Positions 1 to 64,000 of a stretch of 64,000 bases of DNA are shown here, one piece after another; position 1 is the stretch's first letter, and every line of letters begins with the position of its first letter. The position numbers and the translations under genes were made by a program. The notes beneath the pieces are model-generated. The model was not told the DNA's origin and ran no database searches. It saw only the letters and a list, made by a program, of their open reading frames with translations. Source of the stretch: Fennellomyces sp. T-0311 (taxonomy: Eukaryota; Mucoromycota; Mucoromycetes; Mucorales; Lichtheimiaceae); NCBI GenBank assembly GCA_025266875.1, contig JALLLT010000019.1, positions 434,001 to 498,000 on the forward strand, in the 5' to 3' direction.

Positions 1-1
1 T

Positions 2-1080
2 GCATACGCTTCCTCATTTTGGACTCAGCTTTTCTTGGTTTACAAACGTTTGACCCTTGTTTACTGGCGGTCGTCGGGATACAATCTTGGTCGACTTATC
101 ACTATTGCCCTTCTCGCTCTATTCCTTGGATTTACTTCATGGAAACTGACACTTACTTCTTTGGATATGGAGAACCGTGTCCTCAGTCAATTTTTTGTTG
201 GCCCATTTGGATATATGATGGTAATGTGTAAACATATTCTTAATGTAACTTTATGGCTGATGTTAGTAAATAGATCGTCATGGCCCAACCTAAATTTATG
301 ACTGAGCGCTTGTACTTTCGCCGTGAATACGCATCTCGCTACTATGGCTGGGTTCCCTTTGCCATATCGTCTATTCTGGTCGAGGTACCCTATATCCTCT
401 TCCTATGTGCCCTATACATGTGTAGCGTGTACTGGACAGTCGGATTTGTTAACACCTCAGAAGCGAGTGGATACTACTATCTTTTACTGATGGCTTTCAT
501 ATTTTGGTCAGTCACGTTTGGCTTTATCCTTGGTGGCCTCACTGAAAATCCGTTCGTCGCCGCAATTCTCAACCCGCTTCTGAATGCATTTATTTTGGGC
601 TTCGCTGGTACTATGCAACCAGAATCCTCATTGCCTCACTTTTGGAGCTCATGGATGTACTGGGCTGGTAAGCATAAATTCGACACTTAGATATTTCTGT
701 TTTTTTAATTTTTTTTTATTCTGTGTTTAGATCTGTTCCACTACGTTGCTGAGGGGCTTGCCGTGAGCGAAATGAAGAACCTCCCAGTAATATGCAACGA
801 TAACGATCTTTTCAAGTTCAGTCCTCCGGCAAATCAGACATGCGGCGAATATATGGAAAACTTCTTTACAACGGGCGGGTCTGGGTATATCGTCGATAAC
901 AGCAGCACTGTTCAATGCGAATATTGCTCTTACAAAACAGGCGAAGAATACTACAGCAGTACATACGGATGGTCGGCATCCCATCAATGGCGAAACCTGG
1001 GTATCATCTATGTCTTTGTAGTTTTTAATATGTTTGTGTTTAGCGCACTAGTATACTTTAGAAGAAAGGCCAGACGCTAA
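2..1080 (+). CDS. PDR-type ABC transporter, C-terminal part (5' end outside window)
   Basis: This is the second transmembrane half of a full-size pleiotropic drug resistance (ABCG/PDR) efflux pump. Reading frame 2 is open from the first bases (YASSFWTQ, then VYKRLTLVYWRS). Exon 1 ends at 220, exon 2 covers 274-667 and exon 3 covers 731-1080. The introns (221-273 phase 0, 668-730 phase 1) have GT/AG ends. After splicing, the sequence has the FMTERLYFRREYASRYYGW stretch typical of ABC2-membrane domains, several hydrophobic helices, a Cys-rich extracellular loop and a last helix followed by a short basic tail (RRKARR). The nucleotide-binding domains lie upstream of the window. PDR pumps export lipids and xenobiotics across the plasma membrane; the substrate here is unknown. 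The gene looks intact as far as it can be seen. Confidence 0.9.
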
Positions 1081-1782
1081 TTATGCCTATAAATCTATTT
1101 ATCATATAATTTTTTTTTCAGTAAAGCACGTACTTAATATGCCAAAAAGTTAAATAAAGTGTGCTTTTACTTTGTACAATTACTTTAATATCTTTCAAAA
1201 AGACACTATGTGTGGTGAAAGAGAAGAATATCAGCAAAACGGTAAGTTCTGTGAGAATCGAATATCTTTATTAAGTTAACGGTTCTCTCTATTTATATTG
1301 CTCGAGATAAAACTCAGAATCAAATAGCGGTGGTCGGGAGGATGCCATATCGTATAGCCAACACGGCAGTGTTTTTAGGCTTTTTGGAAGACCTAGTCAT
1401 GCCGGAAGGCTGTCAATGTATTATTCAGGTACCGTCATACGTTTACCCGGTAATGCCGACTAGCTAGAACCTTGGACACTACACTATGTTAAAATTTAAA
1501 TTCCCCCATATACTTCATTAAATTTATTGCGACACGTCAATGCTCGCATTATTGAGCCCTCACTGGCTATATCTCTCCGCGTGGACCTTTCTTGAAAGCC
1601 GTGGGTCTTGCTCTTGAGCTTTAGTTCGGGTATAAACATAAGGCTTGTATATAGCATCAGGCATCTCTCCTTTAGATATAGCTAGCGTTGATTTCAGATT
1701 ACTTTGAAGATTAGGCACAGCGTACAGCGATCAGCCTTATCATTCACCTGAATTACTACAAGCTGATACATAGTTAAATTTA
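1081..1782. other. AT-rich intergenic stretch
   Basis: Convergent 3' flanks of the ABC transporter and HET-like copy 1. I see no supported gene, RNA or repeat here. Confidence 0.6.
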
Positions 1783-3555
1783 TTAACTTATGACAAACAT
1801 CTGCTTGGATTGTACAAGAGCATCATCAAAGCTAATCCTAGATCTCATAAAACATATGCCAATGGACGTGCAGGTTCCCTTGTTCTCTCTGACTACCGGA
1901 TACCCATAATAAAAGCCTAACTGGAAAGCTAGTCCTGTAAGGAAGACGCATTCGGAGCATTCTTCAGTCAATGACAGCAGTGCGCCGATGTGCGTTGGGG
2001 CCACCAATGTGTTGACAGCTACCTCGGTACCCTTTCTTGGTTGGTCCAACTTGTCAAGCATATTTGCAAATGAAAAATCCTTTTTGAACCATGATTCAAA
2101 CGGTATTGTATTGACACCTATATCGACTCTTTTTATTTCGAGAGGCAAGTAGTGCGTTGCTTTTACTCCAAAGCGCGTCGTTAACTTGTTGTATTCGTCT
2201 TGGGACTCGCTCGCTGTAGCAACGAATGTCAGATAGCCGGATGCGTATGCAACAATCCGTCCGTTTATTTCGGGGTGCATTTCGTAAAAGCCATCGTATG
2301 TACCGGATTTTGAGCTCGTGTGAATTGCGGCGGATCGTTCAACCGAGGAATCCGGTTTGATTCGAACGCGAATGAATTTGGAGTTTATACATAGATATTT
2401 TCCCGCGATGGAACGATGAAATGTTGCTTCATCGAAAATGATTGGGTCCTTAAAGATAGGAACATGTGCACCGGTTACCCCTGTCCATGATGGCAACAAG
2501 CTGGCTTCGGTTTCCTTGGCAATCATCGCTTTATTGCCGGGATGCGAGTCAATGGCAGCACCAAAAAGCAATATTGTGGCATCATTTCTAGCCAGTACTG
2601 AGTAGAATTGCGTCGTCAGGTCAATTAGCGGCTGGTCATAACTGAAGGTGATGCCACTCTTGAGGTCAGTAAATATGTTGGCAAGCGCAAATATCCGGTC
2701 ATGTGGTTTGCTGGTAGTGCGTGTCCTGGCGTATGACAATATCGTACTGGCCTTCCACTTGGTTTCGAGTCTGTTTTGAAAGTATTCAAGAAATGTGTCC
2801 GACTTTCTTTGGGGATTGAATTCCGAGATCTCGTTCAACCATATATGAACGTCGCGGCCAACAAAGAGGATGTTTCTCGACATGTACGCCTCTTCGAGAG
2901 TCCACATACGTTTGCTCCATTGGCTCTCTGGTATTACTCCCATATTTGCATAACCACCCCTGGTCTTGCCAGATTCGCATCTCAGTTCAGGTATGAGAGC
3001 CAAGGTACACCGGGCGTTTTTGTATATAAGATGCATCTGTTGTATTTCGCGCATTTTGCTATCGTGATCGTTTTGATCGATGCATAGCTGATCGTACCAA
3101 ATGTATGTGATACAGAAATCGATACATATTTGCTGGATAAGGTCATTAAAATTGACATATCGAATTCTCTGGGAAACTGAATCATCAATGGTAGTCGAAT
3201 TATCATATGTAATAATCTGATGACCGCAACTGTCAATCCGATCATATTTTTCACCGCCCCTGTGGATCAATTCCCCAGACTGGTTCCATGAGTATGACAG
3301 GCACCAATAATGACCTTTTACGGATGACCCAGGTACAACTTGCATGTTAGATACGCGAACAAGCCAGGTAGGCTTAAATATAGGAACCATAGGCGCTAAT
3401 AAGTAGCTATATTAGACTGTGAATTCTACATTCGTGTCATGGTCTTTGGCCTTACCATCGAAGGGTAGTGTAGGGCTCCAAAATTGAACAGAAGTTCGAA
3501 TCCTTCCAGCTGCGTTCAAGACTGTGCGCTGGTTCTCATCATACTCGATGTACAT
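1783..3555 (-). CDS. HET-domain-like protein, copy 1
   Basis: Member of a five-copy family in this window. Exon 1 (3555-3456) encodes MYIEYDENQ and about 25 further residues. A phase-1 intron (3455-3396, GTAAGG...TTAG) follows, then one long exon to the stop at 1783. The HET core is visible: HYWCLSYSWNQSGELIH (the Y-x-LSY-x-W box), then YIWYDQLCIDQNDHDSKM with M-x-LIYKNA after it, then RMWTLEEAY. These match the three blocks of the HET (heterokaryon incompatibility) domain. The remaining ~300 residues are conserved among the local copies, including SLTEECSECVFL near the end, but I do not recognise a domain there. HET proteins in ascomycetes act in non-self recognition and cell death; a similar role here is inference. 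The start is chosen because the first-exon peptide recurs in the paralogs. No transmembrane segment is evident. Confidence 0.8.
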
Positions 3556-3810
3556 TTTTTAGATATTGTGTGTATGAATCAATGTCAGTTTGCGCGCGCC
3601 AAGTGAGGGAAGAAAACAAATGTAATGGAACGGGAAAAGCGAAACAGAACAGATAAATCGTTAGGCTTGGCAACAAGAACCCCATTGTGAAACGTGCAAA
3701 TAGCTAAGCCTAAGCTTTGCATTACTCTTTTTGTTACAGTGATGTTAGGCTGAGAATCGAGGGCTTTGTGCTTGGTCGATCGCACTCGAACACTAATGTC
3801 AGGCCGCGGG

Positions 3811-3817
3811 TATAAAA
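3811..3817 (+). promoter_or_regulatory. TATA box upstream of the Hsp70-like gene
   Basis: TATAAAA inside a GC-richer context (GCGGGTATAAAAACG), 72 nt upstream of the first ATG of the Hsp70-like gene. This fits a core promoter for that gene. Confidence 0.45.
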
Positions 3818-3888
3818 ACGCTACGCTTTCTCCAGCAAGTAACTGCAGTAAAAGTAGAAATATTGGTTTGAGAAGAAGGGTTGCGCTC

Positions 3889-5511
3889 ATGAGCAACAGG
3901 AGCAAGACCGTAGTTTGGTATACCGAACCCCAGAACCCTCATTTTCTGGATTCAATCGTGATGACTACTCTGTCATTGTTGGCATCGACTTTGGTAAATT
4001 TGCACACTTTGGAAAAAACGTGCGGTACTTTTATTTAACCTTGTCCCATCGAGCAAAGGCACAACCCATTCGTGCTGTTCCTACGCATTCGCAGCATCGA
4101 ATGAAGTGTTCGACATTAGAAAATGGTAAATCATCTGGAAAGCGTATCAGCAAAATTTGGTTCCGCTGACACTTCGTTAGGCCAAGGTCCAATGGTATGA
4201 ATTCAAAGGTACCGATACTTGTATGTACAAAATTGAACATGACAAATCTAAAATTTCACGTACAGGTGCCTACGCTACTGCTGTACCGAAAAGGGTCAAC
4301 ACAACTAGTGCACTGGGGTATGGACGCACGAAGACGGATAATGAAGCCTGGCAGCGGCGATTTACTGCTCCTATACAACTTCAGACTGTACCTCGATGAA
4401 TATTTGCAAGAGGAAGTGCTTCCCAGCAACCTCCAAATCGTTGATGTCATTACTGATTATTTACACTCATTCCACCAGCACGCCTGTGCTGAGATCTGTA
4501 CAAATACCCTTGGCGTCAGCTACGATCAGAGCCAGTTCCGTTACGTAAGTTCCTGTAACCAAAGCAACGATCACGCGAGACTAGTCAATGATAACACTAC
4601 TGCTAGTTTTTGACAGTTCCCACCACGTGGAATGACCGTGCCAAGGCTATTATGCGCGAAGCTTCGATTCGTGCGGGTCTTGTGAAGCGTGGAGACCACC
4701 CTGACCGTCTCATACTGGTTTCTGAAACTCAGGCTGCAGTTTCCTACTGTCAGAGAAAATTAACATTGGCCCATGGTCAGCGCTTCATGATATGTGATGC
4801 TGGTGGCTCTACTGTTGACTTGACAGTCTTTGAGATTGATAAACAAAAAAATGGAAGGTATAAAAAAAGAATCATTGGGCACGGATAAGTTGGTGTCGAA
4901 TCTTCACATGGCATTTTTTCTTTATTAGACGATTGTATAAGGAATTGGCTAGTAACTCGTGCGGTTCAGGTTCCCTGAATCTACGTATGCGCAACTACAT
5001 TAAGCGGAGATTTTATCACTTTATAAACATTTCTGAAAAGGCCATGATGGATATCATGGATGAGTTCGTCGATCTTCTTAAGGTAAACGGGAAAGAGAAA
5101 CCATTACCTTCATTATTATCTTATGTGATTGATGAGTAGCCTGGATTTGACGGAAGCGAGGATCAGTACCTGGTTCTTCCAGAGTCAATGAGTTGCGAAA
5201 ACTTGACCGACGAAGATTTCAAGGCGATTGGCACCAAAGACTATAATTTAACTCTTCCAGTGAATGAACTGAAAGAACAGGTGTTTGATCCCGTAGTTGA
5301 TCCGGTGCTACAGTTGATTACGGAACAATTGGCGCAATCACCCGATTGTTTGGACGCGATCTTTCTTATTGGTAGTTTAAGCAAATCTATATACCTGTAC
5401 CGCCGAGCTGAGGAAATGTTTTCTAATCGTGTCGGTATGATAAAAGTTCCACCGAGAAGTGAACTGGCCTATTCTCGTGGTGCAACTTACTTTGGCCTCG
5501 ATCAATTATAA
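3889..5511 (+). CDS. HSPA12-like Hsp70 family ATPase
   Basis: Nucleotide-binding-domain-only Hsp70 relative of the HSPA12 type, an actin-fold ATPase family expanded in many fungi. Splicing by hand gives one frame from about 3915: exon to 3993, then 4059-4125, 4181-4208, 4266-4544, 4607-4857, 4929-5082 and 5140-5511. Joining the first two exons restores the phosphate-1 loop GIDFGTTHSCCSYAFA. Later motifs are VPTLLLYRKGST, FLTVPTTWNDRAKAIMREA, the phosphate-2 loop FMICDAGGSTVDLTVFEI and, at the end, ELAYSRGATYFGL. The apparent stop at 5137-5139 lies inside a 57-nt GTAAAC...TAG intron, so the gene can be intact. The true start is not resolved: the ATG at 3889 is in another frame, and a short upstream exon may be missing. 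The segment after the phosphate-2 loop is poorly conserved. HSPA12 relatives have no substrate-binding domain, and their clients are unknown. Confidence 0.75.
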
Positions 5512-7290
5512 AGTAGACCCTATTTAACTGTACATTATCAAATCTCCTATGTATCATACTAACGCAGGCTAAATAGTAGCACGCGCTGCGACGAACATAT
5601 TGGTACTTTTGTTATGGATAGAGCACATAAAACAGGTGATTGATTGATACATACACATATCGGGAGAAATTAGTCGATGCAATCATTGCATAAATGTTCC
5701 TTGGTGGAGATTTACAACGGCCATCCCACAAGAGTGCAATCAGACGCCTCCATTCATACCATAAATAGAATGGAGTGGAGCACCTTTGAGCAATTCAACA
5801 TAATATTGCATCATTAGTTGAAAAGTATTGATTTTATTATGGAAGACTTTTTGACCTGCTCCTGTAGGTATATGGTCGCTTCCTTGAGGTACGAATGTTT
5901 AGGTATAGAGGATAGTGCGTGTGCCATGTCTGAAAAAACCCTAATGGGAAAAAGACAGGCAGGGGTGGTAGAAGTGACAAGATAGGAATTAAAACAAGAA
6001 AGAAAAGAAACTATGGAGGCTTACAGCCAAAGAGTTGATGTTGCTTGAATATTGCATCATTAAGTGTGATGGATAGCTGTCTAAAATTGACTAGGGGAGG
6101 AAAAAGTTGGTACAAAGCACCACACTTTGGTCATGACAGCTAATTGGTATTTTCTCATTGCTATCAACACTCTCTCTTTGGTAGACCTAAACGCAAATAC
6201 GCCCAGCCACTTTTCCATGCTACCAAGTGTAGATATTTACACAAATTCACACAGAAAAGTGGGCATCTAGTTTATGATACAAAACAACCCGAGAACGTTA
6301 TGACAATTAAATTATCTTCTGTACCTACTTTCCAGCCGCTCAACTCTAACGTGGACCACACTTTTTTTTTACTTCTTTATTTTTTTGTATACTTTGATAA
6401 ATATGACAAATACTTGTGCATAAATTACAAGCGTCTTTATCTCTATTCTCGTAATCTGTATATCGCAGCTTTATTTTACACATGTGAATAGACGGATACC
6501 TATCTAAATTTGGAAGAGGCACTGGGTGTGCAAACATCCAATGAAAGTACCCCTATCCGCGAAGCTTACACTCCAATTCTACTTTTTGATCATAAAAAAA
6601 CGGAGTGTCGGTCATATTCTTATGGAGTGTCAGTAAAAAATCTTTACGATGCCGAGCTTACAACACGGAATTTTTACACTCATTCTGTCGCAAAATATCA
6701 CAGCGCGATTCTGTTTCAAAACGGCAGAACGATGCGACATGTATCCCTGACACGCCACAAAAGCGTACCAATAGTTTCAAGCATGCGATGGGGCATAGTC
6801 GTTTGCGGGTATAAGCACAGGACATAGTAACGAAATCAATGGACACACATGTGGATACATAGGTGACAAAATTGGATGGCATATGCACATAAGTTTGCGG
6901 TCTAAATGCAAGGTCAGTACAAATAAAGCATGTACACGCACGTTTAAGTGCTATACGTAACATGTTTGAAAAGTAAAAATATCTATATTCGGTTGCAAAA
7001 TAATTTTGCATATCTGCAAACGTCTTCCCCCCTTGCGGTTCAACGGAGTCAATATTTGGATCTAACGGACAAAACAAAAGGACCAATATACAATTCTACT
7101 TTGCTTTACATGACATCAGACGGATAACGGTGTTAATTATAGTTATACTATATTTAAGAAAAGTGAAAACTGCATGTACTTTAATGTTTAGTAGACAAAA
7201 AAAAAGTTACTGTGTTTCTATTTTTTAAAGGTATCGCATGGATACATCGATGAAGATAAAATTTCAACACGGCATCCGTGGCCATCGTTG
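5512..7290. other. AT-rich intergenic region without supported genes
   Basis: Only short ORFs on both strands with no coherent domains. I see no transposase motifs or long repeats. Confidence 0.5.
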
Positions 7291-7626
7291 CTAGGAGAGA
7301 GCATCGATAGCCGCGGGTTGTCCTTGAGTCAGTATGACCAGAGCAAAAGTAATGTAGTCAGGTACTCCGAGCTCAGACACGACGGTTTGATTACGTGTTT
7401 GACAACCAAAGTGTCGAAATAAACCAATATTGAGTACATGAACCATCTCTGCCGTTGATCTGAGTAGTATCCGGGCGATACGGCAGCGTAAAGGAAGCAA
7501 AACTGCATGTGCAATAGAACAGAACCATAGTCGGTGTTTGAACTCGTGGTTAAAGTGGATTAACTTGTCCAAGCACTCAATCTCCCTCTTTTGCAATATC
7601 CTTGAGAGGTAAACGGCGTTATCCAT
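7291..7626 (-). CDS. Small hypothetical ORF (111 aa)
   Basis: An ATG-started ORF divergent from the eL6 gene. It begins MDNAVYLSRILQKREIECLD and is followed by a His/Lys-rich stretch and a mildly hydrophobic middle. I do not recognise it. A shorter overlapping frame (7329-7514) is more hydrophobic, so a different spliced product is possible. It may be noncoding. Confidence 0.2.
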   Translation of the reverse strand: MDNAVYLSRILQKREIECLDKLIHFNHEFKHRLWFCSIAHAVLLPLRCRIARILLRSTAEMVHVLNIGLFRHFGCQTRNQTVVSELGVPDYITFALVILTQGQPAAIDALS

Positions 7627-7804
7627 GATGAAAAAAAAAGCGAATGGATGGAACGAGGGAGAGAGAGAAACGATGGATGAATGAAAAAATAGGATGGATG
7701 GATGGTGTCATTTTTTAAAAAAAATGGATACAGACGAAACGATTTCGACATTATTCAACTGACGCATCGATTGAAACAATTTTTGTAGAGGTTTTAATTC
7801 AGAA

Positions 7805-8538
7805 ATGGCTAACGCCCCTCGTGCTGATAAGGTTAAGGACATCAAGGGTGCCAAGAATGGTGGCAAGCGCACCATTCCTGCTGAAAAGGCGCCACGCTTC
7901 TATCCTGCTGAAGACGTTCCTCAGCCCAAGGTTTCGCGCAAATCGCCCAAGGCCGCTGCTCTCCGCAAGAACATTACTCCCGGTACTGTCTTGATTTTGT
8001 TGGCAGGTCGTTTCCGCGGCAAGCGCGTCGTCTTTTTGAAGCAACTCGATAGCGGTCTGTTGTTGGTCACTGGTCCTTACAAGGTGAACGGCGTTCCTCT
8101 TCGTCGTGTCAACCAGGCTTATGTCATTGCTACCTCCACCAAGCTTGACATTGCCAAGGTCAAGGTAAATCTTTTTTTGTGCATGTTTTGTTTCTGTGGA
8201 ATCAAGGAACTCATTTTATAAAACAATAATTTGGGTAGGTTGATGCCAAGCTCAACGATGCTTACTTTAAGAAGTCTGCCAAGGCTGGCAAGCAGGAGTT
8301 CCTTGAGGGTCAAGAGGTAATATATTTATAAAAGAAAGGGGTCTGTGTACGTGTGATTTTGACATATGGTGCTGTATAGGCCAAGAAGGCTGCTCTTCCC
8401 GAATCCAAGGTTGCCGATCAAAAGGCCATCGACAAGGAAATCATTGCTGCTGCTGCCAAGGATCCCTTGCTCGTCGCCTACTTGAAGTCTTCGTTCAGCC
8501 TCAGCAAGGGTCAGTTCCCTCACAACATGAAGTTCTAA
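7805..8538 (+). CDS. RPL6: 60S ribosomal protein L6 (eL6)
   Basis: Component of the cytosolic large ribosomal subunit. Three exons, 7805-8164, 8239-8316 and 8380-8538, join in phase 0 to give about 198 residues, within the family's usual size. Visible family features are a basic N-terminal extension, [20 protein letters not shown] (the KOW-like core), [20 protein letters not shown], the conserved DAYFKKS segment and a C-terminus ending FPHNMKF. The ATG follows a T-rich leader (TTTTAATTCAGAA) usual for fungal ribosomal protein genes. Codon use is strongly biased toward C-ending codons, as expected for high expression. Nothing suggests damage. Confidence 0.97.
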
Positions 8539-8759
8539 TTTCTTTCTTTTTTCGCAAATAATAAAGAGAGAGAGAGAAAAAACAACAACAACAGAATGCA
8601 ACGTCTGTATGCATAAGGAGGAAGGGTCATCATCATGCAAAAAATGAATGCCGACGAACGCCACCTGCTGCATAAGAAAAGGGGAGTGGGGCTAATTTGT
8701 TCAAACGGCATCCCTTTTTCTTCTTCTTCTTTTTTTTTTTTATTTTCTTTAAATGGACC

Positions 8760-11700
8760 ATGGGCGTACAACCGAATAAAAGTGCTGCCATCAAGATTGT
8801 TTTGGGCGTGGTCGCCTTGGGAACCATGGTACGGGTAGCCACCATGTTATCATCCACACAAGTTTCAACATCCACATTAAATCCATTTTCATCCCATCAT
8901 AAAGAGGTACACACATGGTTTTTCTTTTTTATCACATAAAAATTGGCTGGTAACGCAAATGCGCCACAGTGTTCCAATTTCGAGGCCCACGAAGATCAAT
9001 GTGGATTTGTTCAAGTGGCGTGTAAAGGTTTCAGCCGCTTCTATCTATCGTTTTACTATTGCTCAGAGTTATGGAAACCCATATCCTTGACAGTCATGGT
9101 AAATGTTGTTTTTTGTTTGGTTCTAATTGCACCCGGAAAAGCATTGCATGCACCTTGCATAGTACCCGCGCGCGATGGCTCACTGTATGTGTGCTTTTTT
9201 AGATACTGGGTCTGCTGATGTTATTTGGTGCCGTCAGTGTTGTTGCATCTGATTTCTTTTGTAAGTTTCCAGGGGAATTAAAAATAAAGGGGCATGTATT
9301 CTTTTTAACTCTAGTAATCCACACCCAGGTCCGAATCTGCAGACGATATCAAGCAAATTGCAACTATCCGAAAGCATGGTTGGTGTGTGAAGGTTATACA
9401 AGACAGAAACTAAGAAAGTTCTATAGGCGGGTGTCACCATCTTGGCATTTGGTAACGGAAGTCCAGATCTGTTCAGTACCTTTAGGTATTTAAATCGATG
9501 CATATGTTGATTGCTTTTGGTATAATGCGTCGGCTCAATCTTTGTGTCAAAAAGTGCCATGGATAGCGGGGCCGGATCCTTGGCAGTAGGTGAACTGATC
9601 GGTGCAGCGTTTTTTATCGTATCAGTGGTATCGGGATCGATGGGTATTATACGACCCTTCAGATCGAAACGAATCACGTTTATGCGCGACGCCTCCTTTC
9701 TCACGGGTGCTATCATGATGCTGACATGGATCGTCTACCACCAGCGGATCTTTTGGTACCACGGCGTGGCTCTGATCGTCTATTACCTCACATACGTATT
9801 TGTCGTCGTCTTTGGCGCATTTCGATTCCCCGGCGCCGAAACGCCAGCCAAAATTGAGCCTAAATCCTTCCCTGTTTCCATCCACAGCAACATTGACGAT
9901 CAGTTGACGGAAGCATCGCACTTACTCCAACAGGAAGGTAACGTTAACTTTTTATATTTACACTTTAGAAAATTCTAATCGATTACTTTAGTTCGACATG
10001 GAAAACCGCCAAGACTCTCTATACCCTCGCACGGATTCTCGTCTCACAATTCACTTTCGTCGCATGAATCGCATCTCGGCCACGTTATTCGACCGGTATC
10101 GCCCAATTCATCGCATCGATCCTCGCTGCATATCGACTATGTTCCGCGGACAACCAGTACCAATGGATCCATTTCTACTCGACTGTATCGCCATGCCATG
10201 TCAACCCGCGTGGGTATTCGAACGTCGTTATTCAGCGCCATCGAGTTTCAAGAGCAAATATCGACGATTCGACGCACTGGAAGTACAAGTGGCACTTTAC
10301 ATCGGCGTCGCGAAACATCTAACCAATGGGGTCATTCGTCGCACGCATCACTTGGCCTGCTGACGGCAGGTAGCGAATCTTCGAATAGAATGGGTCGACC
10401 TCGGGCATCGACGGTGGGGGACAGACTGATGCCTCATTCTGCTGGTCCGCTTCGGAACCCCACGACACCCGAAAGTACGCACAGCAGCACCGGTATGGCC
10501 GAAGACTACTTTACGTACATTTCAGCGAATCAACAGCAAAAGCAACCTGCCAATGTTCCAGAAATTCGATTGGGTCGAGAAGAAGAGGATCAGCCGTTAT
10601 CGATCGCCGTTCCGACCATGGCTGGACCACCTGTTTTCCCTTGGTATTTGGCTTTTGAAGATATTTTCCAAACCATGTTTCCCACCTTGCAAGGCTGGCA
10701 GGACAAGACGACGTTTTCCAAGTTTAGCTCCTTGGTCGCGTTGCCGTTGGTTTTGGTATTTACTCTGACTTTACCTGTGGCCGAGGATGTTCAGGTGGAT
10801 GATATCGAAGTGGCGGTTGATGCCATGCATGAAGTGAACCCTAGCAAGGGATATTTGACTGTTCCGCCACTCAGTGCAAACCCAGACGATGATCACATGT
10901 CCATTCAGGAGGAAGAAATGGTATTGGAGGAAGATGAAGGTCCAGTGATGCCTTGGTGCAGATGGCTACTTGCGACGCAAGCGGTGATGGCCACCACCTT
11001 TGTCTTTGGCGTCATGTGGCGTATGTGTAGCATCCGAAAAAAGGAAGATATCTTTATCGTTGTCGACTTAACATTGTGTATCTAGTGAATGGATTCATTA
11101 CTGCGCCGATGATCCTGCTGGGATTAGCTATGGGTTGCATTCTATCGTCCATCATCTTGTACAACACTAGGACGGATGAACAGCCCCGATGGCTATGGAT
11201 GGTGTCGTTTGCCGGATTTGTCATTGCGCTGAACTGGATCTTTCTGCTGGCGAATTCAATGGTCGGTCTCCTGCAGGCTCTGGGCGCCATTCTGAGTATC
11301 AGTGATGCGATTATGGGATTGACTATCTTTGCATTGGTATGCTTTTTGTTTACTAAAGTGACGGCTAGAGACTAACAGCTCCCCCCCTCTCTTCTTCACT
11401 CAGGGTAACAGTGTCGGTGATTTGGTATCCAACACGGCCATTGCCAAGGTAAGCCAGCCACTACACTGTCAAAGATAACAAGAAAGAAATAGAGAGAGAG
11501 AGAGAGAGAATATAACTCGACTTTTTTTTTTAAAAAAAATAGATGGGTTTTCCAACAATGGCGATTTCTGCATGTTACGCAGGACCCTTACTCAGTACGG
11601 TGTATCATTTCTGTTCTGAACCACGCCAACTGATCGATTGTATTTAGATATGGTATTGGGCATTGGCATTTCATCAACGTATCAAGCATTCAAGACCGGC

Positions 11701-11895
11701 CACCCGTATCAATTAGACGTTGCGCCGTCCATCCTGGTCTCTTGCAGTGGACTGATCACGGTGTTGCTGAGCACATTGATCGTGGTGAATCTGAACGGAT
11801 ACTGCATCAACAAGGAACTGGGCTGGTGGATGATTATTGTGTATTCGACATGCTGCGTTGTGAACGTGCTGCTTGAATGCAATGTTTTTAAATAA
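8760..11895 (+). CDS. CaCA superfamily cation/calcium exchanger
   Basis: Multi-spanning antiporter of the Na+/Ca2+ (NCKX6/YDL206W-like) type, probably in an internal membrane. Exons recovered by frame and splice sites begin at 8760 (MGVQPNKSAA, first helix). Later junctions include 8907/8970, 9099/9203, 9261 onward, 11021/11086, 11337/11404, 11449/11543 and 11595/11648. The alpha-1 repeat reads LSESMAGVTILAFGNG followed by SPDLFSTFSAMDSGAGSLAVG after two short introns are removed. The alpha-2 repeat reads GNSVGDLVSNTAIAKMG, then CYAGPLLNMVLGIG. Between them is a long Ser/Pro/Arg-rich cytosolic loop (about 9990-10720), usual for the family. The C-terminal helices end at 11895. Both ion-binding motifs are present, so the protein is probably functional. 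Ion specificity cannot be read from sequence. Confidence 0.88.
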
Positions 11896-11984
11896 TTTGT
11901 GTAAACAGAGTTTTTATATATATTTATGTTTGTGTGTGCGTGTGTGTGTGTGTGGAACTGAACAAAAAAAGACAAAGGGGGGTA

Positions 11985-13366
11985 TTACGTTTTGCGTGAA
12001 GCGGTATCGTCATCGTCATCATCCATACTGGAAATGACGGTATAGCCTCGATTGTAAGGATGCTGTGCTCGATCTTCTGCCATCCGTCGTTTCCGATAAT
12101 CAAACGGAAGAAACCGATCTTCCAGCATTTGTCGGTACTGTGCTTCTTCGGTGACCGGTTGGTGATCCGATTGGACTGTTCGCTTTGATCGAGCCGTGCG
12201 CAGCGGCGGTTCTTCGAGTAGTATTTCTTCGATTTCGTGAACGGCATCAAAGTTCATACTCTTTGGCTATATATGCGTGGTTAGGTAAACCGTTCCATTC
12301 CATTTATGATTCACAACGCAGCGTGTTCTACTTACGTCAGGAATGAATGGCGGTACGGCTCTCTTCATTTCCAACGCGTCCCAGTCGAGTCCGGCAAACC
12401 AACGGTGCTTTTTAAAGTTGGCGAAACTTTCCGCACCCAATCGATGACTTGGCGATCGTTCAAGCAGCTAAAATACGGCAGATCAGTAACCATTTGCAAA
12501 AGAAAGGAGGGAATTTTTGACGCTATATACGTACCCCAGTCAAGACATTCACACAGTCTTCTGATACGATCTGATAGACGTTTTCGGGAAACTCCAACGG
12601 GTCGTGCAAAATAGCGTCTGCTGTTTGGTCAGTTGACTTTTGCCTGAACGGGCGTTTGCCAAAAAGCAATTCGTACGCCACGATGCCCAAGCTCCACCAG
12701 TCGACCGAGGTGGCATAGCCCTGTTTGTTCAAGATTTCGGGCGCCATGTAAGCCAGGGTGCCGGCCGTTGACCATTTCAAAGGCTTTTTGTCGCTAAAGG
12801 CATAGGCCACGTTGAAATCGGAGAGATGGGCGTGGCCACGTTCGTCAAGCAGAATATTTTCCGGCTTGATATCGCGATGGGCAATACGTCGACGGTGCAG
12901 ATAATTCAAGGAGAGACCGATTTGGGCAACATAAAACCGGACCTGAAGCTCGGACAAGGTCCGCACGCGTTCCAACAGAAATCGAAGATCGCCGCCGAGC
13001 ATCAAGTCCAAGGCCATGAATAACGTGTCATCATCTTGGAAAGCGTAGCGTAGATTGACTATTAATGGGAAATCGATACGTTCCAAGAGTCTGCGTTCGC
13101 TGATAATGTTGCCAATGGATTTGCGCTGGATGCACCGTTCTTTCGAAATGTACTTTAGGGCAAATTCTCGCCCGCTCTGCTTGTGTCGAACAATGCGTAC
13201 TTTGCCGAATGCGCCTTTCCCAATCGCTCGCAAAAGATAAAAGTGATTCAACTGGACCTCTTAATAATATTTTGTGTTGGTTTGAATCTGCCAAAGATAA
13301 AAAACCGACGCGGGCCATACCTTCATTGACGAAATCGATTTCAGTTTTGCAGCAAACGGCACCCAT
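11985..13366 (-). CDS. STK32-like (YANK) AGC-group Ser/Thr protein kinase
   Basis: Small AGC-like kinase. Exon 1 encodes MGAVCCKTEIDFVNE, with Gly2 plus a Cys pair that suggest N-myristoylation and palmitoylation, hence membrane attachment. After a phase-1 intron come the glycine loop (AIGKGAFGKV), the VAIK-type lysine (FALKYISK), HRDIKPENILLD, and DFN in place of DFG, a substitution also found in animal STK32 kinases. APE is present in AYMAPEIL. The C-lobe continues into an AGC-style tail with HRLGAESFANFKKH, WDALEMKRAVPPFIPD and an acidic end (DDDDDDTASRKT). Introns near 12540-12470 and 12340-12270 join these pieces. It lies tail-to-tail with the exchanger gene and shares a short 3' spacer with it. 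Substrates of this family are poorly known. Confidence 0.88.
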
Positions 13367-13523
13367 GGCCGTCGTACTTGAGAAAAGGGGGTTGGGTTGA
13401 AACAAGAAAAAAAGTTGTTGCGAGGTGGGAATAGACCTTGTTTGACGTAGGACAAGGCAAAAAAAAACATGGATCAAGAAGCAAGTGTAACAGTGTGTGT
13501 GTGTATTCAGATATAAAGAATTA

Positions 13524-14657
13524 TTATTGAGTCTTTCTGTCGACGGATGTAGAGATTTCCTTCAAGGCATCAAGCATCATGTCGCGCACTCGATTCGCCA
13601 GCTTGTCGATGGATTCAGAATTCTCGGCAACATCCGTGGTGTCCACGGGCGGAAGCACTAAAAAATTGCAAAACGCAAATTAAAAACAGCTACTTTAGGT
13701 TTAACCGCACTGTACCTTTGATCCTGACTGTGCCAGGATTGAATCGCTTGGCTTTGGAGCAGTAGACATGGTTATAGTTTTCCATGACGACCGGTACCAC
13801 AGGTACGCCCGCCTGCACTGCCATGTAGAACGGGCCCTTTTTGAATTGCAACAGGTCGATTTTCGATGGATGGCCGCGTGTGCCTTCTGGGAAAATCCAT
13901 ACGCTCGTCTGAAACTCGGTGTGAGGGCTTTTTTTCCCCTTGTCTTTCGCATCATTGCCATTACCTGGTTCTTTTGAATCGCCTCCGCCGCTTGTCTTGC
14001 TGTCTTGATTGCGCTGTTATGGTTCTTTCGATCCAAGAAAATTGCCTTGCTCAATGTCACTGTGTACTGGCTGTGAGACTTACGTCTTTGAAAATGTGTG
14101 TATTATAGGAAAACACACACACACACACAAACAAAGAAAAAAAAGGACACTTACTGTACCATCCGAGGAATGGATAATACTTGATTGCCTTTTTTGCCAC
14201 CATGGAGGTGGCCTTTGGGTATACGCTTCCCAACAACATAATGTCGAGGGTGGATTGATGATTGCACACATAGACAGTCGGTCGATCTGGATCCATGTGT
14301 TCGCTTCCTTCCACCGCAGCCGTGATGCCGGTGAAATAGCCACCGATATAGTAATAGGACCGAGCCACCGACCAATTGATAAGTCGAGTCTTGCCAATAA
14401 TTGGCAGTGTCAACGACGCAATGACGCCGTATAATGCACAGACGGCCAGACATGCGTATGCTGCTGTGGTTCGGTAGTAGAATCCTCCTCGTTTGCGATA
14501 CAGCGCTGACATTATCACAGGTAATACGACCCATACCGTCCAATGCAATCGACTCAATGCACTACCTACATAGATTGCTAATTAATTGGGATCGCTGTAG
14601 CCAAATGTTCTAATCAAACTTACTCTTCAGTAATAGTGACTTACTTATATCTGTCAT
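13524..14657 (-). CDS. 1-acyl-sn-glycerol-3-phosphate acyltransferase (PlsC family)
   Basis: Lysophosphatidate acyltransferase that makes phosphatidic acid in the ER or a related membrane. N-terminal hydrophobic helices are followed by the catalytic NHQSTLD motif (NHx4D) and, after introns, by SVWIFPEGTRGHPSKID (the EGTR acceptor-binding motif) and GVPVVPVVMENY. The C-terminal exon begins LPPVDTTDV and stops at 13524. The frame has no ATG at its first hydrophobic stretch. A small upstream exon (ATG at 14657, MTDIS) joined through a GTAAGT...TATGTAG intron gives MTDISSALSRLHW, so I place the start there. It is divergent from MSH2 across about 0.8 kb. Order and length suit the family, with no damage seen. 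Confidence 0.88.
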
Positions 14658-15468
14658 TCTTCAAAAATAAGGAAGGGGGGTTGTTTATTTCGCAAAAGAG
14701 AAAAATATATATATAAAGAGGTTGCTTGTTTGAACTGCTAATATATTAACTATTTTGGAACATGTGAAAATGAGGCACTCTTGCTGAGTGATAAGGCTCA
14801 CCAAAGCTTGGGGAACGAGTGTACAAATTGTCATGCACTTCAGGGACTAGTTTAGTAAACCATCCGCACACCCAGCAATTTATCACGAGCTATAAATTTC
14901 CGTTCATTGCCATGATTTTTTTTGGGCCTTTTTTTTTCCTGCATTGGTGTACGTAGACTTTTTAGTTTATGGATGCCATGGTGATGCGATGCGTTGCCAT
15001 GGTATATAAAATAAAAAAAAAAGAAATGAATCTACACAGCAGTATGTGCTTTTGAAATTTCACATGGCAGAAACGACTGTATAAAAGTGTTTATTACGTG
15101 GGCGGAATTCGTCGGACATGGGTTATGAAGCATGTGTTTGATGGAAACGGTATGCGCTCTCTATCAAGGTTATACATACGCAATACGTACGTATGTAGGT
15201 GCGATTGTTCCTGTCACTGAATTTGGCGGATGTTTGGCTTTGAGCGTGGCGTAGGCCAAGCGTGCAGACGAAAAAAAAAAAGTCAGATGTTTGCAAGATC
15301 ACGATTACTGCTTACCCAATCTGCATGATTTTTGCGAAACGACTTGGCAGGTATCACCATTTCTTTTTTTTTCTCGGTGAAACACCGACAAACGCGTGCC
15401 TAAAAATTTGGTAGGTCAACACGTCACGTCGCGCTGAACGCGTTTTTTTTTTCTTTTTGATACATACA
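14658..15468. other. Bidirectional promoter region between acyltransferase and MSH2
   Basis: About 810 nt between two divergent starts. It contains T- and A-runs and scattered TATA-like words (TATATATATAAAG at about 14707), but no ORF or repeat of note. Confidence 0.5.
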
Positions 15469-18400
15469 ATGAGTTCACCCAAAGAAGACATTCCTGACAT
15501 TGGTACCTTGCATCCATTGCAGTTTTTTTTTCTTATATAAACGTCCAATTATTCAATTGCAGAAAAACCTGAACAACTCAGTTTTGTCAAATTCTACCGA
15601 TCGCTGTCAGAGGTTGAATGGATATAAAACACCACTCATTCAAGCATACAACTAAACCCTCGGCCGTGTTATAGACCACGGAAGGCACCTTGCGTCTTTT
15701 CGAACGCGAGGCGAATCAAAAACGATACTATTCGGTGCATGGCGAAAACGCCCAGTATGTCGCGAAACAAGTCTACAAGACCAGCTCGGTGATCAAGTAC
15801 TGGGGAGGTAATTGTATCCAAAGGGTGGTGGGAGGTCGCAGGGTGCATAGAGGCTCACGAAAAAAGGAGTTAGGCGATGAAGGATTGGAAACGACCACCG
15901 TGGGCAGTGGCGTGGCGGAATCGTTTTTGCGCGATGCACTGGTCAACAAGCAACTGCGGATCGAAATTTGGTCGTCCAATCGTGGACAGTGGCAGTTGTC
16001 GCGTAGGGCGTCTCCCGGAAACCTTCAAGAGGTGGAGGATTTGTTGTTTTTCAATTCCAATCTTACCGTGGCACCGATTGTCATGGCTGTCCAATTTGGC
16101 GCCGGTATTGAAAGAGTAAGTGGTCACCCTCCACCTTTGCAATCGTTAAAACATAGCGAATGTGTTATAGATGGTGGGAGCTACATTTGTGGATACCACG
16201 ACCAAACAGCTTGGTGTGTCTGAATTTGTCGACAACGAAGTCTATTCAAACTTTGAGGTACAGGCTTTATCGAATGTCTCTATGAATGCATGCTTAATGC
16301 AAGTACTATACAGTCGCTGGTGATCCAGCTGGGCGTAAAGGAATGCATCGTCCCGCAGAGCAACGATTACGAGATGACCAAACTCAAAAGCGTATTGGAT
16401 CGATGCCGTATCTCTGTCACAGAAACCAAAAAAGGTAAAACTGCAACCATGCGTCCAACGAAAGACTTATCCATGGTTAGCCGACTACAATCCCAAGGAC
16501 ATTGTGCAAGATCTCAACAGACTACTCAAAGGCGAGCTATCCATTGCTGTCCAGCGTAAGTCTTTTTTTTACCAATTTATATAAAAGAAACCTAAGAAAT
16601 CCATAGCCGCATACGAAAAGAAGCATGCGATGGGGGCATGCGCATGTATCATCAAATACCTGCGACTATTGAACGACGAAAGCAACTTTGGACACTACGA
16701 GCTGAAATACCATGATTTGTCGCAATACATGCGACTGGACGCTGCCGCACTCAGCGCACTCAACCTGATGCCGAATCCGCAAGACGGATCCAACAAGACG
16801 ATGAATCTGTACGGATTGCTGAACCATTGCAGAACTGCGCAGGGGGCTCGACTGCTCATGCAATGGCTGAAGCAGCCGCTCTTGAACGTGGATGAAATCC
16901 ATCGTCGTCAAGATCTGGTCCAGATCATGTACGACAATACCGAACTGCGTCAATCGGTTCAGGAACAGCATTTAAAATCGGTGCCGGATATCCAGCGATT
17001 GGCCAAACGGTTCGATAAGCGCATGGCTTCTCTTCAAGTAAGGAGGTGGTTTTGTATATACAATGGAGATTGTTGATGATGGCGTAGGACGTGGTCAGGA
17101 TATACCAGGTTGTCATTGGATTGCCTGGTCTCTTGACCTGTTTGGAAATGAATGTTCCGGAGGAGGAAGCACTGGCGAACCTTGTGCATGAAATATACGC
17201 GGCACCACTGAAAGTAAGTGTCTTTTTATTATTATTGGCGAGAGATGAAACTCTGAAAAAGAAAGGGGGAACATAGGATTGTGCTGCAAGATTACACAAA
17301 TTGCAAGACATGGTGGAACAAACAATTGATTTGGACGCGGTGGAGCATCATGAGTTCATCATCAAGCCGGATCTGGACGAGTCATTGAAAGGTCTTTGAA
17401 AACATTGAACAGTCGAATGCATTCAACTGAACGGGGTAGGATAGATATTCGAGAGAGAATCGACCATACGCGCAATCAAATGAACGCGGAGCATCGACGG
17501 GTGGGCAGCAAGCTCGGATTGGAATTGGACAAGAAGCTCAAATTGGAGAAACACAACTTATACGGATACTGTTTCCGCGTGACTCGGACGGATGCGTCAA
17601 GTCTCCGGAACAAGTCCGAATATATCGAGTATGCTACACAAAAAGCGGGCGTGTACTTTGCGACAGGCGCGTTGAAAGAGTTGAGCACAAGTTGGAATGA
17701 CATGTCAAAGGAATACGATCGTCGACAGGCGGATTTGATCAAGGAGATTATTGAGATTGTTGGTAAGTTTTTTTTTACGCCTGTTTCAGATGGATAGAGT
17801 TGTTCAATCACAAACGTTTAGCTACTTATTGCCCGGTACTGGAGTCGCTGGGTGGTCTATTGGCGCATTTGGATGTGATTGTCAGGTATTTGCTTATACA
17901 CACACAGCCGTAGCAGTGACAAGGGAGCTCATGGACGACAACAGTATGGCCCACGTGTCGATCATGGCACCCATTCCGTATGTTCGACCCACAGTACAAA
18001 GAACGGGTAAACGGTCAAATCCAAAAAAAATAGAGTTTTGTCAAGAACCATAACACTTTATATGATAGGCGGGATTGACCTTGTTGCATCGCGACATCCA
18101 TGCTTGGAAGTGCAAGATGACGTGGTGTTTATTCCCAACGACATAAAAATGGTCAAAGGTTATACAGTGGCATTTTTTTTTATTTTTGTCAGCTGATAAT
18201 AAGTGTTAGATGCATCCGAATTCCAAATCATCACTGGTCCAAACATGGGCGGCAAGTCAACTTATATCCGTCAGGTAAGTATGACAGTGGATTCAAAAGC
18301 CTAAAGGCTGATTTGCGTTTTAAAAATAGACGGGGGTGATCATGTTGTTGGCTCAGGTTGGATGCTTCGTTCCGTGTCAAGAAGCCAGGGTGGGCATTGT

Positions 18401-19325
18401 GGATTGTATCCTGGCGCGCGTTGGAGCTGGCGACAGTCAACTGAAGGGTGTATCGACCTTTATGGCGGAAATGTTGGAAACGGCGACGATTCTCAAGGTA
18501 TGCAGATTATATATATATATATAGTTTTTGTACAAAAATAACCCGTTCGGATGACAGACCGCCTCCGAAAAGTCGTTGATCATCATTGACGAACTGGGTC
18601 GTGGCACAAGCACGTACGATGGATTCGGTTTGGCGTGGGCCATATCGGAGTAAGAAAACGCAGCGGAAAATTTGGGGTATGTTGGCATACAAACTGGTTT
18701 TTTTTTCAGGTACATTGCGACGGAAATTCGAGCGTATTGTCTATTTGCAACGCACTTTCACGAACTGACGGCGTTGGCGGACACCTTGAATCATGTGGAG
18801 AACCTCAATGTGGCCGTTCATCTGGACGAAAAAGGCATGACATTGCTGTATAAGGTTGAAAAAGGTGAGAGCGGAACACCAAAAACTTGTTATTTGTGGT
18901 TGCGCGCGTTTTTAACTTTTTTCAAAAAGGGATTTGCGACCAAAGTTTCGGAATTCATGTGGCGGAACTGGCTCAGTTTCCCAAAAGTGTAGTCCACTTG
19001 GCCAAACGCAAGGTGGCCGAGCTGGAGGATCATGGTGCGGTTGGCTCAAAAACAAATGACGAAAAAAGACAACTTAATATTTTTTTTAGTGGATGGCAAT
19101 GATGCAAAAAAGCAGGCAACCACCGAGGTATGACAAAAAAGATAGACAGACAAGCGTTAAAAAAAGCTAACGCGCTATAATTTTTTTGGGTAAAAGGAGA
19201 CGTCTCAAGCGCTAAGTCAGATTATCCAGGAACTCAAACATCATGCCAACGATGACGACGAGGCATTAATTCAAGCAGTGCACGCTATCCGACAAAAGTA
19301 TCCCGTCGACTTGCTCGGGCTTTGA
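15469..19325 (+). CDS. MSH2: DNA mismatch repair protein MSH2 (MutS homolog)
   Basis: Mismatch-recognition ATPase that pairs with MSH6 or MSH3 in the nucleus. The gene has roughly a dozen short introns; the first exons are 15469-15502, 15563-15612, 15675-15807 and 15874 onward. In order: the N-terminal mismatch-binding region ([43 protein letters not shown]), the connector ([11 protein letters not shown]), the lever/core ([31 protein letters not shown]) and the clamp ([19 protein letters not shown]). The ATPase follows: Walker [34 protein letters not shown], Walker [16 protein letters not shown] and [11 protein letters not shown]. The helix-turn-helix end is [18 protein letters not shown]. 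All motifs are intact and length is near that of other fungal MSH2 proteins. The ATG at 15469 is the first in frame with the homologous region. Confidence 0.96.
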
Positions 19326-19402
19326 ATAGGCCATCATACACACCTACACACACATATGCAACAGAAAAAAAAAAAAAAACTCGCTCTTTTTCCCTTTCTT
19401 CC

Positions 19403-19408
<6 letters not shown>

Positions 19409-19441
<33 letters not shown>
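19409..19441. repeat. CT dinucleotide repeat
   Basis: About 16 CT units in the 5' leader of the four-helix membrane protein gene, followed by a CA repeat just before the ATG at 19484. Pyrimidine-rich leaders are common upstream of starts in this window. Confidence 0.9.
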
Positions 19442-19446
<5 letters not shown>

Positions 19447-19483
19447 CACCAAACACACACACACACACACAAACAGACATACC

Positions 19484-20249
19484 ATGGCCAACAGCAAACA
19501 ACACGGATTTATTTCAAAGACAATGGGTCTATCGCTGGGGTTCGTGGGTATCGTGGGACTTGTGATATCGCTTGTATCGCTGCTACCGGTCAACGGATAC
19601 AATATGTATATCACGGTGAACGCACTGATAGAGCTGTTAAAATACGAACTACAAAACAACACGGACTGGTGGTCGTTGTCACCCAACGGCTACCTCTACG
19701 CTATCTTTCTGGCTGGCTCCATCCTTTCGTCGCTGATTACAATCGTCATGGTCATTGCAACATGTCTTCGTCAGCGGCCCGACAATGAGCAGATGGGGAT
19801 GACTCGACAGGATATTGAATCCAATACAAAGCGGAGAAGTGTTTGGTTAAGTCGTATGGGCTGTCTCATCTTTGTGGGACAGATTGGTTGGGCCTTGTTT
19901 GGTAAGCTTTTTTTTTTTTTGAAGTACACCTGCACACACAAAACGCAAGAAAGAGAGGGAAAAAGATACTAATGCAAAGAGATATAAAGGCACGCACGTG
20001 TTGTTCTTTCTTCAGGATGATCTGCCGGAATCAATCCACAAGGCAACAATGATTTCTGTGCTGATTCTGTGGCTGAACTATCTTATCGTTTCCATCTTCT
20101 CCTTTATTTTATTTTGCGCCTCATTTTTCATCATTCTCGGCGCGCGACGAAGCAGCAGTCAACAGCCATCCAACGCTCAGTCCTCGTCGTCAGAAGAAAT
20201 GCAGTATAGGGACGAATCCACTCCTCTGCTGAATGCTGTGCGCGCATAA
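19484..20249 (+). CDS. Four-helix membrane protein, function unknown
   Basis: Two exons, 19484-19901 and 19990-20249, joined in phase 1 (GTAAGC...AAAG). The protein has about 225 residues. Helices are visible near residues 15-35 (LGFVGIVGLVISLVSLLPV), 75-95, 125-140 and 165-190, giving a tetraspan topology with a loop between helices 1 and 2 containing an N-x-T site (QNNTDWW). The C-terminal tail is Ser/Gln-rich, ends DESTPLLNAVRA and is probably cytosolic. I do not recognise the family; size and topology resemble small tetraspan or SUR7/claudin-like fungal proteins, but the diagnostic motifs are absent. The start is the first ATG after a CT/CA-repeat leader and fits the hydrophobic N-terminus. 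Confidence 0.7.
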
Positions 20250-20391
20250 TCGTTACCCCTCTTATATATATCCTCTCTCTCTTTTTTTTGTCCTTGTTCA
20301 TAATTCCTCTCTCTCTTTTACCCCCGCATCTATTTATTTTGTGTGTATCATTTCTCTTTTTTAATGTATAAAAAAACGGGACCCTCTTTTT

Positions 20392-22508
20392 TTATCGATG
20401 TGATTCGTGGAACACGAACGCGGCAATCACCATGGACATGGCCGTCAGCATGTTCCACCGGTCGATCAAAAACTGCCAAAAGTTGGGTCTGTCCAAAACG
20501 TGCGCTGCGTCGATCCAAAATGACTGGATTTCCTGGTTTTTCAGTCCTATCACTGCAAATACGTCCTCTTGTTAGTTCCACACGTGCCTGTCCTCCATCG
20601 CGCCAATACGTTACTCATATAATTCTTGTCTTGCTGTTCCCAAAACACGATGGTTCCCACGCGCTATGTTGTTAAAAAAAGGGCTTATCAGTGGGTGGTT
20701 ACCTTTTTTTACGAACGTCGTAACGCTTACCGAGGTATCCAGATCGTGGATGACCATTTGCAGGGACCAGGCGACGAGTTGCGTTTTGTGATGCGGATCG
20801 GATCGCTTGTAGATGTAAACCTGATGGGTGTCGGTCCAGATGGCCAAGAGGGTACCGGCATGGTTCAGCGCCATGCCCATGATATCCTCATAGTCGGATG
20901 ATACATCGACTTGGTCATCCGCCCAGAAAAAGTATTCCGGAAGGACCGTCTTTTGATCCCGATACAAATACTTTGCCTCGTCGGGCTTTTGTTGCAAAGC
21001 ATCCGTCCGGTCCGTATAGTCAAATGTGAGGAATTTGTGCTTGATGTACGTGGCAACCAGTGTCTTTCCATTTCCGGAGCGCGCTATCCGTTTTGTTTTA
21101 GCTTGTATTTTTTTCTTTTGTGCGTGTGCGTGTGTCTATGTGTGTATCGTTGAACAAATAAACACTACCGTAGGTCAAGGTTGGCATTTTGGTTTCAACT
21201 CTATCTTGGTGCAAGTGAGAGGTTCCGTCGACGAAGGCCATGTATTGCAGTGATTCGCTGGTATACACTCTATGCTGTTGTTGTTTTGGCAATTGGGTTA
21301 GAACACCACATAAGGAACGGAGAGCACGGACTAGATAATAATAAAATAAAAACTTGCAGAAAAGGTGTCGCCGTCGCGCGTCTTCCATTGATCGTCATGG
21401 TTATCGGCAATCGTGATATTGATGTAAAACCGCAATCGCGTCTTGTGTACGTCCAGAGAAAACACCCGATACGTGTCATCCCTTAAAACGGTGTTTGGTG
21501 TTTCGAAAAATAAAATAAAAATATGCTTCAAAAGCTTACTGTGGTGAATATAAACGGGATAGCATGGAATCATGCAACACCGTATATTTGGGTTGATGGT
21601 ACTCTAACCGCTTTTTTTAGTTTCTTTTTCGTAATACTGGATGTATTGCGTACTTTTGATAGGAGGTCCGTTTTGCAGCCGATCGGGTGTTATCAAGGTA
21701 GAATGGGGAGCCAGTGTCCAATCGGCTGGCAAGTGAGCAATGCGGAAGCGATACCAATCCGGGTCTCTGCGTATACGTTTTTGTTCGTCAAGGATAGAAC
21801 AGCAGCGTGTGATGGCCTTGTTTACCTGGAATAGAGAATGGCGTTGTTTTCGAGCGTAAATGAATCAATCCAAGTGGTTCCGGGCATCAATAGATCCTTG
21901 TAGTGCATCGCTCCAGGCGACAAGTAGTAAACGCGAATCATATGCTGCGGATCTTCGTTGTCTAGTTGATGGTACATTAATGCAAATTGTAGTTGTGGCG
22001 GTGGCGCATGGGAGATCTTGGACACTGGACCCTGAAGGTCGTGCTGAAACATGACTGTCCATTCTAATCAAAACGTTGTCTGTTAGCACAGTAGATCCTG
22101 TTTTTTCTCTCGTTTGACCCAAACTCACCATCGTCATCGAATGCGCTCTGATTATTGTAAAATATGTGGAGCGGTTTTCGTCGTTGTCGAACAACACCTA
22201 GAAAAAAACCATGGTGATTTTTTTAAACGCTACACGACGGTGTTCGATATAGAAACCATGCGCTTACCCACAGTACCGGTTTTCAACGGCCCCACGCCGT
22301 GGAGCAGTGCGCTTTCTACTTGAAACCAAATGGCGGTGTGGTAGACAAACCCATGGGCAATGGTCAACACAATTTCGTCGGCAGGTTTGGATTCAATGGT
22401 ATCGACATGGAGACGTGTTGGTTGCGGATAAGGGGGATCCGATATCAAACTGATTAAAAACACAATCGACAGACCGACCATCAACAGGACGAATGGACGC
22501 CATTGCAT
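20392..22508 (-). CDS. Unrecognised protein with N- and C-terminal membrane anchors
   Basis: Multi-exon gene. The N-terminus (MQWRPFVLLMVGLSIVFLIS) is a signal anchor. Spliced exons then give a large probably luminal or extracellular part: RKPLHIFYNNQSAFDDDEW, HDLQGPVSKI, LLMPGTTWIDSFTLENNA, DPDWYRFRIAHLPADW, then GMALNHAGTLLAIWTDTHQV, whose pattern resembles a WD/propeller blade. The last exon ends with FWQFLIDRWNMLTAMSMVIA and stops at 20392, giving a second hydrophobic segment. The last-exon frame was picked over a longer overlapping frame because it yields this helix and a clean splice. I know no named family with this arrangement. A beta-propeller-like domain held between two membrane segments is only a guess. 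Confidence 0.6.
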
Positions 22509-22772
22509 TCTCTATAATAAATAAGGGGGGTGGGGTGGGTTATAGTGTGGGGGGGGAGAGAAGGTTTTTTTATAGAGTCTAAAAAAAGGGGGGCGAGAGG
22601 GCAACTTTGGTGGAACGGAGAAGTCTATCTATCTGTCTTCTCTCTTACTTTCTTTACACCCACTCTCTTTTCGTTTTGCAGGTAACTTTTTTGGTAGGAC
22701 AAGCAATTGAATGATCAAACTAACGTGATCGAATTCTTTTGGCATTTTTGTGTTTCAATGCAGGCACCTGGT

Positions 22773-24482
22773 ATGACTTATTCCAATACACAAAAGCTTG
22801 AGCCGTGTCTTGCTCGTCTCGGGACCATGCCAGAAGGTAAACAATAGATCCCAGGTTCGACAATAGCAAAAGCAATACCACCTCTCTTATTCACTCGCTA
22901 TTTTTCTTAAAAAGACAAACCGTCATTTGTTAAACAAGTCAATGCCGTAGACAATGTCGAAACATTGCGCCGATTACTGATAGAAAAAGAACGAGAACGA
23001 GCCAGTATAGCCAACGATCTAGATGTAGCGGCTCGATTAGGTCTTGTCATTTCAGAAACCAACGAAGCATTACAGATAAAGGTATTCCTGCTCACTTTTT
23101 TTTTGTGTAAACAAAACAAGAGAAAAAAAGCACTCATCTTTGCAATCTGCAAGTTGGCTCATGTAGAACAAGAAAATGAATTTTTAAAAGATTTCGCACG
23201 AACACATTCCAATCGCGACACTACCTCACCTCCCCCTGACGACACATATGACGATAACAATACGTTTGCGGACGAAAACGATGAGCGAATATACCTTACA
23301 CAGGAGCTTGAACAGGCGCGTCGGGATTTACAAAAGTTCAGAAGGGAAATGGACGGATTATCGGCGCAACTCAATGATATGGCATCCGAAATGGTAAGCC
23401 ATCTCTTTCTCTCTCTTTTTTTAATATACAAGGTAATAAAAAAAAAACTGATCGAATTTCGTGATAGGTGGATTCACGTGCCAGAGTGAGCATGTATGCT
23501 AAACGACTAGCGGAGGTGGAACATAAACTGTCGACAACGCGCGAAATGAACGCCAATTTGCAAGCATTGCTGGAACGCGCATTATCATCACAAAAACAAT
23601 CGAGTTCAAATACATCTCATCTGGTGCGCAACATCCAAACGGATCTATCCAGGGTAAGCCGCACCCAACGTGAATGTGTCTATGTTTTAATGCCGCCATG
23701 TTGGTTAGGTTGTCATGGAAAATGATCAGTTACGTGCGAGAATCGCCGATTTGGAAGCACAACAAGTCGAGTCGGAGGAACGATTAGCAATGATGGTCGC
23801 CCAAGCCAAAAAATATGCCTCATTATTAGAACAGGCACAAGATACCATTCACGGATTGAGCGAGCCGCGGCTATCGGATGACGAAACACTTAGCAACGGA
23901 GGTGCCGATGGTTCGGTCTCGTCGTATCTTGACGGTGGCAAGGAAACTGAAATCACCAAGGGAACGGCATTTTCCATTGAATACCGTCAAGAACTCCAAA
24001 AAGAGTTTGAACGCAATTATAGTTTAAAGAACGATCTGCGGCATCGCATCATTACGCACGAATCCATCACTTCTGACAAGAAAAAGACCCAAGAAGGGCT
24101 CAAGTACTTGTTATCGGATCGATCGGAGGGATTGATGAGCGTCAGCACAAGTACTTCCACACAATCCTCATCCACTACTACTACCACTACTACTACTACT
24201 ACCAACGCCACGCATACTACTACAAAGCAACCCGAAGAAGAACCATCAGCGCCTACACCACCTCAAACCACCTTGCGTCCCGCCAGTTTCTTGACGGGAT
24301 TCAGCGGATTCGGTACTGACAGTTCACTGGGCCCTACCAGTTTCATCACACGTGGGACCACCACGTTTGCCGCATCAAGAGCAATGGCAGGTGATATGCC
24401 GAGTATTTCCACTCGATTCTTCCAACGATTGGCCACTCGCTTTGATGAACAATACAAAGGGGATCGAAAGTATCCACAATAA
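22773..24482 (+). CDS. Coiled-coil protein with CC1-box-like motif (possible dynein adaptor)
   Basis: Five exons: 22773-22836, 22915-23081, 23154-23393, 23468-23653 and 23709-24482. The first ~300 residues are nearly all heptad-rich coiled coil. The segment ERERASIANDLDVAARLGLV followed by ISETNEAL resembles the CC1 box (D-L-x-x-A-A-x-x-G, then an N about 8 later) of BICD, TRAK/HAP1 and Spindly dynein adaptors. A second coiled coil (LRARIADLEAQQVESEERLA) follows. The C-terminal third has a Ser/Thr run encoded by ACT repeats near 24178, then a short conserved-looking end (STRFFQRLATRFDEQYKG). Splicing is straightforward and no break is seen. Role in dynein-based transport is inference from one motif; other long coiled-coil scaffolds could show it by chance. 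Confidence 0.72.
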
Positions 24483-24595
24483 AAAAGGGCGCAACTTTTT
24501 TTTAAAAAAAAAATCGTGTGAAGCGGGTACCTCCGATTTTTTTTTTAGATTATCTTTTTTTTTTAAATGTGCATTGGCACCCATTCCGCATAATA

Positions 24596-25247
24596 ATGAG
24601 CGGCCATGATTCGGACTCATCGGATGAGGAATGGGTCACATCGTCCAGAACCAATACACCCACACAACGACTCCGGGTATCTGGAGCGACACTTCGGACG
24701 TTGCAAGCAGCTATACCCAAAGAACCGGATAAAGAACAAGCCTACATTTCACCCCAAGATCTCGATCAATTCTGCCAACAATCCGACAGTGTCCACTTTT
24801 GTCGTCGTCTGATTGAAACGTACAAGAATGCCGAAACGTATCTTCGCATTCGCGAGATTGAAACGTCAAAACTCACGATCGATGTCAGACTGTGCGAACA
24901 TTTACACGAATGTCCGGACCCAGGTTCTTTTATTTTGGCAAGTAAACACTCGTTTTTCTTTTTTTTGGGTCAGCGTTTATGGCGAAAGAAAATAACGTTC
25001 GCTTGTTTTTTGTGTGTAGCAATTGATCTATGAGATTGCTGTTTATTGTAAACAAAATCCAGGGCAGGGTCGAAATCTGAAGTTCCAACGTTATTTGGTT
25101 CAAGCGCTCTGCCACGCGTTTCAAATGTTTCTCGCTACCCCGCCGACAAAGTACAGAACGGCAAAGAGCATGCAAGAAAAAGATTTGATTTCCTTTGTCG
25201 ACGAACCCAATTTGATATCCTTTGATGACGACGAAGACGACGACGAC

Positions 25248-25282
<35 letters not shown>

Positions 25283-26982
25283 CGAAGACGACGAGACCAC
25301 GAGTGACGATAGCAATGATGATGATGATGATTTGGAGCATGGAATAGCCAAAATCAGCCTTGCTCAATTGCTGGATATTCCACCTGAAGCTGCAGCACGC
25401 TACACTTTGAGTCGCAATCATCAAGAAGCCTGTGTTCGACTCCTGGACACCATACCCACCCCCATCCTTGTCTATTACGCCATGGATGTGTTCAAGCTCA
25501 ACCAGCTGGTCGGACACGGTGGCGACTTGGAAGAGGACGGTATCAAGCTGTGCACTCTGCTTATGCGAGACGGGCATTTCAATGAAGCCGTTTCTTGCAT
25601 TCGGAAACTGGACTTGTTCGAAGCGTTTCCCATCGACAAGTTCGCTGCCAAAATGTTTGCCGCCAATCAAGGCAGCATATTGCCGGTGTATACCAGCGGA
25701 CATCCGGACATGCAGCGCCTTTTGCTGGAGTATATCAATATCCAATTACAGTATACCTTTGCCGGCAATCTGGGCATTGTTCCTGCAGGTAAACTCACCT
25801 TTTTGGATGGATCCACGGATTGCTTAAAAAGGAAATTCAGAATATCTGGAAAATGTCGAGGAGGATGAAAAGTCAACGCCGCCCTTGCCTCGTCTTCGTG
25901 AACGGCGGTTTCAGAAAGAACTAACGGCGTGCGCTGCCAAAGTAATGCAGGAAAGTGATCTGGATCAGTCCGAGTACTACTTTGTGTGGCTAGCGCAACG
26001 GTACGCGACGCTTCGATGGATCATCAAAGGAAGGGCGGTGCAACAATACGAAGAAAATGACATGTCGATTGCGGCGAGTTCGAACCACAACGGACTGGTC
26101 GATCTCATATGTTCTAATGAACCACCGCTGGCCAAGCTCGCAATCAAAGAGTTTGTCGACATGAACGACAATGTTGCGTCGGTGTACTTTGCGAATCGAT
26201 TTGGACAGCAACAGTTCTTTACCAAATACCATGCGCTGCCACTCCGCGACCGATCGGTGGGGATGCTCAAGGGAGAAACACTGTCGACGAGCCATGTCGG
26301 ATCACCGAGACGGTCCCCCGTCAGCAGGCCGGTGTATTACAAACTGCCCAACGGCGTGCGGCCCATCATGGTGGACAGCCACCAACGGGTGATGCAGCTC
26401 AAGGCGACGCTGACGCAGACCAAGGTGTGCGGACTGGATACCGAGTGGGTGCCCCAGTTTGCGCGCTCGACGGGTGTCAAGACGGCACTGATGCAGATCG
26501 CGTCGGATCGCGGGGTGGTGTATTTGGTGGACATTGCCACGGCGCTGCATCCAACGAATATTGCGCTGTTGCAGGATATCGATTTGGTCCTTCGCATGAT
26601 GTTTGAATCTCCCCACATCGTCAAGCTGGCGTACGATTTTCACGGCGATTTTGCCCTGTTGAAGGAATGCATGCCCACAGCTTCGGACTGGCACACAGTC
26701 CAATTGCTCGACTTTAAATCCCTACGCACGCATACCAATGAGCCTATCCCCGGCGGCCTGGCAGGTGTTGTGTCTACCTTTTTGGGCGTGACAATGAACA
26801 AGAAACAGCAGCTGAGTAACTGGGAACAGCGTCCGCTGACCATGGATCAGGCCAATTACGCGGCAAGCGACGCATACTGCTTGATTGAAATCCATACCAC
26901 CCTCGTCTCCACCCGACACCCGTTTATTAAGCCATCCACTCCCTCTCCACCGCGCTCCGATCCCGACCTCGTTCAGTTTTGA
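24596..26982 (+). CDS. DEDD-type 3'-5' exonuclease (EXD3/mut-7-like)
   Basis: RNase D-like nuclease. The N-terminal ~450 residues are mostly helical, with a poly-Asp run encoded by GAT/GAC repeats (25222-25340). The C-terminal domain carries the catalytic motifs: GLDTEWVPQF (Exo I, D-x-E), LAYDFHGDFALLKE (Exo II) and NYAASDAYCLIEIH (Exo III, Y-x3-D, so DEDDy). Overall order resembles the animal mut-7/EXD3 proteins, which process small RNAs or mRNAs. Introns: 24938-25019, which needs a GC-AG donor (TTTTG/GCAAGT) to keep phase 0, and 25789-25840 (GT-AG). A nearby GT (GTAAAC) would force a frame change. The ATG at 24596 is the first in frame before MSGHDSDSSDEEW. It ends just before the convergent histone deacetylase gene. 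Confidence 0.85.
25222..25340 (+). repeat. GAT/GAC trinucleotide repeat encoding poly-Asp
   Basis: In-frame GAY repeat inside the exonuclease gene, giving a run of about 17 Asp with a few Glu, then a second shorter run. It probably varies in length between strains. Confidence 0.9.
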
Positions 26983-27087
26983 TTTTTTTTTTTATATATA
27001 TGACGTTATATACCACCATAAAAGTAAAAAAAAGAAATATAAAAGTTTCATGTACACAGGGAAAGGAGGAAGGGAGGGATATATAAT

Positions 27088-28678
27088 TTACATTAGGTCA
27101 TCATCTTTTTGCCACACAGAATCAACAGCTTCACCGTCATTGTCGTCGTCTCCTTCGTACCACTCAGCCTCAGCCATCACTTCTCGACGACGCCGCTGCT
27201 CCTTGCCAATTTCCGAATCATCTTCGGCATCGCGCAACTCGGCGTCACCGTCCAAGAACCCCTGGATATCCGGTGGGATTTCTTGCATTTGAATGCTCGG
27301 CGCCGCATCCAGATAGCGCAACTGCTCCATGACGCGTTCGCGGACTTTGAGCAGATACTGGCGATCATTCTGATTCTCCACGCGACCCGACAAGTGGGGA
27401 TGGAGTTGGTAATCGGGTTTGAAGAAATCAATGTATTCGTTGGGCGGCAAGTCGTTGGAAAGTTCAGTGTCCACCAGGATCGACGTCTCGTATGTCCAGC
27501 ATCGTGCGACGTTTCGTACGGTGTACCCACCTCCGCCCACCACCAACAGCGGGATCTTGAACTCTTTGATGATCTGCACGCATTTGCCGTGGGCCTCGAT
27601 ACTCAGATTGAAGCATCCCAAGCGATCGCAGCCCAGGGAATCAGCGCCGCATTGGAGCACGATGGCGGAGGGTTGGAACGTGCCAATGACGGCATCGATG
27701 GTTTCCTTGAAGAGCCAGACGTAGGACACGTCATCGATGCCGTCGCGGAGGGGGACATTGACGGAATAGTACTTGCCCAGGGACGAGCCGATTTCGTCAA
27801 TGTGACCTGTACCTGGAAAGAAATCGCCGTTGTATTTGTGGAAACTGACGGTCATGACGCGATCTGTGGAATAAAATGCTTCTTGGACGCCATCGCCGTG
27901 ATGAATATCGATATCGACGTAAAGGACGCGAGGGAAATAGCGTAACAGTTCAAGAATGCCGAGCACAATGTCATTGACGTAGCAGAATCCGCTCGCTTCG
28001 CACTTTTTGGCATGGTGAAGACCGCCGGACCAGTTGATACAGATATCCGCTCCTCCTGCAATCAACTTACGTGATGCTTCGATGGTTGCGCCGGCGTATC
28101 GCTGACAAAAGTCGTAAATGCCCGAAAATATCGGACAGTCGTCGCCCACGTTGAATTTGGTAAACACGCTCTCGAATTCTTCGGCATTGTCTGGTGTCAC
28201 TCTGTTTGCAAAATCCCCGTTTCAGCCAACTTTCTTTTTAAGCTCTACAGTTGCAAAAAAAAGGTGAAGACCTATCTACCTTTTTAAAAAATCAACGTAA
28301 TCATCCGCATGGAATTCCAAAATCTCGGAATCCGTCGCTCGTCTAGGTTGAAAGATTTCCATTTTCTGATGCAGCCCATACTTGAGCACAAGATGATTCG
28401 TCAGTGTCAATCGATGCGGTTTCATTGGATGTCGTTCCTAGTTTGCACCCATTGTAAGTTTGCGAATAGATGGATCAGGAACTCTCTCTATTTTTTTTAG
28501 CGCTTACGCCATAGTGATAATTGCCAACTCCTTCATCGTGGAAATAGGCAACGCGAGTTTTGTCGTGTGAAGCTAATCGCATCGATCGAGGTGACATGTA
28601 TTTGGCTTTTTGTGTCGAGCCTTGATCCTCGGTAAAGGTGGCAACCACACTTTCGTCATTGTATGATCGACGAGGCAT
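27088..28678 (-). CDS. Class I histone deacetylase (HOS2/HDAC3-like)
   Basis: Zinc-dependent deacetylase of the RPD3 class. Exon 1 starts at 28678 ([15 protein letters not shown]) and ends [18 protein letters not shown]...CTAG intron leads to [16 protein letters not shown], and a second intron joins at VDFLK/RVTPDN. Catalytic landmarks: GGLHHAKK (tandem His), [14 protein letters not shown] (zinc and charge-relay residues), [27 protein letters not shown] and [18 protein letters not shown]. The acidic C-terminal tail ([11 protein letters not shown]) is usual. HERHPMKP plus NVGDDCPIF place it nearer HOS2/HDAC3 than RPD3. Everything needed for activity is present. It is tail-to-tail with the exonuclease gene, about 100 nt apart. 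Confidence 0.95.
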
Positions 28679-29379
28679 TAAAGAAAAAAAAAGTTAAAGA
28701 GCTGAGGAAATTCGATTTCCTTGGATTTAAATTTAACAAAGTTTAAAAAAAGCTCGACCAATGACCTATATTTTCTGGCTTTCTTGAAACAATACACCTT
28801 GGCAACACGCGTTTGTTGTGGATCGCTGAATGTTTCCAGCACCGTATATACATCAGTTGATTTCCGCGCCGTGAAAACGGTACCTGGAGACCTTAATCCA
28901 TCCCAATCGCCCGGTGTAGCACCTTAAACATGCATAAAGCCAGCTATACCCCCTTTTTTACTATCGACCATAAAGTCGAATCCACAATACAATGCCTTCA
29001 AAAAGTAATATCGCTACCTACTTTTTTTTAAAAGGTGGTGCTATTCATGTGACTCTATCACTTTACGTCCTTAGCAATTCTTACACACTCTCGGTAACAT
29101 ACCAGTATACTTCACTGGATCTAATGACAAGTACCTGCCTAACTGCTAACAGTTACCAAAGTGCCTTTTATCACTTTTTTTTGTCTTCCTACTTTACTGC
29201 TCATCTTTTCCACTGCCCACACTTATAAGCATAATAATACAACACCTGGTATATTATTTTTTCGGTTGATTACTCATCTCAACATGACTCTCAGATATTA
29301 GGTAAATACCTGGCATATCCCTCGTAATTACTAGGTCATACTTTGAGACATCTTCTCGTGATTTTTGTCATTATAGCTT
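28679..29379. other. AT-rich stretch upstream of the histone deacetylase
   Basis: Probably holds the deacetylase promoter. No ORF with recognisable content. Confidence 0.45.
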
Positions 29380-30300
29380 CCTGTTTTACGAGCCGCTCAC
29401 GCTGAACATGACGCTTTACCACTGACTAAAAGCTCTCAATGGGATTATGTTCAGCAGAATATCACTAAAGATAAGTGCATTGATATACTCTCTACGTGAT
29501 ATACTTTGCCGTCCCTTTGTTCATATGTATAGATGCATTATCCGCGACAACTTAATGGTTTTTCTACTTTCTTACTTGTCCATCTCATTCATTGTAGCTT
29601 TCAAGAAACTAAAATAATGGCCCATTGTAGAAGATGTGCGCTTATGTAATATTCACTATTATCCCTTAATCTCTTCATCGCCCCTGGTGTTCTCAGGCAA
29701 CATTCACCAGTCCACAAGAAGAAATGACACAAAATAGGGTCATTGTTCTCGGCGTAGTAACAATAGCTTGAGTGTCTCCTTTAGACCAGCCTTTTGAGCG
29801 CCTCATACTGATATGAAAGGCAGCCTCATCAAAGAAATACACACTTTGTTTCAGGCCCATGTCAATTTTGAAAGTCTGCTTGCTTCAGAGAAGGACTGCA
29901 CTTCGTAGCTATTAAGTGGTAAACAGCTTTAGGAGAAACTTGAAAGGTAACGAACCTTTTTTTTTGTAAATGCTCAACTACTTGAACTGTACGATGTGCA
30001 GTTTTATCAGTAAACGCTTCAATGACTTGTGATATTGTTGCAGAATTGATTTTCAACCTGGTTTTTTGCGACTCCCAAAAAATAATTTGTCATATGCACC
30101 AATACTCCTTAGCCCACCTCTGAGCAGTACGAGTACCGATGGCTAACTGTTTGAATGTAACATATGCATTCAAGCATAGGAGTAGGTCTAATACCTTCCA
30201 CATTAAAACGTATAACTTTTCAGCTATGTATCCAAGTGTTTCTCTATCTTTCACTTGAAGAACCTCTCTATCTCTTTAACAGTATACTGAATATAGTCAC
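29380..30300 (-). mobile_element. Decayed Tc1/mariner-like (DDE) transposase
   Basis: Translating the minus strand in broken frames recovers a transposase in the right order. From the upstream side: a helix-turn-helix remnant (ARTAQRWAKEYW at about 30115), FQVSPKAVYHLI (about 29930), FFDEAAFHISMRRSKGWSKG (first catalytic Asp, about 29830), MGHYFSFLKATMNEM (about 29600), VVADNASIHMNKGTAKYIT (second catalytic Asp, about 29540) and AEHNPIESF (catalytic Glu, about 29440). Stops and frame changes fall throughout, including a stop in place of the Trp after IESF. Terminal inverted repeats and TA target duplications could not be identified by eye. The copy is inactive. Confidence 0.8.
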
Positions 30301-31705
30301 GTTTTTCAATTACTTTCCTCATACAGATGTCTTTATCCCTTAGCGTATCTATCTGCATTCGACGACGACGATGAAGGGTTCGTCGCTGAGAAAACTATGT
30401 CGCTAAGTGTGGACGATTTTTCCAGGGAAATGGCATACGAGACAAATCCTTCAACGGCAAAATGCTCTTTGTTCACAAGATAATACACGAACTCAGGATT
30501 ACCGGCCTCATCAACAATATTCCCGAGCCTATCATCGTAAAAAAATGTAAAATTACATGACAGATTAATCGTAATGTACAGCGAACTTCTGCTTTTTCTT
30601 CCTCGGTTTTTGGCGTTCCATCCGCCTAGGAAAAAAAAAACTCGGGGGAGACTGTAGTGAAAGCAACTTTGTAACCCTACCCATAAGTTCTTTATTGCTT
30701 CTTGTTCAATTTTTTTTCAATTCAACGCTGTACATATCTTTTCTTCTGTATTCCCTCTTTTCCCTGCTGCCGGACAGGTTTTCTCATTTCTAATTCTTTA
30801 AGCAGAACAGACGAGAGCCGAAAGCTGAGATCAGTGAGCGTTCAATAAAAGCATCAGTAAGTAGAAACCCTACTTGAACCTATAGTGAAAGAAAAGATGA
30901 TACCAAAACTATCATGACAACTCTATATATAAATTATTTTAGTGCCAAGTACCAGGAGTTTGCTGGTGTTGCTATGACGTTTCTAGTTTTCGAGAAACCT
31001 GGATAATAGCTACGACTAACTCCTGATTAAGTTTAGATAAATATTATACCCAGACGCTGTTTAATATCTAGGAACAATCCAAAGTCTATATCCTCTACAA
31101 AATACATGTATGAGAAAGTGTATAGATGAAAAAGTATCTACGAGAAGATATGTCAATCACCTATAAAGCCTAGTCCGCCCCTTCACAGCGTTTCTTTTTA
31201 TCTTGAAAATATTTAGTTCTTGTTGTCTATGTAATCGGCTAGGAACTTTTCTGATAAAGTTCTCAGCGTTCTTGCCCTACCTCATTGAGAATCGACTACT
31301 TTTAATTTCCTTTTTGACTCTTACTGTGGTTTGGCAATGTCCGAATAAAGGCCAACTTTTGAAGATCTCCCGAGATCCACTAAAACTAACCTTTTGTAAA
31401 TTACTAGAATTTTGATACAGAATGCGCCTAAGACAGCTCGTTATAGTCTATTTTTGTTTGTGTCTAAACCATACAAGAACTGACATACCAGCGTTGATTG
31501 CTAAGCAGATGAAGTGATCTGATCACATGACTACGGTACTCTCAAATAAAAAAAATTAGCAACATTATGGTTCGCTGCATTACTTTTTGGAAACATTGTA
31601 TAGCACAGGGACAGATGTGTCACAAAATTTCGTGAAACAATGTTCTTTAAACGTACTTACATGTTCACTAAAATCGCTTCTCTTTCTTTCTCTCCCACAT
31701 TACAA
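30301..31705. other. AT-rich region without supported genes
   Basis: Short ORFs only. The last ~70 nt before 31706 are pyrimidine-rich and probably form the leader of the hydratase gene. Confidence 0.4.
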
Positions 31706-32677
31706 ATGTCCTTTCCCGTCGCTTTGCCATCGAGTGAAAAGCACTTTATGACCCTTCACCACGAGGGTCCACTCTATATCCTGCATTTGCACAACAATGA
31801 GAACCGATTCACGACCGAAGTCTGCAACGCCATCCTCCACGCCTTGCAGATTATCGAAGACACATTTATCGCGTCTGAGGATCCCGTGGATATGGCACTA
31901 ATCACCGTTGGCGAAGGAAAATTCTATAGCAATGGATTGGACTTGCTGCATGCCAGTACTACCTACTCGTTTATCGATACATATGTATTGCTGTTAAAGC
32001 GATTGTTAACGTTTTGCGTTCCAACTGTTGCCGCATTAAATGGGTAAAAGGAATTTTAAAAGGAGAGAAAAAAAAGCCGTGAGAAACTGATGAGTGTACC
32101 AGACATGCGTTTGCCGGTGGATGTTTGTTCGCATTGGCCCATGGTAAATATCTCAATACAAGAAACGCCGGTGCGTGTACTGATTATTGAAGTATAGACT
32201 ATCGCGTGATGAGAACAGATCGAGGATTTCTTTGCATGGTACAGTTTTTTTTTCATTTTTTATTAATGGCTATTAAAAAAGATGGGTTAATGTTAACGCA
32301 ATGTGTAGAATGAGGTTGACTTGCCGGCTCCATTGGCGCCCGGTTTCACTGGCCTATGTCGTTACAAAATGACCCCGCAGACGTTCCGCGATACCATCCT
32401 GCAAGCCCGTAGATACACTGCGCAAGAGGCGCTCGAAAACCAACTTGTCGATGTAATCTGTCCTCAGAACCAAGTGTTGGACAAGGCTAAAGAACTTGCA
32501 CTGAAATGGGCCCCCAAGGCTAAATCTGGCATTGTGTACAAACAGTTGAAGGAAGAGGTGCGTTAGTAGCGTTTTGATTACGATTCAAATAACTAATATT
32601 AATAATTTTAGATGTATACTGATGTTATCCGCCTGTTGAGCATTCCCCTTAGCCGACGCGCAAAGTTCAAATTGTAG
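31706..32677 (+). CDS. Enoyl-CoA hydratase/isomerase family protein
   Basis: Crotonase-fold enzyme, probably an enoyl-CoA delta isomerase acting in fatty acid beta-oxidation. Exon 1 begins MSFPVALPSSEKHFMTLHH and contains the oxyanion-hole segment GEGKFYSNGLDLLH. Three short introns (from about 32045, 32142 and 32240) lead through GHAFAGGCLFALAHDYRVM, then NEVDLPAPLAPGFTGL, and a last intron precedes MYTDVIRLLSIPL. The pattern of ALNGHAFAGG and NEV-x-L is typical of PECI-like isomerases. The C-terminus is AKFKL, which is not a canonical peroxisomal SKL signal, so location is open. I chose the ATG at 31706. An in-frame ATG at 31640 would add 22 residues that could be a leader, but that stretch looks like a pyrimidine-rich 5' UTR. 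Confidence 0.85.
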
Positions 32678-33242
32678 ATTAAAAGTGACTTTTTGGTTAC
32701 AACGGCTAATGCTAATGTTGGGTGATGTTAACATTAAACCAGTTGCACTTCATTGAAAAGTACGATATGCAACTAAAGTACATGTATAAATAGGTTACCA
32801 GTTAAATGCAATTGTATGATTACGGAAACTCCTACACTTACATGTTGAGGAATGAACATGACTCACTAATAATTTTCTGATCGTATTTTAATAATCGATT
32901 TCTTATTGCCTATAACCGTATGCGCTGGAGAACTACATATAGAACACCGCACGACGAACGCGCATAATAAGCTTGATGTGACCAGAGTACGCACTATAGC
33001 TGTATGAGTGCTAGGCTCATATGAGGAATCTGCAGCCAACTCGATTGAATAATGATATTATACAACGTAGATAAAAACAGTGTCGCCATCGTAAGTACAT
33101 ACGGTGGAACCCCGTTTTTTGCACACAATTCTCGTCAAAACCGCTCAGGATCCCAGTCAAATCGACCCCGTTATTTGCACCCCCACCCCCCGCTTTTTGC
33201 ACAAGATTTTTAAAGGAAAAGACAGATATGTTTTACAACACA
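32678..33242. other. AT-rich intergenic stretch
   Basis: Between convergent 3' ends. A C/G-richer patch near 33150-33210 contains runs such as CACCCCCACCCCCC. No gene is seen. Confidence 0.4.
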
Positions 33243-35171
33243 TTACTTAATATCAAAGGTTTGTTTGGGTTGGACCATCGAGGCAAGTATAAGGTGCTTA
33301 TGAAAAATACACACACCAATCGATTTATAGCAGTCCTTCTCTTTCTTGATAACAGGATATATAAAGTACAGGTAGTATTCCCGAAAGCACGGCTCAAAAA
33401 GGATGATGCATTCGGAGCACTCTTCGGTGAGCGATAAAAATCCACCGCAGTATGTCGGCCTTGACAATGTATTGGTAGCAGTTTTACTTTCTTCTTCTGT
33501 TATCAACGGAAATATATGGGTCACCTTTAATCCAAACGGTAGGGTCACTTTGTTGTAACTTGGATGAGGTTTACTTGTTGTAGTAACAAATGTCAGATAC
33601 GCAATGTCCTTGTATAAAGTGTAAGTGTAACCCATCCAAAGGCCGTTCAGTGGCAAGCCATCATCTGAAAAACGATATTGATATTCATCCCTGGTCTCGT
33701 AGCATTCGACAAAATTGCTGTCATGAACAGGCTCCAAGCAATCCCATCTGGTGTCATATTTTTCAGGATTGCGAAAATCATCAGGCATTTTTACTTCACT
33801 GACAGCTTCCAAACGTGCCGTAGCGAATGTGGACGTTATGCGCATACAATTTCCAGAGATTGTGTAATCGGCCGTCACGATGACCGGTTCATCTCCAAGC
33901 ATAAACTCTGTTATATGAGCACCATTTGCACCAGTCCATGATGGTAAAAAGCTTGCTTCTTTTTGCCGGATTGCCAAAAGTTCGTCTTTTAGGTTTGGAT
34001 GAATAGGGGCGCCAAACAGCAGTATGGATATATCTTTCCGTGCCAGGTCATGATAGAATTGAAACATCAGATTGGGTAGCGGCTGATCATATCCGAAGGT
34101 GACGCCATCCATGAGCGCCGGAAAGATATTGGCCAACGCAAATATTCGATCGTGCGCCTTTCTACTCGTACGACTTCTTGCGTACCAAAGAACAGTGCAC
34201 GCCATCCACTTTCTCTCATTACTGTATTTTCTACTACGGAGCGGTGGATACCCATAAACAAGAGCTGTTTCCCAAATATGATCGATATCTGCCCAGATAT
34301 GTACGTTACGACCAAGGAAAAGAATGTGTTCGGAAACGTATGCTTCTTGCAGCGTCCACATCCGCCTGCACCATTCGGAATTCGGTATCTCCTCGATGCA
34401 CGCATTGTTGTTGATTATACCGTTTTCCAAAGTACACTGGAGTTCTGGAACAAGAACCACTGTGCAACGGGCATTTTTATAAACAAGATGCATCTGCTTG
34501 ATCTCTCGCAATTTTTCCTCCTGGTCATCTTGGTTGATGCACATCTGATCATACCAAATATACTTGATGCCAAAATCCTTGCAGATTTGCTGCACAAGAC
34601 CTTCAAATGTGACGAACTTGGTGCTAGCTGTTTCTGGATCAAAGTCGGTATCTGTCATCACTCTTGTTGAAGGACCCCAGGACGTTTCTGTCGTGTTGCC
34701 CGGGATGCGTCGGTATTCCGTGATCTGATGTTGGCCTTGGTCGATTCGCTCGTACTCTTCGCCACCTTGGTGGACCAGTTTCCCAGATTGATTCCACGAA
34801 TACGAGAGGGCCCAATAATGCCCGTCTACGGATGCTCCACGTACCACCTGCATATCGGATACACGAACAAGCCAGGTGGGTTTGAACTTGGGCACTACGT
34901 AAACGATGAGATAATTTTGTACGTACGTATTTGTGTCATTATGTTCATGCATACCGAAAAATCCGCTCTGTCTCCTAAGGCCTTCATAGACTGATTTCTT
35001 CTTTTCATGATCTTTGTAGACCTTGGCAAGTCTTGGAAGGAGGGAAAGTATCATTTTAAACCTTGAAAAGGCGCTGTAGCGGCTACGTGGGCCATTAAGA
35101 TTTGCTTTGGGACATAGTCGTCCATCCATACGTCCAGCTTCGACCTGATTTCTTACGTATTCTATATACAT
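33243..35171 (-). CDS. HET-domain-like protein, copy 2
   Basis: First of three same-strand paralogs at 33-41 kb. It begins MYIEYVRNQVEAGR, the first-exon signature. This first exon is longer than in the other copies, with a Lys-rich stretch before the intron position. A 60-nt GTATGC...GTAG segment (34954-34895) sits exactly where the others have their phase-1 intron. Because it is a multiple of three and open, it could be read through or spliced; splicing gives FFVPKFKPTWLVRV as in the paralogs. HET blocks: HYWALSYSWNQSGKLVH, YIWYDQMCINQDDQEEKL and RRMWTLQEAYVSEH. The C-terminal half contains SLTEECSECIILFEP and ends PKQTFDIK. There is no stop or frameshift, so the copy looks functional. The cellular role is unknown. 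Confidence 0.8.
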   Translation of the reverse strand: MYIEYVRNQVEAGRMDGRLCPKANLNGPRSRYSAFSRFKMILSLLPRLAKVYKDHEKKKSVYEGLRRQSGFFGMHEHNDTNTYVQNYLIVYVVPKFKPTWLVRVSDMQVVRGASVDGHYWALSYSWNQSGKLVHQGGEEYERIDQGQHQITEYRRIPGNTTETSWGPSTRVMTDTDFDPETASTKFVTFEGLVQQICKDFGIKYIWYDQMCINQDDQEEKLREIKQMHLVYKNARCTVVLVPELQCTLENGIINNNACIEEIPNSEWCRRMWTLQEAYVSEHILFLGRNVHIWADIDHIWETALVYGYPPLRSRKYSNERKWMACTVLWYARSRTSRKAHDRIFALANIFPALMDGVTFGYDQPLPNLMFQFYHDLARKDISILLFGAPIHPNLKDELLAIRQKEASFLPSWTGANGAHITEFMLGDEPVIVTADYTISGNCMRITSTFATARLEAVSEVKMPDDFRNPEKYDTRWDCLEPVHDSNFVECYETRDEYQYRFSDDGLPLNGLWMGYTYTLYKDIAYLTFVTTTSKPHPSYNKVTLPFGLKVTHIFPLITEEESKTATNTLSRPTYCGGFLSLTEECSECIILFEPCFREYYLYFIYPVIKKEKDCYKSIGVCIFHKHLILASMVQPKQTFDIK

Positions 35172-36132
35172 GACTGCAGAAAATGTAGCACCTTTAATGG
35201 ACCAGTATTAGTTTTTTATACCTTTAAGGAAAAAAGGTCAAATTTTACCTTTCGCGTATGTTTGAGTAAAGGCTTGCTTCTTTCTTTAAAAAAAGAAACA
35301 GACAGTGTTGTAAATAGCCGTTGATACGGAAACGCACGGAAAAGGAAAAGAGGGAAAGAGAGAAGCAAGAAGTGAAGCTACAGTGTACTACCTTTTGCAT
35401 GGGGTATAGCCAGCCAAGCCCAGTGCTCGGGTTTCACGCACCCGCTTGGCTAAGCCAAACCAGGAACACGAGCAGCGCCCATGTTACTTTTGCATTTCGA
35501 ACACACAACGAGGATTTGGCACATTTTTATACCACTGTTAATTCTACAGTATCGTTGGAAATATACGCAGTATCGCTCAGTATTCTTGGGAGCGTTATAA
35601 GCGGTGATGTATAGGTTGTACAACAAAAATGCCTTGTTTCTGGATCGCCAAGAGTGACTTGCAATTATGGATGCCTGTCGATAAATGATAGCTTCGTATC
35701 ACCACATACTCAATAAATACATGAGCGATATGGAGGAAGAAAGTTATCATTAGCACATAATGCGCTGGTAGAAATTAATGATGGCCTTCATAATTATTTG
35801 GTTCTCTGGAATGTTACTTGCGCATACAGTATATCACAGAGCGAAAGCTTTACAGACTGATAAAAATCGCCTTTGGGTTTCGTTGACTATCGTCTCTTTT
35901 TGGATAGTTTTCGCTTTTGATATCTGATTACTGGCGCCAAAAGTAACATCATTCACGTGTTGCAAATTTGGATTTTTCCACGGGGAAATGAAATATCATT
36001 TTCCAAGTGGCACTAGCTATCTGTGTAGCAGTTCAACGTTCGATATGTAATATTTCATGATGATCACTTTTTTTCTACATATATTATAGAAACGATTGAT
36101 AACCGGGGAATACGTAACATAATTCATGGACC
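35172..36132. other. Spacer between HET-like copies 2 and 3
   Basis: Contains the probable promoter of copy 2 next to 35171 (a purine-rich stretch at 35320-35370). The rest is AT-rich with no gene that I can support. Confidence 0.4.
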
Positions 36133-37910
36133 TCATTTGATATCAAAAATCTGCTTAGATTTGACTAGAGGAGCAATGTCAAGCTTTTCGTGCAAGGCGC
36201 ATACACCAATCGATCTATAGCTATCTTTCTCTTTCTTGATAACCGGATAGATTTTGAAATCAGTTTTTGCTTGAAAAGCTGGCTCGCATAGGATGATACA
36301 TTTTGAGCATTCTTCTGTCAATGATAAAAGTCCGCCCCAGCGTTTTGGCTTCGACAATGAGTTGGTCGCAATTTGATTTTCCACTGTAAAGGGCAATACA
36401 TGGGTCGGTTTTAACCCTGTGTCACGAATATTATAAGCGTAGTAACGATCCGATTTGTTTGTTGTGGCGACACACACCAGATCTGTGCACGCGTTATCAG
36501 AAATGCGACCACTCCAGCTATGCAACATTCCACCCATAGGCAGGCCATCGTCGGTAAATTGGCGCTCGATGATAACCCCATATTCATCGTCAACGAACCC
36601 TTTGCATGTTATTTTACATCTTTGATCGTAACTTGGAGGGTATCTGTCAGGGTTATCAAAGTCATCAGGCTTCTCTAGCGCATTGGCTGCCTCTACGGAA
36701 ACGGTAACAAAACTGGTGGTTAAGCGCATGCAGTCTCCAAAAATTTTGTAATCAGCGGTTCCTATAGGCGAGTCGTCCATAAGAACTAGCTGGGTTATGT
36801 GAACGCCGTTTTCACCGGTCCATGATGGTAGCAAGTTCGCTTCTTTTTGTCGAACAGCCATGGTTTCGTCTTCTGGATCACGTTCGTTAGGGACTCCAAA
36901 AAGTAGAACAGATATATCCTTCTGTGCCAAATCACGATAGAATTTGATCATCAAGTTTTGCACAGGCTGCTTATAGCTGAAGGTAATTCCACTCATCAAC
37001 TCCGGAAAGATATTGGCCAGCGCAAATATTCGATCGTGCGACTTGCTACTCGTACGATTCCTTGAATACCATAACGCGGTACATGCTATCCACTTCCTGA
37101 CGGCAGCGTCTCTTTCAGACGTTCCATTTGTGTAAGCTTTCCATATAAAGTCAACATCAGACCAGATGTGGACGTTATGTCCAAGGAAAAGGATGTTTTT
37201 CGAAACGTATGCCTCCTCGAGTGTCCACATACGCTTGCACCATTGTGTCCTCGGCAATTTCTTGACGTTCGCGTAACCGTCGATTGTACCTTTTTTCCAC
37301 GTGTATCGAAGTTCGGGTATCAGAGCCAATGTACAAAGGGCGTTCGTGTAAATAAGGTGCATCTGCTTGATTTCGCGCATTTTGGCGTCATGGTCGTCTT
37401 GATTGATACATATCTGGTCGTACCAAATATAATCAATGCTCAGGTCCTTGCAAATTTCCTGAACAAGGCGTTCAAAAGTGACAGATATCGTGCTTGCGGG
37501 TTCGTCGTGAAACGCGATATCTGAAAACATCCCAAAACCTTGGTCGTTCATTAGGATGTGGGGCACGGTTTTTTTATATTCGATAATCCGATGTCGGCCT
37601 TCATCAATTCGTTCGTATTCTTCGCCACCTTTGTGGATAAGCTCTCCAGATTGGTTCCACGAGTATGATAGCGCCCAGTAATGCTTGTTTATGGATGATC
37701 CTGGCACCACCTGCATATCGCTTATGCGAACAAGCCAAGTGGGTTTAAACTCGGGCACTATTTGAAGAGATCAGACACCTTTACACTTGGGGCGCAGCGT
37801 TCCTACATACCTCTAGGCTTTTCGATAGGGCATTCGATACCTGGTTTTTTGTTTAGGGTCCCCATGCTACCCCGTGCTTCCCATTGATTTCTTATGTACT
37901 CGATATACAT
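36133..37910 (-). CDS. HET-domain-like protein, copy 3
   Basis: Exon 1 (37910-37811) encodes MYIEYIRNQWEARGSMG and ends EKPR plus one base. The phase-1 intron 37810-37758 (GTATGT...AATAG) joins to VPEFKPTWLVRISDMQ. HET blocks are HYWALSYSWNQSGELIH, YIWYDQICINQDDHDAKMRE, MHLIYTNA and RMWTLEEAYVSKN, followed by the LWYSRNRTSSKSHDRIFALA stretch shared by all copies. The C-terminal region has SLTEECSKCIILCEP and YPVIKKEKDSYRSIGVC and ends KSKQIFDIK. It reads without interruption. Spacing to its neighbours (about 3 kb per unit) and same orientation fit tandem duplication. Confidence 0.82.
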
Positions 37911-39259
37911 TACTGTAGAAACTTTAACTCATTAAAAATGGCTGTAGAGTACGAATGGCTAAACGTACTTTTTCCTCAAGATATAGAGTGTAGAGGATAG
38001 TGTTAAAGGCGGGTGACAAAATTAAAGACAAAGGAGTAATTATTGAAGGGGTAAAACAGTAGGCCGGAGATGATGCCCTCCTTCTTGTGTAACCAACCAC
38101 CGTCCACGCATAATGTGTGTGTTCCACGACAGATGGGCTTAGCATAAGCATAATCTCAGCCGACACGAGGACATGTATCGCGAACCAGTAAAACAAATCC
38201 CTCAACACAATTCCTAAGTGAGAAGACAGAGTTTATACGATACCGTTTAACCAAATGACTACGAAAGTTGCATCCAGAGATTATAGTACCGGATCAGAAG
38301 ATCGATTGCCGTTGTAGGGCACACTGAAAAAACGGAAGTCTTCATACTTATTTGGTGCTGACAATGCAAAAGATATCCAGTCGAACGAAAGAACTTGGAA
38401 AGCGATAACCAAATATCATACATAATTATATCGCGTGAAAAACTTATCAAAATCGTAGTCCCTACGATGTAACAAGGCGAAGTAGCTTACACCACAACGC
38501 TTGATTTCCCCCCTTCACCGCTCTTCGCATTTCGCGCTGCAACAATCCCCGATGAATCGTGTGTACTAATTGCAGGAGCATCTTGATCTCCTCTCACTAC
38601 CCTCAAGAGCGAAGGAAGAGAAAGATGCTCTTTACAACGAAAAATCAGGTCATCTCACGGTAAATACTAGAAACAAGTAAATTACCAGGTGTTGCTCTGC
38701 GCGAGATCCATCTAAACCTGAATCAGCAAGAAGACAATGGCTTGCATCGCTGTCTATAATGACTGTTATTCCACAGTATCGTAATACGGGAATTTCATAC
38801 TTTTTTGCCTATTCCGGTATAGGAGTCTTGTTGTTCTACATCCCGATGTACATCATACAGTTAACATGAGCTTCTTAGTTGCCACAAAGAGAAACAAACA
38901 CACAGTCGTACAAAATGCGCTAAGACGGGTTATACTCATTTGACTTTTAATAAGGAAATTGGAGCGATAGTAAAAAGACCTGACGGACTTTAAGAATGTA
39001 GTTAAGTTGACTTCTCCATCGTGTCTATTCAAGCTACTACACAATTGCCTGGATCACCAGCATGTGTGTAGAAGACCTGCGTTACACATTAAGAATTCGA
39101 AAAGCATATCAGCATTGCAAATATTAAGTGATCTATCGTATATGCTAATCGACACGATTTGTCTTTGAAGGATATGCTGCTGATGTCAGTAACAACTGAT
39201 AACGCAATAATTACATTTTTGTTGCAAAGTTATAATATAGTTATACAAGTTATTGGCCA
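37911..39259. other. Spacer between HET-like copies 3 and 4
   Basis: Short unsupported ORFs on both strands. A slightly GC-richer patch at 38495-38640 holds nothing I recognise. Confidence 0.4.
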
Positions 39260-41063
39260 TTACAAGATATCAAAAGTTTTTTCGGGTTGGATAATCTTGG
39301 AAAAGTGCTCTCTTGGGTCATCCAGACCGCATGCTCCAATCACTCTGTAATAATCCTTCTCCTTTTTGATTACGGGATAAAGGTGAAGAAAGCTCGCTTC
39401 CTTAAAATATGGCTCCAAAAGGATGATACATTCAGAGCATTCTTCGGTGAGTGATAAAACTCCACCACAGGATGTTGGCTTTGTCAGAGTATTAGTGGCA
39501 GTTTTATCTTTTTCGTCCGTTGTCAAAGGCAAAAAATGGGTCGGTTTCAATCCAAGTCTGAAAATCGAGCTGGTGTAAAGTGGCAGCGATTTTTCTGGTA
39601 TCTCAGCAAACGTCAGATCCGTAGAACCGTTATCTGTAGTGATATGGCGATGCTCCATAGTATGGTGCATTGTAAATTCGCATTCCGGCAAGCCATCCAA
39701 TGTAAAAATGGTATTTTCATCCTTGTTTCTGTAGCACTCGGTCGTTCCAACACCATCCGCTAATAACCAGAGTAACTCCTGGTATTTTTCGGGGTTGTCA
39801 AAGTCATCAATAAATATCTCTACTGCGTTGGCAGCTTTTACATGAGCAGTAATAAAACTGGACGTTAAGCGCATGCAATCTCCGGTAATCGTATAAGGAG
39901 GTTCTGTCTTAACCTTTTCGGGTGCAAGAACGAACTGTACTACATGAGCGCCATTTGCACCAGTCCACGATGGTAGTAAGCCTGCTTCGTGTTGTCGAGT
40001 TGTCGTAATTTTGTCTTCTGGGTCAGGTATGCCAGGGGCACCGAACAGCATCATCGATATATCCTTCTCTGCCAAGTCACGGTAGAATTTAATCATCAAG
40101 TCGTATAGCGGCTGCTTATAGCTAAAGGTGATGCCACCCATGAGTTCCGGGAAGATATTGGCCAGCGCAAACATTCGGTCGTGTGCTTTGCTGCTTGTAC
40201 GACGCCTTGCGTACCATAGCACAGTGCATGCCACCCACTCTGCACCCACGGTTCTGGTTGTGGCAGAAAGGTGTGCATATGCTGATCTCCATATTAGGTC
40301 GACATCACTCCAGGTATGTACGTTATGGCCAAGGAAGAGGATATTTTTGGAAAGGTAAGCTTCCTCGAGTGTCCAGATACGTTGGCACCATTCACTCTTT
40401 GAAATACACTCAATGTTCGGTTTCCCCAATATGCCATTTTTCAATGTCCATCGAAGTTCAGGTATAAGAGCGATTGTGCAACAAGCATTCTTGTAAATAT
40501 TGTGCATCTGCTTTATCTCTTGCATCTTTGCGTCGTGGTCTCCTTGGTTGATGCATATTTGGTCAAACCAAATATAATTGACACCAAAATCCTTGCATAT
40601 TTGTTGAATGAGGCATTCAAAAGTGACGTTCCTGGTAATTGCAGTTTCCTGGTCAAAGTCGGTGTCTGTCACTACTTCGGGTTTGTAGCCACTTTTTTCC
40701 ATAATGTGACCCTCAATTCGTCGGTATTCGGTGATCTTGTGCTTGCCATCATCACGTCGTTCGTAATCTTCGCCACCTTTGTGGATCAGTTCTCCCGATT
40801 GACCCCAAGAGTATGACAGGGCCCAGTAATCCTCATTTACTGATGCTCCTGGCACCGCCGTCATATCCGATACCCTGACAAGCCAGGTGGGCTTAAACCC
40901 GTACTCTATGTATATAATTGAACGTATAAGAATGACTGTGTATTTGATGCAATATGTTCCGACCTCGGGGACCAGAGCCTCGATATTTGAAATCGGCGCT
41001 CCCTCCTAATTCTCGAGAATTTCCTTCGGTGAACTGCTGGTTTCTTATGTACTCTATATACAT
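39260..41063 (-). CDS. HET-domain-like protein, copy 4
   Basis: Exon 1 starts at 41063 with MYIEYIRNQQFTEGN and runs to 40964. The phase-1 intron 40963-40906 joins to EYGFKPTWLVRVSDMTAV. HET blocks: DYWALSYSWGQSGELIHKG, YIWFDQICINQGDHDAKMQE, MHNIYKNA and QRIWTLEEAYLSKN. The central AHDRMFALANIFPELMGG and the C-terminal SLTEECSECIILLEP and YPVIKKEKDYY segments are kept, ending PEKTFDIL. It is a little more divergent than copies 2 and 3, with Gly replacing Asn after the SYSW box and Phe for Tyr in the IWFDQ block. The frame is open throughout, so probably functional. Confidence 0.82.
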
Positions 41064-42072
41064 TATTCTAGAAATATTTACGCTGATATCGGTATTTGCA
41101 CTTATACTCCGTAGGAAAAACCAGAAGTTACCTTTTGCTTATGACGAAGAAGAGAAAAAAGATTGCGTTGTAATTAACGGTAGAGGCGGGAGAGTGACTG
41201 GGAAAAAGAGAGAAGAATAGAAAATACAGTTTCAGCTTTTATTTATAATCTGATGTGCTTCCCCTTTCATTAACTTTAATTATCTTCGGCAATGTAGATC
41301 CGCCAACATTCTGTTCCACGACAGAATTGTGTGTTTCAGCAGCTTAACGATGATACGCTCTTCTGTAGACATGCTCAAGTTTAACAAACACTTTACTACA
41401 GGTATCGGTCACTACTACAGTACATTATACTCCGGATGCTTACTTACTGGATTATTCTGTGTGCTTGATGCCAATAAATGCTTGGCAAGATCAACAGAAG
41501 GAGCAGTAGGTTACGTGACACACATTAATATACGGCGGACTTTTGAAGCGAGGTGTTGCAGAACGCCATCGGAATCATAAGCGAATTCCGAATGTTAGTA
41601 TCTAAACCAGCTGATAAGCCCTAGTATCATCTTGTAAAAATGTATACAGAAAAGGTGTCCCCTGGAACCACCCATGTGAAATATGAACCTGAAATAACAA
41701 CGTTGGTTCTATATGATCGACTATTGGAGAATCAGTCAAAGTGCTCTACTATTTGTACTATGTTGTACTGCATAAGCTTTTAATGGCACTAATACCCCTT
41801 TAAAAAGGCAATCTATACTGTGTAAACTCGGCTTATAAACAAATAATGCTTAATTGACATGCTGGGCAACATTTAATGATAGTACGCATGTATTGATGGT
41901 ATATATGAGCTTGAGATTAATCGCCGACATCATTATCTTCGTCGTTATTGTTACGTATATAGTTCAATTGTATAGCATGAATTGGAGTCCTCGATACTGT
42001 ATCGTATTTAGGATAAACGATACAGGCCGAAGATATTACTTGCGTCTTGGGAGCCATGATTTCGTCCATAAT
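41064..42072. other. Region upstream of HET-like copy 4
   Basis: Promoter side of copy 4, then AT-rich sequence with only short unsupported ORFs. Confidence 0.4.
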
Positions 42073-42819
42073 CTACCTGTTTAACGAACCGAGCTTATCC
42101 CGCATGTATGGTTGTGGAAGATTTGATAAAAATTTCTGCTTGCTTATATTTTGGTTAAAATAGTTTTGTAATTTCAAGAACGTCAAGGTTCGAAGCGATG
42201 CCATAATGCGAATTTCCATGTCTTCGATGGTAGCACGCTGTATTCTGATTTTTAAGGTTCGTACTTGTGAACCTTTTACACTGTACAGTACTGAGATAAG
42301 CATGTCACTGGAACTTACATTGCTTTTGCTAAATTCATGACACCTCGCTATCGCATTGCCGTGTGCACAACTGGCAACTTTCATCACTGAGCTTTGATGA
42401 CCCTTGCTATCACTATAGGTATTGTGACCGAATGAAAAGAAGCCAAAGTTTTTACTGCCCCACAAAAGGTTTCGGAATTCGTTTCTGTAATCTGTTGCTA
42501 TGTGGATCGTATCGCGATGGTTGCCCAGGTACAAAATGAGGTGCCGAAGGTTAACAAGCTTGGATATAGTTCATTCAATAATACCACTGTTTCAGATATG
42601 AGTATCGGAAATGTGAATTTGCTCCACTGGGGCGCACCGAAATATTATCCTTTTCAAATTGGGAGGGTCAACGTTTGAGAGTCTGTCGTAAAACAGTATA
42701 TCAATAGACTTGAATGCAGAAAACCTAATATTTGCATTACTTACTAATGGTTGAAATCCTTGGAGTTGAAATGTATTGTCAAAGTCTAGTTCATGGATAG
42801 TAGGCTGTTGTAGCACCAT
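42073..42819 (-). pseudogene. Decayed leucine-rich (F-box/LRR-like) ORF
   Basis: Two minus-strand ORFs lie in one frame, separated by two stop codons (about 42590 and 42560). Read together they give LQGFQPLVSNANIRFSAFKS, then PPNLKRIIFRCAPVEQIHIS, then (between the stops and the next ORF) TISKLVNLRHLILYLGN and SQVRTLKIRIQRATIEDMEI with LRTLTFLKLQN. The spacing of Leu/Ile and Asn looks like leucine-rich repeats of the kind found in fungal F-box proteins. No F-box is visible, so this may be only the C-terminal part. The stops indicate a pseudogene unless an intron removes them; I did not find convincing splice sites. Confidence 0.4.
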
Positions 42820-45450
42820 TGCGCCACGAACCAGAACGATTCGTCATATGGTACATTGCCGCACCCTACATCGTCAGCCATACCAGAGTGGCAATTCGCG
42901 ATATATTTATAGTACAAGCATCTTTGCAGACGGATAAGTGTAGGGCTGGATGATGGTTGAGAGTTGGTGGTCCTTAAACCACGGTATTGTTATGCTGTTT
43001 TTGAGTCAATTCGGACACAACTAAAAATTGACAAGAGCAACTTGTCTAAATGAGTTTTTTCTATGATTCCTCAATAAGATTAATGACCTAAAAGGTTAGT
43101 TAAAATGACCCGCAGGAGCTCTTGCGTTTTATCTTATAATCAAAATTGCCGACTGTGGTAATATCCTGCAAAAAGAATATTAAGATTAGCTTCTATATAA
43201 TAGTACGGCTCTCAAAGGACCGGAACCATCTTAGGTTCTGAGTGGATCAAATAGTACAAAAAATCAAAGAGACTTCGAAAAGTATCTTTGAAGTTTCGAA
43301 TATACTTTGTTGAATGCAACGCTCTATGCTTTTATATGTATCTTTTCGTATATTGAATCAGCAATCCCAGTTTAGATAGTGTTTCATCTTCAGAATTGCC
43401 TAAATGGATAGAGGACGTATAGGATCCTTTCCTTTGCTCTGATCATGCGGACCTGAGCATGTCTTTGACATCCACCCTGCAGTATGATGACCGCTGGTGC
43501 ACAGGACACTCTCAACAGTCAGCTGATGGATGTGATATGCCCTCAGAGCGAAGTGTTAGATGATGCCAAAGAGAATCACTTACATTCAATCAGGGCATCG
43601 GTTAAGTAAATATTTATCCATCATTAACGCAATCGCCAGTTAATTTATATAGGTAGCAAGTTGTTAATCTGGGTAAAACATTAATAAAATCCAGGCGCTG
43701 CTGATCCAAACTTAGGCAGGCGGTTTTATTTTGATGATAACCAGAATTAGGAGCTGAGGTCATTGGTATGATGGCGTTCGAGGATTAGTAAATTGTTATG
43801 AAGAACCCGTCATAAGGATGAGATAGCGAATACTGCTATAGCGAAAAAAGATAGCATAATGCAACGAGGTGATTGCATCATTCGCTATTTCTGTTTTCCT
43901 ACCACAAACACATACAAGCGAGGTATAGCTCCTGTGCATAATTCCAGCCCTGGCTATAGCCTCTTACGGGTACTGACACTTTAACGCACGACATTGACAG
44001 GTAGCTTGCAGGCTATCTATTTAAAGCCTATTGATTACAGTCTTGACGGCACTTTTGTGGGTCGACAGTCTTTATCATCCTTTGTCATGCACAAGGCGAC
44101 CTGTTACAGAACCAAGCTCTGCACTCCACTGACATCTTCCCAGTGCACATAGCCATCCGGTCTTGGAGCAGTATAAACTTACTAGAGGTTCGTTTTCAAT
44201 GGTTGTGTCAACATATGCATTTGCTGACATAGCCAAATTTTGTCAAGGCTTTTCGTCAGTTTATCGAGACTTAAAATATCTCAGTCGACATAACGTTCGA
44301 CACTGCAAGAATTAGAAGCATCAAAGAGTTACCACTTGATGTGAACCAGCCGCTGATGTCAACTCCAGATGGCTGAACTTCATGTGAGTACCTGCGCTGC
44401 TTTAAGGAAAACCAGGAATACCTAGTAGCCGGAGATATATGATCAAAACCGGTTTCAATGCTTGGCAAGCCGTTCAAGATTAGCAAGCTTGGCGGCGCAA
44501 AACAGAGGGTCTTGCCAACGATTATTGTGCTGTGGAAACTGATGGGATATATTCCAGAACCTCGCGATAAGACTTTTATGGGTATCATTTAGCTGCTAAA
44601 GTTTCAAATTGTTTATAAGCACATAATTGTCATTGGTAATGTCAAAATATCTCCTGAACGTTCACCGATTTCTGAGGAACAAATATTTTGGATTGGTGAC
44701 CAGCACAACGATAGACCCTTGAGAATTGATCAAGTGATGGCCATATTCAGATTGTTGCAGAAAACAGAGCCACAGCATTCGCTTCAGATTGTAATAAGCC
44801 GATTATTTATCTTGTGGTAATGGCAACAATCTACATGACAATAGTTGTGAATCAATTGAGTGTACGCGGTAACCTACAAGTACGACAATGAACAAAAAAG
44901 GAATAGCTTAATTCAAACGTTTTGATATTTTATTAATGCCACTCTAAAATTGCCACTTGCAGAACTGCATGTTGATGATCCTGCGGACAGAAAAAAAGGT
45001 ACGCACATACGTAGGTAAATATTGGTGAATCAGGAGCTGCGATAAACAACGTATGCGACGGCGGTGAATGATCTACAGAGCTCAATCCATCGGCTCGCGA
45101 AAATACACAATGATTACCAATATATTTGAAAAGAACGACAGCCTTGGCGCGCGCACACAAAACCGTTTCGCTTTGACGTAAGTTCTAGTGTAATCTCAGG
45201 TTCAAGTTGTTGGATTTTTCGGAAGATTGCGAAAAGATTAAAGGCAACAGATTACGAATGCCAATGTTGCAAACTGGCCACTTTGCAAGTTGGCGCTTGT
45301 GACGAAAAACCTAGACCCTGTTCTTAGTGTGTAAAAATAATATTTGTCGCAAATTGAACGAAAAGGGTCAGCGTTTACAAAAAAGGCAAAGTTTTGATCT
45401 ATGCAGACGAAAACTTGGCATATACCGCATTGGGTTTGGTGAGCGAGACC
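42820..45450. other. Long AT-rich intergenic region
   Basis: About 2.6 kb. An ORF at 44271-44588 (minus) and fragments near 44340-44780 (plus) have no recognisable domain and are interrupted in every frame. It could be an old degraded element, but I cannot name it. Confidence 0.4.
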
Positions 45451-45462
45451 TATATATATAAA
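45451..45462 (+). promoter_or_regulatory. TATA box of the MARVEL-like gene
   Basis: TATATATATAAA, 53-64 nt upstream of the ATG at 45515, followed by a C/T-rich leader. A good core-promoter candidate. Confidence 0.5.
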
Positions 45463-45514
45463 CCCATTATTTTTGGATCCGTTTCTCCTTCTTTTTCTCT
45501 AAGCACATTTCATT

Positions 45515-46492
45515 ATGGTGAATCTCGAATTACCGATCACCGTACCCGACAACATGCCGCACCTGGGCACCGTGAAAGTGTGGGCGCATTTGAGCCAAGT
45601 GGTCTTGACCCTGCTTACGATCTGCACCGTCGCGCCTGTCATTGCCACCGAAATACGATTTTACGTAAACTAGCAAAGTCAGGCCCACCGCAATTTGGAC
45701 TGCTAACTACGTTTTGTAGAGTGGAAGTCAAGCCGGACCCAACTGGACACTGTTTGTTGCAATATTCACGTCATGGATCCCGGTTCTCCTTGTTTACTTC
45801 CCATGGGCATATGATCGAAAGAACAAGTTCAAGCGGATCGGCAAATTTTGCTTGAAGCCAAGAACCAACCTGATTTTTACAGGGTTCGGTTCCTTGATGT
45901 GGGCCGCAGCGGGTATTGCCATGGCAGTCCACGCCAATAACCCCGATCACTGCAATATTGACAGCGAACGCGCAGCAGATGACGGTGACTATGCATCCGC
46001 GTGGTCAGCTCAGGTAATAAGTGATCTATTTTTTGTTATTGTCTGCTAACACATATCTTTTTTTAGTGTAACTGTGCCAAGGCTGCAGCCGGGTTTGCTT
46101 GGATTACCTGTCTCATGTGGATAGCCACGTTGATCTGCAGCGTGATTATTTTTTGGAACGAAAAGCAGCTTATCCAAAAAAATCTGCGCGAGCACCAGCA
46201 AAACAAACAGGAGGCGCTTGCTCAGCAGGAGCAAGGCGAAGCAATGATGGAGAACGAAGCCCATCCGGAAGACAATGTAAAGTACCAGGTTCCTTCGCAG
46301 CAAAACACCTATTATCATCCTAGTCCTACGCCGCCGCCACATGCAATCACTGAGCCATATCCTGTCGACTATCGTACCAACACTGTGACACCACCTCAGC
46401 AGTACCTTTACCCTAGTAACAGCGCTACACCTAGTCAATATCCACAGTATCACGCTGAAACCACGCCCATGCCAATGGCTCAACGCTTCTAA
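45515..46492 (+). CDS. Four-helix membrane protein, MARVEL-like
   Basis: Three exons: 45515-45664, 45720-46013 and 46067-46492. Splicing gives MVNLELPITVPDNMPHLG, helix 1 (VVLTLLTICTVAPVIA), then SGSQAGPNWTLFVAIFTSW with helix 2, FTGFGSLMWAAAGIAMAV (helix 3), a luminal loop with Cys (HCNIDSERA and CNCAKAA), and helix 4 (FAWITCLMWIATLICSVIIF). The tail is Gln/Pro/Tyr-rich and ends MAQRF. Four helices with charged short loops and a paired-Cys loop before helix 4 match MARVEL-type fungal proteins, which act in membrane apposition or at eisosome-like sites. This is topology-based and less certain than a motif match. No defect is seen. Confidence 0.72.
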
Positions 46493-46586
46493 TCCTGTCC
46501 ATATCCATTACTTGTATAACACATTTTTTTTCCGTGGTATTTTCTCTTGTAAATAAAACAAACTTGCATCTCTATAAGGGGTAACT

Positions 46587-48033
46587 TCAATTGTTCTTGG
46601 CATTGGCGGGTAACGTAAAGTGATGTTCAGCGTACGCACGCTCAATCTCATCCCACAGGGTATTGACTTTTGCCAATGTCCAATTGAACTGGCGACACAG
46701 CCGTACAACCGTCCGCCATTGCGTTGCTGTGCCGCCGTGTGATAGATAGAAGCTTCGCAGCTTGCGATAAAACGTTGACCGTACTTCGTTCTCATCCTCT
46801 ATCCTATCTGCATCCACCTGTGCCAGTGCCTCCACATACTGCCGATGCTCCTTGATTCTGCCTTTGAGTTGCGCATATTCCGCCTGTGCTTCATCGTGTC
46901 GCTTGCATGCTGCCAGGAACTGAGCCTGGTTGGTGATAGGATCCACAGCAAATGGTTCCGCAAACTCGTCGTCGCTTTCAGATGACGATGATTGGGGCGG
47001 TAACGTCGCTGGAACAGCCGGCACAGCAGGAACGGAGGGTGTTGGGAGTGGCGGCGGCGGCGCTGCTGGTGGCGCTTTGGCCTTGGTTTTCGTCTTTTTC
47101 TTCTTTTTGGCTGGCGGGTCCTCTACTGCAGGGCGTTTGCGCGGGGATGAAGCATCCGCGGAGGGCCGACGCTGCGGTGGTGGTGGAACAAGGTGTTGCG
47201 GCTTTTTAGGTTGGAGATTGGCTCGTTCAGGGGCATTGGGTGGCAGCTTGAGCGCAGCATAAGCATCATGGGCATTCTTCAACACCGTCTTGCGTTCCTT
47301 TTCATCATAACGCCATTCCCATATTCGGATATCAGGGTAAACCACTGGCCGAAGCCGCCAATTTCCTTTTGATGATGTAGCAACCTGGACCTTGTGTGTC
47401 AATTCCCTCATCCTTGCACACAAACGCACCACTTACTTTTTTCAGCACAGGGACCAGATCCTCGTCGTGGGTTCGGAGTAGAGTAGTCAATTGGGACAAT
47501 GGCAGTGGTTGTATGGCAAGCAGGTGGATCAGACGTTCTCGGAGGGTGGATGATGTGGTGGATGGACGAGGCGATGCACGGTGGGATGAGGGTGATAAGA
47601 CAGGGCGGATGGGCGTGGCAGCTTTGCGTGGCGAGGGTATACTCGGACCATCGAGTAACTCTATCCGCCGTGAGTTCTTTTCGCGCTTGGCCGCTTCTGT
47701 CTTGCTTCGAAATCGTGATTTGTCTTCTTGCGAAAGCACTTGCTTCATCGTTGCCCGATGAGTCACACTGCTGACATGCTGTATGCTGTAACCTGGTCCA
47801 CCGATATATAACTCATGGGCCGTTAACGGATCGGGCATCACGTTGACCGGAAACGATTTACCGCCTATAACCAATGCCTACAGCACGTTTGTTATATAAA
47901 GTTGTCTATACAGTAAAGACCACATTTGGAACCATACACTGTCGTTGCCATTCAACTCAAACTGGATCTTTTCCGGTGCATTTTGTAGTATTTCAAGTGC
48001 TTCTCGATTGAGACGTAAACCAATTGCCTTCAT
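46587..48033 (-). CDS. RNA polymerase II elongation factor ELL-like
   Basis: ELL-type transcription elongation factor, nuclear. The N-terminus (MKAIGLRLNREALEILQNAP, KIQFELNGND) continues through an intron into GKSFPVNVMPDPLTAHELY and the conserved STLRERLIHLLAIQPLPLSQ winged-helix stretch. A second intron with a strong GTAAGT donor (about 47434 to 47388) joins KK to VQVATSSKGNWRLRP and RIWEWRYDEKERKTVL, as in the ELL family. A Lys/Pro-rich linker (KKKKKTKTKAK) precedes the C-terminal occludin/ELL domain (QFLAACKRHDEAQAEYAQLK, then LCRQFNWTLAKVNTLWDEIE). Without the second intron the two halves would be in different frames. The ATG at 48033 is the first in frame; a few more N-terminal residues could come from an upstream exon I could not find. 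Confidence 0.75.
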
Positions 48034-48492
48034 GTTAAAGAGGAGCGTGGTGCCCTGAACCAATCAAAAATCGATTTTTGTGCTTGAACACTGGTGGCCA
48101 GATCAATTTGAACGACTGACTTGGTCTATTTCCAAGACTACGTCAGCTTCATCATCAGATGTAATTGATGCTTTATATTTACCAACAAATTATAACGGGT
48201 TGCCCCAGCCTTTGGTGAAAGGCAAGTAAGTCAAGTGGAAGAAACCATCAAATAGCTCTTTGTTCTTTATCCAGGTTTCGGCTGTCAACAATGAATGAGC
48301 TCTCTAAACCCAGCAACGGTAACTTTAGTACTGATCCATTCTATTCTTAATGCGGACAAAGAGACCCACAGCGGCATGACATCGTACCAATTGCTCTTGC
48401 TTGCGATCATAATAAAGAATATGCTTGCCGTATGTATCAACATTGCTCCCTCCCATATTTATATTATTCAATGGTGATTCTCTGTTTGGTTG
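48034..48492. other. Spacer between ELL-like gene and HET pseudogene
   Basis: Short sequence upstream of the ELL start; no gene supported. Confidence 0.4.
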
Positions 48493-50100
48493 CTATGGAA
48501 GAGTCAAATTTAAATCCGGGGTCAATAAAACACACACCAATCGATTTGTAGTGGTTGCCTTTCTTTTGTAACAACCGGATGAGCTATCAGTAGATGATAA
48601 TAGTAAAGCTGAAACGGTGCTCCAGACAATACAAGACATTCGGAACAATCCTCGATGAACGACAACCATGACCAATTCTTTTGGTTCCGAAATCGTGTTG
48701 ATCCATGCCCCGTTTTCTTCCTTAACGGGAAGAAAATGTGTTGCCTTCAATCCGTAATCTTGGGTATAGAGATTATGATCGTCCTGTGACACGCCTGCCG
48801 TCGAAGCAAACGTCATATGTATGGGACCAGATGCAGCGATCTGCAACAGCTCATCTCGATCAAGAACCACCAAAGGATGCGTAGGCAATCCATCCTCTGA
48901 ATTTCGACGGCAATCGTCGTTCATGGTAATCTTTTGAGGGCGCCCGCGTTTTTGATAGAAACGGGGACACAGCTGCAAGTCAGATGCAAAGATCTTTCGG
49001 TGACGGAGAGTCGGTGAAGTCAGGAAATGTAGGTTCAGATTCTTCCGGCATATGTGGTGTGTGCATACCACCATCACCTGTCCAAGACAGCAATCTAGGA
49101 TCTTTGGTTTCTCAAGCGGTGTGCCGAAGCATAGCACGGATAAGTCCTTTTGCGCCAAGAGACCGTAAAATTGAATCATCAGATCTAACATAGGCTGCTC
49201 ATAGCTGAATGTAATATCGGACTTGAGTTCCGGAAATATTTTGGCAAGCACAAAAATTCGATTGTGTGCCTTGCTGCTGGTTCGTATGCGTGCAAACCAT
49301 AAAGTCGTGCTGGCAGTCCAATCCACTGACTTGCTGCAGATATTCCAAATAAAGTATTCGGCATTCGAGTCATTCAGAGCATCTTTGCTGCTTACAATAT
49401 GGGGCCACATATGACGTTACCGCCGAGAAAAAGTATCGATCGAGACATGTATGCTTCTTCCAAAGTTCACGCGCGTTGGCTCCATTGACAATCAGGGATC
49501 ATATCGATATTAGCGTTGGAGGAGCGTTCCAATTCTGGGATCAGGGCATCCGTGCAGCGAGCATGTCGATAGACTAGATGCATTCGTTTGATTTCTCGTA
49601 TTTTTTCCTCTGGATCATCTTGGTTGATGCACATTTGGTCATACCATATGTAATGGACACCAAAATCTTCGGATATTTGCCGAATAAGGTCTTCAAACTT
49701 GACAAAGTCGGTGTGCTTCTTGCTTGTTTTTTTTGACTTTTCGACCCTTCCGGCTTGGCAGACGTTTGATATGTGACTATTTGGTGCTTTGGTTCATCTT
49801 TGATTTGATATTCTTCGTCATCAATCGTGATAATTTCTCCAGATCGGTTCCAGGAATATGGCAAGGGCCAGTATTCCTCACGTATATCGGTCCCAGAAAC
49901 GTGTGTCATCGGGTGTACGGACAAGCCAACTTGGTTTAAAGTCGGATTCTATCAGAATTTTAGGCGACTTCTCTTGGTCATAAAAGCAGTCGAAACACAC
50001 CTTCTTCTTCAGTATCTTCTGGAGGGACGCTCCGCGGTAGGCCAATATCACCATCTAAAGTGTATATTTCTCGTTGATTTCTCTAGTATACAATGTACAT
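48493..50100 (-). pseudogene. HET-domain-like pseudogene, copy 5
   Basis: The family signature is present but broken. The first-exon start reads MYIVY and then stops (TAG, 50083-50085) where the paralogs have I/V-R-N-Q. The core is recognisable as EYWPLPYSWNRSGEI and YIWYDQMCINQDDPEEKIRE. In the WTLEEAY block the Trp codon is TGA (49467-49469). A one-base deletion around 49412 shifts the frame inside FLGGNV. The rest continues in the new frame (RTSSKAHNRIFVLAKIFPEL, PLEKPKILDCCLGQ) and ends without the family's usual FDIK. At least two stops and a frameshift make this copy inactive. It preserves intact-copy order, so decay happened in place. Confidence 0.85.
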
Positions 50101-50674
50101 CTGTAACGATTAACAGTTGCAAAAAGTACTTATTATGTTAAAAAATGCTAATTAAAAGTCTGTTAAAAACAATAAAAAGTTAAAATAGAAACAAAGATTC
50201 ATAAGTGTGTGCAAGCGCCAGCATGTTAAAGTTGGATTCGTATTACCACACACTTGTGATATCAATCGGTAGTGTGTATTTGGGGCTTTGGTCTTCAAGC
50301 GATCGGACTATTTGTCTTCACGTACGACCTATAGCGGGGATACTGGTCCGAATGGATATGCCTATGGAACAGGCGAATTACTAAATATTGTTAACCGGAA
50401 CGTATTCAAAAGAAGCTGCTGCAAATGTGTCTTCACTGAAACGAATACAAAGGTATACGTAGTAGCAGATCGATTATAGATAAAATGTTGCTTTGTACGT
50501 GATCCACAGTGATCATTATGAACCATAATATTTTAACCGTCTCATAAACACTCTATTACAAGTTGGATACACTGTAGTACTGTTTCTCAGCGGCTAGTGA
50601 TAGATTAAAGAGTTACCATATGATATATGTGCCAGGGTGTTGTATTTGGACTACGAAAAACATAAAAAAGCTAG

Positions 50675-51400
50675 GTGGCTTTCGATAAACGATGGTTCGA
50701 TATCCAAGATTCCGGAAGAAAGGCGCGGGAGTTTGGTCACTACATGTGCCGCTTGACTGCTCGCGGCAGGCCAATATCAAGAGACACTATAGACGAAGTT
50801 GTCGAGGAGTGTCCCAATATCTACTCGATGGAGTTCATCCGGGACGACATGTCTTGTGGACGGATGACTGGATGAATGAATATCTTTGAGAGCATACCCC
50901 CGTTCCACAAGCCATCGTATCTTATGCTAGCGTTCAATTCGTTTCCATTCACAAATCTGGTTCTGCGACATGAAGTATGCGGTCAACATTATAACTTTGC
51001 CAATCTGGTTCGGATAGCAAAACTACGGCAGCTCAACAAAAGGAAGCAAGCTTACTACCATCATGGACTGGCATAAATGGAACTCATATACCTGAGTTTG
51101 ATAAAGACTTCAAGGATCCAATAGTGCTGCCTGATTACGTACACAGTTACCGAAGATTGTACGTGCGTAACTTCCAATTACATTACGGTCGACATAAAGC
51201 CTGCCTTGTCGGCAGAAATCCCTGCTGAACTGATTATTAGGCCTTGTTCAACGATTGACAGAACATCTATATTGGGACGAGACGTTGTGGATGATCGCAG
51301 AAGGCGTGAAGCTATTAAGTATAGATCATACAAATACAGAAAACTACGGAGGTTCGTCTGTGCAGAATCATGGCCTATTTGGCGTTGTACATACAAAAAA
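50675..51400 (+). pseudogene. Possible decayed F-box/LRR-like ORF
   Basis: A frame interrupted by a TGA at 50873-50875 reads SRDTIDEVVEECPNIYSMEF then MNIFESIPPFHKPSYLMLAF. The CPN-I-x-S-M-E pattern resembles LRR F-box proteins of these fungi, as in the remnant at 42-43 kb. More fragments follow to about 51400 in other frames. Weak evidence; it could be unrelated sequence. Confidence 0.25.
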
Positions 51401-52710
51401 ATTTCTGATGTTTATTGGCGAGCAAAAGATCTTATTCCGCTACCAAAGCAACAACGAGAAAAAAAGCTATGGGTTACCACTATAAGCGACGCGCGTCTTG
51501 TCCTTGTCAGTAAATGTTGAATTGTTGACAATAGGTTATCAGGTGAAACCTACGCTTACAGAAGCTGTTCGGAATATATTATCCTTTATGGGACTATACG
51601 CTCGTACACGAAAATATTAATTAAATTCCTTTCGTTACATCTACTCCGTTATTACAACGAACAAGCATTATTACGAGCAGATTGCTGTGCAGGATAAACT
51701 TTGACCAGTTAGTGAGATCCAAAAAAGCATTTGAAATAAAGTAAATAGCGTAATAATAGGAAATTTTTTGCACTTCCCATATGCGAAAGGCAACCGTAGA
51801 AAGAGCTTGTCCTATCATCGATAAACAGCGGTAATCGTTGTGGTAAAGACGCTTGGCAATGATATGGAAGATCGCATCGGACACAAGTTAAAGTTGATGG
51901 GTTTATTTATGGTGCACGTAACTGGATCAAGTAGCGCACAAAACAAAAGAGCGATTTGGACTACCTTGTGCAACACCGCGTGTGTTCGGCATGGACATGT
52001 TTGCATGATATTTAGGTCAAATAATGATGTGCTCTTGGATTCTTCCAATATTGAACACTTGAAAAAAAAGGCAGAGCAGCAACTGTTGACTTATCGTTCA
52101 ACTTTTCTATAACTGGCATTGCTTAGCAGGCTATATGCTAAACTCCTATGAAGCGCATGAACTGCCTCGTACTGCAGCAAAAGACCCACAGTGAAACGTA
52201 TTATGGTAAATACGCTGCAGTCGCCTCGTTTGTAGCTATACCATGCATACAGCCCGTGTTTTCCAACCACTGTAATATTCTCTGCGTCAGCGTTCAACGT
52301 TTTCAGCAAGTGTCAGGTTCATTCGTTGATCTGGCACATTATCGTACTGATTGTATTGAAATCGTACCTGATTGTGTCCTTTTTTTCGTGTCCATTCCAG
52401 ATGCTTCGCATTTGTCTCGTACACCATGAATCCCGCGTCTCTTCCACTTCCCAAACCAGCCCATTGCCATAGTTTTCAAATAAACCAGCTTTTTTTATTA
52501 GTTATTTTTACTGCTAAACTACACTCACCTGTTATTCATTTTTCTGGTATATAACCCACCTCCAACTTTTGCAGGAACGTTCTCAGAGTCGTCATTATGC
52601 TAATTCCAGTCGCAGATTGGCTAATGGAGCAGCGATCTTGGCCATAAAACCATTTTTTCGCGTATTTGCAGCACGGTATCAATTTTGAAAACCAGTCCTA
52701 GCGAAAAGGG
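51401..52710. other. Intergenic region without supported genes
   Basis: Short ORFs on both strands (for example 51840-52112 plus), none recognised. Confidence 0.4.
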
Positions 52711-52836
52711 TCGGTTATAGCTCAGATGGCAGCGCGCCGCACTACTACCCGGTGGGGCGCGTGTTCGAATCTGAGCCAATGACCGACTGGCTCCTGTGGG
52801 GGTAGCAGGAGGGTGGTGGTGGGCAACTTTTTTTTT
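52711..52836 (+). ncRNA. Pol III-type tRNA-like element (SINE-like)
   Basis: The 76 nt at 52711-52786 contain a good A box (TATAGCTCAGATGGC) and B box (GTTCGAATCTG). Their ends pair as a 7-bp acceptor-like stem (TCGGTTA with TGACCGA). The T-arm is not regular: 9 nt instead of 5 separate the B-box loop from the end, and the anticodon arm has a 9-nt loop, so it is not a standard tRNA. The whole unit also folds as an imperfect hairpin (CTCAG at 52721 with CTGAG at 52771). Nine T (52828-52836) follow at a suitable distance to end Pol III transcription. A tRNA-derived SINE or a degenerate tRNA gene are the main options. It overlaps a minus-strand ORF (52621-52953) that I do not credit. Confidence 0.45.
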
Positions 52837-53384
52837 ATCTAGAATTCGTGTTAATTCTTTTTCCGTGACGAATGCTGTACCTTTACGCAATACGACAGGC
52901 GTCCAGATATGGTCCAGAAAAAGAAGAGTGCCATTTGGGTCATTTTTGGCCATGGTGCATGCATTTTATTCATCTGCCAGACAGCACTTCAATCCACCTC
53001 AGCAAAGGGTATTCTTGCTCGACATTTGTATTCTAAAGATAAATAAACTTCCTGTCAGCAACCAGGTCAACAAAATGAAAGCCATCTGGCTGATGGGAAA
53101 ATACATACGTATGCATTGGTGCAAGATGGCGCTGATGGTGCGGATGAGCACGTGCCCGGCCTCAATCAGAGTAAAGTATCTGTGGCAGTATCGTCTCCAT
53201 GGGTTGTGCGTCCAAACAAACGGCTACTATTGCATGGAAAGAGCTTTGTTGCGAAGGAAACGGTGTGTCCCAAAGAAAAACATTTTGTTGGAAAGAAAAC
53301 TGCTTGTTGCCTAGCAACCCCGGTCGAAAAATTTGTCGCCGAGCTGGTCCAATCATTGCGGCGTATTTTGGCGCTGATGCAGGT

Positions 53385-53398
53385 ACCTGGTGACACAA
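53385..53398 (+). repeat. Target-site duplication, left copy (ACCTGGTGACACAA)
   Basis: Exact 14-bp copy of 54383-54396, flanking the LINE fragment. Confidence 0.85.
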
Positions 53399-54382
53399 GG
53401 CATGTCCTCGTTCAATAACCTGTTTGCCACAGCAGACAAACTTGGCCTACAACCAACTTTGGAAACTTTGATCCGGGGATCATCTACGAATTACCAAATC
53501 CGAGTTATATGTCCCGATCTGCCACGCACCGACTCTTCTGGAAGATACATCCCTTCGCATACGATCTTAGTCAAAGATGCGCTTTACTACAATACGGCTT
53601 TAGAATGCTTCTGGCACCGGCAACCAGGTTTACGCTCGTCCAAGGACCGCCTGACAACCAAGTTTCTCGCAAGGCTGACCGAAGGCACATGCGCCATCAT
53701 TACCCACTACGAACATTTTTTGGAATGCACGGCAGTCCGTTCTCGCCAGGTTCTTGCTGTATTTTCCGCTCAAATCTACTACTCAAGCCTACTCTCCGAT
53801 CCAGCAACCGTCCCCCTTTCATCACACTTCCACAAGAGTACCCACGAGCACCTAAATCAGTTTTGTCTGCTTTCTGGCGTGCAAACTTCCCTCACCATGC
53901 CCACACTATTGTGTAGCGGGCTTATCATCGCAAACTCCCTACGCGATCAAGACTACAAGGACCCAATATTCAGTTTGCTCTGGACCGTCGGTGCCCAATC
54001 AGTGGCCAAGTGGAAACGGATAGACATTTTGTGTGGGACTGCCCGGTAAAACAAACGGTTTGGCGTACGGTGGCCCGACGTTTTCTGGACCAACCCTCTT
54101 TGCTTTCATTTGAGCACTTCAGGATCAATCCCACCAACAAATTACTAGTCTCCGGCATTCAAGGCGTCTCCTTCGAAATGGTAATGGCATGTACCTTCCT
54201 CGCGATATGGCAAGCACACTGGCGTTACGTTCTCGACAATAGCACCTTTTGGCCAAATGGCGTCGTCGCCAAAGTCATCCGCCAAGTCAAGAGGATAGAA
54301 TCCGAACATAGATTATAGTTGTTAGTATCACCAATGCGCCCTCTTGTTTGGGCGCTCTGAATAAACAAATGTCTGCAAAAAA
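53399..54382 (+). mobile_element. 5'-truncated non-LTR retrotransposon (LINE)
   Basis: About 0.98 kb between perfect 14-bp direct repeats, ending in an A-rich tail after AATAAACAAATG. The 3' half encodes the end of a LINE reverse-transcriptase protein: SVLSAFWRANFPHHAHTIV, a stop at 53917-53919 (TAG for Trp), RAYHRKLPTRSRLQG and the zinc-knuckle-type end CPISGQVETDRHFVWDCP, then VWRTVARRFL and WQAHWRYVL. The 5' part is in mixed frames. Truncation at the 5' end plus a target-site duplication is typical of target-primed reverse transcription. The element is dead, and its single nonsense change in an otherwise readable 3' end suggests moderate age. Confidence 0.85.
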
Positions 54383-54396
54383 ACCTGGTGACACAA
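54383..54396 (+). repeat. Target-site duplication, right copy (ACCTGGTGACACAA)
   Basis: Exact copy of 53385-53398, directly after the A-rich LINE tail. Confidence 0.85.
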
Positions 54397-55218
54397 TTCA
54401 CTTGACAACCGCGAGTTCGTCTTTCGCTGAGCGCTTGCCTAGGGGAAGTGATGTGGCTGCTTTGAATCTTACAAAGGTACATACTGTATTTCTATCGATT
54501 CGCTCGATGGCTGTCACTGGCTATGGTATCCAACGGTCACACTTGTATTGCACGAACCTAATTAACTCGACGATGCCCTTGTCGTGAGTACGTACTGACA
54601 ACGTTCGAGTAAAATTAACCATCCAGTTGATTCGGAAACTATAGCGATCATTTTGACCCATCAGATTTTATGCAGGATTTGGCACGCTCTACGAAAGATC
54701 TCATGCACTATTTCATTGCGGACAAGTTCACCGTGATGGATGAATGATAATACATCGATATGTGCTTTATACGAACTACTGTTCACAATGCAAGAATGGC
54801 TCGTCAGACCACAGACAGAACATGGATCCTCTCAGCATACAGTAACTTTGGATTGAGATATATTTAGAACGAAACATAAAAGTACATGCATTTTAATGTA
54901 ATAAGATGGGAGAAACAGTTGCTTTAATGTACAGATGGGCCATGATGATATTTTGGAGAAGAAATATGCGCTTTGTTGACATAAGCAGCAAGAAGGAAGA
55001 AATGTTGCTTTGGCCCGTAAATAAGAGGTCTCGATCGTTATGTGTGTCAAATGGTAATCTTGTGCGCTTGACCTATACATATACCGTCATCAATAAGAAG
55101 ACATACGACTTGAAGCTGAAATTACCGATAGAAGAACAGTCTGGACCGTCGCCTATACGCGTGTGTATATGCTGGATCCACATCAACAACTCTACCTTAC
55201 TGCATCACAGGAATATCC

Positions 55219-57100
55219 TCAGGCCACAACGTCTCAGACATGTCCCTACGACCCATCAAGGATGTGGAACAAGGTACGACCAGGGGTGCGGATTCAACAA
55301 AAAGCTCCTCCGGCCCATTAGGCTTCTTCACAGCAACTGTTCAGGCGAGTGTTCGCTGGAACCATGCAGAAAGAGGTGCCACCTCAGGCGAGCCGAGAGG
55401 CCCTCTCCCTCAGACAAACGAACAAAAAAAGGAAGAATTAGAACAACCCGTGAGAAACGTTCGAGTGCTTTTACCTGATTGTCGCAATGGAAGCACGGCC
55501 TTGGAAGCTGGAACGTCTTCCATGTCTGGCTCGCCATGCACTTCAAGCTTTCGGGGGGCTCGCTGGGCCACCACTTCAGCCAATCCGAAGACCACTTCCA
55601 TGATGACCAGAACGGGAGGGACCGGTTTGCAAGCCCACATATATGACCGCGCTCTCACACGGCATGCCGCAAGCAGGGACGTGGTGTGCACTGTCCATGA
55701 CTACTCGCCGGGCCGAATTTTCGTTGTGGAAGCAGAGCCGCTGGTTGAACAGACGGACATGGTAGAACGGTTGAAGCAACCAAGGCAAACGCTGAAGAAG
55801 TTGACAGGGCCAGGCTGCCTCAGGTCACAACGTTACAGCAAATCCTAGCCATTTGCCTGTTGAGAGAGCAAAGCGGAAGAGGTACGACCAGGGGTCCACA
55901 ACTGAGCCTATATTGTTCAACTGGCGATCCGAAGATCACTCTGAGAAAGCAAAGCACGGCCCTCCGTGTGTGCGCCATTAGGCTCACCTCGTGTCAACTT
56001 CGCAGCGCTGTCCCCGAAAGAACTCTATGTTAGTAGTTATACCTGGCACCATTGGGGATTGGGGGGACACACTCCTGCGCAAAGAAATGGAGTGAGCGAT
56101 TGGAAACAACTACGAAGTGCTGAATTACTTACGGAATGGCCACAACAAGCGGCGCCAACACCTCGAACAATGTGCCTGGTGACAATGCTCGCGCGACAAT
56201 AAAGCACCTTTCCAAACAAAAAGCGGACGATCAGCAAGCGGCGGCAGAGAGAAGGCACGATTACTTACCTGGTCGACAAAATGAAGGCGCTGGAAACAAG
56301 AGTTGACACGACTGCAGCAGGCGCGCGCAGGATTATGAAATTCAGCCGGGATTTCAAAGCTGCTACAGTGCGGTATCATCGTCTGGCAAGTCATCGAAGC
56401 TGATTGATGGATGGATATAAGAACGACGTTGACTGGGCTTCTTTGGTGAACAACTCATCTCGCATTTGTTTAAAACTGAGAGACGACGGCACCCTTGGAT
56501 GGTCATGAACCGGGAGGAAAACAGGCAGAGCAAACACAGCTTGATAGGTCATAATGCTGCGCCAGGCCACAACGTTCTCAGACACATCCATCAGTCCAAG
56601 ACAGTGGATGAGGTATGACCCACCCGCAGCGACCTTTCAGCGTGTTACTCTGCCAGGACGGGCAAGAAGACTATGAAAAGAAATAGCTTAGAAAGACCCG
56701 AAGAAACCAGCTGGTGACTTTTACCTGACTGATGCAGTGGAAGAGATGGATGCTATGATGCTGTCCCTCCAGTGGCCAACCTCCGGCGGCTAAAGTTCAC
56801 GCTTCTCAGCGGCCGTGCTAGGATACCATGTCTGCCAGTCCGAAAACCAGCTCCATGGCAGCCGTTAGGGAGGGAACTGATCGAATGCCGAAGCAAACAT
56901 ACATGAATATCACCTTATGGGACCACACAACCAGCCGGAAGCGCTTCGTAGGTACGGTGCCTACCATGCTAGGCTCAGAAAACCGTACTAGCCAAGGACA
57001 AGACTCTTCTCATGGACTCAAGTTAATCATGAAAAGATGCATCACTAGCGGGTCGGATGTCCAGCGGGTCGCAATGCAAGCACGCGTTACTGTGACAAAC
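55219..57100. repeat. Diverged tandem duplication, unit about 1.25-1.34 kb
   Basis: Several short words recur in order. CAGGCCACAACGT..CTCAGACA occurs at about 55219 and 56563, TTTACCTGA.TG at about 55472 and 56722, and a stretch with ACCA-CTTCCATG at about 55593 and ACCAGCTCCATG at about 56842. A related CAGGTCACAACGTTAC...AGGTACGACCAGGGGT also appears at 55818-55900. The region is GC-richer than its flanks, and every frame is interrupted. I could not assign it to an element class; an old repeat or decayed gene family are both possible. Confidence 0.4.
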
Positions 57101-58526
57101 TCGTGAGATCCACCAAAGAGTGGGAGAGCTGCAAAGACCAGGAATGAATGGAACAAAAATGAGCGATTGCTTGCAGTGAACAGCGCAGACTTGACTTACC
57201 AAAAAGAAACACAGAGTTCACGGTCAAAACTAGAAAGACCAAAATGAGGGAAACCAGAATCAAAGGAAGCCTGACAAAAAACAAACAAAGGATCGATTAG
57301 AGGAAACTGTGCCTGTTTGACTTACGTGCAGTGGACCAACTGTAGAGTTCGCGAGAAAGATTGACTCGCCCAAAACAGTGGCTTTTGGTTATTCATGCCT
57401 GCCTTCGACTTTGAAATGCCGCCCTTCCATTAGTTGAGCTCGCCAACACTGCAAGGAACGAGCGAAGGAAGGCCAAGACGTGTAAAGTGCCTGGGAGGAG
57501 TCCTCGTACGACTTGGGCGGTTCTACTCTTTGCTGTCATGCCGACTAAAGTCCGTCCAACGACGCACAGACATCCTGTTTCAGACAAGATCACGTCTCCG
57601 CTTCAAGTGGCTTTCGGTGTTTGCGTAGTTGGCACGGCAGATGAAAATCAAGCAACAGCTACACCGTAACTTTGTGGCTGGATGGAACCTGAATTTTTAG
57701 CCACTATTTAAACGGATAAAGGTAGTTCTCTGATTTCTTCTGGAATACTCAACAAGCTCGTGTGTTTGGACCGGGAAGCTGTACAAATCTTAGATGTAGC
57801 CTAAGCATTCCCGCTCAGAGTTGGTGGGAACGATAATAAAGGCTAATCGAACCTGAGCGAAGTGAAAGATAGACATTTTGGTTACCGAAGTGAAACGACC
57901 ACAGGTGAAATAATAGAAGATATTTCCTATCGGATAACACATATCGATTCAACATCATCACGAAGCGTACTTACATAGGAAATTGTCTACACGGGTTAAG
58001 GATTACATCGTACGTGTGAGCGAATGAGGTAAACTCAAGAGGGCATGGATCTGGCGCTAGTACAGCGATGGGGTCTTTAAACTGCGGGGCAGATGTCAAA
58101 GACATCACAGATTCGCACGATCAGAACAAAGGAAAGGATAATATACGTACGTCCTCCATTCGATCAAACGATTCTGAAGACGTAACGCTATCTAAACTTC
58201 CATCGCTGACTCAATACACAAAAAGATATAAAAGCATACAGCCTTGCATTCAGTAAAGCATACACGAAACTTCAAAGATACTTTTCTTAGTTTCTTTTAT
58301 TCTTTGTACAGTTTGCTCCACCTCACCGCATAATCTTCACAGCAGCAGTATAAACAGCTCTGAAGAATCCTTGATGAATACATATGCAAGACACAAGAGC
58401 TAAATCGATGCAAAACAAATCCAAGGCGTCAGCACATAAACTAGAAAGCATCATATCGATCTAGAAAAAATGGCATCAAGAAGTAGAAAGAAATTGATAT
58501 TACTGTGGGGACTTGTACTACAGCTG
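57101..58526. other. Region between the duplication and the MULE fragment
   Basis: No recognisable gene. TATA-like words occur near 58227, but no ORF follows. Confidence 0.4.
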
Positions 58527-59799
58527 TCAGCTACCAAATGTTCTCTGACACGAGTATTCCTGATGAATTAATACATACCTTCCAAGGTAGCCATTCAAGT
58601 AGTTTCCATTTGGTATTTCTTTGGTGGCCTCGTAGTACTTGCTTTTCGCTGCTTGAAAGTCAGTCAAGCTTCGCGCATACAACATTCCACCCACAGCAGA
58701 TACAAAGCCGTTCTTGGCGGTTTTGTCTATGCCATTTGGTAGCTTTTTCTCGAAATTCATTTGCACATGCCATGAACACAGAGAACGAGGAACTGACGGG
58801 AAAACGCGCTTGAGAGCGGAACGGAGTGATCGATCATTATCCGCGACAAATACTCCCGGCATACATGGCTCTTTTGCTGCATCATAAATGACTGTTTTCA
58901 AGCAGTTCACCATCCAAGCGTACGTATCCGTTTGTTCGTTGTTCACAAGCGCATAGCCGATAAGGAAACTGCGTAGGGAGTCGGTGCTATCGTCAGTGAC
59001 CAAATTGTCGACACCAACAGCTTGCACAAGTGGAACACTGGATATGTTCGTCTTATAGGTTGCATCGATAATTACAACTTCCGGAAACCGTTGAGCTTTG
59101 ACGATCGCACCTTCATGAGCGACAAATAATTGACATAGTTCACCTTCGTCTGTCAACTCGTATTGATAGATGTATCTTCCAGTTCTGAGGGATCTGTCGA
59201 TGCTCGTGAACTGGTTGTCACGGTCCTTTTGGGATTTTGGATCCTTCCAGAACCTTTCGAATGTCCCGAGGGATCGTCGTCGTCGTAGGATCGTTGCCAC
59301 GAGTAATTCCTTGCTTTCTGGCTTCAGAGAAAATGTGAGGGTCAGTGCGTTCATCTTCGGTACGACAGGTATGTTGCAAATTGATTTTCGACGAGTGCAT
59401 GACGAAAGTCCATTTGGCACAGTCCTTACCCTTCGACACGTAAACAAGGTATGGGCAGCCAATGCGAACATTTTTTGTTTCATGTCTAGACTTTATGACA
59501 TCGTTTGTACACGTGTAGTGCGTCGTAGGTCCAACATCTTGGGCTTCGGTCGTGTTTGAGTCAATTGCCTCATTGCTCACAATTGGGGCGCTGTTGTTCT
59601 TGGAGCTGGATCTATGTGGTCCATACTCGCCACCCTGCTTACACTTGAAGTAGCAATATTGGGTACCATTGCTTTCGGTTCCGCTTGATGCAACTACGAC
59701 GCCTCCTTTGTATCCTTTAGCGCACAAATACTCATTGAGCTTTGCTCTCAACTGGTCGCGAGTATCAGCGGTTTCGTTGTAGATAGCGTCGTGGTTCAT
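58527..59799 (-). mobile_element. Mutator-like (MULE) transposase, truncated and frameshifted
   Basis: The 5' part (MNHDAIYNETADTRDQLRAK) has a FAR1/GCM-like zinc-binding N-terminus with spaced Cys/His (CYFKCKQGG, CTND, GCPY, LQHTC). The frame shifts near 59222 (CCCAAAAGG), after which the MULE catalytic domain reads YELTDEGELCQLFVAHEGAI, VVIIDATYKTN (first catalytic Asp), PGVFVADNDRSL (second), and RSLCSWHVQMNFEKKLP. The sequence stops soon after GNYLNGYLG, before the catalytic Glu and SWIM zinc finger normally found downstream, so the copy is cut short. A one-base indel is the simplest explanation for the shift. No terminal inverted repeats were found by eye. Confidence 0.8.
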
Positions 59800-59991
59800 A
59801 GTCAATGCTACAATGCTATACTAGTGCTTAACTCAAGTAAATGACAGATGTCACTATTTCACAATAGGTGCACAATTCACGAATTGGGCGAAGGATTACG
59901 GTAACCAAGCTTATAAGTTTCGTAATGAAAAGAAGTGGAAGAAGCAAAACACAACCAACGAAAAACTTTATACTTAGTGTCAGCGCCTGAA

Positions 59992-60468
59992 TCATTGGAT
60001 ATGTTCGAGATTAATGATAACAAACCTCACCCAGGTCCATTCACCTATCACTCTCGCGGTGCCTTTCATCAGTACCTGAACGCAACTTGTACGTAGCTCG
60101 CGCACAGAAAAAAGCCACTCATATTTTTTTTCAGTTATCGCTAGCGCGCACATATAGGGCCCTAAACGAGCAAAGTTTTTGAATTTTACTACACGGCGCG
60201 ACTCCACTTCGCAGTTGCCAGCACTCCATTCCGCTTCGACATTGTACGTCCTAATCAAGAAAAGGGTGGACATGTACGTACTGTAACAGCACATGAACAG
60301 CCACCCTTTTTGGTTTTCAAATAGGAACACTTTGCCCAGCGCATTTCTCACGGTGAAGGTTGCTTTTTCCCCTTTATGTGATGGCTTTCTGTGAAGCATG
60401 ATATTATCTATGCCAACGGTTGTTTTTCTTTGGTAAGTAAGTGTCTGTACGACCGGGGCACTTTTCAA
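59992..60468 (-). CDS. Hypothetical ORF (158 aa)
   Basis: ORF with a plausible composition (KTTVGIDNIMLHRKPSHKGE, then KVFLFENQKGWLFMCCYS). I do not recognise it. It sits between two transposase remnants and could be part of one, a domesticated fragment or noncoding. Confidence 0.2.
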   Translation of the reverse strand: MKSAPVVQTLTYQRKTTVGIDNIMLHRKPSHKGEKATFTVRNALGKVFLFENQKGWLFMCCYSTYMSTLFLIRTYNVEAEWSAGNCEVESRRVVKFKNFARLGPYMCALAITEKKYEWLFSVRELRTSCVQVLMKGTARVIGEWTWVRFVIINLEHIQ

Positions 60469-60542
60469 TCGCTATTGTTGTGCTTTTTTTATTTAATAAA
60501 GCTATTATTGTACAGATTCATAATGCTGCCAAAATATCGGCT

Positions 60543-60632
60543 AGGCACAGAAAAGTAATGTCCCTTCCCTCTTGCTCTGCGCGCACAGAAAAGCAATGTC
60601 ACTTCCTTTCATGTTCTGTGCGCACAGAATTG
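60543..60632. repeat. Imperfect ~38-bp repeats with GCGCACAGAAAA core
   Basis: Copies at 60543-60568, 60581-60606 and a shorter one at 60620-60632, each starting (G)GCACAGAA and the first two continuing AAG.AATGTC.CTTCC. Related words appear at about 60098 and, inverted, at 60898-60935. Confidence 0.55.
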
Positions 60633-61852
60633 TGCTACTCCGCTTTTCTCTGAATGTGTCACCCAATGTTTGCGCACAAGTGTACCAAAATGCATGCTAA
60701 ATGATGCGCACCAGCAATAATTATGCTGCCTGCTTAATTACGTAGCACACTTGATACTTTGTCTATACAAGATATACCACAGTTTACAGAGAAACGTGGA
60801 TGATGCAACTTTTGCGCTCAAAGAAACCTCTGGAGTATACTTTTGATTGGGTGAGCATTACCGCGCAGCATGACCATATGTACTAAAGCAACCGATTTTT
60901 TTCTGTGTTCAGACTGCCTTTTTTCTGTGTGCGGGGTTGGCCCCTTGTTGTTATTGCTCATCTGATGGTTCTGTTGGCTTTCCCTGATTCAAAAAGCAGG
61001 TTATTATGTACATAGACAGGAAACTGATGACGATGTATTGAACCTTTGCTCATTTCTCTACATTGTTGTTGCTTGGTAATAATCATTACCTTGGAGGATC
61101 GGGCTAGGCTGATAAAAAGGTGACAATGGGTCGTCCTTTGTTGAGGGACTTGTTAATTCAAGGGATGACCTGTCCGACTCAGCTTCTTAGACTTGGCTGC
61201 TATCCCTGCAGTGACACATCCCGTGGCATTGTGGTGATGGGTCAAATAGTATTGTTGGCTTGTTGTTGCGTGTTTTGGTAGTCAGGAAGCTGATACTGCC
61301 TTCAAATATAAGTGCATAGCATAAGTTTCAAGAACGCTACAAGTACTATGCAAATGTCAGGGAGCAGATGCAAAAATTTACTGATAGTTGGTATTCTTCC
61401 TCATTATTCATATTAGGAGTACTTGGCCAAAGCGATAATGGAACTTAAAAAAGCTACAGCAAGACTCTTAGGCATCACTACCAACCTTCTGCGCTCCTAA
61501 GAATTTCATACTTCTCCAGTGTACAATCAATATTTGTTTATGCATATACGTTTATACCCTATGTAGCTTATCCCAACAGTGTTGTTCATAGCAGCGGTTC
61601 GTTGTCTTCTGGATTAAACACCCAGTTCTTTTTTTTCAGTTAGTGAGCAATAAGTTTGGTGACGCCTTTTCATTGGCGGTGTGCACTAGAGTGCACACAC
61701 TCTATCAAAGCAGGCTATAACTAAGGCATCAAAAGACACCAGGAAGTAATTCATTGCACATAAGGCAAATTATGTGAATAATGGCGACAATGAAGCTGGA
61801 GTACAGTTTTTTTACAGCGCCTATACTGTAGGTGCACACCTTGGAAAAAAAT
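60633..61852. other. AT-rich region without supported genes
   Basis: No ORF of note. It may belong to the non-coding end of a transposon, given the transposase that follows. Confidence 0.35.
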
Positions 61853-62005
61853 TATTCAAGATCAATTCAATTATTGATTTGAATATTTAAAAATATTTAA
61901 GTATGTAAAAAATATGGAGAAATATTTAAGTGCCATATTCAAACATGTAAGTTATATAGAAAAATATTTGCAGGCCATATTCAAATCTATAAAAATATTG
62001 CAGAA
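61853..62005. repeat. AT-rich imperfect tandem repeat, unit about 42 bp
   Basis: AATATTTAAGTGCCATATTCAAA at 61921 is followed 42 nt later by a similar AATATTTGCAGGCCATATTC. AATATTT words continue on both sides. It lies directly downstream of the CACTA-like gene's stop, where subterminal repeats of such elements are common. Confidence 0.5.
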
Positions 62006-62032
62006 ATATATATAGATGACAGCACTTATAAT

Positions 62033-64000
62033 TTATTGCAAAAAGCTCAGATCATGATTCATTGGTAATTCCTTGTTAGAGTCGCTCATACTCTGTGACC
62101 AGAAAAAGTACTCTCGATTTTTTCCTCCTACAGCACGACTTACAAAGCCTACAATGTCTTGTATGTTCACGATGATGTGCTTTGACTGTCCATTCTCAGT
62201 TCTATACGGCCATGGACCTGTACCTTGGTTAGTGTGAAATACTTCGACAAATGCCAGCATTTGTTGATCGAAGTCCTCAAACTGATGTATAAAAAAATAC
62301 TTGATCTTTCCCAAGTATTGCCGCTTCTCCGGCTCCTTCTTCATTGCTTTTGCATTCGATTTGTCGGTGCAGACGTACACGTGTAATCTGACGTACGATT
62401 CTTTCTCCGTACCGCCAAAGACTATCTTGTCTTTAAAGAGACGTGAGCCAGCCTCGATGACTTCGCTTTGATTAATCGTGATGTTGTCATAAGAGGATTT
62501 CTGCCAAGCCCAATATTTTCGTAGAGCGTTGCCGCAACGTAAACTTCGAATTGTAGTTCTGGAAAATGGCCCCATACTTCAGGACTAGATGGCTCATCAG
62601 ATAAAGCAATAACATTGGGCTTCTTGTTGCTAGATAGGTCTTCTTGAGGATCCTCGTCATCTTGGTCCTGGTCCTGGTCTTGGTCGTCGTTACCGCTTTT
62701 CCCGGTACCAGACTGTCCTACTCGTTCTCGCCGTCTGATAGCAGCCAGTTCAATGAGAACATTGCCTGAGTTAGCTCCAGCATATCGTTTTGAATGAATT
62801 CGTTTTTTGATCCCTCCTATCGCACGCTCCATGGAGAATGCTGCAACGTATGGTAATGGACCAACCCTCTCAACTGCTTTGTACAGGTGGGTTAGATAGT
62901 GTGCATTGATAGTAAAGACTGTGGGGGACATGTGTCCTTTGGAGACTTGCTTCCGTAACCAATGTGTCCATGCGCTTACAGCCCTCTTTAGTGTTTTGAT
63001 GTCCTCCGTCTTGATTTCTCTGGCGAATGATAGTCGATAAATGGTCGTAAGATCCGATAGCGCACGCTGGGTGTCGAAGTCATTGTAGAACTCAGCAATA
63101 ATTGTTGAAACGAGGTACTTCCCTAAATGTATCCAGTCTACGGACCGGAAAAAACCACTTTGGCATGAAATATCGCCACACTGGCCTGAAAAGGAGGACG
63201 GTGTTAAGGCCCTAGATCCAGCAATTCGCGTTCCAATCACACTTCGATCTTTGGGAGGTAGGTATAAAGGGTTCTTGGATTTACCGTACTTGCCACAGAC
63301 TGTCTCCCATAGCTGCTTTCCGATTCCCGCAAGTAAGTGCATCACATCGATAGGAAAAAACGTGGCTCCGTGGAAGCTCGGTAAGTAAGCAAAGGGGCAT
63401 ACTTGCTTCTGACCAGTATATTTGCTCACGGTACGAAGCATTTGGATCGTGCGACAAGTAATTTTCGGTCGCAAACCTCTGTTCCGTGTGATCTGCTTTT
63501 GATGAATATCCTCTTCATCCGAGCTGATAATGTCAGGGTCTTCGTCGTCATAGTTAAAGTCGTATTCTTCCTCGTTGTTTTCATCCTCATCATGGTTGTA
63601 GTCCTTGGAGTTTTCGGGTATAAAGCAGTGTGCAGCGTAGGCTTGAAGTTGGTTCATACCCATATCCACCGGTGGAAAGGTAACACGATTGTGTAAATAT
63701 ACTCCTTCGATAGTACAAAAGCGGCACCCAGAATAAGAAGTGTGACCCTTATGGCCAGCCACCTTGGCCAGTGCCGGAATATCCCCACCGGTGAATAGCA
63801 AATGGGCCCTCGCCCTGATACCTCCTGCTGCTTCAACAGTCAAACCATCCTTGCATAAATCCTCCAACTCGAGCAGTAGTGGATACAGGAAACTTGCCAT
63901 ATCCACAGGTTTGTTCGGGCCAGGCGCGATACATACTTGTATGGAATAGCGGTCTTCATATCGAACCTCCGGTGGCAGATTCAGAATTACAACATGAAAT
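62033..64000 (-). mobile_element. CACTA/tnp2-like transposase gene (5' end outside window)
   Basis: From the right edge the minus strand is open: LNLPPEVRYEDRYSIQVCIA, PGPNKPVDMASFLYPLLLEL, a Cys/His zinc-like site (GHTSYSGCRFCTIEG), an Asp/Glu-rich run, FFPIDVMHLLAGIGKQLWE, FRSVDWIHLGKYLVSTIIA and PYVAAFSMERAIGGIKKRIH, all in tnp2 order. The long frame ends at 62422. A second frame carries a sensible C-terminus (NITINQSEVIEAGSRLFKDK, FGGTEKESYVRLHVYV, FFIHQFEDFDQQMLAFVEVF) to 62033. A 47-nt GTTTACG...TTGGCAG segment (about 62552-62506) would join the two as an intron, so a frameshift need not be invoked. The element may be recent, as the gene is otherwise open. Confidence 0.82.

Follow-up and report, generated by a model that had tools for sequence, protein, structure and literature searches.

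HET-domain genes are cell-death genes of the self/non-self type. In other settings, they often serve immune receptors, and one of the described sets of such genes comes from Lichtheimia, which belongs to the Lichtheimiaceae. For Lichtheimia corymbifera, 52 HET-domain genes, with tandems, were reported in 2014, and several Lichtheimia HET genes are down-regulated in iron depletion and in hypoxia (PMC4133162). Multiple HET copies are also described in Apophysomyces (PMC5604411), and the low transposon content of Lichtheimia and Apophysomyces has led to the proposal that HET proteins act in defence against transposons (PMC4133162, PMC5604411). According to PMC4133162, Mucorales form heterokaryons at sexual fusion only, not via somatic cell fusion. 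In ascomycetes, het genes employ the HET domain, and in Podospora four of the 132 HET-domain genes are incompatibility genes (PMC10890737). What the HET domain does apart from incompatibility is a gap in knowledge according to PMC10890737, and PMC10197012 leaves the question open. A literature search combining the HET domain with early-diverging fungi gave no paper, and none on HET genes of Fennellomyces was found by title or abstract start; Fennellomyces sp. T-0311 proteins already carry HET annotation in public records. As HET expansion has been reported in Lichtheimia (PMC4133162), the Fennellomyces family described here is a larger case of a published kind.

The window analysed is the whole stretch of 64,000 nucleotides of Fennellomyces sp. 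T-0311 DNA. A preliminary description, made from the sequence, proposed that it came from an early-diverging fungus, which was a good guess, because NCBI taxonomy places the organism in Mucoromycota, Mucorales, Lichtheimiaceae. The HET copies in the window are as follows:

1783 to 3555, minus strand: HET gene 1, two exons; main open frame 1783 to 3411, MYIEY first exon starting at 3555
33243 to 35171, minus strand: HET gene 2, with Pfam HET; opens the tandem array and is public model P0001
36133 to 37910, minus strand: HET gene 3, middle of the tandem array; is public model P0002, first exon starting at 37910
39260 to 41063, minus strand: HET gene 4, last of the tandem array; MYIEY first exon at 41063, putative splice
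48482 to 50100, minus strand: HET pseudogene, full length; from tblastn pieces, three-frame translations and the genome HET match C94:483497-483700
50995 to 51147, plus strand: sixth HET copy, a fragment (LPSWTG region); from inverted repeats I2-I4 and tblastn

Open reading frames exist at the left ends of all four minus-strand copies that had been called intact (1783, 33243, 36133 and 39260). Their proposed HET identity holds: each scores above the curated Pfam HET (PF06985) cut-off of 22.5 bits, with 51.6, 60.7, 54.7 and 61.6 bits for genes 1 to 4, respectively, and the blocks they were said to share, i.e., SYSW, IW(Y/F)DQxCI(N/D)Q and WTL(E/Q)EAY, are found in all four. Gene 1 is 99.6% identical to public model P0020 over 460 aa (the C-terminus of P0020 is shorter than the open frame), gene 2 is 96.9% identical to P0001 over 642 aligned columns (the open frame exceeds P0001 by 20 residues), and gene 3 is 100% identical to P0002, from Fennellomyces sp. 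T-0311, over 527 aa. A 5′ exon encoding MYIEY sets the right ends of genes 1, 3 and 4. This exon is backed by public gene models for genes 1 and 3; for gene 4, the exon and its splice are read from the DNA alone and are putative.

The copies had been described as a five-member family in a single 48-kb stretch. The five copies are real, but the fragment on the plus strand had been missed (seven tblastn queries matched it, with E-values from 2.1e-7 to 8.2e-4), and, although genes 2 to 4 form a head-to-tail array (33-41 kb), the whole is not one compact cluster: the pseudogene lies about 7 kb from the array and gene 1 about 30 kb from it, with other genes in between. The array genes are only 53-55% identical to one another, thus the array is old; they are 38-42% identical to gene 1, which is a more distant paralogue. 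The pseudogene has indeed decayed in place, as had been suggested, since its homology to intact family proteins runs across three minus frames with several in-frame stops (tblastn). The damage consists of frame changes and stops; the first exon holds one of these stops and the WTLEE block another. Its HET match in a six-frame profile search of the genome has an E-value of 1.5e-11; its raw ORFs gave no match to Pfam.

Between gene 1 and the array are a protein kinase gene (12523-13260, minus strand), an ORF with a weak MutS domain I (15675-16223, plus), a 3′-5′ exonuclease gene (25828-26982, plus) and a histone deacetylase gene (27088-28221, minus). Near the HET copies is an ELL-like ORF (47332-47877, minus) with a score slightly under the cut-off. 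Further along are a MULE transposase domain (58527-59492, minus; Pfam 71.6 bits), i.e., a DNA transposon gene near the HET region, and an ORF (62422-63900, minus) with a weak likeness to the tnp2 transposase family (15.9 bits, under the cut-off). An inverted repeat of 96 nt, 84% complementary, has its arms 15 kb apart (43242-43337 and 58226-58321). An Rfam scan of the whole window gave no match.

The family extends throughout the genome. A six-frame search of the Fennellomyces sp. T-0311 genome with PF06985 found 145 matches with E<=0.001, all above the cut-off; as there were 157 candidates, 150 of which were scored, this may be a slight undercount. Comparison by eye of two protein-query searches with the census list revealed no clearly new HET place. 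A neighbouring HET locus lies within 10 kb for 42 of the 145, versus about nine expected under random scatter (with the genome taken as one line and contig ends ignored), and 17 of the 22 adjacent pairs closer than 10 kb are on the same strand. Two copies on contig C110 (446191-446469, plus, and 467132-467410, minus), both in frames of 483 aa, lie about 21 kb apart; their near-equal scores and opposite orientation perhaps reflect a recent inverted duplication.

Two trees were constructed, both quick ones without bootstrap, in which ascomycete branches are long, so joins with these may be false. The full-length tree has 82 rows: 13 chosen relatives and 69 Fennellomyces ORFs of at least 450 aa and more than 250 bits (48 partial ORFs were excluded, loci L001-L008 were skipped as duplicates of later loci, and 17 loci were without a qualifying ORF). 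The tree of the HET region has 142 rows: 69 Fennellomyces ORFs and 73 chosen relatives. The preliminary description had spoken of a local expansion. Contig-mates do tend to be sisters in the 82-row tree (contig labels change 33 times, versus 58.3 in shuffles), although contigs C106, C90, C99, C121 and C120 (five of the 11 listed groups) show no clustering individually, and the expansion is genome-wide. A clade of local paralogues had also been named as a sign of support. The four intact genes have no exclusive clade in the 82-row tree; as a set they require three changes, a number equally low in 20 of 500 shuffles, i.e., they are weakly clustered. In that tree the array genes group with further genes of C94 and a single gene of C121 (SH-aLRT 95-96), with gene 1 outside this group. 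In the 142-row tree their clade has nine rows, of which C94 supplies eight and C121 the ninth (SH-aLRT 99).

The same 142-row tree places 132 rows (127 named Lichtheimiaceae) on one side of a branch with SH-aLRT 98, the named ascomycete rows numbering five; on this quick tree, the Lichtheimiaceae HETs group apart from ascomycete HETs. The HET family is common to Fennellomyces, Zychaea, Circinella and Phascolomyces. One set of 35 rows is entirely Fennellomyces (support 81) and one of 16 rows is entirely Phascolomyces (support 97). Zychaea, with seven rows, has no burst, and several sister pairs occur in Circinella minor and C. umbellata. Of other proteins, P0053 is a HET protein with 109.8 bits, and P0050 from Circinella minor (1124 aa, three HET stretches) seems to be either a fusion of gene models or a protein with two HETs.

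The proteins are built alike: the MYIxY N-terminus is followed by the HET domain, a middle part of helices, the LPSW motif and, at the C-terminal end, a beta-rich domain. The N-terminal motif, MYIxY-x3-Q, is in frame in 35 of the 42 lower-score ORFs. Among the 27 higher-score ORFs (>480 bits against an HMM made chiefly from proteins of the window type), it is in frame in seven and just upstream in 16 of the other 20; in the higher-score genes, it is usually on a separate 5′ exon. Ten residues that are invariant in 11 comparison HETs (five of these from named ascomycetes) occur with the same kind and spacing in the Fennellomyces family, and the two HET profiles align with an E-value of 2.6e-27, with strong likeness across approximately the first 300 residues. 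All ten residues are present in 61 of the 69 long ORFs, eight having lost one or more. The Asp and Cys of DQxC and the Trp and Glu of WTLEE are in all 69, which were picked for length and hence are biased to intact copies. In the structural model, made from the main exon of gene 4, the HET domain has additional strands that follow the first strand and precede the next long helix.

The C-terminal domain is common to both Lichtheimiaceae alignments (99.6% in the profile comparison). Homology to the C-termini of the 11 comparison HETs, three of which carry the C-terminal Pfam domain PF26639, was considered and is not supported (hhalign probability 0.8% and 0.5%). The structure predicted for this domain has a pLDDT of 85.7 and a pTM of 0.85, and the model had no good match among solved structures; the domain may be new. 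The fungal fruit-body lectin fold, the C-terminal fold of HET-lectin proteins of the BH type, is not among the structure matches listed, an absence that does not exclude it.

Selection was estimated from 93 non-independent pairs of 19 genes (15 on contig C150; pairs >72% identical). Median omega is 0.38 for the HET domain and 0.45 for the C-terminus, that of the C-terminus being the higher in 63 of the 93 pairs, and positive selection was not seen in these pairs. This set is without the window genes, which are too diverged for the test, as the closest relative of any of them is 58% identical. Whether the HET half and the C-terminal half had undergone gene conversion was also considered: dS medians of 0.43 and 0.30 hinted at mosaics, but four-fold sites contradict this (no pair of the 93 below 5e-4, one below 0.01).

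In the HET ORFs of the window, as in ten further members of the family (527-676 aa), HET alone exceeds its Pfam cut-off; no NACHT, NB-ARC or repeat domain does so there, and a search of the genome for NLRs found none above cut-off. It is therefore probable that a single polypeptide contains both sensor and effector. The best explanation, to which we assign an even balance of probability, would be that these proteins are stand-alone TIR-like sensor-effectors of cell-autonomous defence, with both catalysis and trigger putative. In Fennellomyces sp. T-0311 a Lichtheimiaceae HET family has grown to about 145 loci, and the most likely route is birth-and-death, as first suggested for the window, where the pattern fits. 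HET would be a TIR-like enzyme or signalling domain, with N-glycosidase or NAD-type chemistry at the invariant Glu of WTLEE, and would be kept inactive until a trigger is detected by the variable C-terminal domain (candidates being viruses, invaders or altered host proteins), whereupon its firing would harm or kill the hyphal compartment. More tentatively, the approximately 110 intact genes could be an NLR-free innate-immune repertoire, in which a TIR-like HET is joined to a fast-diverging C-terminal sensor of unmatched fold, and which would have undergone separate expansions, in Fennellomyces and Phascolomyces at the least. If so, the role of HET in these fungi would be defence, not somatic incompatibility.

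Rather unlikely, yet the most credible of the alternatives, is that the family consists of non-lethal stress or metabolic regulators, in which HETs tune NAD or nucleotide signalling in hypoxia, iron limitation or development. The purifying selection (omega of about 0.4 in the 19 closely related genes) speaks for this, and the reported down-regulation in Lichtheimia in hypoxia and iron depletion (PMC4133162) would suit a stress role equally well; some 145 diverging copies, about a quarter of them short or broken, would be surprising for a core metabolic regulator. Strict somatic allorecognition (heterokaryon incompatibility), in which strain differences, allelic or non-allelic, kill after hyphal fusion, is improbable. 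HET identity, copy-number turnover with in-place decay, and the use of the domain by known ascomycete het genes (PMC10890737) speak for it, whereas the restriction of Mucorales heterokaryons to sexual fusion (PMC4133162) and the small share of incompatibility genes even in Podospora (PMC10890737) oppose it. Still less probable is neutral amplification, in which an old HET gene spread by tandem duplication and rearrangement with little present function. Frames are short or broken in 35 of the 145 loci (some may be intact genes with introns), fragments exist, and conserved residues have been lost in the eight long ORFs mentioned above, but frames of at least 450 aa remain in 110 of the 145, the Asp, Cys, Trp and Glu persist throughout the length-selected ORFs, and omega is below 1 in the tested pairs. 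Genome defence against transposons has very little probability, because its proposal rests on correlation in both PMC4133162 and PMC5604411, transposon genes occur in the window too (MULE transposase at 58.5 kb and, with weak similarity, a tnp2-like ORF at 62 kb), and no nucleic-acid-acting Pfam domain is above cut-off in the family ORFs scanned (Rad10 is sub-threshold in L033).

From TIR domains, nucleoside 2′-deoxyribosyltransferases and ThsA, the window HET model differs in its extra strands, and there was no sequence-level match in the PDB. The HET-NLR proteins (HET-D, HET-E, HET-R) are alike in their HET domain, but the HNWD arrangement of NACHT or NB-ARC with a repeat domain in one protein was not found above cut-off in the window HET ORFs or in the ten other ORFs of the family. 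The ascomycete stand-alone HETs (BH of het-B, TOL, PIN-C), likened by description, share an N-terminal HET and a PSW-type motif, and BH is described as beta-rich in its C-terminal part (PMC10890737), as is the Fennellomyces family. The ten invariant residues are common to the family and the comparison HETs, whereas the C-terminus without profile similarity, the MYIxY N-terminus and the separate tree position set the family apart.

The Lichtheimia corymbifera set, as described in PMC4133162, is alike in PF06985, in being from the Lichtheimiaceae, in being a large paralogous set with tandems, and in being no more than weakly similar to dikaryan HETs. It has 52 members versus about 145 loci in Fennellomyces; the two sets are likened by description rather than as direct kin, and Lichtheimia was absent among the named rows of the protein searches. 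In number, the Fennellomyces loci are similar to the 132 HET-domain genes of Podospora (PMC10890737). With a count of this order, no NLR found above cut-off and, according to PMC4133162, no formation of heterokaryons by somatic fusion, Fennellomyces is well suited to asking what HET domains do beyond incompatibility, because its expansion is hard to ascribe mainly to allorecognition.
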